Assembly (NCBI GenBank): GCA_963924555.1
Contig: OZ004582.1
Location: 7,316,001 to 7,380,000 of the forward strand
DNA from: Crambe crambe
Taxonomy: Eukaryota; Porifera; Demospongiae; Poecilosclerida; Crambeidae
Reading direction: 5' to 3'
DNA: 64,000 nucleotides
Part shown: positions 1 through 64,000 of the stretch, piece by piece
How positions within the stretch are numbered: position 1 is the first letter of the stretch
Layout: every line of letters starts with the position of its first letter
Notes under the pieces: model-generated
What the model was told of the DNA's origin: nothing
Databases searched by the model: none
What the model saw: the letters and a program-made list of their open reading frames with translations, nothing else
Translations under genes and position numbers: made by a program

Positions 1-289
1 CTCTTCTATACGTCTGTCACAAACTCCACTCCAATCTTCGTTCAATTCAAAGACATGTCAGTCCTACATACTCGTACTGTAGTTTAGAAAACGTTCTTTG
101 AAAATCTGCTAGTCTATATGAACAACTATTAAGGTACCTTGTGAAAACATCAATGATATGAAGCTTAGTAAGGATGCTGTGGGTATGCATGTTTGAAGCA
201 AGGTGCACATGTAGCTAGTATCTATAGATAAGAAAATCAAAAAAAAAAAACACCAGAAGTAGTTATTAGTTTCAGGATGTGATAATGCA
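1..289. repeat. Duplicated 3' flank of array gene 1
   Basis: This stretch is nearly identical to 17985-18275, the 3' flank of array gene 3; the main visible difference is the length of an A-run (near 239-250 here). It contains no coding frame. Because the match starts at base 1, the duplicated block probably continues beyond the left edge of the window. Confidence 0.9.
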
Positions 290-3200
290 TCAGTTCTCCA
301 GTAGAGGTTCTCGCAATTCTATTACAGTTTGTGAAACATTCTGTGGTGAAATAGTAGGTGATATAACATTATCATTGCCCATTTCTTTTCTATTCATGAA
401 ATTGATGGATTTCCTTCGATAGATGTGGGATATCTTTTTCCTCATCCAGTCAGTTACCTTTTTAAAGTAGAGATGATGAAACTGATACAATATGATGCCA
501 ATCATAGTGACAAACACTATTCCAACTAGTGCATAGACTGTGGCCAGTCTAGTCCCTTTTTGAGACAGAACTGACAAAAGAATGAGGTTCAAATATATCG
601 AGCTTTCAATGAGACTAATGCATCTTTTGTTATATATCTTCCCAGTGATCCAATTTATTGATAAAATTCCACTGAAAGTTATTATAATGGCAGCAAAGCT
701 GTTGTAGTGATCAACACGACTCTGAGAAAATGTGACTACAATATAGAGAGCACAGCGAACAAGCAAGAGAAATCCAGTCCAGTAGCGAGTGTTTTCCTTG
801 TATGGGGCATAGTAAGAATCCAGTAGTGGCTTGATCCTGTTCAACCAACGACTGCACTTCCCTTCAGGGATACGATAAAGACAGGGTCCAAGTAAGAGGA
901 GAAGGGTGTAAGGAAGAAAGAAGAAAGTGATGAGTAATGAAGTGAATATTACAAGGAGGAGATGCTTCTGGTATAAGTAGGGAATATTGCCATCCTTCCA
1001 CCATGCAAATTTTTTTTCATCAGGGAAATCCAAGCGAGCGAATGTATAAACATCTATGGCTACCTGCAGTATCCTGCTGTATGACATTAGTAGGAGTGTA
1101 GCTAGGACTGCAATGGGGTTAGTCCCTATTAATTTAGACACTGTCATTGAGTATCTGCTGGTGAGAATGATCAAACCGATTAAGATCCAGATGTAAAAAG
1201 GAAAAGCAAACTGAAGCCAAGTTTGTATGTATGCATCAAGTCCATTGAAAAAGCATGTCTCTATCCCTAGGTCAAGGTTCAACCAGGCTATGAAGACTGT
1301 CAGAACATTTACAGCATCAGTAGGGAAAAATAACCTTCTATTGACTTGTACAATGTTAGCATAGAGTATCAAACTGTTGATCATTCCATAGGCAACCGTC
1401 AGTCTAAAAACTGATAAAAAGGCTATGAGGACTATTCCAGCCAATGCGAATGGGATTAATAGACCTAAATAGTGATTTGAACATTGTCCACATCTTGAAC
1501 TGCCAAGCTTGAGGCTATAGTTATCACTACACTGTCCACATAGCACTCCAGTACGATGAGAGGCACATTGGGTGTCTAGGTTATCCAAAGGTATATCAAC
1601 TGTGTCTGAGGTGCAGTAGTCAGCTGGACACGAATGGTACAAAATTAGGCCTAGATAAGAATCATTTGCACTCTTTAACATGCTCATCCAAAATGTATCA
1701 GTTTCCTTCCTTTTTATGAAATTATTTTCTTTCCTTATAATGCATTGAACACCATATTTCTCCAGTCGTTTATCACAAACACACTCTTCATCCCTTTGCC
1801 TGAACCCATCCGGACATGGTAGAAATATCACGTTAACAACTGCTTTAGCTAATCCAGTATCACGACAAGGACCATTTGGATATAATTCCAACTCTCCATG
1901 ATCAGAATTCGAGTAAAGGGAGTATTGTAGACTTGAACACTGCTGAGAAGTGATTTGCAATGTTTGGTTGTGTCTGAATCTGATATTTTTACCCAGTGCT
2001 GTTATATCTGTAGGGATGATGCTCCGTCCTTGACCAATAGCTACAAGGGACACATTTAATTCTTGACCTCTTTGAATTTTTGTACTTTTCATGTTGCAGT
2101 CAAAATCATGATAAAAAGAGTTGTTATAACAGAAACACAATTGTAACGGTTTAGATTCAATTTCCTCAGTTGACGATGTATCATCTTGTGATAATGTTTG
2201 TATGTATCCCTTACTCATTAAGTAATCATAAGGTGAGCTGTCACCTTTATAATCTCTTTTAAACCAACACATGTCCAGCAATCCACCATATAAAAAGTTA
2301 CCACCTTTACCCGCTGAATTAAAGTATGAATACATGGCTACTTGTGTTCTGCTGTCAAACTGCAGAAAGCAGTTTGGAAACTCCATGGGTCCATTCTCTT
2401 CATTTATCCTTTTATTGCACTGAATAGGTATGACAATATCTCTGTGAAATATTGCTCCTCCATAGTCAGTGGCATTGTTGTGAGACACATTAAGAATTGA
2501 AGCTAAAAACAAAGTTGCCCCACTCGTCAAATACATAGCTCCACCACTTTGTGCTGCATTGGATGAAAAATTTGCAGTACCATAAAATGCAATTGCTGTT
2601 TTTAATGCATATAATGCACCACCATCTATTTGAGCCCTGTTGCTGATTAATGAGGTGCTTCCCCTGAAGGATAAGGTCCCATTCTGTGAGCTAATGGCCC
2701 CTCCATTAGTGAGTACACTGTTGTTATAGAATAATGTATTGCCACTGAACTCCATTGAGCTGTCCCTCAAAACAATTCCTCCTTGATTGTTTATAAAATT
2801 TGTAGAGCCATTAAAGAGTAGTTTACTTTTCATAGCTCCAATCACTCCATTTTGTATTATATTGTCTTTAATCATTGTATTCCCATTGAATGTCACAGTA
2901 CTTTTGGTAACATACAAATTTCGTCTAATACGAGTGCTATTAATTCCATTATTTTTTGAGAAAGAATTAGTTCCTTTGAATTCAACTTCACTTCTCTGTA
3001 TTAGTAATGCTACATTTTCATTACATATAACGTTGATATTCCTAAATGTAACATTTTGGATTCCATATTGTAGATTAATTGCACTCACAACCCCCAAATT
3101 TTCAATGAAATTCGCGGATATGTTCCAGGAAATATTCGTTTCAGCAATCTTTTCATGTCTATCATTAGTAATATACAATCCTCCACCAAATTTTTCTGCA

Positions 3201-4021
3201 ACATTTTTAATGAATTTGATATCTGTTCCATCAATTAGTACATGTGATCCAAATAAATACAAAGCTCCGCCATCCCTTGCTTCATTTCCAGAGAAATATG
3301 CAATGCCAGTGATTATAAGTGACCCTCTCCATACTTTTATTGCTCCTCCCCTCCTGGTAGCACAGTTGTTAATAAGGGAGTTATTCCCTGTCATATTTAT
3401 GGTGCTATTTGTACAGTATATTGCTCCTCCACTATTCTTGCGTCCTTTTGGTGCTTCATTTCCAATAAAAGCAGTATCTATCAGAGTCAGAGTGGAGTGA
3501 TCTGTGGCCATGACTGCTCCTCCTCTAATTCCCTCAAAAGAGGTATTCATGATTGTGACGTTTGAGTGATTTAATTGGACTGCTCTCTCTGTTGTTGCCA
3601 TATTACCAGTGTTACTTTTGGACACTAAACTGGATAGCAGAATTGCACTTCTTGTGAAAGCAAGAATGGGAACATTTGTTGATCTTACAAAGTTCAGTCC
3701 TTCAATGGTGAAATCTGTAACATTATAACAGTGGAGACTACCACTGCTAAAGATTATCACATTTGATCTACTATCATTTCCCTTCCAAATCATGCCAGAT
3801 ATGTTTGAAATATTCAATACATTTTGTTGGCTGTGATTGCCTGGCAGAAAGATGAATGTCGATCCTGTTGTGAAATATCTCATGCTGTCATTGATATACT
3901 CGTCCAAGGTGAGACATGATCCAGGGCAGTTGTGGTGTGACGAATTATTTGACTTTACATAGTTAGTACTCTGTATTGGAGTGGTCAACACCATTATTGC
4001 AATAAGAAGGAGTACCTCCAT
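290..4021 (-). CDS. Array gene 1: Pmp-type beta-helix multi-pass membrane protein
   Basis: Single open frame of 1,243 residues, no introns. Residues 1-18 form a signal peptide (hydrophobic run ending TTPIQS). Residues ~55-525 are short repeats with GGAI, GGALY and FxNN/NNxA motifs, the pattern of chlamydial polymorphic outer membrane protein (Pmp) repeats, expected to fold as a right-handed beta-helix; NxS/T sequons are abundant. A Cys-containing region follows (FCYNNS, then CPDGFRQ at ~738), then a TGVLCGQC...CGQC module directly before the first membrane span (~850). About nine hydrophobic spans run to ~1185, followed by a ~55-residue basic tail ending VIELREPLLEN. The expected topology is a large extracellular beta-helix anchored by a polytopic domain; I do not recognise that domain as a standard GPCR. 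The biochemical role is unknown. The last ~57% of the gene plus the 3' flank is almost identical to gene 3, whereas the N-terminal third differs. Confidence 0.88.
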   Translation of the reverse strand: MEVLLLIAIMVLTTPIQSTNYVKSNNSSHHNCPGSCLTLDEYINDSMRYFTTGSTFIFLPGNHSQQNVLNISNISGMIWKGNDSRSNVIIFSSGSLHCYNVTDFTIEGLNFVRSTNVPILAFTRSAILLSSLVSKSNTGNMATTERAVQLNHSNVTIMNTSFEGIRGGAVMATDHSTLTLIDTAFIGNEAPKGRKNSGGAIYCTNSTINMTGNNSLINNCATRRGGAIKVWRGSLIITGIAYFSGNEARDGGALYLFGSHVLIDGTDIKFIKNVAEKFGGGLYITNDRHEKIAETNISWNISANFIENLGVVSAINLQYGIQNVTFRNINVICNENVALLIQRSEVEFKGTNSFSKNNGINSTRIRRNLYVTKSTVTFNGNTMIKDNIIQNGVIGAMKSKLLFNGSTNFINNQGGIVLRDSSMEFSGNTLFYNNSVLTNGGAISSQNGTLSFRGSTSLISNRAQIDGGALYALKTAIAFYGTANFSSNAAQSGGAMYLTSGATLFLASILNVSHNNATDYGGAIFHRDIVIPIQCNKRINEENGPMEFPNCFLQFDSRTQVAMYSYFNSAGKGGNFLYGGLLDMCWFKRDYKGDSSPYDYLMSKGYIQTLSQDDTSSTEEIESKPLQLCFCYNNSFYHDFDCNMKSTKIQRGQELNVSLVAIGQGRSIIPTDITALGKNIRFRHNQTLQITSQQCSSLQYSLYSNSDHGELELYPNGPCRDTGLAKAVVNVIFLPCPDGFRQRDEECVCDKRLEKYGVQCIIRKENNFIKRKETDTFWMSMLKSANDSYLGLILYHSCPADYCTSDTVDIPLDNLDTQCASHRTGVLCGQCSDNYSLKLGSSRCGQCSNHYLGLLIPFALAGIVLIAFLSVFRLTVAYGMINSLILYANIVQVNRRLFFPTDAVNVLTVFIAWLNLDLGIETCFFNGLDAYIQTWLQFAFPFYIWILIGLIILTSRYSMTVSKLIGTNPIAVLATLLLMSYSRILQVAIDVYTFARLDFPDEKKFAWWKDGNIPYLYQKHLLLVIFTSLLITFFFLPYTLLLLLGPCLYRIPEGKCSRWLNRIKPLLDSYYAPYKENTRYWTGFLLLVRCALYIVVTFSQSRVDHYNSFAAIIITFSGILSINWITGKIYNKRCISLIESSIYLNLILLSVLSQKGTRLATVYALVGIVFVTMIGIILYQFHHLYFKKVTDWMRKKISHIYRRKSINFMNRKEMGNDNVISPTISPQNVSQTVIELREPLLEN

Positions 4022-4899
4022 TTCTGAATGTAGCTATTAGATATGTGACCATGCAAACTTCAATAAAATTAAATTTTTTGTCAGGCTGATCATGTAGCCA
4101 GTTCATTCTTATAATGCGAGTTCAACAACTCCCAAAGTCATTACATAGATGAATAGAATAAACATCTTTTTAACCAATAAATAATGTCGCCCTTATCTTA
4201 CTCCCCAAAAGCCTTAGTTTCCTCGTTAACTGCTCAATGTTCATAAAATTTATAATTGGTCTCATTGGCTGATTTTTCAGTTTATCATTGGATGCTGCAG
4301 TGCATGCTACTGATACATAACCATATTTAGAATTTACATTAACTGGGGCTCTCTAGCACCATGCCCCATACCTATATACCCCATTCTTACTACCTCAAGG
4401 TTAGAGGTTAATTATTCCTGGGTCACTGAGATGGTAGAAATAAGCGCATTGGCATTGATTCATGGTCATATGATTTTCTCCCAAAAGTTTTGTGTATCCT
4501 TTTCCTCAGTAGAGAAATCATAAAGTGAAATCTATTTAAGTGTAAGCAACAGTGCTAGATGACTTGAACTTCAAATTTCAAAACAACAATGAAACTTGAG
4601 TTATGTTGTATATAAATATATACAGTGAAAATTTATTTCTGCCTTGTACAAGGAGATTAGACTACCTATATTAAGAAAGGTTATGTATTTTTAAAACTTG
4701 ATACGAACTTAAAAAATATTTAGGTACCTTGTGAAAACATTGATGATATAAAAGGGTATGTGAAGTAAGGATATACTGTAGTTCTGCTAGTTGACTGTCC
4801 TGACCAAAATGTTTATAAAAAAATTGTGGGTGTGCATTGAGTTTGAAGAAAGGTTTAACTATCAGAAATATGAATGTTCAGGGAGTGTAGCTAGTTACA
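4022..4899. other. Spacer between array genes 1 and 2
   Basis: No gene seen. It holds the left arm (about 4345-4590) of an inverted repeat whose other arm lies beyond gene 2, including an inverted copy of the TTTGGGAGAA upstream motif (4474-4497), and a degenerate version of the array 3' flank (about 4720-4890, with the shared GTACCTTGTGAAAACAT). Confidence 0.7.
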
Positions 4900-7800
4900 T
4901 CAATTCTCCAGTAGAGGTTCTCGTAATTCTATTACAGTTTGTGAAACATTCTGTGATGAAGTAATGGGTGATATAACATTATCATTGACCATTTCCTTTT
5001 TATTCATGAAAGCGATAAATTTCAATTGATTACTGCTGGATAGCTTTTTCATCATCCGGCCAGTTACTTTTCTGAAGTACAGATGGTGAAACTGATACAA
5101 TATGATGCTAATCATGGTGACAAACATTATTCCAACTAAGGTGAAGACCAGTCTAGTACCTTTTGCAGGAGTTAGAGACAGAACTGACAAAAGAATGATG
5201 TTCATATATATCGAACTTTCAATGAGATTAATGCATGTTTTATTGTATATCTTCCCAGTGATCCAATTTATCGATAAAATTCCACTGAAAGTTATTATAA
5301 TGACAGAAAAGCTGTAATTAATTTGAATATGTGAAAATGTGACCACTAGGTAGAGAACACAGCGAACAAGCAAAAGAAATCCAGTCCAATAGTGAGTGTT
5401 TTTCTTGTAAGGGGCATAGTAAGAATCCAGTAGTGGTTTGATTTTGTTCAACCAACGACTGCACTTTCCTTCAGAAATATGATAAAGACAGGGTCCAAGT
5501 AAGAGGAGAAGGGTGTAAGGAAGAAAGAAGAAAATGATAACTAATGAAGTGAATATTACAAGGAGAAGATGCTTTGGGCATAAGTAGGGAACATTGCCAT
5601 CTTTAAACCATACAATTTTTTCACCATCAGGGTAATCCAAGCGAGCGAATGTGTATACATTAATGATCACCTGCAGTAACCTGCTGTATGACATTAGTAG
5701 GAGTGTAGCTAGGACTGCAATGGGGTTAGTCCCTATTAATTTAGACACTGTTATTGAGTATCTGCTTATGAGAATGATCAAACCGATTAAGATCCAGATG
5801 TAAAATGGAAAAGCAAACTGAAGCCAAGTTCGTATGTATGCATCAAGTCCATCGAAAAAGCATGTCTCTATTCCCAGGTCAAGATTCAACCAGGCTATAA
5901 AAACCGTCAGAATGTTTACACCATCAATAGGGAAGAATGCCTTTCTATTGACTTGTACAATGTTAGCATAGAGTATCAAACTGTTGATCATTCCATAGGC
6001 AACCGTCAGCCTAAAAACTGATAAAAAGACTATGAGGACTATTCCAGCCAATGCGAATGGGATCAATAGACCTAAATAGTGATTTGAACATTGCGCACAT
6101 CTTGAACTGCCAAGCTTGAGGCTATAGTTATCACTACACTGTCCACATACCACTCCAGTACGATGAGAGGCACATTGGGTGTCTAGATTATCCAAAGGTA
6201 TATCAACTGTGTCTGAGGTGCAGTGATCAGCACGACAAGAATGGTACAAGATTAGGCCTAGATAAGAATCATTTGCATTCTTTAACAAGCTCACCCAAAA
6301 TGTATCAGTTTCCTTCCTTTTTATGAAATTATTTTCTTTCCTTATAATGCACTGAGCACCATATTTCTCCAGTCGTTTATCACAAACACACTCTTCATTG
6401 CTTTGCCTGAACCCATCCGGACATGGTAGAAATGTCACTTGAACAACTGCTTTAGCTAATCCAGTATCACGACAAGGACCATTTGGATATAATTCCAACT
6501 CTCCATGATCAGATTTTGAATAAAGAGAGTATTGTAGACTTGAACACTGCCGAGAAGTGATTTGTAATGTTTGGTTGTTTTTGAATCCTATATTTTTACC
6601 AAGTGCTGTTACATCTGTAGGGATGATGCTCCCTCCTTGACCAATAGCTACAAGGGACACATTCAATTCTTGACCTCTTTGAATTTCTATACTTTTCATG
6701 TTGCTGCAGTCATGATGAAACGATTTGTTGTAACAGAAACACAATCGTAATGGTTCAGATTCAATTTCTTCAGTCGACGATGTATTATCTTGTGATAATA
6801 TTTGTATATATCCTTTACTCAGTAAGGTATCATATGGTGAGCTATTACTTCTTAGACTTCCTATACTAAACCAACATATGTCCAGCAATCCTCCATATAG
6901 GAAATTACCACCTTTACCAGCTGAATTATGGCATGAATTTATGGCTATGTCTACTTGTGCTTGTTCTGTTTTGCTATCAAACTGCAGAAAGCAGTTAGGA
7001 AACTCCATGGGTTCATTCTCCTCACTTATCCTTTTATTGCACTGAATAGGTGTGACAATGTCTCTGTGAAATATCGCTCCACCATAGTCAGTGGCATTGT
7101 TGTGAGACATATTAAGAATTGATACTAATTGCAAAGTTGCCCCATTCGTAAAATACATAGCTCCACCACTTTGTGCCGAATTAAATGAAAAATTCACAGC
7201 ATCATAAATTTGAACTTCTGTTTTTAATGCATATAATGCACCACCATTTATTTGAGCCTTATTGCTGATGAATGAGGTGCTTCCCCTGAAGGTTAAAGTC
7301 CCATTCTGCGAGCTGATGGCCCCTCCATTAGTGAGTGCACTGTTGTTATAGAATAATGTATTGCCACTGGACTCCATTGAGCTATCCCTCAAAACAATTC
7401 CTCCTTGATTGTTTAAAAAATTCATAGACCCATTAAAGAATATTTTGCTTTTCATAGCTCCAATCACTCCATTCTGTATTATATTGTCTTTGATCGTTGT
7501 ATTCCCATTGAATGTCACAGTGCTACCAGTAATATACAAAATTCGTCTAATATGAGTGCTATTGATTCCGTTATTTCTTGAGAAAGAATTAGTTCCTTTG
7601 AATTGAACTTGACTTCTCTGTATTAGTAATGTTACATTTTCATTACATATAACGTTGATATTCCTGAATGTAACATTTCGGATTCCATATTGTAGATTAA
7701 TTGCACTCACAACCCCCAAATTTTCAATGAAGTTCGCAGATATGTTCCAGGAAATATTCGTTTTAGTAATCATTTCAGGTCTATCATTTGAAATATACAG

Positions 7801-8646
7801 TCCTCCACCAAATTTTTTTGCAACATTTTTTATGAATTTGACATCTGTTCCATCGATTAGTACATGTGATCCAAATAAATACAAAGCTCCGCCATTCACT
7901 GCTTCATTTCCAGAGAAATTTGCAATGCCAGTGATTATAAGTGACCCTCTCCATATGTTGATTGCTCCTCCCCTCCTGGTGGCACTGTTGTTGATAAAGA
8001 AGTTATTCCCTGTCATATTTATAGTACTATTTGCACAGTAGATTGCTCCTCCGCTATTCTTCCTTCTTTTTGGTGCTTCATCTCCAATAAAAGCAGTATC
8101 TATCAGAGTCAGAGTGGAGTGATCTGTAGCCATGACTGCTCCTCCTCTAATTCCTTCAAAGGAGGTATTGATGATTGTGATGTTTGAGTGATTCAATTGG
8201 ACTGCTCTCTCTGTTGTTGCCATATTACCAGTATTACATCGGAACACTAAACTAGATAGCAGAATTGCACTTCTTGTGAAGGCAAAAATGGGAGCATTTG
8301 TTGATCTTACAATGTTTAGTCCTTCAATCGTGAAATTAGTAACATTAAAACCATGGAGACTACCACTGCTTAAGATTATCACATCATTTGATAAGCTATC
8401 GTTTCTCCTCCAGATTATATCAGATATGTTTGAAATATTCAATGCATTTTGTTGACTGTGATTGCCTGGCAAAAAGACGAATATCGATCCTGTTGTGAAA
8501 TATTTCATGCTGTCATTGATATACTCGTCCAAGGTGAGACATGATCCAGGGCAGTTGTGGAGTGAGAAATTGTTTGACTTTACATAGCTAGTACTCTGAA
8601 TAGGAGTAGTCAACACCGATATTGCAATAAGAAAGAGTACCTCCAT
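4900..8646 (-). CDS. Array gene 2: Pmp-type beta-helix multi-pass membrane protein
   Basis: Open frame of 1,248 residues without introns. The order is signal peptide (residues 1-18), glycosylation-rich Pmp/beta-helix repeats to ~530, Cys-rich linker with CPDGFRQ, a TGVVCGQC...CAQC module, about nine membrane spans and the VIELREPLLEN end. It shares with gene 1 the MEVLxLIAI-type signal peptide, unlike the MEV/ITSES-type of the other copies. It carries a TPAKGTRL loop before the last span that genes 7 and (as FAKETRL) fragment 5 share but genes 1 and 3 lack. It is more diverged from gene 1 than gene 3 is over the C-terminal half, so adjacency does not predict similarity here. The gene lies between two arms of an inverted repeat (4345-4590 and 9015-9312). 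Confidence 0.87.
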   Translation of the reverse strand: MEVLFLIAISVLTTPIQSTSYVKSNNFSLHNCPGSCLTLDEYINDSMKYFTTGSIFVFLPGNHSQQNALNISNISDIIWRRNDSLSNDVIILSSGSLHGFNVTNFTIEGLNIVRSTNAPIFAFTRSAILLSSLVFRCNTGNMATTERAVQLNHSNITIINTSFEGIRGGAVMATDHSTLTLIDTAFIGDEAPKRRKNSGGAIYCANSTINMTGNNFFINNSATRRGGAINIWRGSLIITGIANFSGNEAVNGGALYLFGSHVLIDGTDVKFIKNVAKKFGGGLYISNDRPEMITKTNISWNISANFIENLGVVSAINLQYGIRNVTFRNINVICNENVTLLIQRSQVQFKGTNSFSRNNGINSTHIRRILYITGSTVTFNGNTTIKDNIIQNGVIGAMKSKIFFNGSMNFLNNQGGIVLRDSSMESSGNTLFYNNSALTNGGAISSQNGTLTFRGSTSFISNKAQINGGALYALKTEVQIYDAVNFSFNSAQSGGAMYFTNGATLQLVSILNMSHNNATDYGGAIFHRDIVTPIQCNKRISEENEPMEFPNCFLQFDSKTEQAQVDIAINSCHNSAGKGGNFLYGGLLDICWFSIGSLRSNSSPYDTLLSKGYIQILSQDNTSSTEEIESEPLRLCFCYNKSFHHDCSNMKSIEIQRGQELNVSLVAIGQGGSIIPTDVTALGKNIGFKNNQTLQITSRQCSSLQYSLYSKSDHGELELYPNGPCRDTGLAKAVVQVTFLPCPDGFRQSNEECVCDKRLEKYGAQCIIRKENNFIKRKETDTFWVSLLKNANDSYLGLILYHSCRADHCTSDTVDIPLDNLDTQCASHRTGVVCGQCSDNYSLKLGSSRCAQCSNHYLGLLIPFALAGIVLIVFLSVFRLTVAYGMINSLILYANIVQVNRKAFFPIDGVNILTVFIAWLNLDLGIETCFFDGLDAYIRTWLQFAFPFYIWILIGLIILISRYSITVSKLIGTNPIAVLATLLLMSYSRLLQVIINVYTFARLDYPDGEKIVWFKDGNVPYLCPKHLLLVIFTSLVIIFFFLPYTLLLLLGPCLYHISEGKCSRWLNKIKPLLDSYYAPYKKNTHYWTGFLLLVRCVLYLVVTFSHIQINYSFSVIIITFSGILSINWITGKIYNKTCINLIESSIYMNIILLSVLSLTPAKGTRLVFTLVGIMFVTMISIILYQFHHLYFRKVTGRMMKKLSSSNQLKFIAFMNKKEMVNDNVISPITSSQNVSQTVIELREPLLEN

Positions 8647-9870
8647 TTCGGAATGTAGCTATCATGCAAACTTCTGAAATTTACTTCGTCAGGCTAAATG
8701 TGTAGCCAGTTCATTTTATAATGCAAGTTCAACTATTCCCAAAGTCAATGTATAGCTGAATAGATCATAAACATCTTTTTAGCGTCTTTATCTTACTCTC
8801 CAAAATTTCTGTTTCCTTGTCACTATAGCTAATTGATCTAATTGGCTGATTTTTCAGTTTATGCTGCATGATACCACTACATAACCATATTTGGAAATCA
8901 ACATTAATTTTTTTAGCTAGGAACTAATAGTATCATTGAGTTGGGGAAAACTTCATACAATTATCCAACGTGACTCAAGGTTTATAATCTTGACAATTGT
9001 TTTCAAGAATGAAGTCATTGTTGTTGTTTTGAAATTTGAAGTTCAAGTCAGAACCTATTCCATCTAGCACTGTTGCTTATAGCAATATTATGTAAATTGA
9101 TTTCACTTTATGATTTTTCTTTTGAGGAAAAAGATACACAAAACTTTTGGGAGAGAAATCATATGGTTGCTATGAGGTGAAAAAACCCATATAGCTACTG
9201 TATGCTTATTGCTACAATCTCAATGGGCCAGGAACAATTAACCTCTAGCCTTGAGGTAATGAGGATGGGATAGGTATGGGGCATGATGCTAGAGAGAGAG
9301 TCTCCAGTTATATAGCCTAGGGACCTGCTGAAAATAATACCTGGAATAAGTGCATGGTGAAGTGGTCTTATTAATAGGGAGGGTGCTACAGGGTGACTCT
9401 TACATATTAACTAACTATCCTACAAGAGTCTATTAGAGTCACAAACAAATAAATAAGACATAAATAAAATACTGAAACTATAAAGTGTTTGTTAGAATGC
9501 AGTTAGTTAGGACATGTTGAGCAAGAAATTTGAGTCAGTGGAGCTCTCTAGCCATGTCATCTTCAACAATGAATCAACCAAAACTGGTAGAGCAGAACAA
9601 GCAAGATGAGGAAGTGATTACATGTAGAGTATGTTCGAGATTCCTTGATGTTCAGTAGGTATAGCCATAAAAGCAAACTGGCTAGATAGTATGTTCTCTC
9701 CTTTATTGAACAAGGTTGGAGAGGCAATGGGCCTGGACAGTATAAAAGATGATCCATCCGTGAGGAGCAGATCTCTGGACCATGGAGAAATCTTGTGATG
9801 ACTCAGTTCTGCAGAAGATCCATCGCTGCTTATTATGCGCATGCACCTAACCCTACGCATGCGCCTCATA
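8647..9870. other. Spacer: 5' flank of gene 2 and unassigned sequence
   Basis: 8647-8900 resembles the 5' flanks of other array genes (loss of open frame, CAGCCAGTTCATTTTATAAT-type sequence). 9015-9312 is the right arm of the inverted repeat around gene 2 and includes the TTTTGGGAGAGAAATCATA version of the shared upstream motif (about 9134-9156). 9320-9870 has short open frames on both strands that match nothing I recognise; I see no gene there. Confidence 0.6.
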
Positions 9871-9905
9871 ATTCCCGCCGGCGCGCCAAGAAAGAGCGGG
9901 AAATT
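9871..9905 (+). promoter_or_regulatory. CpG-rich segment with facing E2F-like sites
   Basis: In an otherwise AT-rich spacer, 9872-9879 reads TTCCCGCC and 9896-9903 reads GCGGGAAA, two facing matches to the E2F/DP consensus around a GGCGCGCC core, just after paired GCATGCGC sequences. A start of transcription to the right is plausible, since good splice signals appear at 13.4-13.7 kb. Promoter function is inferred from motifs only. Confidence 0.3.
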
Positions 9906-10019
9906 CAAACCTACAGTCATAGATTCAGACTGCACTGCACAGACAAGTCCAAGAATCGTCCGTTCTCTTCAACTCTACTCTCAAGCAAAGCAACTTACTT
10001 AGAGGTATCTAGCTAAATG

Positions 10020-11565
10020 TAGCTAGCTGTGTGTGAGAGTGCATGTCGTGTAGTGCCAGGTTGTCTGACAGACTAGCTAACTTTGCTACTTAGCTAGCTG
10101 CTTGGCTACTTAACTGGTTAGTTGGCTTACTGAGAGCTCTACTTAGTTAGCTACTGAGCTACCTAGCTACATAGTTGTGTGTGAGAGTCAAGTGCATGTT
10201 GTGTGAGTTTATGTCGTGAGTTTATGTCGTGTGAGTGTGTGTTGTAAGTGTATGTGTGAGTGTATGTGTGAGTGAGTGTAGCTATATGTTGTGTGGGTGT
10301 GTGCGTGTGCTTGCATGTGCATGTGTGTGCATGTGTCATGTGCATGTGCATGTGCATGTTACTATGTATGCTTCGCCGCACCGGCCCTGCGCACTCGCTA
10401 CACGTGCTCCTCAGAGGTACTTAATTAGTCATTGTAATTATTTTGTTTTTAATCCCTTAGCAGGTTTTCACAGCTATAGCTAGTTAGGAAGGTTCTGAGG
10501 TGAGTTCTCTACATTCTTTAACAGTGCTACCAGATGGGGGGGGGGGGGGGGGGGGGGGGGAGTGTGCATGGTGAGTGCATGGAGCATACACCCTCAAGAG
10601 CCTTTTATTAGCTAGGGTGAGCATATATTGTTATAGCTGTTAGCTAGATTGCCCATGTTAGCTAAGGTAGCTAGCTAGAGATTGTTAGCTGTAGATTGAG
10701 CATAATATGTTAGCCATAGTTTGTGTTAGCTAGGTACCTATAGATTGTGCATGTTAGCTAGATTGAGCATATTATGTTAGCTAGATTGAGCATATGTTAG
10801 CTATAATAATTATGGGTGGCTAGATTTAGCTATAGATTGAGCATAATAGCTAGCTATAATATGTTAGCTAGGTGTAGCTAGATTGAGCACTAGTTAGGTA
10901 GCTAGGACATGTTTAGCTAGGTAGCTAGCTAGCATGTGTTTAGCTAGATTGATGATGTTAGCTAGGTAGTCATAGATTGATTATGTTGCTAGGTAAATTG
11001 AGCATAAGTTAGCTATAGGTAAATAGCTAGATCGAGCATTTATTGTAGTTATAGTTAAAATGAGCATATGCTAGAGTGCTGATCGAGCATAGGTGTGGGG
11101 GTGGGGGAGGGGTTACATTGAACTAGCTAGTTGTGCAGAGCATATAGCATAGCTATAGTATGAGCATAAAATGGTAGCTATAGATATAATCTGTGTTATA
11201 CGAAATTTAGAATTGAGCATATTATTGTTTAGTGAGCATTAGTAACCAAGCTGCTTCTTCATAAGAGATTCATGGAAGTGGGTTTGAATCATGAGCATCG
11301 GTTATAGTTTGTAGATAAGCATTGGTTATAGTTCCTTGCAGGATTATGAGCATTGGTATTAGTTAGCAATGTAGCTAATAATTTGGGAACTGGCACTTAT
11401 TGTGCGAGTTTCATTGCAAATTTGAGCATTGGTGTTAGTCAGTTGTATAGGTTGTGAGTATGCAGCATCGGTTATCGGTTGAGAGTTGCAGTTATGAGCG
11501 GTAGCGCAATTAATGTGTGAGTGTCATTTCATCATCTACAGGTGCGAGAGTGTATGATTCATCTG
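10020..11565. repeat. TAGCTAG-rich low-complexity region with (GT)n and poly-G
   Basis: No coding frame is supported. 10160-10365 is an imperfect (GT)n / GTGTGAGTGTAT tract, 10537-10560 a run of about 24 G. From ~10600 to ~11100 the sequence is dominated by GTTAGCTAG and ATTGAGCATA words, a degenerate short-period repeat; to 11560 these give way to TGAGCATTGGT words. One hairpin like those of the 12.2-13.1 kb array is already present at 11385-11411. Confidence 0.7.
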
Positions 11566-12160
11566 GTACTAATAGTGTGTGAGTCATCTGGTCTGGTGCG
11601 ATGAGTGAGTGAGTCACTTGCGACGAGTGTGTGAGTCATCTGGTCTGGTGCGATGAGTGAGTGAGTCACTTGCGACGAGTGTGTGAGTCATCTGGTGCGA
11701 TGAGTGAGTGAGTCACTTGCGACGAGTGTGTGAGTCATCTGGTGCGATGAGTGAGTGAGTCACTTGCGACGAGTGTGTGAGTCATCTGGTGCGATGAGTG
11801 AGTGAGTCACTTGCGACGAGTGTGTGAGTCATCTGGTGCGATGAGTGAGTGAGTCACTTGCGATGTGTGTGTGAGTCATCTGGTGTGATGAGTGAGTGAG
11901 TCATTTGTGATGAGTGTGTGAGTCATCTGGTGTGACGAGTGTGTGAGTCATCTGGTGCAATGAGTGAGTGAGTTATTTGTGATGAGTGTGTGAGTCATCT
12001 GGTGTGACGAGTGAGTGAGAGTGTGTGATTCATTAGGCGATGAATGAGTGAGTCATCCGTGACAAGTGTGTAAGTCATCTGGTCCGATGAGTGAGTCATT
12101 TGCGATGTGTGTGTAAGTCATCTGGTGCGATGAGTGAGTGAGTCATTTGCGATGACCTCG
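11566..12160. repeat. 47-bp minisatellite
   Basis: Direct tandem repeats of about 47 bp, each containing GTGTGAGTCATCTGGTGCG, GATGAGTGAGTGAGTCA and CTTGCGACGA. Units at 11660-11860 are nearly identical, while those at both ends are diverged or shortened, the usual picture of minisatellite homogenisation at the centre. No open frame of note. Confidence 0.9.
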
Positions 12161-12227
12161 TAGTCATTTACTGTCAGTGTGAGTTGCAATGAGTGTACGT
12201 ATTGTGGGGGTCATGCTATAGCTATAA

Positions 12228-13080
12228 GTTGGGAACTGGCACTGATTGTGTGAGTTCCATGGACTGCAATTATATAAGAGCATTCGGTGATAGTTGTTTC
12301 GGTTAGTGTTGTGTGTGGTAGAACAAGCACTCTTTGTGTGAGTTCCACTACAAATTATCAAAATGGTTGTAGTTAGTTGTATTAGCTAGCTATGTGAGTT
12401 GAGCATCGGTCGTGTGATTAAATGCGATAGCTAGCTATAGGTTGGGAACTGGCACTGATTGTGCGAGTTCCACTGCATAATAAGAGCATCGGTGATAGTT
12501 GTTAGTGACTTGTGTGTGGTGGAACAAGCACTCCTTGTGCGAGTTCCACTACAAATTATGACAATGGTTGTAGTTAGTTGTATCAGTTAGCTACGTATGT
12601 GAGTTGAGCATTGGTCGTGTGATTTTCGCGATAGCTCTAGATTTGGCAACTGGCACTGATTGTGCGAGTTGCACTGCAATTATTATGAGCATCGGTGATA
12701 GTTGTTTTGGTTAGTATTTGTGTGTGTTGGAACTAGCACTAGTTGTGTGGGTTCCACCACAATTATGATATCGGTTTTAGTTTAGTTGTATTATAGTTAG
12801 TGATATGAGTTGAGCATTGGTCGTGTGATTTTCGCGATAGCTCTAGGTTGGCAACTGGCACTGATTGTGCTAGTTGCACTGCAATTATTAAGAGCATCGG
12901 TGATAGTTGATTTGGTTAGTATTTGTGTGTGTGGTGAAACTAGCACCTAGTAGTGCGAGTTCCACCACAAATATGATTGGTTGTAGTTGTATCAGTCATG
13001 TGAGTCGAGCATCGGTTGTGTGATTTATTAATGCGATAGCTAGCTAGGTTGGGAACTGGCACTGATTGTGCGAGTTCCAC
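12228..13080. repeat. ~205-bp tandem repeat carrying paired short hairpins
   Basis: The main hairpin recurs at 12232, 12445, 12646, 12851 and 13052, spacings 213, 201, 205 and 201 bp. Each ~205-bp unit has two inverted repeats: type A (GGAACT-GCAC / GTGC-AGTTCC, loop TGATT) and type B (GTGGAAC-GCAC / GTGC-GTTCCAC; at about 12318-12348, 12519-12549, 12728-12756, 12933-12966). Between them are shared words (GAGCATCGGTGATAGTTG, GAGTTGAGCATTGGTCGTGTG). In the A hairpins at 12646 and 12851 the outer pair is switched from G-C to C-G on both arms. Confidence 0.85.
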
Positions 13081-13406
13081 TGCAATTGTAAATATGAGCA
13101 TCGGTTATAGTGTGTGGTTGCTTCAGTTAATTGCATTTGATGGTTGTATGATATCATAGTTAGCAGCCAGTAGAAATTCCGTGAATTCTTATGATGAAGC
13201 AGCTATCCATGTTGAGCATACAGTTAGGTAGCTAGTTCAAGCCTTTGCTATTAGCTAGCTAGTTCCTTTGTATTAGCTATAGTTAGAACCTTTGTATATT
13301 AGATAGTTTGAGCCTCTTTTGTGTTTGATTTAATTAATTCAGACCTTCATTTTTCGCCACATAATTGATGCATTATAATGTTGTTGTTTTTTGTTTTTTT
13401 ATGTAG
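13081..13406. other. Unassigned AT-rich spacer
   Basis: Holds diverged TAGCTAG and GAGCATA words like the repeat region to its left and, at its right end, a long pyrimidine-rich tract ending ATGTAG, which could be a splice acceptor. No gene is seen. Confidence 0.5.
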
Positions 13407-13672
13407 GGCTGGATGGATCCAACAAGCTGATATACTCCAGCTAAATTACAGTATAGCTACAATATATTTATATTTTCTTTTTTTATATGCAGGTCTGGAC
13501 ATCCAATAGGATCTGGAGTTTGAATACATCCAACAAACTAGCTCTGCTTGCTCATGAGCCTCGTACGAAGCTGGTATGTACATGCTGCTGGCTATTGAAA
13601 TTGCTTTCTTGCTTTCTCAGCATCTTTCTATTCTTGATCAATAAGCCTGATCGATACGCCTGCTCAATCAGG
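13407..13672 (+). ncRNA. Candidate spliced exons of an unknown transcript
   Basis: Three consecutive pyrimidine-tract/AG acceptors precede 13407, 13493 and 13621. The segment 13493-13573 (81 bp) ends at CTG|GTATGT and the segment 13621-13672 (52 bp) ends at CAGG|GTAAGT, giving two well-formed exons separated by a 47-bp intron, short but within the range of compact animal genomes. No convincing donor follows the 13407 exon. No protein family is recognisable, so a long non-coding RNA, perhaps starting at the CpG-rich segment near 9.9 kb and containing the hairpin repeats in an intron, is one reading. This rests on splice signals only. Confidence 0.35.
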
Positions 13673-13701
13673 GTAAGTCGTACTGATGAGCTATAATAAT
13701 A

Positions 13702-14168
13702 GCGAAACGGAATGATCCTTTAGATTGGGTGAAACTTTTATAAACTAATAATTAGTAGTTTACAAACGTTTCTCCCAGTCTAACATGGTAACTCTGGACT
13801 ATAGGCTACATCTCAAAATGTATGTCAGGGTTCAAATAATGTAGGAACTGGCTTGTATCCTCTCCAGAGCTACCTCATAATGTATAATAAATATGCATAT
13901 TTCAAGTTTACTTTAAATCACAAAATACTCATATTAAGCCAAAAATTTTTGAATCAAATTAAAAATATTATTGGGGGTCACTTGTTTCATAGGAGGAGGA
14001 GTAACCATAGATAGAAAACAAACTTTGAAACAAAAAAAAAACAACTTTTAATAGCAGCTTGCGCAAATAAAAAATATTACAGGGGGGTCAGATTTATATT
14101 TGCATTTTGTAACTTAGCTAGTATCTGGTCCCTCTGCCTCCTCCTGTGAATGGATCATTCCGTTTGCG
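13702..14168. mobile_element. Candidate MITE with 17-bp inverted ends
   Basis: 13702-13718 reads GCGAAACGGAATGATCC and 14152-14168 reads GGATCATTCCGTTTGCG, inverted copies with mismatches only in the outer three bases. The 467-bp interval has no coding capacity. A target duplication is not clear, so element ends are approximate. Confidence 0.5.
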
Positions 14169-14774
14169 ACTCCCTGAAAGTGCAGGAGGAAACCGCGCCC
14201 CTTTATAAATGAGCATGCAAGGCTCCGCCCCAATTTTTTGGAACCACGCCCATTTACAATTATTGTCATGACACTCAAAGAAGCTGCCAACTTATAGAGC
14301 AAAACCTCAATAATTGACCACCACCAATCGCCGGACACTGCTGTGCAGAGACAAAACAACAGCGGAGGCTAACCTTGCCTTCTTTGGGTAGGCCTGTGCT
14401 ATACAAAGTGGCACACCGAGAGTTGGGCAGCTGGAGTCTACTGGCTGTCTGCAGCAGCAAAAACAACGACCGTCCGAAGATACTACCAAATCAGATGATC
14501 CACTCTAACTTCGACTCTTGCCTCCAAAAGCAGCACACTCTGCCGCTGCAATCTACTAACTAGCTAGGCGATATCTACCACTACTAGTCTACTTCCAAAT
14601 AAAATTCCAGCAGCAGCAAGTAAAGCTGGCTGCAGAAACGTTGAGGTTAATTATGCTGACTCAGGGTTTCAATATTCGACATGTGCATGCGCAGTATAGT
14701 GTTTTGCAGATCTGGAGTACAACCTATCTCTAAAGTCATAGAGATGAATTTCAGCTGTAAATATCATCAGTAAT

Positions 14775-14783
14775 TTTTTTTTT

Positions 14784-14812
<29 letters not shown>
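14775..14812. repeat. Poly-T/poly-G tract
   Basis: About 18 T followed by about 19 G inside the transposon, just within its left inverted end. Runs of this kind are prone to assembly and length error. Confidence 0.9.
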
Positions 14813-14814
<2 letters not shown>

Positions 14815-14891
14815 ACCAACAAACAATCAGAGTCACATACTCTTTACACAAAAACCACAGTATCAATTATGAAAAACAAGTTACATACTCT

Positions 14892-16216
14892 TCACAAAAG
14901 CAACATACAAAAATGCTCAGTAATCTCAGTCTTATTCACACAGTACATGTGGAACCACCGACCACACTTGCATCCAATCCATTTAGGAGTCAAATCCTCA
15001 GACTCAGAAATCACACATTTTCGGGCATCACAATCTCTGTCTTCCTCCATAGAACTGCTACCTACAACACACAATTGCATCTTTATTGGACATTGGGACC
15101 TCCAAATAGCAGACACAGTTGGAAGTTACACCTATAGTCCTGTGTTGAGAGGTTGGGAATTTACAGTCTACCCTATTAGCTATATATGGTCAAAGTACAA
15201 CTTAACTTTCACTCTATTTCACTTACATTCTACTGGGCACTCATCCATGGAGTCTGCACACCCAGACCAATGCCCTCGTGCTGGACGACCACAGGAAACT
15301 GCTCGCTTGGAGACACGCCTTCCTCCATCCCTGTCAGATCTATCATCCATGGAGTTTGCACGCCCTCGTACTGGACGACCAAGGGAAGCAGCTCGCTTGG
15401 AGACACGCCTTCCTCCATCCTTGTCAGATCTATCATCCATGGAGTTTGCACGCCCTCGTACTGGACGACCACGAGAAGCAGCTCGCTTGGAGACACGCCT
15501 TCCTCCATCCTTGTCAGATCCATCATCCATGGAGTTTGCATGCCCTCATACTGGATGACCACGGGAAGAAGCTCGCTTGGAGACACGCCTTCCTCCATCA
15601 TTGTTAGATCCATCATCCACAGAGTTTGCACACTTTCGTACTGGATGACCATGGGAAGATATGCAGATGAAATTTAGATAGAGTACTTTCTAACAAATCA
15701 TAATATTTATCAAGAACTTCCTTATTCGTAGCCAGATACCTTGCTCGGGATAATGAAGAAGGTGTTCGTAATACAACTTGAGGATGACGATGAAGAATGA
15801 AGTCCACCAGCCATTGCTAACCCTTTTGTCTCTGCCTCGATAGAGCAGGTATCGCTCCACTAAACTGATTACATCCTTACGACATATCCTATAAAAGCAC
15901 AATGGAAGATGAATCCCTCCAGTTCTGATTCTTCATCGTCAGTGAGGAGCTTGGGAGGCCCACTGACACTTCCAGGCAATACCCGGCCACTGATGCGATC
16001 TCCAAGAGTAGTTCTGGGGATATTAAATTTTTCTGCAGCTAATCTATTGCTGAGACCACCTTCAATTACAGCTTTCATAGCCTGGCTCATGCTCTGAGAT
16101 TCGTAGTTCTTGTATGTTGCAGCATGATGAAGTGGAAGAGGGTGTTCGATAGAAGAATTAAACACAAACACTCGTTGCTTGAGGGGGGGCTCCCTGATAG
16201 AAATAGCCATCTGCAA
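14892..16216 (-). pseudogene. Broken pogo/Tigger-like transposase, catalytic core missing
   Basis: From 16216 leftward the frame gives a segment with MSQAMKAVIEGG...AAEKFNIPRTTL, a Psq/CENP-B-type helix-turn-helix. After frame changes near 15870-15900 and ~15780 comes RKDVISLVERYL, GWWTSF and RHPQVVLRTPSSLSRARYLA, the second DNA-binding subdomain (W..F..RHP..LR....S..RA) seen in Tigger/jerky-like proteins. The DDE core that should follow is not present; instead 15239-15660 is a 90-bp tandem repeat. The 3' end (15116-14892) encodes CDARKC...WIGCKCGRWFH..C, a PHD-like zinc finger found at the C-terminus of some such transposases. Frameshifts and the absent core make it non-functional as a transposase. 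Confidence 0.6.
15239..15660. repeat. 90-bp minisatellite inside the transposon
   Basis: About 4.6 tandem copies with a 90-bp period (TATCATCCAT at 15341, 15431 and, as CATCATCCAT, 15521). Because 90 is a multiple of three, several frames stay open on both strands, giving repeated peptides; one minus-strand frame gives basic RRVSKRAA/RGRPVRGRA peptides. These open frames are a property of the repeat, not evidence for a protein. Confidence 0.9.
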
Positions 16217-17219
16217 ACAGACACATTATGTTTAGAGTTGATTACATCCCCTTTCCCTACTCCAGACTAAAAACCTTGTTAACACCTGAAGCAATAGACT
16301 CAAATCATTATTAATTTTTGACCCTAAGTAGTAGAGACACTTCACACATACACACACTAAGCTGACTGGTTTTTTTAGAGCTTGTTAGTACCTTCATTTA
16401 TACTAGCAAATACCTTGCTACTTGAAAGAGACAACCCCCCAAGTCTGAGCACACCCTAGCTACCCAAGCCTACACAATAGGATATCAGAGCCTGGCATCT
16501 AGCAGGTGGGCAAAAATTAGAAATACAGTAATTTTGGGCTCTTTTAACACAACTCTGGAATTTTATTACCCCTGCTACATAATAACTGGCTTTAGATAGG
16601 TAGCTAGCTACTCATGCTGCTATAACTACATGCAGTTGGTTATTCATGATTTAAACCACCACAAAACAAAAAGCATACCCCAATAACTACTCTTTAAAGC
16701 AACATTTACCTCACGTACAGAAGCTGTAACCCAGCAAACCGAAGCAGAAGGTTCTAGCCCAACACCACAGGCTCCAGGTTGTCGTTAATTGCTGAGATAA
16801 ACGTGGTTGGTACACTACACTGAGCATGCGCATGTCGAATATTGAAACCCTGAGTCAGCATAATTAACCTCAACGTTTCTGCAGCCAGCTTTACTTGCTG
16901 CTGCTGGAATTTTATTTGGAAGTAGACTAGTAGTGGTAGATGTCGCCTAGCTAGTTAGTAGATTGCAGCAGCAGAGTGTGCTACTTTTGGAGGCAAGAAT
17001 CGAAGTTAGAGTGGATCATCTGATTTGGTAGTATCTTCGGACGGTCGTTGTTTTTGCTGCTGCAGACAGCCAGTAGACTCCAGCTGCCCAACTCTCGGTG
17101 TGCCACTTTGCATAGCACAGGCCTACCCAAAGAAGGCAAGGTTAGCCTCCGCTGTTGTTTTGTCTCTGCACAGCAGTGTCCGGCGATTGGTGGTGGTCAA
17201 TTATTGAGGTTTTGCTCTA

Positions 17220-17984
17220 GGTATGATAGCAGCTAGCTAAATCTCTGCAGCATGCTTGTATTAACTGCTTGTACAAGCTGGTAGCTTGCCATGCTCAGAC
17301 TTATGTCATCAAGTGATATGTTGTTACACATCATTGAACATCAGTATATGCCATTTAATAATTAATACTTATTGCACACTCCTGCGTTGAATATCACTAC
17401 CTGAGGTGGGAATATTTCACGAGGCCATAGGCCGAGTGAAATATGCCCAACCGAGGGTAGTAATAAATCTGATATTCAACAAAGGAGTGTGCAATAAGCA
17501 TTTTATTATATAAATTAAGTGGATTCTACAATTTCCAGCCAGGTGGCTACATATGCTGTGTAGGAAGTTGTAATGTAAACCTGTAATACTTACCACGAAG
17601 CACTTAGATAAGCCTATCAGCCCACCAGACCTACAAGTAACTAAGATAAGCCAATGCACTTTGACAAACCACTGTAAAATTCAATTAAGCTTGCCTAACA
17701 TCTTCAGAAATGTCGGCCAAAAACGTTACTAGGCTAGTCTGCGCATGCGTAGTCTAGGCGTTGAATAATACCATTGATTATTCAACGGTAACGGACCAAT
17801 CAGGTTGCTTGAATCCACGTATGTTAGCTTGCTAAAAGTTCAAGTATAATGTGCCCTTTCCTTCCCTCATGATTGGTGAAGAGTCAGCTACAGGTCACAA
17901 CAGTATAGTGTGCATGTGGATGTAGAGATGCTGATTGAGTTTATTCTCCCATGGCCACAGGTTCTCTCACTACGAAAACCAGAC
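17220..17984. other. Spacer with a ~130-bp foldback element (17368-17498)
   Basis: 17368-17396 (CTTATTGCACACTCCTGCG...) pairs with 17471-17498 (...GGAGTGTGCAATAAG), and the interior is itself self-complementary (GGGAATATTTCAC / GTGAAATATGCCC around a GAGGCCATAGGCCGA centre), so nearly the whole 131 bp could fold as one hairpin. This is the structure of a foldback MITE. 17700-17984 has no recognisable gene; 17930-17984 begins to resemble flank sequence upstream of gene 4 (CATGGCCACAGGTTCTCTCAC). Confidence 0.65.
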
Positions 17985-18275
17985 CTCTTCTATACGTCTG
18001 TCACAAACTTCACTCCAATCTTCGTTCAATTCAAAGACATGTCAGTCCTACATACTCGTACTGTAGTTTAGAAAACGTTCTTTGAAAATCTGCTAGTCTA
18101 TATGAACAACTATTAAGGTACCTTGTGAAAACATCAATGATATGAAGCTTAGTAAGGATGCTGTGGGTATGCATGTTTGAAGCAAGGTGCACATGTAGCT
18201 AGTATCTATAGATAAGAAAATCAAAAAAAAAAAAAACACCAGAAGTAGTTATTAGTTTCAGGATGTGATAATGCA
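17985..18275. repeat. 3' flank of array gene 3, duplicate of 1-289
   Basis: Nearly base-for-base copy of the left edge of the window; a run of about 14 A near 18225 is two bases longer than its partner. It belongs to a recent duplicated or converted tract that continues through the 3' half of the adjoining gene to about 20547. Confidence 0.9.
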
Positions 18276-21200
18276 TCAGTTCTCCAGTAGAGGTTCTCGC
18301 AATTCTATTACAGTTTGTGAAACATTCTGTGGTGAAATAGTAGGCGATATAACATTATCATTGCCCATTTCTTTCCTATTCATGAAATTGATGGATTTCC
18401 TTCGATAGATGTGGGATATCTTTTTCCTCATCCAGTCAGTTACCTTTTTAAAGTACAGATGATGAAACTGATACAATATGATGCCAATCATAGTGACAAA
18501 CACTATTCCAACTAGTGCATAGACTGTGGCCAGTCTAGTCCCTTTTTGAGACAGAACTGACAAAAGAATGAGGTTCAAATATGTTGAGCCTTCAATGAGA
18601 CTAATGTATGTTTTGTTATATATCTTCCCAGTGATCCAATTTATTGATAAAATTCCACTGAAAGTTATTATAATGGCAGCAAAGCTGTTGTAGTGATCAT
18701 CACGACTCCTTGAAAATGTGACTGCAATATAGAGAGCACAGCGAACAAGCAAGAGAAATCCAGTCCAGTAGCGAGTGTTTTCCTTGTATGGGGCATAGTA
18801 AGAATCCAGTAGTGGCTTGATCCTGTTCAACCAACGACTACACTTCCCTTCAGGAATACGATAAAGACAGGGTCCAAATAAGAGGAGAAGGGTGTAAGGA
18901 AGAAAGAAGAAAATGATGAGTAATGAAGTGAATATTACAAGGAGGAGATGCTTCTGGTATAAGTAGGGAATATTGCCATCCTTCCACCATGCAAATTTTT
19001 TTTCATCAGGGAAATCCAAGCGAGCGAATGTATAAACATCTATGGCTACCTGCAGTATCCTGCTGTATGACATTAGTAGGAGTGTAGCTAGGACTGCAAT
19101 GGGGTTAGTCCCTATTAATTTAGACACTGTCATTGAGTATCTGCTGGTGAGAATGATCAAACCGATTAAGATCCAGATGTAAAAAGGAAAAGCAAACTGA
19201 AGCCAAGTTTGTATGTATGCATCAAGTCCATTGAAAAAGCATGTCTCTATCCCTAGGTCAAGGTTCAACCAGGCTATGAAGACTGTCAGAACATTTACAG
19301 CATCAGTAGGGAAAAATTGCCTTTTATTGACTTGTACAATGTTAGCATAGAGTATTAAACTGTTGATCATTCCATAGGCAACCGTCAACCTAAAAACTGA
19401 TAAAAAACCTATGAGGACTATTCCAGCCAATGCGAATGGGATTAATAGACCTAAATAGCGATTTGAACATTGTGCACATCTTGAACTGCCAAGCTTGAGG
19501 CTATAGTTATCACTACACTGTCCACATAGCACTCCAGTACGATGAGAGGCACATTGGGTGTCTAGGTTATCCAATGGTATATCAACTGTGTCTGAGGTGC
19601 AGTAGTCAGCTGGACAAGAATGGTACAAAATTAGGCCTAGATAAGAATCATTTGCACTCTTTAACATGCTCATCCAAAATGTATCAGTTTCCTTCCTTTT
19701 TATGAAATTATTTTCTTTCCTTATAATGCATTGAACACCATATTTCTCCAGTCGTTTATCACAAACACACTCTTCATCCCTTTGCCGGAACCCATCCGGA
19801 CATGGTAGAAATATCACGTTAACAACTGCTTTAGCTAATCCAGTATCACGACAAGGACCATTTGGATATAATTCCAACTCTCCATGATCAGAATTCGAGT
19901 AAAGGGAGTATTGTAGACTTGAACACTGCTGAGAAGTGATTTGCAATGTTTGGTTGTGTCTGAATCTGATATTTTTACCCAGTGCTGTTATATCTGTAGG
20001 GATGATGCTCCGTCCTTGACCAATAGCTACAAGGGACACATTTAATTCTTGACCTCTTTGAATTTTTGTACTTTTCATGTTGCAGTCAAAATCATGATAA
20101 AAAGAGTTGTTATAACAGAAACACAATTGTAACGGTTTAGATTCAATTTCCTCAGTTGACGATGTATTATCTTGTGATAATGTTTGTATGTATCCCTTAC
20201 TCATTAAGTAATCATAAGGTGAGCTATCACCTTTATAATCTCTTTTAAACCAACACATGTCCAGCAATCCACCATATAAAAAGTTACCACCTTTACCCGC
20301 TGAATTAAAGTATGAATACATGGCTACTTGTGTTCTGCTGTCAAACTGCAGAAAGCAGTTTGGAAACTCCATGGGTCCATTCTCTTCATTTATCCTTTTA
20401 TTGCACTGAATAGGTATGACAATATCTCTGTGAAATATTGCTCCTCCATAGTCAGTGGCATTGTTGTGAGACACATTGAGAATTGAAGCTAAAAACAAAG
20501 TTGCTCCACTCGTCAAATACATAGCTCCACCACTTTGTGCTGCATTGGATGAAAAATTCACAGCATCATGAAATGCAACTTCCGTTTTTAATGCATATAA
20601 TGCACCACCATCTATTTGAGCCTTATTGCTGATGAATGAGGTACTTCCACTGAAAGTTAAAGTCCCGTTCTGTGAGCTAATGGCCCCTCCATTAGTGAGT
20701 GCACTGTTGTTATAGAATAATGTATTGCCACTGAACTCCATTGAGCTATCCCTTGAAATAATTCCTCCTTGATTGTTTGAAAAATTTGTAGAGCCATTAA
20801 AGAGTATTTTGCTTTTTATAGCTCCAATCACTCCTTTCTGTATTATATTATCCTTGATCATTGTATTCCCATTGAATGTCACAGTGCTATCAGTAATATA
20901 CAAAATTCGTGTAATATGAGTGCTATTGATTCCATTATTTTTTGAGAGAGAATTTGTTCCTCTGAATTCAACTTGACTTCTCTGTATTAGTAGTGCTACA
21001 TTTTCATTATATTTAATGTTGATATTCCTGAATGTAACGATTCCATATTGTAATATAATAGCACTCACAGGCCCGAAATTTTCGATGAAGTTTGCAGATA
21101 TGAAAATATTTGTTTTAGCCATCTTTCCAGTTTTAACATACAACCCTCCACCATTTACAGCAACATTTTTTATGAAATTTATATCTGTTCCATTGATTAG

Positions 21201-22010
21201 TGCATGTGATTCACTTAAATACAAAGCTCCTCCATCCTTTGCTTCATTTTCAGAGAAATTTGCAATTCCAGTAATTATAAGTGACCCATTTCGTATGTTC
21301 ACAGCTCCTCCCTTATAGTTGGCACGATTTTCATTAAGAAAGTTCTTCCCTGTCATATTTATAATACTATTTGCACAGTATATTGCTCCTCCGCTATTCT
21401 TATGTCCTTTTGGTGGTGCTTCATTTCCAATAAAAGCAGTATCTATCAGAGTCAGAGTGGAGTTATCTGTGGCCATGACTGCTCCTCCTCTGATTCCTTC
21501 AAAGGAGGTATTGATGATTGTGATGTTTGAGTGATTCAATTGAACTGCTCTCTCTGCTGTTGCCATAATTTTACCAGTGTTACTTTGGAAGTCTAAACTG
21601 AATAGCAGAATTGCACTTCTTGTGAAAGCAAGAACAGGAACATTCGTTAATCTTACAAATTTCAGTCCTTCAATGGTGAAATCTGTGACATTATAACAAT
21701 GGAGACTACCACTGCTTAAGATTATCGCATCATTTGATCTGCTATCGTTTCCCCTCCAAATCATGCCAGATATGTTTGAAATATTCAATGCATTTTGTTG
21801 GCTGTGATTGCCTGGCAGAAAAACAAATGCCGATCCTGTCGTGAAATATCTCATGCTGTTGTTGATATACTCATCCAAGGTAAGACATGATCCAGGGCAG
21901 TTGTGGAGTGAGAAATTGTTTGACTTTACATAGTTACTACTCTGTATTGGAGTACTCAACACTAACATTTGAATAAGAAGAAGTAATACTGACTCTGATG
22001 TTACCTCCAT
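18276..22010 (-). CDS. Array gene 3: Pmp-type beta-helix multi-pass membrane protein
   Basis: Open frame of 1,244 residues when started at the ATG at 22008-22010 (MEVTSES, then a hydrophobic signal peptide ending STPIQSSN). The frame stays open 54 codons further upstream, but that extension would bury the signal peptide and has no counterpart in other copies, so it is not used. Layout: beta-helix repeats to ~525, Cys-rich linker, TGVLCGQC...CAQC, about nine membrane spans, VIELREPLLEN tail. Residues from ~490 on are nearly identical to gene 1, with scattered differences in the last third (for example RDDHYNS for RVDHYNS, TYISLIEGS for RCISLIESS). The N-terminal beta-helix instead resembles gene 4 (shared NFLNENRANYKGGAVNIRNG). 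The gene is therefore a mosaic. The upstream motif TTTGGGAGAAGTGAAAATCAC begins about 210 bp before the start. Confidence 0.88.
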   Translation of the reverse strand: MEVTSESVLLLLIQMLVLSTPIQSSNYVKSNNFSLHNCPGSCLTLDEYINNSMRYFTTGSAFVFLPGNHSQQNALNISNISGMIWRGNDSRSNDAIILSSGSLHCYNVTDFTIEGLKFVRLTNVPVLAFTRSAILLFSLDFQSNTGKIMATAERAVQLNHSNITIINTSFEGIRGGAVMATDNSTLTLIDTAFIGNEAPPKGHKNSGGAIYCANSIINMTGKNFLNENRANYKGGAVNIRNGSLIITGIANFSENEAKDGGALYLSESHALINGTDINFIKNVAVNGGGLYVKTGKMAKTNIFISANFIENFGPVSAIILQYGIVTFRNINIKYNENVALLIQRSQVEFRGTNSLSKNNGINSTHITRILYITDSTVTFNGNTMIKDNIIQKGVIGAIKSKILFNGSTNFSNNQGGIISRDSSMEFSGNTLFYNNSALTNGGAISSQNGTLTFSGSTSFISNKAQIDGGALYALKTEVAFHDAVNFSSNAAQSGGAMYLTSGATLFLASILNVSHNNATDYGGAIFHRDIVIPIQCNKRINEENGPMEFPNCFLQFDSRTQVAMYSYFNSAGKGGNFLYGGLLDMCWFKRDYKGDSSPYDYLMSKGYIQTLSQDNTSSTEEIESKPLQLCFCYNNSFYHDFDCNMKSTKIQRGQELNVSLVAIGQGRSIIPTDITALGKNIRFRHNQTLQITSQQCSSLQYSLYSNSDHGELELYPNGPCRDTGLAKAVVNVIFLPCPDGFRQRDEECVCDKRLEKYGVQCIIRKENNFIKRKETDTFWMSMLKSANDSYLGLILYHSCPADYCTSDTVDIPLDNLDTQCASHRTGVLCGQCSDNYSLKLGSSRCAQCSNRYLGLLIPFALAGIVLIGFLSVFRLTVAYGMINSLILYANIVQVNKRQFFPTDAVNVLTVFIAWLNLDLGIETCFFNGLDAYIQTWLQFAFPFYIWILIGLIILTSRYSMTVSKLIGTNPIAVLATLLLMSYSRILQVAIDVYTFARLDFPDEKKFAWWKDGNIPYLYQKHLLLVIFTSLLIIFFFLPYTLLLLFGPCLYRIPEGKCSRWLNRIKPLLDSYYAPYKENTRYWTGFLLLVRCALYIAVTFSRSRDDHYNSFAAIIITFSGILSINWITGKIYNKTYISLIEGSTYLNLILLSVLSQKGTRLATVYALVGIVFVTMIGIILYQFHHLYFKKVTDWMRKKISHIYRRKSINFMNRKEMGNDNVISPTISPQNVSQTVIELREPLLEN

Positions 22011-23527
22011 TTCAAATCTAAGTAACTGTAATTTAGCTACAACATAATATATGTAGTCTGGCATTTCATAGGTCTCTTGATAATTAGCTATCAAGTCCAA
22101 TTGTAAACATTGAAACCAATAGGTACGATTTTCTGAGTATGGATTCGTTGTTTTATGTGTCAGAATTATCATCCAATGATATGATCAACACATTACAAGT
22201 TCTTTCAAAAACATGAAACTTTGGGAGAAGTGAAAATCACGTACATGAATTAATCTACGTCAGAACTACGTACTTGATTGTATAGCTATATATCTTCTTT
22301 AAAGAATGATGTGGCCAGTCTTATATATCAACTGGTACCTGTCCTCCCTGTTAAAACCACTCCACCATGATCCAATAGCATTTCTGTGTATAGCTTAATG
22401 ATGTACTTTTGAAACACTTCTTTTGATGAAGAAGATGCATGAAACTTTTGGGAGAAAATATGGCTATGAACAAAATTTAATATTTCAGAAATTGTAGCTA
22501 GCTGGCTAAGGATGATGTATATATAGTGAAACCTATCTTATCAGACCACCTAATAACCTTTTTTCTTTAGCATTGAACTTTGTACTTCCTCATAATAAAA
22601 CTTGCTGATAGCATACTCTTGTTTTGTGGCTGTTTTTGTTTTGTTTTGTTTTGTTTTGTTTTGTTTTATTTTGTTTTTGTGTGTCTACAATTAAACTTGG
22701 GTTAACATCTGTGCAGGGTCATCCAACTAACTATTCTCCTTAACTCGCTATGAGACAGAGAAGGATTGGTAATTTACGAGGGCCACTCTCCCAGGTTGGC
22801 TAAAAGCAATGGCCGCACGGCCATGGTGCCTATTTTTCTTTCATGTGGTTAAAACAATGTATTTTAATAGCCACAAGAATATCAAAATCCTTTTTATATG
22901 GTACTGCTCTGATCAGTTTCACTGGGGACAACCCTGCTCTTTTAGCAGATGCCCTATTAACCCACTATAGCCATTTTTAAATAAAGAGGCCACCTCCCAA
23001 TAGAGGTCACTTGTTCCTGCCCATTGTGTGATTACAGTAAGCAGTAAACGTTTCTAACTAGACTTCAAGTAAACATTTTCAAATCTTAAGCCAAATAGCT
23101 TCTGATCTTTACAAGAGCTAATTCCTTATAGGCTACGATCAAGCATGAATCCTGTTGGACCCGTATTACTGAAACATTGGATGCTCCCTTGGCCACAGGT
23201 TCTCTCACTATGGAAACCAAATCTCTTCCACCTCTATCACCAACTTCACTCCCTTCTTCAAAGACATCATTCAACAAGTCAGTCCTACATAATTATAATG
23301 TAGTTTAGAAAACATTCTTTGAAAATCAGTTAGTCTATAGCTATAATAACTATGAATAAGTATTAGGTACTTTGTGAAAATATCAACACAACATCCTTAC
23401 TATAGCTTCATAATCTTGGTGTGCATGTTCGACGAAAAGTGCACATGTAGCTAGTATCTATAGATAAGCATATCAAAAAACAACAACCAGAAGTAGTTAT
23501 TATATAGTTTCAGGATGTGATAATGTA
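22011..23527. other. Spacer between array genes 3 and 4
   Basis: No gene. 22214-22240 holds the shared upstream motif, with a second variant at about 22434-22456. 22617-22678 is a (TTTTG)n tract. About 22607-23527 is a block repeated at 30102-31130 (including GGGGACAACCCTGCTCTTTTAG and the sequence leading into the gene 3' end), marking the 3' side of the duplication unit. The 22940-23040 part is a GAGG-CCACCTCCCAATAGAGG dispersed repeat seen elsewhere in the window. Confidence 0.75.
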
Positions 23528-26500
23528 TCAGTTCTCCAGTAGAGGTTCTCGTAATTCTATTACAGTTTGTGAAACATTCTGTAGTGAAATAGTAGGTGAT
23601 ATAACATTATCATTGCCCGTTTCTTTCCTATTTATGAAATTGATGGATTTCCTTCGATAGATGAGGGATATCTTTTTCATCATCCAGTCAGTTACCTTTT
23701 TAAAGTACAGATGATGAAACTGATACAATATGATGCCAATCATAGTGACAAACACTATTCCAACTAGTGCATAGACTGTGGCCAGTCCAGTCCCTTTTTG
23801 AGACAGAACTGACAAAAGAATGAGGTTCAAATATATCGAGCCTTCAATGAGACTAATGCATGTTTTGTTATATATCTTCCCAGTGATCCAATTTATTGAT
23901 AAAATTCCACTGAACATTATTATGATGGCAGCAAAGCTGTTGTAATAATCATCATGACTCTGAGAAAATGTGACTACAATATAGAGAGCACAGCGAACAA
24001 GCAAGAGAAATCCAGTCCAGTAGCAAGTGTTTTCCTTATATGGGGCATAGTAAGAATCCAGTAGTGGCTTGATCCTGTTCAACCAACGACTGCACTTCCC
24101 TTCAGGGATACGATAAAGACAGGGTCCAAATAAAAGGAGAAGGGTGTAAGGAAGAAAGAAGAAAATGATGACAAATGAAGTGAATATTACAAGAAGAAGA
24201 TGTTTCTGGTATAAGTAGGGAACATTGCCATCTTTCCACCATGCAAATTTTTTGCCATCAGGGTAATCCAAGCGAGCGAATGTGTAAACATCTATGATCA
24301 CCTGCAGTATCCTGCTGTATGACATTAGTAGGAGTGTAGCCAGGACTGCAATGGGGTTAGTCCCTATTAATTTAGACACTGTCATTGAGTATCTGCTGGT
24401 GAGAATGATCAAACCAATTAAGATCCAGATGTAAAATGGAAAAGCAAACTGAAGCCACGTTTGTATGTATGCATCGAGTCCATTGAAAAAACATGTCTCT
24501 ATCCCTAGGTCAAGGTTCAACCAAGCTATGAAGACTGTCAGAACATTTATAACATCAGTAGGGAAAAATTGCCTTCTATTGACTTGTACAATGTTAGCAT
24601 AGAGTATCAAACTGTTGATCATTCCATAGGCAACCGTCAACCTAAAAACTGATAAAAAAGCTATGAGGACTATTCCAGCCAATGCGAATGGGATTAATAG
24701 ACCTAAATAGTGATTTGAACATTGTCCACATCTTGAACTGCCAAGCTTGAGGCTATAGTTATCACTACACTGTCCACATAGCACTCCAGTACGATGAGAG
24801 GCACATTGGGTGTCTAGGTTATCCAAAGGTACGTATATCAACTGTGTCTGAGGTGCAGTGATCAGCACGACAAGAATGGTACAAGATTAGGCCTAGATAA
24901 GAATCATTTGCACTCTTTAACATGCTCATCCAAAATGTATCAGTTTCCTTCCTTTTTATGAAATGATTTTCTTTCCCAATAATGCATTGAGCATCATATT
25001 CCTCTAGTCGTTCATCACAAACACACTCTTCATCATTTTGCCTGAACCCATCCGGACATGGTAGAAATGTCACTTGAACGACTATTTTAGCTAATCCAGT
25101 ATCACGACAAGGACCATTTGGATATAATACCAACTTTCCATGATCAGAATTCGAGTAAAGAGAGTATCGTAGACTTGAACACTGCCGAGAAGTGACTTGC
25201 AATGTTTGGTTGTGTTTGAATCTGATATTTTTACCCAGTGCTATTATATCTGTACGGACGATGCTCCATCCTTGACCAATAGCTACAAGGGACACATCTA
25301 ATTCTTGACCTCTTTGAATTTCTATACTTTTCATGTTGCTGCAGTCATGATGAAAAGAGTTGTTATAACAGAAACACAATCGTAATGGTTCAGATTCAAT
25401 TTTTTCAGTTGACAATGTATCATCTTGTGATAATATTCGTATGTATCCTTTACTCAGTAAGGTATCATATGGTGAACTTTTACTTTCAAGATTTCCTTTA
25501 CTAAGCCAGCACATATCCAGCAATCCACCATATAAGAAGTTACCACCTTTACCAGCTAAATTTTGATATGATTCTATTCGTGCTTGCTGTGTTCTGCTGT
25601 CAAACTGCAGAAAGCAGTTTGGAAATTCCATGGGTTCATATTTTTTACTTATCCTTTCATTGCACTGAATAGGTGTGACAATATCTCTATGAAATATAGC
25701 TCCTCCATAGTCAGTGGCATTGTTGTGAGACACATTAAGAATTGATGCTATAAACAAAGTTGCTCCACTTGTCAAATACATAGCTCCACCACTTTGTGCT
25801 GCATTGGATGAAAAATTTGCAGTACCATACAATGTAACTTCTGTTTTTAATGCATATAATGCACCACCATCTATTTGAGCCTTATTGCTGATGAATGAGG
25901 TGCTTCCTCTAAAGGATAAAGTTCCATTCTCTGAGCTAATGGCTCCTCCATTAGTGAGTGCACTGTTGTTATAGAATGATGTATTGCCACTGAACTCCAT
26001 TGAGCTATCCCTCAAAATAATTCCTCCTTGATTGTTTAAAAAATTTGTAGACCCATTAAAGAATATTTTGCTATTCATAGCTCCAACCACTCCATTCTGT
26101 ATTATATTTTCTTTGATCATTGTATTCCCATTGAATGTCACAGTGCTATCAGTAATATACAAGATTCGTTTAATCTGAGTGCTATTGATTCCATTATTTT
26201 TCGAGAAAGAATTAGTTCCTCTGAATTCAACTTGACTTCTCTGTATTAGTAATGCTACATTTTCATTAGATTTAATGTTGACATTCCTGAATGTAATGAT
26301 TCCATTTCGTAGTATAATAGCACTCACAGGCCCGAAATTTTCAATGAAGTTTGCAGATATGAAGATATTTGTTTTAGCCATCTTTCCAGGTGTAACATAC
26401 AACCCTCCACCATTTTCAGCAACATTTTTTATGAAATTTATATCTGTTCCATTGATTAGTGCATGTGATTCACTTAAATACAAAGCTCCTCCATCCTTTG

Positions 26501-27266
26501 CTTCATTTTCAGAGAAATTTGCAATTCCAGTAATTATAAGTGACCCATTTCGTATGTTCACAGCTCCTCCCTTATAGTTGGCACGGTTTTCATTAAGAAA
26601 GTTCTTCCCTGTCATATTTATGATACTATTTACACAGTATATTGCTCCTCCACTATTCTTATGTCCTTTTGGTGGTGCTTCATTTCCAATAAAAGCAGTA
26701 TCTATCAGAGTCAAAGTGGAGTTATCTGTGGCCATGACTGCTCCTCCTCTGATTCCTTCAAAGGAGGTATTGATGATTGTGATGTTTGAGTGATTCAATT
26801 GGACTGCTCTCTCTGCTGTTGCCATATTACCAGTGTTACTTTGGAAGTTTAAACTGAATAGCAGAATCGCACTTCTTGTGAAAGCAAAAACAGGAACATT
26901 CGTTAATCTTACAAATTTCAGTCCTTCAATGGTGAAATCTGTGACATTATAACAATGGAGACTACCACTGCTTAAGATTATCACATCATTCAATCCACTA
27001 TTATTCCCCCTCCAAATCATGCTGGATATGTTTGAAATACTCAATGCATTTTGTTGGCTGTGATTTCCTGGCAGAAAGATAAATATCGATCCAGTTGTGA
27101 AATATCTCATGCTGTCATTGATATACTCGTCCAAGGTGAGACATGATCCAGGGCAGTTGTGGAGTGAGGAATTGTTTGACTTCACATAGTTAGTACTCTG
27201 TATTGGAGTACTAAACACTAACATTTGAATGAAAAGGAGTAATTTTGACTCTGATGTTATCTCCAT
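23528..27266 (-). pseudogene. Array copy 4: frameshifted beta-helix membrane protein
   Basis: The first frame (27266 to 24819) starts MEITSES with a signal peptide and covers the whole beta-helix and Cys-rich linker: 815 residues, ending shortly after TSDTVDI. The second frame (24868 to 23528) supplies the TGVLCGQC module, all membrane spans and the VIELREPLLEN end. Other copies read CCAAAGGTATATC at the junction; here the sequence is CCAAAGGTACGTATATC (near 24825-24838), a 4-bp insertion. Everything else is well preserved, so the lesion looks recent. If transcribed, the product would be a soluble ectodomain without membrane anchor. A sequencing or assembly error is possible; a spliced repair is not suggested by the sequence. 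Confidence 0.85.
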
Positions 27267-29290
27267 TTCAATTCTAGCTAGTATGTAACCAGGTAAATTC
27301 CAATGATTCAGAAATGAAATTTACTAAGTGAGGCTAACCTTTATGATTTTTATAGCATCAGTATTCAATATATTCCCAAAGTCATTGCAGATGATTAGAT
27401 ATGGACCTTGTAAGCAGCCTATTAAATATTCTCATTAGCTATCTAGCTATTTTTCTAGTTACTCCCAAAAATTGGTGTTTCCACATCCACTGCTCAATTT
27501 CACAAAATATTACTGTAGTCTTATGGACTTATCTGATCATTATTGCTTGCAAAAATTATCGTCGATTTGTATTGAGTCTGTGGAAGACTTTATTATGCAA
27601 CAAACATCATTGATCTGTTTCAATGTTGACATCTTATTTGTGGAAGACTTTATTATGCAACAAACATCATTGATCTGTTTCAATGTCGACATCTTGATTA
27701 GCTGATTCATTTGAAGTTTTCGAGTATAAAGGTTTTTAATGTTTTTTATATTATGTACATATACCAGGTTATCCAGCACCATTGCTTATGGTTATTAAAA
27801 AGTTACTGATTTCATTTTATAATTGAGCTAATAGCATGAAACCTTTGGGAGAAGTGAAAGACTAAATCTCATAGCTACATGAATCAGCTACGTAGCTAAG
27901 TTATCTTTAAAGAATGATGTAGCCACAGTCTTATCAAATCACCCTGCAAAGATACCATCTCTGTAACAGTAAATATTTTCGAGTTTTATAATGCTAAGAC
28001 TCTGATCTTTACAAATGGAATTTCCAGTTGCCTTCACAGCAGGTTGTGTCCAAGCACAAATCTTGTTACAGAACCATCATACTGAAAACTAAACCTCTGC
28101 AACTTCAATCACAAACTTTGACATCATTTACCAAGCTAGTCCTACGTACATGTACAAGAAGGAGGGCCTGGGGATGAGGCTACAACCTAATTATAAAATA
28201 TAACTATAGTTTAGAAAATATTCTCATTAGAAAAATAATAATCAAGCTACCTACCTTCTCCTTATTTTTCTGCTGTTGTTATTGTTGTTATCGTTTTTGT
28301 TGTTTCTTGTTGTATGTTTTAGCTAGCTATGTAATCGTAGTGGAAAACACTATAAACATTACTTTACCTGTGTTGAAGGAGTTGGGGATGTTAACCATCA
28401 TAGTTATAGTGCCACTGGTAGTTTCTGGTCCATGGATACAAACTTTGATCTTTCCTGCAGTTTCCAACACTTCCACTTCCTGGCGATCAAATCCAATATT
28501 CATTGTTTAGTTTTGTTATTTTTGTTGCTTGGGCATCTAGTAGCTGATTACTATAAATGAAGTACATTACACTTTAACTCTTTTATGTATAGTCCATTAC
28601 CTATGAAATTTCAACCTCCATAATAGGGGCCACTTGTTCCTGGCCCATGGGTGGTCACAGTTAAGCTATGAATTTATACATGTATATGCAAGAATAAGTT
28701 CACCATCACATGCACCTCACGTTGCCACTATGATTGGTACACCTTCTCTAGATTTCATAAGCTTAAGGTAGCTACTAGTACATAGCTAGCTAACTGGCTG
28801 AATGATAAATATAGCTACCTGTTAGATGACCTTTGTCACTAGACTTCAAAGTAAGCATTTTCGAGTCTCTACTACACTCATCTTTATATGCGGAACTTTT
28901 CAGCTAATTCCTTCATAGCAGGTCACGCTCAAGTATACAAATCCTGTTGGATCCTTACTACAGAACCAGTGAGGGCTTTGAGATGCCAATTGATTATTTT
29001 ATTCTCCCTTGGCCACAGGTTGGAAACCAAACTACAGCCATCAACATTGCAAACTTCACTCCTGGACCATTCTTTCACATATGAGGGAAAAAACTTTCTT
29101 GTACGTAACTTGTACAATAATCAAGCAACTCAAGGAACAACTATTGTGAAATTGAATGATATAAGAGTATGAAGCTATATAGCAAGGATACTGTAGAAGG
29201 CACACATGTAGTGGCTAGCTAAGCACAATTAAAAAAAAGTTATAAAAACAACAACTATTAATTCTTCAAAGTGTGTTGATATCTACTACA
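27267..29290. other. Spacer between array copies 4 and 5
   Basis: No gene recognised; short open frames are not conserved in the matching spacer at 35.4-37.1 kb. 27582-27640 and 27641-27700 are a direct tandem duplication (GTGGAAGACTTTATTATGCA...), present once at 35731-35790. The shared upstream motif (AAACCTTTGGGAGAAGTG) is at about 27838-27858. 28600-28680 carries the dispersed ATAGGGGCCACTTGTTCCTGG repeat. Confidence 0.7.
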
Positions 29291-30101
29291 TCAATCCTCC
29301 AGTAGAGGTTCTCGTAATTCTATTATAGTTTGTGAAACATTCTGTTGTGATGTAGTAGTGGGTGATATAACATTATCATTATCTGCTTTTTTTCTCTTCT
29401 TAAAATTGATGAATTTCATTGGAAAGATGTGGGATATCTTTTTCATCATCCAGTCAGTTGCCTTTTTTAAGTAACACTATTCCAACCAGTGCATAGACCA
29501 GTCTAGTCTCTTTAGCAAAAGTTATAGAGAAAACTGACAAAAGAATGAGGTTCACATATATAGAATTTTCGATGAGACTTATGCATGTTCTGTTGTATAT
29601 CTTCCCAGTGCTCCAGTTTATTAACAAAATTCCACTAAAAGTTATTATAATGGTAACAAAGCTGTAATAGACATGACTGGTGGAAAATGTGACTGCGATA
29701 TAGAGAGCACAGCGAATAAGTAAGAGGAATCCAGTCCAATAGTGATTTTTTTCTTGTATGGGGCATAGTAAGAATCCAGTAGTGGTTTGATCCTGTTCAA
29801 CCAACGACTGCACTTCCCTTCAGGGATACGATAAAGACAGGGTCCAAATAAGAGGAGAAAGGTGTAAGGAAGAAAGAAGAAGATGATAACTAATGAAGTG
29901 AATATTACAAGGAGAAGATGCTTTGGGCATAAGTAAGGAATGCTGCCATCTCTCAACCATGTAATTTTTTGGCCATCAGGGTAATCCAAGCGAGCGAATG
30001 TGTATACATCTATGGTTACCTGCAGTATCCTGCTGTATGACATTAGTAGGAGTGTATAAGACTGCAATGGGATTAGTCCCTATTAATTTAGTCACTGTCA
30101 T
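29291..30101 (-). pseudogene. Array copy 5: truncated 3'-end fragment
   Basis: Only the last part of an array gene remains. It corresponds to the region from the span before TNPIAVLA to the terminal stop (IELREPLLED variant). It starts abruptly at 30101 inside the sequence that reads ACTGTCATTGAGTATC in intact copies. The frame is broken at least three times: a ~50-bp deletion near 29475 (loss of the segment encoding the last span's LYQFHHLYF end), a shift near 29745 and a 2-bp loss near 30055. The upstream sequence switches directly to the block shared with 22607, so the truncation is a recombination junction. Not functional. Confidence 0.88.
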
Positions 30102-31130
30102 CACTCTTGTTTTGTGGTTGTTGTTTTTTTGTTGTTGTTTTTGTGTGTCTACAATTAAACTTGGGTTTTCCCCAGAGGGTGTTAGAGAGGTGCAACATCA
30201 CTCTGATGGGGCCTATTTTTCTTTCATGTGGTTATAACAATGTATTTTAATAGCCATAAGAATATCAAAATCCTTTAATATGGTACTGCTCTGATCAGTT
30301 TCACTGGGGACAACCCTGCTCTTTTAGCAGATGCCCTATTAACCCACTATAGCCATTTTTAAATAAAGAGGTCACCTCCCAATAGAGGCCACTTGTTCCT
30401 GCCCATTGGGTGATTACAGTAAGCAGTAAACCTTTCTAACTAGACTTCAAGTAAACATTTTCAAATCTTAAGCCAAATAGCTTCTGATCTTTACAAGAGC
30501 TAATTCCTTATAGGCTACGATCAAGCACGAATCCTACTGAAACATTGGATGCTCCTTTGGCCACAGGTTCTCTCACTATGGAAACCAAATCTCTTCCACC
30601 TCTATCACCAACTTCACTCCCATCTTCAACATCATTCAACAAGTCAGTCCTACATAATTATAATGTATTTTATTTTAAAGGTGTTATCATGTAATGAGAT
30701 GGTGAAGGAGGATTGAAGAAAAACTGGCAACCCAAGTGACCCCGCAACCCACCAGCTGAGTTTGAACCCGCAGCATCTGACTTTAGCCGTCACAGCCACA
30801 GGACCCAACCGAATGAGCCACCAGGCACCCAGGAACCAGCTCTCTCCAATCCACCTTATATACTGCAAACATGCTTAGATGAGAGATAACCATCGTTTGT
30901 GAATTATAATGTAGTTTAGAAAACATTCTTTGAAAATCAGTTAGTCTAACTATAATAATTATGAACAAGTATTAGGTACTTTGTGAAAACATCAACAACA
31001 TCCTTACTATAGCTTCATAATCTTGGTGTGCATGTTTGAAGAAAGGTGCACATGTAGCTAGTATCTATAGATAAGCATATCAAAAAAAACAACAACCAGA
31101 AGTAGTTATTAGTTTCAGGATGTGATAATG
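30102..31130. repeat. Duplicated 3'-flank block (partner of 22607-23527)
   Basis: Matches 22607-23527 closely, including GGGGACAACCCTGCTCTTTTAG, the CAAGTCAGTCCTACATAATTATAATGTA segment in two parts and the lead into the gene stop. It differs by a 234-bp insertion (30668-30901, described separately) and by small indels, such as loss of the middle of the (TTTTG)n tract. Confidence 0.85.
30668..30901 (-). mobile_element. tRNA-derived SINE-like insertion
   Basis: The uninterrupted site is preserved at about 23290. Here the 12-bp AATTATAATGTA is found on both sides (30656-30667 and 30902-30913), a target duplication. On the minus strand the insert has TGGCTCATTCGG (30820-30809), close to a tRNA A box, and GGGTTCAAACTC (30769-30758), close to a B box, about 50 bp apart, and ends in A-rich TTTAAAATAAAA. 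That is the anatomy of a Pol III-transcribed SINE. About 80 bp precede the A box, which is unusual, so the tRNA-like part may be internal to a composite element. Confidence 0.6.
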
Positions 31131-31335
31131 CATCAATTCTCCAGTAGAGGTTCTCGTAATTCTATCACAGTTTGTGAAACATTCTCAGTGGATTATATAA
31201 CATTATCATTGATCATTTCTTTTCTGTTCATAAATATCCTTCGATAGACGTGTGATATATTTTTCCTTATCCTGCCAGTTACCTTTTTTAAATACTGATG
31301 TTGAAACGAATACAATGATACCAATTAAAGTTTAT
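31131..31335 (-). pseudogene. Array fragment: orphan C-terminal tail
   Basis: About 200 bp matching the extreme 3' end of array genes: stop codon, VIELREPLLEN, and the basic tail (RKEM, YRR), ending in a partial copy of the last membrane span. It breaks off at about 31325 (after AATGATACCAATTAAAG). It retains the array 3' flank to its left. It lies about 460 bp before the stop of copy 6, which ends in a different, diverged tail. Confidence 0.85.
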
Positions 31336-31795
31336 ATCAAGTTACTTAATTTTTAAAAATACATAACCTTTCTTGATAGGTAGTTTTATCTCTCCTTGTA
31401 CAAAGGCAGAAATAAATTTTCACTGTTGCTGACCTATGAGAATGTGATTACATAATTATACAAATCATTTAAAAGACAATGCTATATTCATTTATTCTAC
31501 CACAATAGTTTCGCCTCCAACACAGTACCAAAGTAGCTATCACACATGTTCTCTTTTCTTAATTTCCTTTCTATAATTGAATCAAGTGTTAAAAGTGAGC
31601 TATAGAGACAGAAGTTATGAAGACTGTTATTTGAACATGAACTAAAAGCAAATTACATGAATTCAGTACTTGAGAGATGCAGTTGCCTCATTCCTGAAGA
31701 GTTAGCTAGTTACCTGAATTTTAAACTGGATTTGTATAATAAATTGCACACAATCACCTACTGCAAATATTGTACATTATAGCAATCGTATATGA
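31336..31795. other. Spacer between orphan tail and copy 6
   Basis: AT-rich sequence with no recognisable coding frame; 31345-31400 (ACATAACCTTTCTTGATAGG, GTACAAAGGCAGAAATAAATTTTCACTG) is an inverted counterpart of 4615-4690. Otherwise nothing seen. Confidence 0.5.
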
Positions 31796-34700
31796 TCAAT
31801 TCTCCAATAGAGGTTCACGTAATTCAATTACTGTTTGTGTGACTCTTTTGACAGGATTGGCTTGAGATGATGTTTCTCTTCTTCTTTCATGAGAGATAAA
31901 TTTTGTCTGGAAATGGCTTGACATCTTTTTACATATTCTTTGAACAGCTCCCTTTTTGATGTAGAGGATGTAAAATTGGTACAATATGACACCAATCATA
32001 GTGACCATCACCACTCCGACTAAACAGTAAACAATTACCACATAATGTTCTACATTTGCTAGACCAATAACTGACAAGACAATGAGATTTAAATATACCA
32101 CTCCTTCCATGAGATTTAGATAAAATTTATGATAAATTTTCCCAGTGATCCAAATCAGTAATAATAATATACTGAAAGTGATGATGATAGCCATGAAGCT
32201 TTTATTCACATCATCGAGTGAGTAGTATGTAAAGACAATACAGAGAATGAAACGAACTGGCAAGAGAAACCCAGTCCAGTAGCGAGTGTTTTTCTTGTAT
32301 GGGGCGTAGTAGGAATCCAGTATTGGCTTGATCTTATTTAACAGGCGAACACATTTTCTGTGTGGAATGCGATAGAGGCAGGGGCCAAATATGAGAAGAA
32401 ATGTAAATGGAAGGAAAAAGAAAACTCCCACCAATAAAGTAGCACCTACTAGAAGAAGGTGTTTGTATCCTAAACGAGGCAAGTTACCATCTTTTAACCA
32501 TACGCTCACTTTCTCTCCATTGGGACCATCCAGATGGACAAAGGAAAACACAGCAATGATTAACTTTAATATTTTAGTATAGGACATCAGTATCAAGGTT
32601 GCTAGGACTGCTATGGGGTCAGTCCCTATTAATTTGGACATTGTCATTGAATATCTGCTGGTGAAAATGATAATGCTTATCAAGATCCAGATATAAAATG
32701 GAAAAGCAAACTGAAGCCAAGTTTGCATGCATGCATCAAGTCCATTGAAAAAGCATGTCTCTATCCCTAGGTCAAGGTTCAACCAGGCTATGAAGACTGT
32801 CAGAACATTTACAGCATCAGTAGGGAAAAATAACCTTTTATTGATTTGTACAATGTTAGCATAGAGTATCAAACTGTTGATCATTCCATAGGCAACTGTC
32901 AGCCTAAAAACTGATAAAAAAGCTATGAGGACTATTCCAGCCAATGCGAATGGGATTAATAGACCTAAATAGTGACTTGAACATTGTCCACATCTTGAAC
33001 TGCCAAGCTTGAGGCTATAGTTATCACTACACTGTCCACATAGCACTCCAGTACGATGAGAGGCACATTGGGTGTCTAGGTTATCCAAAGGTATATCAAC
33101 TGTGTCTGAGGTGCAGTAGTCAGCTGGACAAGAACTGTACAAGATTAAGCCTAGATAAGAATCATTTGCACTTAACATGCTCATCCAAAATGTATCAGTT
33201 GCCTTCCTTTTTATGAAATGATTTTCTTTCCCAATAATGCACTGAGCACCATATTTCTCAAGTCGTTTATCACAAACACACTCTTCATCCCTTTATCTGA
33301 ACCCATCCGGACATGGTAAAAATGTCACTTGAACAACTGCTTTAGCTAATCCAGTATCACGACAAGGACCATTTGGATATAATACCAACTTTCCATGATC
33401 AGAGTTCGAGTAAAGAGAGTATTGTAGACTTGAACACTGCCGAGAAGTGTTTTGCAATGTTTGGTTGTGTTTGAATCTGATTTTTTTACCCAGTGCTGTT
33501 ATATCTGTAGGGACAATGCTCCATCCTTGACCAATAGCTACAAGGGACACATCTAATTCTTGACCTCTTTGAATTTCTATATTTTTCATGTTGCTGCAGT
33601 CATGATGAAACAAGTTGTTATAACAGAAACATAATTGTAACGGTTCAGATTCAATTTCTTCAGTTGATGATGTATTATCTTGTGATAATATTTGTATATA
33701 TCCTTTACTCAGTAAGGTATTATATGGTGAGCTATCATTATTAAGACTTCGTATAATAAACCAACACATACCCAGCAATCCACCATATAAGAGGTTACCA
33801 CCTTTACCAGCTGAATTGTGGTATGAATATATGGCTACTTTTGCTTTTTCTGTTTTGCCATCAAACTGCAGAAAGCAGTTAGGAAACTCCTTGTATTCAT
33901 TCTCCTTTCTTATCCTTTCATTGCACTGAATAGGTGTGACGATGTCTCTGTGAAATATTGCTCCTCCATAGTCAGTGGCATTGTTGTGAGACACATTGAG
34001 AATTGAAGCTAAAAACAAAGTTGCTCCACTCGTAAAATACATAGCTCCACCACTTTGTGCTGCATTGGATGAAAAATTTGCAGTACCACAAAATTCAACT
34101 TCTGTTTTGAATGCATATAATGCACCACCATCTATTTGAGCCTTATTGCTGATGAATGAGGTGCTTCCCCTGAAGGATAAATTCCCACCCTCTGAGCTAA
34201 TGGCCCCTCCACTAGTGAGTGCATTGTTGTTATAGAATAATGTGAACTCTATTGAGCTATCCTTTGAGACACTTCCTTGATGGTTTGAATAATTCATAGA
34301 CCCATTAAATGTCACAGTGTTATAAGTGCTATTTACTCCATTATTATTTATGAAATTGGTGTCTGTTCCTTTGATTAGTGCAAGTGATTTGCTTAAATAT
34401 AAAGCTCCTCCTGTGCTTGCTTCATTTTGAGAGAAATTTGCAATTCCAGTAATTATAATTGACCCTCTCCATATCCTCACAGCTCCTCCCTCCCTAGTGG
34501 CATTGTTGTTATTGAAAAAATTATTCCCTGTCATAGTCATGGTACTAATTGCACAGTATATTGCTCCTCCAGATGATTTAGCACGGTTGTTATTAATAGA
34601 GTTATTCCCTGTCATAGTTATGGTACTATATCGGCAGTATATTGCTCCTCCCCTCATGGTGGCAAGGTTGTTATTAATAACGTTATTCCCTGTCATATTT

Positions 34701-35413
34701 ATGGTGGTATCTTGGCAGTATATTGCTCCTCCCTTCCAGTAAGCGCGGTTGTTATTAATAGAGTTATTCCCTATCTTGATGGTGCTATTTGCACAGTATA
34801 TTGCTCCTCCATTACTCTTAGGTCCTTCTGGTACTTCATTTCCAATAAAAGCAGTATCTATCAGAGTCAGAGTGGAGTGATCCGTGGCCATGACTGCTCC
34901 TCCTCTGATTCTTTCAAAGGAGGTATTGATGATTGTGATATTTGAGTGATTCAATTGGACTGCTCTCTCTGTTGTTTCCATGTTACTTTGGAACACTAAA
35001 CTGGATAGCAGAATTGCACTTCTTGTGAAAGCAAGAATGGGAACATTTGTTGATCTTACAAAGTTCAGTCCTTCAATGGTGAAATTTGTGACATTATAAC
35101 TGAGGAGACTACTACTGCTTAAGATTATCACATCATTTGATCCACTATCATTTCCCCTCCAAATCATGCCAGATATATTCGAAATATTCAATGCATTTCG
35201 TTGGCTGTGATTGCCTGGCAGAAAGACGAATATCGATCCTGTTGTGAAATATCTCATGCTCTCATTGATATACTCATCCAAGGTGAGACATAATCCAGGG
35301 AAGTCGTGGAGTGAGGAATTGTTTGACTTCACATAGTTAGTACTCTGTATTGGAGTACTTAACAGCAATATTTGAATGAAAAGAAGTAATTTTGACTCTG
35401 ATGTTATCTCCAT
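31796..35413 (-). pseudogene. Array copy 6: nonsense-interrupted, mosaic copy with expanded repeats
   Basis: One reading frame of 1,205 codons from ATG at 35411-35413 (MEITSES signal peptide) is interrupted only by TAA at 33293-33295, replacing the Gln of CPDGFRQ; read literally it gives a 706-residue secreted beta-helix. There is also a codon loss in SMLxSANDS. The beta-helix has four consecutive ~27-residue GGAIYC...NNN units (81-bp DNA repeats at about 34554-34800) where most copies have one, but a later stretch is shortened. From the span after FPFYIWILI (fwd ~32690) to the stop the protein is strongly diverged (MSYTKILKLIIAVF; PHRKCVRLLNKIKP) yet still ends VIELREPLLEN, so it joins a common front to a distinct tail. 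One nonsense codon in an otherwise open frame could be a recent mutation, an allele or an error. Confidence 0.8.
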
Positions 35414-36042
35414 TTCAAATCTAGCTAGTATATAACTAGGCAAACTTCAATGAAATGAAATTTAGCTACTTAGTCAGGCGATTTTTATAACATCAGTATT
35501 CAATATACCCAAAGTCATTGCAGATGATTAGATATGGATCTTGTAAGCAACCTATTATTAAAAAATAAATATTCTCACTAGCTATCTAGCTATTTTTCTA
35601 GTTACTCCCAAAAATTTGGTGTTTCCACATCCACTGCTCAATGTCACAAAGTATTACTGTAGTCTTATGGACTTATCTGATCATTATTGCTTGCAAAAAT
35701 TATCGTCGATTTGTATTGAGTCTGTGGAAGACTTTATTATGCAACAAACATCATTGATCTGTTTCAATGTTGACATCTTGATTAGCTGATTCATTTGAAG
35801 TTTTTGAGTATAAATGTTTTATCTATGTTTTTTTATATATTATGTACATGTACCAGGTTATCCAGCATCATTGCTTATGGTTATTGAAAAGTTACTGATT
35901 TCATTTTATAATTGAGCTAATAATATGAAACCTTTGGGAGAAGTGAAAGACTAAATCACATAGCTACATCAATCGATCTACGTCAGAACTATAGATTAGC
36001 TAGCTAAGCTATCTTTATAGTTTATCAAATTACCCTGCGAGT

Positions 36043-36215
36043 ACACCATCTCCCTGTTAATCAAGATCACTTCACCCTGCAAGGATACCATCTCCCACCC
36101 TGCAAGGATACCATCTCCCTGTTAATCAAGATCACTTCACCCTGCAAGGATACCATCTCCCTGTTAATCAAGATCACTTCACCCTGCAAGGATACCATCT
36201 CCCTGTTAATTAAGA
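36043..36215. repeat. 42-bp minisatellite
   Basis: About four units of CACTTCACCCTGCAAGGATA plus CCATCTCCCTGTTAATCAAG, one of them shortened. A single unit-like sequence (CACCCTGCAAAGATACCATCTC) is at 27950 in the matching spacer, so the expansion is specific to this copy. Confidence 0.9.
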
Positions 36216-36691
36216 CCACTTCACCGTGATCTGAAGCATTTTTGCCTTGCATAGAATTAACTTTATGCTAAAGTCATACATTTGTTTTTTTCTTGCATCT
36301 AGTAATTACTATAAACATGTATTCGTTTTCAGTAATCCTGACAATTTCAACCTTCCTGATACCCATGGGTGATTGCAGTAAGCTAATTTCTATAATAGGC
36401 AAGAATAATTCAACCTGTTAAGTCCACCACCACACCTCATTTTGGATGTATAATGCCAATTTTTCACTTTCTTTATACTTCATAAACTAAGGTAGCACAG
36501 TCATAGCTATAGCTAACTGGCTCAATAATAAAAATGTAGAATTAGATGCCTGGTAACCAGTAAACATTTTCAAGTTTTATAATGCTAGACTGATTTTTAT
36601 ACAAATGAAACTTCCTAATGCCTTCACAACAGGTTGCGTCCAATGTTAAGAACCATCAAGGACTTCAAGATGCTGAATGAGAAGGATTCCT

Positions 36692-36780
36692 TTTTTAAAG
36701 GTGTTATCATGTAATGAGATGGTGAAGGAGGATTGAAGAAAAACTGGCAAACATGCTTAGATGAGAGATAACCATCGTTT
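36692..36780. mobile_element. Short relative of the SINE-like insertion
   Basis: 89 bp matching both ends of the 30668-30901 element (TTTTAAAGGTGTTATCATG ... GATAACCATCGTTT) but lacking the 145-bp tRNA-like middle. It is flanked by 13-bp direct repeats GAGAAGGATTCCT (36679-36691 and 36781-36793), showing an independent insertion. The two forms differ at a GCA microhomology. Confidence 0.65.
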
Positions 36781-37101
36781 GAGAAGGATTCCTTTGGCCG
36801 TGCATAGTTCTCTCACAATAAACCTCTGCAACTTCAATCACAAACTTTAACATCATTTACCAAGTTAGTCCTACATACATGTACAACTTAATTATGAAAA
36901 TATGACTCTATAGTTTAGTAAATATTCTTGCTAGAAAAATAATGATCAAGCTACCTATATGAATAATTAACTCGTGAAAGAATAAGGGTGTGAATAGCAA
37001 GGTGTTCATAAGGTTTGAAAGTGTAAGCTAAGCAGATATTTAAAAATAACAGTACAAAGCAAAAAAATGAGTATGATACGTAATACGTAGTTATGCATGC
37101 A

Positions 37102-40100
37102 TCAATTCTCCAGTAGAGGTTCTTGTAATTCTATTACAGTTTGTGAAACATTCAATGGTGAAGTAGTTGGTGATGTAATGTTATCATTGACTGTTTCTTT
37201 TCTCTTCATGAAATTGATGGATTTCCTTTTCATCATCCAGTTGGTTACTTTTTTGAAGTAAAGATGGTGAAACTGATACAATATGATGCCAATCATAGTG
37301 ACAAACACTATTCCAACTAGTGCATAGACCAGTCCAGTCCCTTTTGCAGGAGTTAAAGATAAAACTGACAATAAAATGAGGTTCATATATATCGAGATTT
37401 CAATGAAACTAATGCACATTTTGTTGTATATCTTCCCAGTGATCAAATTTATCGATAAAATTCCACTGAAAGTTATTATAATGACAGCAAAGCTGTAATT
37501 GATACGAATGGTTGAAAGTGTGACCACTGAGTAGAGAACACAGCGAACAAGCAAGAGAAATCCAGTCCAATAGCGAGTGTTTTTCTTGTAAGGGGCATAG
37601 TAAGAATCCAGTAGTGGTTTGATCCTGTTCAACCAACGACTGCACTTCCCTTCAGGAATACGATAAAGACAGGGTCCAAGTAAGAGGAGAAGGGTGTAAG
37701 GAAGAAAGAAGAAGATGATAAATAATGAAGTGAATATCGCAAGGAGGAGATGCTTTGGACATAAGTAGGGAACATTGCCATCTCTCGACCATACAATTTT
37801 CTTACGATCAGGGTAATCCAAGGAAGCAAATGTATAAACATCTATGGCTACCTGCAGTATCCTGCTGTATGACATTAGTAGGAGTGTAGCTAGGACTGCA
37901 ATGGGGTTAGTCCCTATTAATTTAGACACTGTTATTGAGTATCTGCTGATGAGAATGATCAAACCGATTAAGATCCAGATATAAAATGGAAAAGCAAACT
38001 GAAGCCAAGTTTGTATGTATGCATCAAGTCCATTGAAAAAACATGTCTCTATCCCTAGGTCAAGGTTTAACCAGGCTGTGAAGACTGTCAGAACATTTAC
38101 AACATCAGTAGGGAAAAATAACCTTCTATTAACTTGTACGATGTTAGCATAGAGTATCAAACTGTTGATCATTCCATAGGCAACTGTCAGCCTGAAAACT
38201 GATAAAAAAGCTATGAGGACTATTCCAGCCAATGCGAATGGGATTAATAGACCTAAATAGTGATTTGAACATTGTGCACATCTTGAACTGCCAAGCTTGA
38301 GGCTATAGTTATCACTACACTGTCCACATAGCACTCCAGTACGATGAGAGACACATTGGGTGTCTAGGTTATCTAAAGGTATATCAACTGTGTCTGAGGT
38401 GCAGTAGTCAGCTGGACAAGAACTATACAAGATTAGGCCTAGATAAGAATCATTTGCACTCTTTAACATGCTCATCCAAAATGTATCAGTTTCCTTCCTT
38501 TTTATGAAATTATTTTCTTTCCCAATAATGCACTGAACACCATATTTCTCCAGTCTTTTATCACAAACACACTCTTCATCGCTTTGCCTTAACCCATCAG
38601 GACATGATAGAAATATCACTTGAACAACTGCTTTAGCTAATCCAGTATCACGACAAGGACCATTTGGATATAATTCCAACTCTCCATGATCTGCATTCGA
38701 GTAAAGAGAGTATTGTAGACTTGAACACTGCCGAGAAGTGACTTGTAATGTTTGGTTATTTTTGAATCGGATATTTTTACCAAGTGCTGTTATATCTGTA
38801 GGGACAATGCTCCCTCCTTGACCAATAGCTAAAAGGGACACCTTTATTTCTTGACCTCTTTGAATTTCTATAGTTTTCATGTTGCTGCAGTCAACATCAT
38901 AATGAAAAGAGTTGTTATAACAGAAACACGATTGTAACGGTTCAGATTCAATATCTTCAGTTGATGATGTATTATCCTGAGATAATTTGATGTATCCCTT
39001 ACTTATTAAGTAATCATAAGGTAATCTGTCACCTGAAAAGTTTTCATCGTCTCTTTTAAACCAACACATATCCAGCAATCCTCCATATAAGAAGTTACCA
39101 CCTTTACCAGCTGAGTTAAAGTATGAATACATGGCTACTTGTGTTCTGCTGTCAAACTGCAGAAAGCAGTTTGGAAACTCCATGGGTCCATTCTCTTTAC
39201 TTATCCTTTTATTGCACTGAATAGGTGTAACAATGTCTTTATGAAATATTGTTCCTCCATAGTCAGTGGCACTGTTGTGAGACGCATTAAGAATTGAAGC
39301 TAAAAACAAAGTTGCCCCACTCGTAAAATACATAGCTCCACCACTTTGTGCTGCATTGGATGAAAAATTTGCAGTACCATAAAATGCAATCGCTGTTTTA
39401 AATGCATATAATGCACCACCATCTATTTGAGCCTTATTGCTGATGAATGAGGTGCTTCCTCTGAAGGTTAAAGTCCCACCCTCTGAGTTAATGGCCCCTC
39501 CATTAGTGAGTACACTGTTGTTATAGAATAATGTATTGCCACTGAACTCCATTGAGCTTTCCCTTGAAACAATTCCTCCTTGATTGTTTAAAAAATCTGT
39601 AGACCCATTAAAGAGTACTTTGCTTTTCATAACCCTGATCTCTCCTTTAGGTATTATATTGTCTTTGATCATTGTATTTCCATTGAATATCACAGTGCTG
39701 TTGGAGATATATAAAATCAGATTTCTGTTATTTTTTGAGAAAGAATTAGTTCCTTCGAATTCAACTCGACTTTTCTCTATTACTAGGGCAATATTATTTT
39801 CATTACATGTGATGTGGATATTCCTGAATGTAACAATTTGTGTTTCGAATAGTGCAATTGCACCCAAATTTTTAATGAAGCTTGCAGATATAAAGATACT
39901 TGTTTCTGCAGCAATCGAATTTTCATATCTATCATAGATATACAGCCCTCCACCTTTTTCAGCAACATTTTTTATGAAATTGATATCTGTTCCATTGATT
40001 AGTGCATGTGATTTACTTAAATGCAAAGCTCCTCCATCCCTTGCTTCATTTTCAGAGAAATTCGCAATGCCAGTAATTAAAAGTGACCCTCCCAATATGC

Positions 40101-40887
40101 ACACAGCTCCTCCACTATAGATGACATGGTTGTTATTAATAGAATTATTCCCTGCCATATTCATGGTGCTATTTCGGCAGTATATTGCTCCTCCCTTCCA
40201 GTAAGCACGGTTGTTATTAATAGAGTTATTCCCTGTCATATTTATGGTGCTATTTGCACAGTATATTGCTCCTCCATTACTCTTAGGTCCTTCTGGTACT
40301 TCATTTCCAATAAAAGCAGTATCTATCAGAGTCAGAGTGGAGTGATCTGTGGCCATGACTGCTCCTCCTCTGATTCCTTCAAAGGAGGTATTGATGATTG
40401 TGATGTTTGAGTGATTCAATTGGACTGCTCTCTCTGTTGTTGCCATATTACCAGTGTTACTTTGGAACACTAAACTGGATAGCAGAATTGCACTTCTTGT
40501 GAAAGCAAAAATTGGAACATTTGTTGATCTTATGAAGTTCAGTCCTTCAATGGTGAAATCTGTGACATTATAACAGTGGAGACTACCACTGCTTAAGATT
40601 ATCACATCATTTGATCCACTTTCATGTCCCCTCCAAATCATGCTGGATGTGTTTGAAATATTCAATGTATTTTGTTGGCTGTGATTGCCTGGCAGAAAGA
40701 CGAATGTCAATCCTGTTGTGAAATATCTCATGCTGTCATTGATATACTCGTCCAAGGTGAGACATGATCCAGGGCAGTTGTGGAGTGAGGAATTGTTTGA
40801 CTTCACATAGTTAGTACTCTGTATTGAAGTACTCAACACCAACATTTGAATGAAAAGAAGTAATTTTGACTCTGATGTTACCTCCAT
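37102..40887 (-). CDS. Array gene 7: Pmp-type beta-helix multi-pass membrane protein
   Basis: Open frame of 1,261 residues, the longest intact copy. MEVTSES signal peptide, then beta-helix repeats in which the GGAIYC...NNN unit occurs twice (two 81-bp copies near 40190-40270), explaining the greater length. The Cys-rich linker reads CPDGLRQSDEECVC; then TGVLCGQC...CAQC, about nine spans, a shortened cytoplasmic tail (the SHIYRR-type stretch is absent) and the variant end IELQEPLLEN. It shares the TPAKGTGL loop with gene 2. Within the beta-helix several rungs are reworded relative to neighbours (NDRYENSIAAETSIFISASFI region). No lesion seen. Confidence 0.88.
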   Translation of the reverse strand: MEVTSESKLLLFIQMLVLSTSIQSTNYVKSNNSSLHNCPGSCLTLDEYINDSMRYFTTGLTFVFLPGNHSQQNTLNISNTSSMIWRGHESGSNDVIILSSGSLHCYNVTDFTIEGLNFIRSTNVPIFAFTRSAILLSSLVFQSNTGNMATTERAVQLNHSNITIINTSFEGIRGGAVMATDHSTLTLIDTAFIGNEVPEGPKSNGGAIYCANSTINMTGNNSINNNRAYWKGGAIYCRNSTMNMAGNNSINNNHVIYSGGAVCILGGSLLITGIANFSENEARDGGALHLSKSHALINGTDINFIKNVAEKGGGLYIYDRYENSIAAETSIFISASFIKNLGAIALFETQIVTFRNIHITCNENNIALVIEKSRVEFEGTNSFSKNNRNLILYISNSTVIFNGNTMIKDNIIPKGEIRVMKSKVLFNGSTDFLNNQGGIVSRESSMEFSGNTLFYNNSVLTNGGAINSEGGTLTFRGSTSFISNKAQIDGGALYAFKTAIAFYGTANFSSNAAQSGGAMYFTSGATLFLASILNASHNSATDYGGTIFHKDIVTPIQCNKRISKENGPMEFPNCFLQFDSRTQVAMYSYFNSAGKGGNFLYGGLLDMCWFKRDDENFSGDRLPYDYLISKGYIKLSQDNTSSTEDIESEPLQSCFCYNNSFHYDVDCSNMKTIEIQRGQEIKVSLLAIGQGGSIVPTDITALGKNIRFKNNQTLQVTSRQCSSLQYSLYSNADHGELELYPNGPCRDTGLAKAVVQVIFLSCPDGLRQSDEECVCDKRLEKYGVQCIIGKENNFIKRKETDTFWMSMLKSANDSYLGLILYSSCPADYCTSDTVDIPLDNLDTQCVSHRTGVLCGQCSDNYSLKLGSSRCAQCSNHYLGLLIPFALAGIVLIAFLSVFRLTVAYGMINSLILYANIVQVNRRLFFPTDVVNVLTVFTAWLNLDLGIETCFFNGLDAYIQTWLQFAFPFYIWILIGLIILISRYSITVSKLIGTNPIAVLATLLLMSYSRILQVAIDVYTFASLDYPDRKKIVWSRDGNVPYLCPKHLLLAIFTSLFIIFFFLPYTLLLLLGPCLYRIPEGKCSRWLNRIKPLLDSYYAPYKKNTRYWTGFLLLVRCVLYSVVTLSTIRINYSFAVIIITFSGILSINLITGKIYNKMCISFIEISIYMNLILLSVLSLTPAKGTGLVYALVGIVFVTMIGIILYQFHHLYFKKVTNWMMKRKSINFMKRKETVNDNITSPTTSPLNVSQTVIELQEPLLEN

Positions 40888-42091
40888 TTCAATCTAAGTG
40901 ACTGCATTAAGTGACCAAACAAACAATGATGTCTGGCTAACTATGCAGCCAGTTCATTTTTATAATGTGAATTAATTAATATTATATTCCATATTACATG
41001 TACATGTATATACTGATTCCTGAACTGTTTACAGATTAGATAGATGTAGTACTACATGTATCTTTTGTAAGCATCCTGTTTTTTCCACATCAATCACTTA
41101 AGTTTCATAAATTATTGGTCTCATGGGCTGATCTTATCACTGGATGATAATAATTCATGTATGTATTCTCAAAAAAAACTACCTTAGAAATCAAATCATC
41201 AGATTAGTTTGAAGTAAGACACTGGTCAGTTTCAATGTTGACATCTTGGACTTAATAATTTTGAGAAAAATAAGAAAGAGTAACAAAGTTTTAGTGTACA
41301 AATACTCCATCCTTGATGTGTATCAAGTACTACAGTGACTTTACCTAGCACTGTTGCTTATGGTTCATAGATGCTCTGTTTCCTTCTATAACCATGAGCT
41401 ACTATTTCTATCAAAAACAGTAAACCTTTGGGAGAAGTGATAATCACACACGTGTATAATTCAGAACTACTTAACCAGACTATGCTAAGAGTTAAGAGTG
41501 ACTAGATGTCAAAAACAATAAACGAAGAAGAAGAAGAATTAAAATATGACCTCAAGTATAAAAGTTCACAAGTTACGTATTGGATCATGGTGGAGTGGTC
41601 TTAAGGGTACCCACGACAATTTCAATCTCCCTAATAACCTAGCTCCCTAATAAAGAGGTCACCTCCCTATAGAGGCCCACTTGTTCCTGGTCCATGGGTG
41701 GTCATAGTAAACTATAATGGGCAAGTGAACGGGAGAAAGATTTATGCTAAATAAAAGGCCATGTTTGGTTAGTCTTTACTTTTACATATAGCAGTTTCTG
41801 TGAACAAACATCAAAATTATGCTACCTTCAATAATAATTAAACATCACTGCTCCCACCAAGCTGCTATAATTATTCACGTCAATGTAAAAGTGTTCTGCT
41901 TGGTTTAGACAGTGATACAAACATCATGGATATTAGAATAGGCCTGTGTATGTAGACATAGCAAGAATGTGTATTATATTAGAAGAAAGGTGTACATAGT
42001 GCTGGCTAAACACTTTACAAAAAAAAAAATTTTATATAACTAATACACACACAAGATAAAGCTACATATTACCTTAGAGTGTTATTATGCA
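40888..42091. other. Spacer between array genes 7 and 8
   Basis: No gene. The shared upstream motif (AAACCTTTGGGAGAAGTGATAATCAC) is at about 41421-41446. 41520-41560 is A/G-rich (GAAGAAGAAGAAG). 41640-41715 holds the dispersed AGAGGTCACCTCCCTATAGAGG / ACTTGTTCCTGGTCCATGGG repeat also found at 22.96, 28.6, 30.37 and 46.85 kb. 41930-42091 is the 3' flank of gene 8, more diverged than in other copies. Confidence 0.65.
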
Positions 42092-45000
42092 TCAATTCTC
42101 CAGTAGGGGTTCTCGTAATTCTATTACAGTTTGTGAAACATTCTGTGGTGTAGTAGTAGTGGGTGATGTAACATTATCATCTGCTTCTTTTCTCTTCATA
42201 AAATTGATGAATTTTTTTCGAAAGATGCGGGATACTTTTTTCATCATCCGGTGTTCAGTTACCTTTTTTAAGTACAGATGTTGAAACTGATACAATATGA
42301 TGCCAATCATAGTTACAAACACTATTCCAACTAAAGCATAGACTAGTCCAGTCCCTGTTAGAGACAGAACTGACAAAAGAATGAGATTCATATATATCGA
42401 GCCTTCAATGGGACTGATGCATCTTTTATTGTATATCTTCCCAGTGATCCAATTTATTGATAAAATTCCACTGAAAGTTATTGCAATAGCACCAAAGCTG
42501 TAGTAATTAACACGACTATTTGAAAGTGAGACTGCAATATAGAGAACACAGCGAACAAGCAAGAGAAATCCAGTCCAATAACGAGTGTTTCTCTTGTATG
42601 GGGCATAGTAAGAATCCAGTAGTGGTTTGATCCTGTTCAACCAACGACTGCACTTCCCTTCAGGAATATGATAAAGACAGGGTCCAAGTAAAAGGAGAAA
42701 GGTGTAAGGAAGAAAGAAGAAAATGATAACCAATGAAGTGAATATTACAAGGAGAAGATGCTTTGGGCATAAGTAGGGAACATTGCCATCTCTCGACCAT
42801 ACAACTTTCTTACGATCAGGGTAATCCAAGGAAGCGAATGTGTAAGCATCTATGGCTACCTGCAGTATCCTGCTGTATGACATTAGTAGGAGTGTAGCTA
42901 GGACTGCAATGGGGTTAGTCCCTATTAATTTAGACACTGTCATTGAGTATCTGCTAGTGAGAATGATCAAACCGATTAAGATCCAGATATAAAATGGAAA
43001 AGTGAACTGAAGCCAAGTTTGTATGTATGCATCGAGTCCATTGAAAAAGCATGTCTCTATCCCTAGGTCAAGGTTCAACCAGGCTATGAAGACTGTCAGA
43101 ACATTTACAGCATTGTTAGGGAAAAATAGCCTTCTATTGACTTGTACAATGTTAGCATAGAGTATCAAACTGTTGATCATTCCATAGGCAACTGTTAATC
43201 TAAAAACTGATAAAAAGGCTATGAGGACTATTCCAGCCAATGCGAATGGGATTAATAGACCTAAATAGTGATTTGAACATTGTGCACATCTTGAACTGCC
43301 AAGCTTAAGGCTATAGTTATCACTACACTGTCCACATAGCACTCCAGTACGATGAGAGGCACATTGGGTGTCTAGGTTATCCAAAGGTATATCAACTGTG
43401 TCGGAGGTGCAGTAGTCAGCTGGACAAGAACTGTACAAGATTAAACCTAGATATGAATCATTTGCACTCTTTAATATGCTCATCCAAAATGTGTCAGTTT
43501 CCTTCCTTTTTATGAAATTATTTTCTTTCCTTATAATGCACTGAGCACCATATTTCTCCAGTCGCTTATCACAAACACACTCTTCATCATTTTTCCTGAA
43601 CCCATCCGGACACGGTAGAAATGTCACCTGAACAACTGCTTTAGCTAATCCAGTATCACGACAAGGACCATTTGGATATAATTCCAACTCTCCATAATTA
43701 GAATTCGAGTAAAGAGAGTATCGTAGACTTGAACACTGCCGAGAAGTGATTTGTAATGTTTGGTTGTGTCTGAACCTAATATTTTTACCCAGTGCTGTTA
43801 TATCTGTAGGGATGATGCTCCATCCTTGACCAATAGCTACAAGGGACACATTTAATTCTTGACCTCTTTGAATTTCTATACTTTTCATGTTGCAGTCAAA
43901 GTCATGATGATAAGAGTTGTTATAACAGAAACACAATCGTAACGGTTCAGATTCTATTTCTTCAGTTGACGATGTATTATCTTGTGATAGTATTCGTATG
44001 TAATCATAAGGTGATCTTTTATCTGTAAGATTTCCTTTATTAAGCCAACATATGTCCAGCAATCCTCCATATAAGAAGTTACCACCTTTACCAGCTGAAT
44101 TATAGTATGAATTTATGGCTACTTGTGCTTGTTCTATTTTGCTCTCAAACTGCAGAAAGCAGTTAGGAAACTCCGTATATTCATTATTGCACTGAATAGA
44201 TGTAACAGTATCTCTGTGAAATATTGCTCCTCCATAGTCAGTGGCATTGTTGTGAGACACATTAAGAATCGATGCTAAAAACAAAGTTGCTCCACTTATA
44301 AAATATATAGCTCCACCACTTTGTGCTGAATTGGATGAAAAATTTGCAGCATCATAAAATGCAACTTTCGTATTAATAGCATATAATGCACCACCATCTA
44401 TTTGAGCCTTATTGCTGATGAATGAGGTACTTCCTCTGAAGGATAAAATCCCATACTGTGAGTTAATGGCCCCTCCATTAGTGAGTGCACTGTTGTTATA
44501 GAATAATGTATTGCCACTGAACTCAATTAAGCTACTCCTTGAAACAATTCCTCCTTGATTATTTAAAAATTTTGTAAACCCATTAAAGAATATCCTGCTT
44601 TTTATAGCTCCAATCACTCCATGTTGTAATGTATTGTCTTTGATGATTGTATTCCCATTGAATGACACAGTGCTTTCGTAAATATGCAAAATACTTTTAG
44701 AATAATAAGGGTTTATTTCTCCATTTTTTGAGAAACAATTAGTCCCTTCAAATTCAACTTGATTTCTATGTACTGCTAATGCCACTTCTTCATTACCTGT
44801 GATGTTGATATTTCTCAATGTAACAAGTGTTTCCCTTAGTACAATTGCCCCTGCAAAGTCCCCTAAATTTTCAATAAAGTTTGCAGATATGAAGATATTT
44901 GTTTCAACATTAGTGATATACAACCCTCCACCATTTCTTTTGGCAACATTTTTTATAAAGTTGATATCTGTTCCATTGATTAGTACATGTGATCCAGTCA

Positions 45001-45787
45001 AATACAAACCTCCTCCATTTTTTGCTACATTTTCAGAAAAATTTGCAATGCCAATAATCATAAGTGACCCTCTCCATATGAACACAGCTCCTCCATTCCA
45101 GATGGCACTGTTGTTATTAAGGAAATTATTCCCTGTCATATTTATGATGCTATTTGCACAGTATATTGCTCCTCCATTACTATTAGGTCCTTTTGGTACT
45201 TCATTTCCAATAAAAGTAGTATCTATCAGAGTCAGAGTGGAGTTATCTGTGGCCATGACTGCTCCTCCTCTGATTCCTTCAAAGGTGGTATTGATGATTT
45301 TGATGTTTGAGTGATTCAATTGGACTGCTCTCTCTGTTGTTGCCATATTACCAGTGTTACTTTGGAACACTAAACTGGATAGCAGAATTGCACTTCTTAT
45401 GAAGGCAAGAATGGAAATATTTGTTGATCTAACAAAGTTCAGTCCTTCAATGATAAAATTTGTGACATTATAACAGTGGAGACTGCCACTGCTTAAGATT
45501 ATCACATCATTTGATCTGCTATAGTTTCCCCTCCAAATCATGCTGGATATATTTGAAATCGTTAATGCATTTTGTTGGTTATGATTGCCTGGTAGAAAGA
45601 CGAATGTCGATCCTGTCGTGAAATATCTCATGCTGTCATTGATAAACTCGTCCAAGGTGAGACATGAACCAGGGCAGTTGTGGCTTAGGGAATCGTTTGA
45701 CTTCACATAGTTAGTACTCTGTATTGGAGTACTTAACACTAACATTAGAATAAAAAGAAGTAATTTTGAAGCTGATGTTACCTCCAT
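42092..45787 (-). CDS. Array gene 8: Pmp-type beta-helix multi-pass membrane protein
   Basis: Open frame of 1,231 residues, the right-most copy of the array. MEVTSAS signal peptide, glycosylation-rich beta-helix with one GGAIYC unit, Cys-rich linker (CPDGFRKNDEECVC), TGVLCGQC...CAQC, about nine spans and VIELREPLLEN. It is the most diverged intact copy in the middle of the beta-helix (INPYYSKSILHIYESTVSF), lacks the MSKGYIQ-type segment after SPYDYI, and has a one-residue-longer loop (TEHRMMKKVSRIFRKKF) after the last span. The membrane domain remains nearly the same as in the other copies. It has two copies of the upstream motif (46367-46385 and 46688-46712). Confidence 0.88.
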   Translation of the reverse strand: MEVTSASKLLLFILMLVLSTPIQSTNYVKSNDSLSHNCPGSCLTLDEFINDSMRYFTTGSTFVFLPGNHNQQNALTISNISSMIWRGNYSRSNDVIILSSGSLHCYNVTNFIIEGLNFVRSTNISILAFIRSAILLSSLVFQSNTGNMATTERAVQLNHSNIKIINTTFEGIRGGAVMATDNSTLTLIDTTFIGNEVPKGPNSNGGAIYCANSIINMTGNNFLNNNSAIWNGGAVFIWRGSLMIIGIANFSENVAKNGGGLYLTGSHVLINGTDINFIKNVAKRNGGGLYITNVETNIFISANFIENLGDFAGAIVLRETLVTLRNINITGNEEVALAVHRNQVEFEGTNCFSKNGEINPYYSKSILHIYESTVSFNGNTIIKDNTLQHGVIGAIKSRIFFNGFTKFLNNQGGIVSRSSLIEFSGNTLFYNNSALTNGGAINSQYGILSFRGSTSFISNKAQIDGGALYAINTKVAFYDAANFSSNSAQSGGAIYFISGATLFLASILNVSHNNATDYGGAIFHRDTVTSIQCNNEYTEFPNCFLQFESKIEQAQVAINSYYNSAGKGGNFLYGGLLDICWLNKGNLTDKRSPYDYIRILSQDNTSSTEEIESEPLRLCFCYNNSYHHDFDCNMKSIEIQRGQELNVSLVAIGQGWSIIPTDITALGKNIRFRHNQTLQITSRQCSSLRYSLYSNSNYGELELYPNGPCRDTGLAKAVVQVTFLPCPDGFRKNDEECVCDKRLEKYGAQCIIRKENNFIKRKETDTFWMSILKSANDSYLGLILYSSCPADYCTSDTVDIPLDNLDTQCASHRTGVLCGQCSDNYSLKLGSSRCAQCSNHYLGLLIPFALAGIVLIAFLSVFRLTVAYGMINSLILYANIVQVNRRLFFPNNAVNVLTVFIAWLNLDLGIETCFFNGLDAYIQTWLQFTFPFYIWILIGLIILTSRYSMTVSKLIGTNPIAVLATLLLMSYSRILQVAIDAYTFASLDYPDRKKVVWSRDGNVPYLCPKHLLLVIFTSLVIIFFFLPYTFLLLLGPCLYHIPEGKCSRWLNRIKPLLDSYYAPYKRNTRYWTGFLLLVRCVLYIAVSLSNSRVNYYSFGAIAITFSGILSINWITGKIYNKRCISPIEGSIYMNLILLSVLSLTGTGLVYALVGIVFVTMIGIILYQFQHLYLKKVTEHRMMKKVSRIFRKKFINFMKRKEADDNVTSPTTTTPQNVSQTVIELREPLLEN

Positions 45788-46944
45788 TATTGTAGCTCAG
45801 TACTTGTCCAAGCAAGTTTAGATGAAAAGACAATTTATTTCATCATTGCTATAACCATGCAGCCAGTTCATTTTTATAACACAAGTTAGCTAACTTATAC
45901 ATATGTATTTAGTACTTGTTCCCAAATTCTTTGCAGATGATCTAACAGATCTAAGTAGCTATAGCTCTTATCTTTGTAAGCATCTTGTTGTTCTCAACAT
46001 TAACTGCTCAATTTTCATAAATTATTGGTCTCTTGTGCTGATCGTATATGATTTTCATAAATCCATACTTGGAAATCAGCATTAATCTTAGAAGTAGCAA
46101 TAGAGGAAGACAACCAACATGACTGTTCAGTTTCAATGTTTATACTTGGACTGAGAACAGATGCTTCATCCTTGATAGAACTAGTATAGCACATGGAAAT
46201 TAAATTTTTTTTAAAGGAAATCCATCAGCTAATTAAAGGAAATCCATTAGCTAATTATGAGAGGAAACCTTTGTTGTGATAATCATTATTGGGCCATTAG
46301 CTACAATATTGGAATACAGCTTTCCTTCTGGAAACATTACTAGATCAAAGTAGTATTCAATACACAAAACCTTTGGGAGAAGAAATTATATACATGAATC
46401 AATCCATGTCAGAACTAGCTACTTGATTGTAGCTATCTTAGAGAATGGTGTTGCCAAAGTCTTATCGAACCATCCTGTAATCACACCACCTCCACCATGA
46501 TCCATAATGTAACCAACGTGACTGCTTAGTTTCAATGTTTCAATGGACTATTATTGAAAACAGATAGCTATGAAGTTTTCGAGTAGCTACAAATATGTAC
46601 TGTACATTGCTTTCACAACAGAGGTTTCCTCTCATACTGAATTAGCTAATGGATTTCCTTTTTATTTCACTATCAAAAAAAAAAAAAAAGGAAAAATTTG
46701 GGAGGAGTGAAAATCACATACATGAATGATCTACATCAGAACTACTTGATTGTAGCATGATGCCTGTAATGACACCACCTCCATTTAAGACCACTCCACT
46801 GTGATCCAATAGTAACCTTCCATTGAACTTTGTGCAGCTCCATAATAAAGAGGTTACTTCCATATTCAGACTACTTATTTCTGGCCCATGGATAATTATA
46901 GTAAGCGATGCAATTTGGCAAGAGGATTATTATAATCCACAGCA
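45788..46944. other. 5' flank of array gene 8 and repeats
   Basis: No gene. Two versions of the array upstream motif followed by ACATGAATCAATCCATGTCAGAACTA-type sequence lie at 46367-46440 and 46688-46765, suggesting a local duplication of the upstream region (TAACCAACGTGACTG and GTTTCAATGTT also recur). A 13-A run is at about 46675-46689. Confidence 0.6.
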
Positions 46945-47600
46945 CGTTAAGTTCACCACTAGCAACTCTGATTGGAAATTACAAGTCACTATTTCACCTT
47001 CTCCATAGCTACTTCAGAAAGGTAATTAACTACTATAGAATATTTGTGTAACTCGTGTCTTATATGTGGAACCTCTTTAATTCCTTCTCAGCATGCATTT
47101 ATGTCCAAACACAAATCCTGTTGCTAAATTACAGCTAATGGCTTCCCCACAAGCAATCAGCATTGTTTTGTACAATCAGCACACAAGATATTCATCAATT
47201 CAGATCAAGGGAATTAAGGAAGAAATAGCTATAGAAGACTCTGTACATAGCTAGTATTACAGTAGAAAGGAATTAATCTATGCAGATTTTGATCATAACA
47301 GCTAATGGCAAAATGACTAACTTGGTGACTACTTTTTTGTGTCCAATCAATTAAGCCCCATCAGTTGAGCAGTAATGTCCTATAGTTGTTCAGCTATTCC
47401 ATCATCAAATCACTTATCTTGTTAATCTTGCAGTAAGCAAAGTAGCTAGCTATTTCTCACTTATTAATCCTACCACTTCATCACTCACAGCACAGTGAAT
47501 GGTGGTCTGTGCCCCTTGCCATGGAGACTTAGCAAACAGCTGGCAGTAGAGGAAGTATCTCTGTGGAAAGTTTCAAATGATACAGTAAGACTGTGAGAAG
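46945..47600 (-). pseudogene. Decayed copy of the RDH-like last exon with its flank
   Basis: Parallels 56140-56790: GTTAAGTTCACCACTA..., CCTTCTCAGCATGCATTT, CAGATCAAGGGAATT, then the exon itself at about 47345-47566 (CTCACAGCACAGTGAATGGT, CCATGGAGACTTAGCAAAC, GGAAGTATCTCTGTGG), which corresponds to AKSPWQGAQTTIHCAVSDEVV in the intact gene. The exon has internal losses, so it no longer codes. Only the last exon and its downstream flank are present; the SDR-domain exon is absent. Confidence 0.75.
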
Positions 47601-47865
47601 TTGTTATTTGGGGGGGTTTCATGAATTTATGCCAAAAATATATCCATAACTACCAGGAATGTCATTGTAATTCTATAAATCAAGAGGTCCTCCAGGGTTT
47701 CAGGATTTTGTGGCAGGATCGTCTTTCTAAATTGTTGATTTGTGTATGTGATTAGCAGGTTTAATGCATGATGTGTTTACACTGAAAGTATCTCTAACCA
47801 CTTTAAGCTAATATCCGTCTTTCTATTCCTGCATCTTTTTCACAGATGTTTATGAAACTGAATAC

Positions 47866-48019
47866 AGTGGAACCTCCGATAAAGGACCCTCCAAGAAGAG
47901 GACAACCTCCCAATGAAGGACGCTCTTTCCCATAGCATTAAGTGCATTTTTAACCTCCAAGAAAAGGACAACCTCTCTACAAAGTGGCTGATCCCAAGGT
48001 GTCCATTACTCAGAGGTGG
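47866..48019. mobile_element. AACCTCC dispersed repeat (MITE-like)
   Basis: Begins GTGGAACCTCCGATAAAGGA and ends CCATTACTCAGAGGTGGA, imperfect inverted ends, with internal AAGAAAAGGACAACCTCTCT. Related copies lie in ITFG2 intron 9 (61511-61583) and in a SAAL1 intron (63339-63413). No coding capacity. Confidence 0.55.
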
Positions 48020-48187
48020 AGAAAATTGGTAAATCTTTATCAAACTTAATGAAATGGAATCACCAATAAAAATGATTTAGCTATGGAATAGAAAGAATAG
48101 GAAACTAGCTAATAGTGTGATTTAATATTTATCAGTCATACATAATCTTAAGTGATTTCTGAAGGGGGATACTTACCCCTAGGCCCT

Positions 48188-48665
48188 TCACCCTCACCAC
48201 TATACTTCCTTTTGTCACTATGATTGGATATCACCTTCTCCATACAGCTTCAGAAAAATAGCTAACCAGCTGAACAGATATTGTATAGAACTTTACATGT
48301 AAGTCTCGTATCTTTATACATGGAACCTCTTACTACCTTCTCAGCATCGCATGCATCTTGTTTCCAACATAAATCCAGTTGCTAAATTTTTCAAGTTTCT
48401 CACAATCATTAGCATTATTTGTGAAAATTAGCAAAAAAAAAATACACATAAGATATGTATCAATTCAGATCAAGGGAATGACATAATAGACTATACCAGT
48501 TGAGCACTAACATCCCATAGATGTTCAGCTATTCTATCATCAAAAGCTTCAGGGTTGCTTGGCTCATCACTCACAGCACAGTGAATGGAGTAGAGGAAGT
48601 ACAATGTATCTCTGTGGAAAAATTAATACAGTAAGTACCATGGGAAGTTATTATGTGATTTTCAT
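48188..48665 (-). pseudogene. Second decayed copy of the RDH-like last exon
   Basis: Parallels 56150-56790, with the exon remnant at about 48490-48612: GTTGAGCACTAACATCCCATAGA, TCAGGGTTGCTTGGCT, CTCACAGCACAGTGAATGG, then a jump to GTAGAGGAAGT...ATCTCTGTGG. About 100 bp of the exon are missing in two deletions. It lies 0.6 kb from the first remnant, so the exon-plus-flank unit was duplicated at least twice. Confidence 0.75.
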
Positions 48666-48779
48666 GAAAATAGCTTGATTGCACTTTGCTAGGGCGCTAA
48701 TTCACAGAAAAGTGTGAAAAACCGGCGCATGCGCAAGTAGTGTAGACGCCAGACCCAGTGTCATAATGTTTTGGGGACC

Positions 48780-49000
48780 CCCTATTTCAGGGACCCCCGT
48801 CCCCAAATCTACGTAGATATGGGGATCCCCGTCCCCACATCGACGTAGATATGGGGATCCCAGTCCCTAAATCTATGTAGATATGGGAACCTCCATCCCC
48901 ATATCTACGGTAGATATGGGGACCCCTGCGTAGATATGGGGACCCCTGCGTAGATATGGGGACCCCTGCGTAGATATGGGGACCCCAGCCAAAGTAGCCA
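48780..49000. repeat. GATATGGGGACCCC minisatellite, left block
   Basis: Repeats of GTAGATATGGGGACCCCTGC (about 20 bp) at the right end, preceded by a longer ~40-bp form with ATCCCCGTCCCCA..ATCTACGTAGATATGGGG. The ATCTACGTAGAT word is palindromic, so both strands carry similar sequence. Confidence 0.85.
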
Positions 49001-49299
49001 GATCTGGCCAAGTAGCAATAGTATTGCTAATAGCTAGCTTGGGGAGAAAAAATCAGTCTGGGATCCCCTTTATATTCATATAGTAGTTATAGTAGGTATA
49101 TTTAAACCACTATAGCTAGCTGTTTCAGTTTGGGGCAAGATGTCTGGGGGTGCCTCACTGTCACAAACTGAGACAGAGAGGTAAACAGAGGTTTTCAAAT
49201 AAGCAATCCTTGGCCAGCATTACAAAGGAGCAGATTGCGGATGAGAGACCACCTCGTGAGTAGGAGTAAGATGATAGAAGTGAAGTGGACCATCTAAAG

Positions 49300-49870
49300 G
49301 ATCTGGCCCATATTTATATAGAATGGAGAATGGTACCCATATCTATGTAGATTTGTGGATGGGATATTCTTTGATCAACATGTGATGGGGTCCCCATATC
49401 TATACAATGGAGCATGGTTCCTATAATTATCTATGAAGATTTGTGGATGAGATATCCTTTGATCAACGTACATTTGGGGATGGGGTCCCCATATCTACAG
49501 ATGGAGAAATGGTACCTACAGTATATCTGGATGAGGTATCTTTCTTTGATAAACATACGTTTGGGGATGGGGTCCCCATATCTACAGATGGAGAGAGGCA
49601 TCTTTTTTTGATAAACATACATTTGGGGATGGGGTCCCGGATAGCTACTTAGCTAGCTATAATAATTTAGTGTAGATTCATACATTTGAGGATGGGGTCC
49701 CAGATGAGGTAATTTAAATATTTGGAGATGACTCAGCATAGATTTAGGGATGGGTTTAGATTTACAGATAAGATATTCAGCAACCATTTAATCAGGATGG
49801 TATCCCATCCCAAATCTATGCTGATGTGGATATGTATAGATAGGCCCTTTTGTAAATATGGGGACCCACT
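49300..49870. repeat. GGGGTCCCCATATCTAC minisatellite, right block
   Basis: Longer, imperfect repeats (about 65-70 bp) with TTTGGGGATGGGGTCCCCAT, ATCTACAGATGGAGA and TTGATCAACAT/TTGATAAACATA words, decaying rightward to single GGGATGGGTTTAG elements near 49750. It shares the core with the left block in inverted sense. Short peptides encoded here are repeat artefacts. Confidence 0.8.
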
Positions 49871-50280
49871 CCGTTATTAAATGTACAATGATAATATTAT
49901 TATTTTTGTGTGCTGTGGTGTCGAATTTTTTGTGGATGCCAGTACAGATACTTTATTGAATCTACAGATATATTAGCTATTGGAGGTCGTTAAATCTAGG
50001 TTGGATTTTTGCTGAAAGTGTGGTAGACGAATCTGACCTATTATTATTATTTTTTTTTATATTATTATTATTATTATTATTATTATTGGCGAGCGAGCGA
50101 AGCGAGCGAAGCCCCACACTAATTGGTCAAAATGGAAAATTGCGATATTTATATGTTACACGTACGTCACTCAAAATGCGCATGCGCTTACGCATGCGCA
50201 TGAAATAGCTACTAAGCAACGTCATAATAAGCAATCATTTTCGTTAAGCTTGAAGTTGAAACACTATTGTAGCGAGTATT

Positions 50281-50650
50281 ATGGAACCCAGAGAACCAGA
50301 AAACAAGCGAAGGAGGGCCCCAGAACACCCTCTAGAAACTGACCAGCAAAGAAGAGCGAGACCTCATGAAAGAAATGAAAGAGACAGAGCTAGAAGGAGA
50401 ACAGAGTCAAAGGAACAGAGAAAAACAAGACTAGCAAAGAAATGCGACAGATAGAGCCAGGAGGAGGGAATGTACAGAGTCAGCAGAAGATAATGCTGAA
50501 AGAGCAGAGCAAATGAGAGCTAGAAGGAGAGCAGAGTCAGCAGAACACAGAGCTGCCAGATTACAGCATATGAGGGCTCATTATTTGAGAGACTGGCTAC
50601 TGAGTCTGAACAGGAGTGGTAGCCTGGGTTCAGAGAAGACACTCTAATGC
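50281..50650 (+). pseudogene. STPR-repeat protein remnant
   Basis: From ATG at 50281 a highly charged frame reads MEPREPENKRRRAP, then RRRTESKEQRKTRLAKK, and stops at about 50450. After a one-frame shift the next stretch reads RRRECTESAED, RARRRAESAEHRAARLQHMR. The recurring RRRxESxExRxxRLxxxR is the STPR (score-and-three) repeat, common at the start of Helitron/PIF1-helicase-type mobile-element proteins and in a few DNA-binding proteins. Nothing downstream continues the protein; ATT microsatellites bound the segment. Probably a dead mobile-element fragment. Confidence 0.5.
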
Positions 50651-50789
50651 TAACTGGGAATGCACCAAGTCAGTTAACAACCTGAATAGCTAGATATCGA
50701 AAGTCACTGTTGGGGCTATATAATCATAAGTGAGGGAGGAGCACCACTGGCTGCTTGCTCGCCCAACTAATGCTATACGAGCATCTCTA

Positions 50790-50930
<141 letters not shown>

Positions 50931-51074
50931 TAAAATAAAATAAGCATTATGAAACTAAACAAAATAATAGTAGTAGCTAGTTTTAGTAGTGATTAAAATT
51001 TAAAATTTAATATGGATGAAAATTAATGCAAGCTAGGATAATGTAATTTTGTATTGATAATTTTAATATTAAAC

Positions 51075-52102
51075 CATAGATATAAGATGTTTACGGGATT
51101 GGAAACGAGATCAATATTCACTCCTTTCAAGGCAGTTAAAGTGATATTCTGCCCCTACAGCTCACAGAATAGTACAAGTAAGCTAAGGGGAAGGTATTGA
51201 AGAAGTGAAGAGTCAGAGAGTTGAAGTTGGAGAGTCTGAGGAAGGAAGTTATTAATTATTCATAACTTTTTTCCTTGTAATTATAACTATGAGTACCTAT
51301 CATTGCTCATTATACATTAATTTTATGTGATTGATTTGAAAGAAAGGCCAGAACGACTTTTGGTATTAAAATTAGACATAAATTCATTATTATTATAGCT
51401 AGATAATTTTGCCCCAAAGTTATCCGCCAGTTTCTGCTCAGTTCTCCCTCATCAACATTATTGCAATACTTCCAGCTTTTGGCTGTTGGGTTTTGACACC
51501 ATCCACCTCAAGAATTCGGCTCAGTCAGCTGTCCTGTGGACCCTATGGATATTAGGGGGGAAATATAGTAATCTTGCCATCTCCATAGGATGACTATTGT
51601 ATAGAAAACGAATGCACCAATTCCATTTACTGTTCTATCCTTTCCCTGAAATAACTAATACAGTTGCAATATTGTTAATCTATTTCTTGGGAGAGGGATT
51701 ACAGTTTTAACACCACTTGCAAATGCTAGAGACAATATATGTCAGCTAATACAAAAACCAACATTACTATTCCATGTAGCTAAAGTTTACATGCCTTTTG
51801 ATCAGAAAATGGGCAACAGCAATTGATTCCATCAAGCGTGAGAGGGATTACAGTCCCATTAACCACTACAGTAGTATTTGTAGGAATAAACTTGAAAATC
51901 TGAGCTGAAATTTATTTCATACAGTAAATCTATGCCCTAGTGTATTATAGTATCATTGGCATAAGTCTTACCTCACGGATCTTGTCAGAACAGCAACTTT
52001 GACAAAAGTGCTATGTCATTCAGCTGTCAACGCGCCTCGGTTGTTAGTTGCTAACGAGAGCACGTGATCCGTTTCCAATCCCGTAAACCTCTTATATCTA
52101 TG
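51075..52102. mobile_element. ~1.03-kb element with ~38-bp inverted ends
   Basis: 51075-51113 begins CATAGATATAAGATGTTTAC and 52065-52102 ends GTAAACCTCTTATATCTATG; the arms match with two differences (GATG/GAGG and one base in the inner ACGAGATCA/ACGGATCA). No long open frame lies inside, and no target duplication is evident. A non-autonomous DNA transposon is the best reading; the family is not recognised. Confidence 0.65.
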
Positions 52103-53060
52103 CTCCCATAGGGAAAAGTGCTCTTACTGTCATAAATTCCCTCCCTTAGGGTAAAGTGTGTTATGACTCATAAACGCACTGTTCCCCAGGCTATGAATAA
52201 CAACAGTTTTATAGGTTTTCTGAAGCTGACTGTTGGAAGAAGATGATAATGAAGATAATCTATGAGATAAGGAACATTGTCATTACTTAGCTATTACTAA
52301 AGAGTTTATTTCTGTCTCTGGGTAGTTTATAGCTGACTTGGAAGAAGATGATTATGAAGTTAACAATCAGTCTATAACATTGTCATTAACTATTACTAAA
52401 GAATCTATTTCTGTCTCTGGGTAGTTTATAGCTGATTGTTGGAAAATGAAGAAGTCATCTGGTGCTGGGTCACAAGGAAACTTCATTTTTTTTTTTTTGC
52501 AATTTTCCACAAGAAGAAATTATTTCTAAGGCCCATTGGTATGTGGGTGGAGGAACTCGTTAATAGCTGGGTGTGGTGGGCATGGGGGCCCGGGAGGAGC
52601 CTCGTAGTTCGTAGTCTTGCTTGAGAGCGCGAGGCTAGAGTTGGCGTCTGAACAACGGCACATCACAGGACAGGGACAAGCCGTGGCAGGAGTTTTCGTT
52701 TTGTTTCGTAACTAAGGGGTAGCTACGCTCTAGCTACAGACCGACCAATGAAATCGTGCGCCCTGGGGATATATAACAGTTAGAACACGGTAGTCCTGGT
52801 GATTAGCTATGGCCATAAGTGTGCAGTATTGGATATTTATACATATTGTACAGTACTATACTGCTACTATGTGTATACTTGCATATTGATACATACTCCA
52901 CTATACCAACATGTACATAGCCTGCATAATATACTCTTAATTGTATAATTCATCTGCATTAAAATAGTAAGTATTATCATAAATGCATAAATACAATAAC
53001 ACATTGCATACAAGGGAATTCATTGCACATAAGTTTCAGGAAGTAGCTACTATTTTTCAG
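52103..53060. other. Spacer 3' of the avidin-like gene
   Basis: 52236-52440 is a direct duplication of a ~100-bp unit (GAAGATGATNATGAAG ... TTATTTCTGTCTCTGGGTAG). 52480-52498 is a T-run. 52560-52780 is relatively GC-rich (GCATGGGGGCCCGGGAGGAG, CACATCACAGGACAGGGACA) and could be a promoter or exon, but no protein frame is convincing. Confidence 0.5.
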
Positions 53061-53504
53061 TTAGAACCACGTGCAGATCGATTTAGGATGACTGATATGA
53101 CCACTCTTTAAAGCTCTCATGCAAACTTCAGGATCTGGCTTTTCTTGCGTGAAGATATCTTTTCCCACATTGGTGGAATTCCAGTCATTCTCTGGTCTTG
53201 TCTCTGATGTGAGCAGCCAGGTAGTGAGAATGGCATCCACCCCTGGGTTTATTTGCTGGCACTGCCCCGACCAAGAAGTTATGCTGCGTGAGCTGCCAGT
53301 GGAGTTCTTCCACATGACAGTCCAGCCTATGCTTGCCCCACAAGTATCATAGCGACCAGTCATCACATATTCATACTTTGCATCACCCACCTTAGACTCA
53401 TATGTACCCGTTAACTGGCCGTTTTCAGCATTGGTGATCTCCATACAGGAACCAAGTTCATTATACCATTTGCCCAGATACTTGCATTTGCCCAGATGAT
53501 TCAT
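53061..53504 (-). CDS. Avidin/streptavidin-like biotin-binding protein
   Basis: Intronless frame of 147 residues matching the avidin beta-barrel (usual mature length ~125). All expected biotin contacts align: N15, L17, S19 (NELGS), Y35, S37 (TGTYES), W65 (VMWKN), S74, T76, W78 (SITSWSGQC), W96, L98 (TTWLLTS), W108 (contact given to the neighbouring subunit) and D116 (VGKD). W78, D116 and the loop between W65 and W78 follow streptavidin (W92, D128), whereas Cys7 and Cys82 match the disulfide pair of chicken avidin. A homotetramer binding biotin tightly is expected from the family. ATG 53502-53504 directly follows an in-frame TAG and no signal peptide is encoded; either the protein is not secreted or an upstream exon was missed (an AG lies immediately before the ATG). 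The C-terminal ~28 residues (two Cys) are extra. Confidence 0.88.
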   Translation of the reverse strand: MNHLGKCKYLGKWYNELGSCMEITNAENGQLTGTYESKVGDAKYEYVMTGRYDTCGASIGWTVMWKNSTGSSRSITSWSGQCQQINPGVDAILTTWLLTSETRPENDWNSTNVGKDIFTQEKPDPEVCMRALKSGHISHPKSICTWF

Positions 53505-53543
53505 CTAGACTCTTTAGTTATACTTGCCGACTAGTAATCAAGT

Positions 53544-53550
53544 TTTTATA
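53544..53550 (-). promoter_or_regulatory. TATA box candidate of the avidin-like gene
   Basis: TATAAAA on the minus strand, 40 bp before the ATG at 53504. A start about 30 bp downstream would leave a 5' leader of roughly ten bases. This spacing favours the single-exon model, but a TATA word can occur by chance in AT-rich DNA. Confidence 0.4.
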
Positions 53551-54379
53551 GCTACAGTGGTATCGTGTGACTACCCTAAGCTACACAATTAAGTTTCAGT
53601 TTTTTATACTAGTCAAGTTGACAGGGCCATTGTCACAGGTGTCTAGATATTCAGTGGTGGAATGGAATACTGGAATAGAATACTGGAATCCAAGATTTAA
53701 AGATTTAAACACACACTCCATATTCCATAGCTCTCTATCAACAATAATGCATGGGTATTAAATCTGTGATTGCTGGCAACAACCTAACAATTCAGATGCA
53801 GGAATCTATAACATGCATCAGTGTGATATGGCAACTTTGGATACCACAAATTGGGAAATTTTGGTTGTAAATTTATTTTGTGGTCATGTTGAATAAAGTA
53901 GCTAACACGAAAACACGAAAATTAATTACCATGTACAAAATAGTGTAAAGCTAATTATAAACAATGAACATGAAAATTGTAAACACAACATCAAAGATCA
54001 TAAGACTGTATAAACGACATGAATGTTTCCAGTGATGAACAAAAAATTGCTCTCACAGAGGTCAAAACTAAGATCAGCTTCTAGCTCTAGGTGCCACTCT
54101 AACAGATGGCCAAACAGCTGCCAGTGCATCAATCTTATTATACAATAGTCTGAATGAATTTTAGTTTTTAAACATCCTTCTTCTGTGTAGATGTACTAAT
54201 TCACTGTAGCCTTCTGAGAACCTGTACAGTAAGGGTAGAAGAGAAAGAGTTTATACAGTCTTATGATCTTTGACCCACCATCCCTACTTAGAGAGTGCTA
54301 AATGCACTCTCTGAATCTGATTGGTCACAAGTCATGTGATCAGCACTAAAATGTTTAGATCACTCTTTTCTAGCTCCAT
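53551..54379. other. Spacer with inverted repeats
   Basis: No gene. 53991-54015 (TCAAAGATCATAAGACTGTA...) and 54249-54273 are perfect 25-bp inverted repeats enclosing ~230 bp, a MITE-like unit. About 53629-53695 (GTGTCTAGAT...GGTGGAATGGAATACTGGAAT) is an inverted partner of 54836-54896. Confidence 0.6.
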
Positions 54380-54510
54380 GTGTTTTAATGCATGGTGCAC
54401 TCGAATGATGCTATAATGCTCTCGGTGATGTAATGCACTTGCCTTCGGCTCGTGCATTACATTCACCTCGAGCATTATAGCATCATTCTCGTGCAGGCGC
54501 ATTAAAACAC
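54380..54510. mobile_element. 131-bp foldback (hairpin) element
   Basis: GTGTTTTAATGC at the left end pairs with GCATTAAAACAC-type sequence at the right end, and complementarity continues almost to the centre (CTATAATGCTC / GAGCATTATAG; GTAATGCAC / GTGCATTAC around CCTTCGGCT). The arms are about 60 bp with scattered mismatches. Same architecture as 17368-17498 but different sequence. Confidence 0.75.
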
Positions 54511-55093
54511 TTATGAAATTAAATTTCATGAAATAAGAACAGCTAGCTACAGACCTTGCCTCCTTCCCCCTACCACTCTATGAACCAGCATGACATAGAA
54601 TTAGCTAATATTAAAAACAGTTATAATAAGGGGAAAAAGTGCTAACTACTTCCTACAAAAAGATATCACAAGATCAGAACAAGTGGCTATTATCAACGAT
54701 TCCCTTACTGATCCTACAGGAGAATAAGAAGTTACACTAGCACTGATATCACTTGAAGATAGTTAGCTATAGCTGAATCAATTCAATGTTAGAAAGAAAC
54801 CGGTAGCTGGATGGTTTGATTTAGTATAGGCTATTCCAGTATTGCATTCCAGTATTGCATTCCACCGAATCTAGACACCCCATTGCCACACAGGATGCAT
54901 ACAAGAATAATGGTCTTAACCAAACAAAGATAATCTCCAAGCCACAACTTGAGCGTACTCCTAATCGATTCCCATTTCCTAGAACAAACACAGGGCAGCT
55001 GCTTCTGGTCTTTGACCACAGTGTATGTAGGTCAGCTGTTCCTTTGATAACCAACCTCAGTGCATGCACATGGATTATAGCTAGTACTCACTT
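54511..55093. other. Unassigned spacer
   Basis: AT-rich, with short open frames on both strands but no recognisable gene. 54836-54896 is the inverted partner of the sequence at 53629-53695. Otherwise nothing seen. Confidence 0.5.
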
Positions 55094-55203
55094 CACTGTA
55101 AAAATAAATGTGTAAAAACATCCCATTTTTAGGTTATCTGAGTTCCAATTTGCAACTCAAATAACCTTTAAATGGGTCGTTTTTACACATTTATTTTACA
55201 GTG
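55094..55203. mobile_element. 110-bp CACTGTAAAA MITE
   Basis: Begins CACTGTAAAAATAAATGTG and ends CACATTTATTTTACAGTG. The two halves are inverted copies over about 50 bp (AGGTTATCTGAGTT / AACTCAAATAACCT). No target duplication can be fixed from the flanks. Confidence 0.75.
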
Positions 55204-56520
55204 TTGGTGTATCTGTGCAAGCAGTATTTTACATGCACATGCAGGCATTTGCTGGGGATTCAAAATGAGAATGTGGAGTGTATGCTTCTTGTCAACTAAG
55301 CCGACAGACACTGCTTGCTCTATGATATGGAATGCACATGCCAATTTATGGATGATTATGGAAACCTAAAGACATGCTATCATTTATGTAACATACCACC
55401 AGTTCTCAATGACTCAAAAATGTTATTAATAAATATTGAATTAATAATTAAATTAAAAATTGCTTCAGGAAATTTCACATATCCAAACTTGTGTCAGTCT
55501 CATCGAGTTTGGATATGTGAAGGTCTACTGTATAGCATACTATAGCACTAGTATGAATATTGGCACCAATTTTTATACCTGGGGAGAGCAGTTCAGAGAA
55601 AGCGGGAATCCTAGATACAGTAGCTATTAATTTTAGGAAACTATGATATCTTTTTTCCCTTTTCCCCCATCATTGCATGTAGTATGGTGATCCAGATTAA
55701 TGTTGGTGGATTGCTTGATACGTGTATTTCTGTGAGTGGGATGAAACGTATTATTTATTGTAAAAATTTGCACACGTGCAATGTAATGTTACCATATGAT
55801 CATCATAAAGAAACCACTTTGATTGAGCCCACAGATTGTCACTTCAGATAGCCCAATCAAAGTGGTCAGGTGGATAAAGGATATGCCTGCCATCTATGGG
55901 TCCAATCAAAGAGGTCGGGTGGTTTACTAGAGAGGTTATACAGTGGGTGGTCAGTATATACTATATCTATCTAGAGAGGATTCACTGCAGAGCTGAATGA
56001 TCTAGCTAACGAGACCACTTCTCACCACCCATAGGTACACACAGTCACTATAGACAGGTTTCATTATCTATGACCACTTTGATTGGACACATATAGGTGA
56101 GCCTAATAGTAATTATACTTCTTACCCCTTCACCCTACAAGTTAAGTTCACCACTACACTTCCTTTTGCCACTATGATTGGATATCACATTATTTCACCT
56201 TCTCCATCAGCTACTAGCTAACTGACTGAACAGATATTGTAGTAAACATTTTTGAGTATAAAGAATTGTATCTTTATACATGGAACTTCTTACTACCTTC
56301 TCAGCATCGCATGTTGTGTCCAAACATAAATGCAGTTGCTGAATTTTTCAAGTTTCTCACAATTATAAATTAGCAAAAATAAGATATGCATCTATTCAGA
56401 TCAAGGGATTGACATAATATAGACTCTGTACATACTATTACAGTCAACTCTATGCAGATTTTGATCACAATAGCTCTAGCAGAATAGAACTTGACTCGGT
56501 GACTGACTACTTTTTTATGT
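55204..56520. other. 3' region of RDH-like gene A and unassigned sequence
   Basis: No gene. 55477-55520 is a hairpin (CACATATCCAAAC / GTTTGGATATGTG). 55810-55930 contains three ACTTTGATTGG/CCAATCAAAG words in both orientations. 56140-56520 is the flank shared with the two decayed exon copies at 46945 and 48188. Confidence 0.55.
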
Positions 56521-57649
56521 TCACTCAAGGCCCACCAGTTGAGCACTAGCATCCCATAGACGTTCAGCTATTCCATCATCAAAAGCATCAGGGTTGCTTG
56601 GCTTCTTAACCTTGCAGTCAGCAAAGTATCTCCCACTTAATCCCACCACCTCATCACTCACAGCGCAGTGAATGGTGGTCTGTGCCCCCTGCCATGGAGA
56701 CTTGGCAAACACCCACTTGAGAGGGTAGTAGAGGAAGTATCTCTGTGGAACAATACAGTAAGTATGGGAAGTTATTGGGGGATTTTTGTGCAATATTTAT
56801 CAATAATAGGATTTTAAGTGGACCTCCCTCCTCACCCTGCTAAGCATAGCCCTAGCTCTATGAACTCACAATGAAAAAGTTAATGTGCCTCCCCAGCTCA
56901 GTCCGAACGCTTCCAGGATGGACAGAATAAGTGGACACGCTGGTCCCCTCCAGGCGTTTAGCAAGCTGATAAGTGAATAAAATATTTGCCAATTTGCTTT
57001 GACCATAGGCAGTCAAGGGATTGTACGAGCGTTCAGACTTGAGATCGTCAAAGTTAATCTTTCCAAAGCGATGTCCTAAAGACGACAAATTGACAATTCT
57101 TGCTTCTGGAGATTCTTTCATGCATTCCAGGAGGAGGTTTGCAAGGAGAAAGTGAGCGAGATGGTTCACACCAAATTGAAGTTCAAAACCATCATTTGTT
57201 AAGGTATAAGGAGACATCATTACACCAGCATTGTTGATGAGGAGATCTATGTGTGCTTCTCCCTCCAAAATCTCTGCTGCAAATTTGCGCACAGATTGTA
57301 AGGAGGCCAGATCCAGTTGGACAAAGATAACATCTTCACTAACATTGGCTCTCTCTTTGACTTTTTCAACAGCAGCTTGTCCTTTCTCTACATTGCGACA
57401 GGCCAGGATGACTCTACAGCCTCTCTTGGCAAAGTCTATGGCTGTCTCCAGACCTATTCCAGTGTTGGCTCCAGTAATAATGGCTGTCTTTCCAGTCAGG
57501 ACGGTCTTGGAGTGGCACACTCCCCCTCCAAAGTACTTCTTCATTAGATAAATGGTAGTCCCAAAGGCAACCGTTCCAAAGAGTATGTTGTAAGGGTAAG
57601 AAACGGCAGTTCTGAAGGCATCTTTGGCGTGCAGAGAAAGCTGATCCAT
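56521..57649 (-). CDS. RDH11-14-like short-chain dehydrogenase, gene A
   Basis: Two exons: 57649-56870 (260 codons, ending before GTGAGT) and 56742-56521 (after CCACAG), both phase 0, giving 333 residues; RDH11-14 proteins are about 316-336. A membrane anchor lies at residues ~19-36, the cofactor motif TGANTGIG at 59-66, LLINNAG further on, and the catalytic Tyr-Lys as Y215-GQS-K219 with the preceding LSS. These are features of classical SDRs that use NADP(H); the closest vertebrate relatives reduce or oxidise retinoid or lipid aldehydes on ER or mitochondrial membranes, so the substrate here is unknown. The second exon (SPWQGAQTTIHCAV...GRYFADC) is the typical C-terminal lobe. Two decayed copies of this exon lie 8-10 kb to the left. 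It is divergent from gene B. Confidence 0.92.
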
Positions 57650-57739
57650 GATCTCTATTTAATGCCCCCAACTTTGACCCTAGATTGACCTCTTCTAGTT
57701 AATGCCCCTTTTGCACTTTGACCCATCGATAGGAGCACA
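57650..57739. promoter_or_regulatory. 90-bp shared promoter with DR5-like motif
   Basis: Everything between the two divergent ATGs is 90 bp, so both genes must start here or use very short leaders. It contains TGACCC (57675-57680), TGACCT (57686-57691) and TGACCC (57719-57724); on the minus strand the first two read AGGTCA-5bp-GGGTCA, a direct repeat with spacing five like the retinoic-acid-receptor element. Function is inference. Confidence 0.55.
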
Positions 57740-58803
57740 ATGGCGGGCCCTCTGCTACTTGTTGGAGGGCTCATAGCTGCTGTAGGTGTGTCGTATATGT
57801 TCAGGAAGTGGGTGGCAGGTGGCGTCTGTCACTCCAAGGCAACCTTGACAGGAAAGACAGTCATCATTACTGGATCCAACACTGGGATTGGCCTGGAGAC
57901 AGCTGTAGACTTGGCCAAGAGAGGAGCTAGAGTCATTCTTGCCTGTCGTGATGTGGAGAAAGGGGAACGAGCTGCAGTGGAGGTGAGAAGGAGAAGTGGA
58001 AACGTTAATGTCATCTTCCTCCAATTAGATTTGGCCTCTCTACAATCTGTGCGTAGATTTGCTGAGAATATCCTACGAGAAGAACCTTGTATTGATATCC
58101 TCATAAACAATGCAGGAATATCACTCACATCATCCCAAAAAACCGTAGACGGCTTTGAAGCACACATGGGGGTTAATCACCTCGGCCACTTCTTGCTGAC
58201 AAATCTCCTTCTAAATCACTTGAAGGAATCACCCAGTGCTAGGATAGTCACAGTTTCTTCTGTGCTCTACAAACGATGCGAGTTTTTCGATTTTGAAAAC
58301 ATGAACAGTGTGGACCCTTCTAGATATCTTCAAAAAATGCCTGGAATGGCATATTCTCAGAGTAAACTTGCAAATATTTTGTTTTCTCGACATCTGGCAA
58401 AAATATTAGAGGGTACAAATGTAGCTACATATGTGCTATGTCCTGGATTGATACGAACACAATTAGCAAGATATTTTCTCAAGGTTATGTCATTCCCCAG
58501 AAAAGTGAGTTTGTAAAAAAAAGTAACCAATAGGCTATTAGCTACTGGCCATGAATTTTGCACCTTTTTATTTTATACTTACAGGTATTGATTATAATAC
58601 TAGCTTATTTGCTCATCAAGAGTCCATATCAAGGGGCTCAGACCACCATTTACTGTGCAGTGGCTGAGGAACTGGAAGGTGTATCTGGACGTTTCTATAG
58701 AGACTGCAGTGAAAAGGAACTGGTAACAGCTGCTGCCATGGATGACCAGGTAGCTGAAAAACTGTGGAAAATCAGTGCTGAATTGGTTGGACTAGAAAAA
58801 TGA
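57740..58803 (+). CDS. RDH11-14-like short-chain dehydrogenase, gene B
   Basis: Two exons, 57740-58504 (255 codons, AAA|GTGAGT) and 58585-58803 (after TTACAG), phase 0, 327 residues. N-terminal membrane anchor at ~4-20, TGSNTGIG at 44-51, NNAG, catalytic Y205-SQS-K209 preceded by TVSSV. It shares with gene A the intron position before the C-terminal lobe (KSPYQGAQTTIYCAV) and most core motifs but is clearly diverged, so this is an old inverted duplication. The 80-bp intron is typical of the region. The stop is 97 bp from the start of ITFG2 on the same strand. Substrate unknown; retinoid or other lipid aldehyde by family. Confidence 0.92.
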
Positions 58804-58900
58804 CATTATGATACTGTAATTGTTGTTGTTGCAACGTTATGTTATGCTGCTGTATTAATTAACGGAAGCGCGCGCGATCAACTGTAGCGCGCGCAGCAAG
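58804..58900 (+). promoter_or_regulatory. Compact promoter region of ITFG2
   Basis: The 97 bp between RDH-like gene B and ITFG2 contain an inverted repeat GAAGCGCGCGCG...AGCGCGCGCAGC (about 58864-58896) just before the ATG, the only strongly CpG-rich spot nearby. It also contains the end of gene B's transcript, so termination and initiation must overlap. Confidence 0.45.
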
Positions 58901-61900
58901 ATGATGAGGTCAGTCTGTTTCGTGGACAGGTTGGAGCTGGAGTTTTCAGGGAACCACTTCTCTCATGCTATAACTGTAGGAGATGTAGACAATGATGGAG
59001 TAAGTATCTCTAAGAGTATAATAGTACTATAGTAGTTACGCACCGGTAATACTCTTTAATATTGTCGACCCTTTACCCTTACTGCAGCTGAATGAACTAC
59101 TAGTAGGTAATGTGGACGGAGTGCTAGCAGTATTTAAAGGAGATACTGACAATAAACCATGGAAGAAATGTTCAGGCCTAGGAACAGTATGACTCTAATT
59201 AGTTAATTAGGGTGGGGGACATCACCAATTTCCACCTTCACCTTATCACACAGGTGACTTGTGTAGGTGTGGGAGATGTGTTCAATTCTGGAACCAATTC
59301 TGTAGTTACCATCAATGCAGAGGCCCAGTGTAACATTTTCATCATCAACAGCAATATGGATTCAAAGTCTCCGGTAATGTATGGAGAACACCTGTATCAA
59401 TCATGGCTATTACTGGAGGGTGTATTGCATTTCTCTCCACGATTTTCTCTTCTGGGGACACCATGTACTGGTCCTCTATACAATAATTATATAGAAAGTA
59501 GGCCTAGCTTAAATATGCTTCCACCCAATAAAGAAGGAAAAAAAGGGAAGTTCTATCACATTCTTTTTTCCTTTTTCTATCCAGCCATTATCACGCCTTC
59601 CTTCCACTAGTAGCTCAAGCAGTACTAGCAGTCCATCAGAACAGCTGCGCTCTCCCGTGACCACGCCCTCTACTCCACCCATTAACTCCAAGTCAATGAA
59701 ACCAATTCATACGCAACCTCTTGAGGTTCCCAATGCCAAAGTCATTTGCTTTGCAAGACTTGGTAAGATTTCCTCTCCCCCCCCCCCCCTTTGTTTTGTT
59801 GTTATTTTTGTTTATTTGTTTGTTCATTTGTTTGTTTTTTGTTTTGCTTTTGTTTGTTTTTTCATGATTATTAATGGGCCATGTCTACATACATAGTCCC
59901 TGAAGGGGGTTGGGATATGTGTGTCGGACATACAGACAGGGGCATGGCAGTCTACCGCTGGAATGATGAGATAAGGAAACTGGAACTGGTCCAAAAGTTC
60001 TCCCTTCCAGGACAGGTGAAATATTGTTCACATTAAGAAAGTTTTACAATCCAGTAGCATGCCAATGAGATAAAGTTGCACTGATGACTAAATATTGTAT
60101 AGATTGGTTCTCTCTCAGTTGGCCAGTCCTCAGGTGGCACCCCACAACTATTGATTTCACAGCCTGGAGGAACGTATGTTCCGTTATTTTATCGGCAAGA
60201 AGAGACAGAGCCTAAAGACACAGGGAGAAGTGAGATCAAGTTCACTTACACGTGAGTACACTGGAACCTCACCTTAAGAAATAGGACCGCCTCGTCTTTA
60301 AGGAAAAAAGGACTACATGTACTTCAACTCTTGAGAGCATCAATATTCAGTCCCATAATAATTAGTGCTATACAAAGATCACCTTATTAAAATAGGCTTC
60401 ATGATGACCTTGGGTGAACTGAGCATGCACGCTCACCCCACAATGCTCTCGGATGCAGTTGTGTAAGCCATACTATTTCTACCAATATCCTCAAACCTTC
60501 AGACAAACATCTTTTGCATTTGTGACTCTGTTTAGTGACACTGTTTGATGACACCTCCCCCTAGGGATAGGCAGCCTGATTTCTGTATCGGTGAAGTGAT
60601 TGGTACAGCCCAGCGACGCAATCCGACCTCTCCTTCTGAAGTTGTCGGAGAGATTCGTGGCCAACCAAATAGCTCTGCTGATGAAGGGATTTGCGATGAT
60701 GAAGTACAGAGCAGTACAGTGGCACTTTGCACTCTTGATGGTGAGTTATCCCCCTCCCTCCCTCTCAATGGATTGTCCACACCCCCTTTCCCTCAGGGAT
60801 CGTACGGCTACTGAAGGATGATGAGAAGCAATGGGAATTACAAGTAGATCACAGTCTCTTTGCCATTGGCAAACTTGATGTCACTGTAAGAATTATTACT
60901 GTCCAGTATGATAAGAAGGGGTTAATTGCCATAGTGGTAAAGGGTTAATTAATTAATTAATTAATTAATCCTGATATGACGGGACTGCCTTATACATGCT
61001 ATTAGAAAAGGGGTAAGTTAAGAATTACTGCTTGGTATACTAATCATGAGAATATCTAAGGGGGTAGGTGCCTTATAAGCTTAAGGGTATGCATTGACTA
61101 CTAAGGGATAGGGGTTAATCACCACTTTGCACACACAGGGGAATGGATCAGATGAGATCGTGGTCTGTGCTTGGGATGGGACCACGTACATTGTGGATCA
61201 CAACAGGAACTGCGTCCGATTCTGGTTTGACCAGAATGTGTCCGCATTCTGCTGTGGTGAGTGAAGGTTTAGTACAGCAAGTTTCTGATTACAAATATAA
61301 TATATAGAGATATCCTTATTATTAGACTTGCTCATTAACTAATGAATTATTTATAAGTGTACGCAAGATAGAAGTGTCCTTAATTCAACAATGTCAACAA
61401 GACACTTATAGAAAAGTGTACTGATTAGAGAGATGTCCTTACAGGTTTATACTATGTGAATTGGTATTAACAACAAAGGACAATTTAAAAGAACTCTTGC
61501 TTGAATTATTAGCCTCCAAAAGAGGACAACCTCTCTACAAAGGACAATAGGCTGGGTCCCAAGTGTGTCCATTATTCGGAGGTTTGGATATAAATTCCTC
61601 TGTATTATTAGTAATCTCTTTAACTATCTTTGTATTCCTATGTAGGTTACTATGGGGTGTCAGATGGTAGAAATGTTCCTTGCTTGGTGTACACCACGTT
61701 CTCTAAGTGCATCTACTTGTATCGAGACATCACTCTCCCAGCTGTACCATCATCAAATCTATTGCTGACTCTGCAGAACATGGTGGGCTAAGGTCATGTG
61801 ATTGAGCTGAAAGTCTTAATAATTGTGCATTATTTTTGCTTTTTATAGTCACTACCTTCAAAGTTGCAAGAAAAGTTGAATTCAATGGATAGTGAGTGAT

Positions 61901-62292
61901 TTATATTCAGAGGACCACTCACCTATATCTGGACTGCTCCTAGGAAATGAGTTCCTCACATAAGATAGACCTCTATGAGCACTGACTCAAGAGTCCCCAT
62001 GGTTACTATTGTTATACAGCTGAGTATGATTTACTAGCTTAATTCTTTCTACACATTATAAACATTAAATATGGTCTATACTGAATTTCACATTATTCAC
62101 ATTACATCTGTAATCTCATCTATATAAAAACCGAATACTCTTACCATTTTTAAAAATAGAGGAACTGTATATATCACATGGTTACTATCGTTATATACAG
62201 GTGGAGAAAAACAGACTTTCCTTCGAAAATGTCTGTACGAGTACGAATTGCAAGAGAGAACAGACACTCTTGAACAGCCAGAAACTGTATGA
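58901..62292 (+). CDS. ITFG2: ITFG2, KICSTOR complex subunit
   Basis: Twelve exons with consistent phases: 58901-58999, 59088-59186, 59254-59373, 59585-59762, 59897-60015, 60103-60251, 60565-60740, 60797-60885, 61139-61256, 61646-61782, 61849-61891, 62201-62292; 472 residues (human 447). The protein opens MRSV...LELEFSG, and the second ATG (58904) aligns with the human start. FG-GAP-type blades include [36 protein letters not shown] and [14 protein letters not shown], diagnostic for ITFG2. It forms KICSTOR with KPTN, SZT2 and KICS2, which anchors GATOR1 at lysosomes so that mTORC1 turns off on amino-acid loss. A Ser/Pro-rich loop encoded by exon 4 ([19 protein letters not shown]) is longer than I expect. 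The short last exons encode a helical end ([11 protein letters not shown]). Confidence 0.95.
61511..61583. repeat. AACCTCC repeat in ITFG2 intron 9
   Basis: GCCTCCAAAAGAGGACAACC ... GTGTCCATTATTCGGAGGTT, related to copies at 47866-48019 and 63339-63413. It lies wholly within the intron 61257-61645. Confidence 0.7.
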
Positions 62293-62357
62293 AAATCATT
62301 TTCATTAAAAAAAATTTTATGTTGCAATAATATTGATGGTGTTTATAAATTTACTAT

Positions 62358-63012
62358 CTAATTATGCGAATCTATTAGTGTTTGTAAAATTCTCCTTAAT
62401 TCCAGCACTTGATTGTGTTCGATTTCAATACTCTCCATATTTGTAATCTCAGAGAGAATCTTGGCAAGGGTGTCCTTGTCAGCGACGACAACTTCCTGTT
62501 TCCTGCTGTGTTTCCTGAGGACTTCCAATAAGGAAGTGACTGCCAGTACATTGAGGAAGTGGGTATCGTCCATGTAATCCAGAGAACGCAGATAATTAAA
62601 AGAGAGTCTCGTTAACTTCTCTTCATGGGACACTGACATATAAGAGTTTGGTTACACACAACAATGATTACCTCATAAGATATAAAATCCCCTTTAATTA
62701 TCCTTTTAAATAAGTATAAATTGGTCTATATAATCCAGGCCTATTACTGTTAAGGGAGAGGAAAACCTGGACACACTTGTTTATATACACAGCTTAGTGC
62801 CTCCAACCTTTGAACTTTGATTTCAGTATTTAATTCTTTAGTATTTTTTCAGTAAATATACTGATGGTAAAGCCTTCCTTTAATCATTGACTTGATGAGT
62901 CCTCACCTAAATGGCCAACGCCTTCTTCAAAAGTGGTCAGAAGTTGAAGGGAGACCAGCAAGGAAATACTCACTTCTTGAGATGAGGAACTGCCCAAGTA
63001 ATACAAACAATC

Positions 63013-63049
<37 letters not shown>

Positions 63050-63994
63050 CCAAAATTGCTCGACTCTACTCTACATGTATGCTAACACTACATGCAACAT
63101 TAGATCAAGTTTTTGACATTAATACATACCTTGTTTGCTCCACTGCCTCACAAATGGCACCCACTAGCACATCACTAGCCCAGCACCTCAGAAGAACAGG
63201 CGAATTATACAGCACTTTGTCCATCAAGGCAGCCGTGTTCTTTAAGAGATCATCTGCACACAAAGAGAATTGATCATTCAAGACGGTTACAGTGGAAGGT
63301 TGTCATGGAGGTTATTTTGTATATACACTCTATACAAATAACCTCCAGAAGAGGACAATCTCTCCACAAAGGACAAAAGAATGGCTCCCAAGTGTGTCCA
63401 TTATTCGGAGGTTCCTGATCTAACCATTTGTTGATGACTGAAGGACAAACGTGAGAGAAGACAGCACATCATTCTGTGTCGAACTAATGTGTTCCAGCCA
63501 TAGAGTTCTCACTTCTTTGTGGGAGAGACACATGAGAATCAGTCTTGTAGTCTCTATCAATATCCTCTGGTCCTCACTCCCCAAGAAGGTCAAAATGGCA
63601 TCCCTGCATTGAAGTTTGTATATACTTGAGATGGAAAATAAAGTACAAAAAGTTAAGTTTGTAGGAGAAAAATGAAGCAATTTGAGAAGTTAAAAAAATG
63701 AAGAAAAAAAAGAAAAAGAAAAAAATGAGAAAAAAAAAAAAAAGATAGGTGCTTCGGAATAGGCCTCGATCTCACCTAAGGCAGGCGTGATGGGATTGAC
63801 ACAGTCAACCCAGGGCTTATCTTCACTAGCTACCACAAAGTACAACCACATGTACTGTTGCTAAATGTGCTATTTAAGTGCATGCTCAAGCTATACAGAT
63901 TGTATGGTACTTGCATTTTATCTTTGTCACATAGGGCCTCCATACATATAGCAGGGATACACGCCATGTTGCCTAAGATACCAATAACAATTTC
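62358..63994 (-). CDS. SAAL1: SAAL1, 3' part (continues beyond right edge)
   Basis: Minus-strand exons 63994-63915, 63603-63425, 63253-63130, 62989-62907 and 62632-62358 join in frame to the stop at 62358. The right-most exon reads EIVIGILGNMAC, then ILTFLGSED, TTRLILMCLSHKEVRTLW, VLQSSTNG/DDLLKNTAALMDK and LQLLTTFEEGVGHL, which follow the armadillo-like helices of animal SAAL1 (also called SPACIA1), a nuclear protein linked to cell proliferation whose exact role is unsettled. The first visible intron has no GT in the right phase; a GC donor (AT|GCAAGT at 63914) restores it. The gene is tail-to-tail with ITFG2, 65 bp between stops. 5' exons lie outside the window. Confidence 0.85.
63015..63048. 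repeat. (GA)n microsatellite in a SAAL1 intron
   Basis: About sixteen GA units, located between exons 63253-63130 and 62989-62907 on the acceptor side. Confidence 0.95.
63339..63413. repeat. AACCTCC repeat in a SAAL1 intron
   Basis: ATAACCTCCAGAAGAGGACA ... GTGTCCATTATTCGGAGGTT. It ends about a dozen bases before the donor of the 63603-63425 exon (minus strand), so the insertion abuts the splice site. Confidence 0.7.
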
Positions 63995-64000
63995 CTAAAA

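Follow-up and report, generated by a model that had tools for sequence, protein, structure and literature searches.

The window, by which we mean the whole 64,000-nucleotide stretch analysed here (G000:C3:7316001-7380000, in a genome of 143 Mb and 119 contigs), holds an array of single-frame genes that couple Pmp repeats to a polytopic C-terminal half, and these genes belong to a family encoded at no fewer than hundreds of places in the same genome. The reading that we favour, and to which we give about even confidence, is that they form a very large family of cell-surface proteins, receptor-like or adhesive in character. Since Wnt genes are present (14 exon-wise matches, against matches in 0 of 14 control genomes), the genome is that of an animal.

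Gene copies in the window

Copies were located by tblastn across the window with copies H and A as queries, which returned the same count as the original prediction had given, namely eight copies or part copies and one orphan tail (Table 1). Within the minus-strand array at 290-45787, five genes (A, B, C, G and H) are intact single frames and two copies (D and F) are full length with one break each; a fragment (E) and the orphan tail make up the rest. The longest stop-free frame runs to 1,302 codons, whereas none of 30 first-order Markov copies of the window exceeded 196, and the frames of the array are thus not due to chance. Pairwise identity among the five intact proteins is 80-91% over aligned columns and 76-91% by BLASTP. 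The expectation that all copies lie on one strand is borne out within the window but not to its left, where there are six plus-strand places and one further minus-strand place. There the array continues to at least 7266359 (G000:C3:7266359-7315065), mainly as plus-strand copies, so that the cluster to which the window belongs contains 15 places in 90 kb (6 plus and 9 minus, with 8 of the 15 inside the window), arranged as two arms that face each other.

Table 1. Positions of the gene copies, of the parts of copy H and of the upstream elements, in window coordinates
Feature	Position	Strand	Remarks
Copy A	290..4021	-	intact single-frame gene, 1,243 codons
TATA-like element TTATAAGAATGAACTGGCT	4096..4114	-	upstream of A
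Copy B	4900..8646	-	intact single-frame gene, 1,248 codons
Copy C	18276..22010	-	intact; homologous start at 22010, open frame opens 54 codons upstream at 22172
Copy D	23528..27266	-	full length; one frameshift near 24834 (frames 24819-27266 and 23528-24868)
Fragment E	29294..30101	-	membrane part only, frameshifted
Orphan C-terminal tail	31136..31315	-	found by tblastn
Copy F	31796..35413	-	full length, one in-frame stop
Copy F, diverged blocks		-	beta-helix and second half of membrane module
Copy G	37102..40887	-	intact single-frame gene, 1,261 codons
TATA-like element TTATAAGAATGAACTGGCT	40947..40965	-	upstream of G
Copy H	42092..45787	-	intact single-frame gene, 1,231 codons
Copy H, basic C-terminal tail	42092..42292	-	ELREPLLE motif
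Copy H, membrane module	42293..43267	-	aa 841-1165, 9-10 hydrophobic segments
Copy H, Cys-rich neck	43277..43369	-	aa 807-837, DUF7630-like, below family cut-off
Copy H, beta-helix	44213..45331	-	aa 153-525, structure model
TATA-like element TTATAAGAATGAACTGGCT	45861..45879	-	upstream of H

The TATA-like element is exact in A, G and H (three sites where 0.10 would be expected), and related sequence can be seen by eye upstream of B, D and F. The flanks of seven copies have short upstream pieces in common, and longer segmental matches connect A-C, A-D, C-D (downstream) and D-F (upstream); no terminal repeats were common to the flanks of the seven copies compared. Between B and C lies a mobile-element-like insertion (14295-17219), with 408-bp inverted ends that are 98% identical (14295-14702 and 16812-17219) and a minus-strand frame at 15869-16225 that, by eye, begins like a putative helix-turn-helix transposase. 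Tandem-repeat arrays occupy 11541-12155 (units of about 50 bp) and 12215-13115 (units of about 210 bp), and two single-frame short-chain dehydrogenase genes lie on opposite strands at 56858-57649 (minus) and 57740-58516 (plus), with adh_short E-values of 6.6e-36 and 5.9e-36.

Ectodomain, neck and membrane module

The HMM search for Pmp repeats places PF02415 and TIGR01376 repeats above cut-off in all five intact copies, with both libraries, and the ectodomains of D and F are likewise above cut-off for PF02415. The core pattern of these repeats, GGA[ILV]-x(14,18)-FxxN (PMC11166332), occurs four to five times in the ectodomain of every intact copy, against shuffled means of at most 0.005 and never more than one occurrence in 1,000 shuffles, and looser GG[AGTV][ILVM] motifs number 9-11 in the window copies. 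The fold that the original prediction had expected was recovered in the structure model of copy H, as a right-handed beta-helix with block pLDDT values of 64-94 across aa 160-509. Structural matches include passenger domains of bacterial autotransporters as well as phage tailspikes, proteins that in many cases bind to surfaces, with a non-enzymatic passenger as the best match; epimerases, lyases and fructotransferases are also among them. N-glycosylation sequons are in excess in the ectodomain (25-33, compared with 14-15 in shuffles, sd 3.2-3.5), and in the membrane part they number 1-3 (2.3-2.6 in shuffles). Searches of PDB sequences gave weak matches only (agrin, E 0.78; RNA polymerase subunits, E 1.3-1.4), and one such search was empty.

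The neck ahead of the first span is Cys-rich, as in DUF7630 (PF24633) proteins, but the window copies score below the cut-off of that family (E 0.0035-0.84). PF24633 is above cut-off at five places elsewhere in the genome, two of which fall within listed family members, and we found no described function for DUF7630 in the literature. Beyond the neck, where about nine spans had been proposed, we see ten hydrophobic peaks; a count of nine would suit an N-terminus outside and the basic tail inside. Over 21 members from 10 contigs the module has a mean column identity of 70%, with invariant residues spread throughout. Among seven module sequences, Pfam gave nothing above cut-off save the adjoining repeats, and hence no membrane family; no 7TM family was listed for the family proteins scanned, no Pfam ion-channel family (TRP- or polycystin-type channels) was matched, and no autotransporter or Pmp middle domain was listed for seven proteins at E up to 1. 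AlphaFold2 run on the membrane module alone, with the seven window copies, reached a pLDDT of 40.5 and a pTM of 0.21, which, together with the absence of a Pfam membrane family above cut-off, lends a transducer role no structural support.

Family size, selection and recombination

Because the 19-residue PF02415 repeat is too short for counting across a genome, our counts use the membrane module. The PF02415 genome search illustrates this: with 150 of 519 candidates scored, it listed a single match at E 0.001, namely L001, and no window copies, and it also gave a signal in one control, E. coli. The membrane module is encoded at 245 or more distinct places on 19 contigs, fragments and broken copies included, of which 121 belong to group I (window-like) and 124 to group II; 166 of the places are grouped in 21 clusters with at least three places each, and the biggest cluster (46 places) lies at 1.86-2.18 Mb of contig C6. 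Underlying this number are searches in which the membrane halves of four members served as queries (L001, H, L062 and L064, with at least 124, 94, 89 and 89 matches, respectively) and the pattern DS[YF]YAPY, found at 63 genome sites (none for the reversed control). The merge took in 124 of 124 rows for L001, 94 of 94 for the H module, 55 of 89 for L062 and 23 of 89 for L064, most of the omitted rows being already covered by other searches, as well as 62 of the 63 pattern sites (C3:5089919 was dropped); the search with the full copy H (92 matches, 38 of 657 first-look candidates scored) was left out. Of the 94 relatives scored with the H module, 72 sit within open frames of at least 1,100 codons and four have internal stops.

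The first distant member, L001, is split across two frames. Three more members, L062, L063 and L064, each occupy one frame (1,194, 1,165 and 1,276 aa, respectively), with their parts in the order of the window copies. Pfam places Pmp repeats above cut-off in L062 and L063; in L064, Beta_helix is above cut-off and Pmp below. A profile-to-profile alignment of the group I and group II membrane parts extends over 359 columns (probability 99.1, E 6.6e-19), and, judged by sequence comparison, the two groups are homologous and of the same architecture. Elsewhere in the genome, a further member with a 2,000-aa frame (L065:1-6000) carries 35 GG[AGV] motifs, for the most part at intervals of 26-27 residues, and its beta-helix would be far longer than those of the window copies. 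In another member, from group I (G000:C16:2490460-2494209, frame of 1,835 aa), a two-coil stretch of the beta-helix (query 421-477) is matched nine times, which points to coil duplication within the gene.

The copies are under purifying selection, as NG86 dN/dS over the same 10 pairs shows for the beta-helix (0.38-0.62), the middle (0.19-0.42) and the membrane part with the tail (0.24-0.39); no positive selection was seen, dN/dS being below 1 in all 30 comparisons, the pairs of which are not independent. The cluster had been described as visibly recombining, and the copies are indeed mosaics. Between A and C, dS is 0.216 in the beta-helix and 0.023 and 0.047 downstream of it, with an identity of 95-99% from column 1800 onward; C and D are 94-98% identical at alignment columns 300-1199, and F has diverged blocks, with an identity to the other copies of 46-72% in columns 600-1499 and of 61-71% in the stretch that starts at column 3000. 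A permutation test finds conversion blocks of 132 polymorphic sites in A-C and 108 in C-D (0 of 1,000 permutations in each case), where, as the test ignores rate differences along the gene, we rely only on these longest blocks, in 2 of 21 pairs. By mean entropy the beta-helix, at 0.56 bits, is more variable than the other parts, which have 0.28 and 0.20 bits (the membrane value from five rows), and its variability peaks at coil positions 7-8, a peak spanned by the turn that PMC11166332 locates at positions 6-9. The dN/dS values, the mosaic blocks, the entropy pattern and the shared TATA-like element together argue for working genes that recombine.

Possible functions and known relatives

According to the reading that we favour, a signal peptide would route each protein to the membrane, and an N-glycosylated right-handed beta-helix of Pmp-type coils would be exposed as the surface that contacts ligands. 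The Cys-rich neck would join this beta-helix to the conserved membrane module with its roughly nine spans, and this module would anchor the protein and probably transduce a signal, either in a channel-like manner or by way of partners in the cytosol that interact with the basic tail, while the repertoire would diversify by duplication, gene conversion and the gain or loss of coils around a nearly constant membrane module. In favour of a receptor or adhesion role are the Pmp repeats in all five intact copies, the matches of the beta-helix to passengers and tailspikes, the sequon excess in the ectodomain, the conserved membrane module beside a beta-helix that is the most variable part, the family's spread over at least 245 places, the conversion blocks and the varying number of coils. 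Against it stand the lack of any visible positive selection and of a confident membrane fold, the absence of a family-wide tail motif and the enzymes among the structural matches. The suggestion that this is a surface recognition, adhesion or immune-type multigene family is partly supported.

The tail lends some weight to a different function, in our view unlikely, in which the proteins are uptake or scavenger receptors whose beta-helix binds bacteria or glycans and whose tail directs the protein through endosomes. Of the 21 group I members in the alignment, 20 keep LREPL, copy G reading ELQEPL instead, even though the 40 preceding columns are variable (0.49 against 1.86 bits), and the motif resembles dileucine sorting signals. 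Canonical dileucine signals, however, carry an acidic residue at -4, and here the E is at -5; moreover, LREPL is absent from L063 and L064 of group II, and from L065, so that no tail signal is common to the whole family. As the bare pattern is not specific (71 genome matches, compared with 46 for its reverse), what we say about LREPL comes from alignments only. Trichomonad Pmp proteins are reported to carry endocytic motifs (PMC6701047). Such a route through endosomes has been suggested for the Pmp proteins of Trichomonas. Pmp repeats are also known from adhesins (PMC11166332 and PMC6701047), which would suit plain adhesion or matrix proteins whose beta-helix holds cells or extracellular material and whose membrane part is only an anchor, but a conserved polytopic module with invariant residues throughout 21 members exceeds the needs of an anchor, and we rate this somewhat below the uptake role.

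A further alternative is that of membrane-bound glycan-processing proteins, with the beta-helix as enzyme and the spans as transporter; with a non-enzymatic passenger as best match and coils that show the GGA/FxxN pattern of Pmp, this appears improbable. Least probable of all, and very much so, is the amplification of a mobile, retroposed or foreign gene without a host role. The high copy number, the single-frame genes and the broken copies would be expected from it, but the seven copies compared have no common terminal repeats, dN/dS is 0.19-0.62, and the family is spread over 19 contigs, in a genome that also contains Wnt genes. Nor were relatives of the membrane alignment confirmed among viral contigs (10 pattern stretches) or prokaryote genomes (152 pattern stretches), in searches that are pattern-based and of limited sensitivity. 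PADLOC and PHROG families gave nothing for H and L064 at E 0.01.

Among known systems, Chlamydia Pmp autotransporters (PF02415/TIGR01376) share the GGA[ILV]/FxxN coils and the right-handed beta-helix ectodomain, but the present proteins have a helical polytopic module as their C-terminal half and are encoded on an animal chromosome. Vertebrate odorant receptors, a large tandem repertoire of single-exon receptor genes, offer another comparison: here too there are hundreds of clustered single-frame polytopic genes, with broken copies and gene conversion, but there is no 7TM family match and the ectodomain is a large beta-helix. Sponge and coral proteins of Pmp type probably exist. Among the papers listed in searches of the open literature, none described an animal member of the family; while the Pmp beta-helix as such is known, its combination with a polytopic module and its scale were not described there. 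An Amphimedon GPCR paper (PMC4302439) contains none of six text terms looked for. PMC6701047 describes 48 Pmp-like surface protein genes in Trichomonas vaginalis, which are likewise eukaryotic, multigene and equipped with Pmp repeats and a C-terminal membrane anchor, but whose products cross the membrane once and share a conserved ATPITK motif, in contrast to the 9-10 hydrophobic segments of the window proteins; ATPITK is found in none of the five intact copies. Since almost 200 non-bacterial UniProt proteins match PF02415 (PMC11166332), animal Pmp proteins may well sit undescribed in databases.

Whatever their function, a membrane module that is encoded at this many places, and that in seven sequences has no Pfam match above cut-off other than the adjoining repeats, constitutes a large gap in annotation. 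More tentatively, and with the chances against it, one could speculate that these hundreds of single-frame genes are an undescribed animal receptor superfamily, in which a Pmp-type beta-helix sensor and a conserved nine-span transducer provide the animal's main chemosensory or microbe/self-recognition repertoire, with gene conversion and the gain or loss of coils as its sources of diversity. If a receptor role holds, a Wnt-bearing animal would possess a recognition repertoire on the scale of the vertebrate odorant receptors, with a fold otherwise familiar chiefly from adhesins of bacteria and tailspikes of phages, and the means by which it perceives microbes, food or self would become testable.
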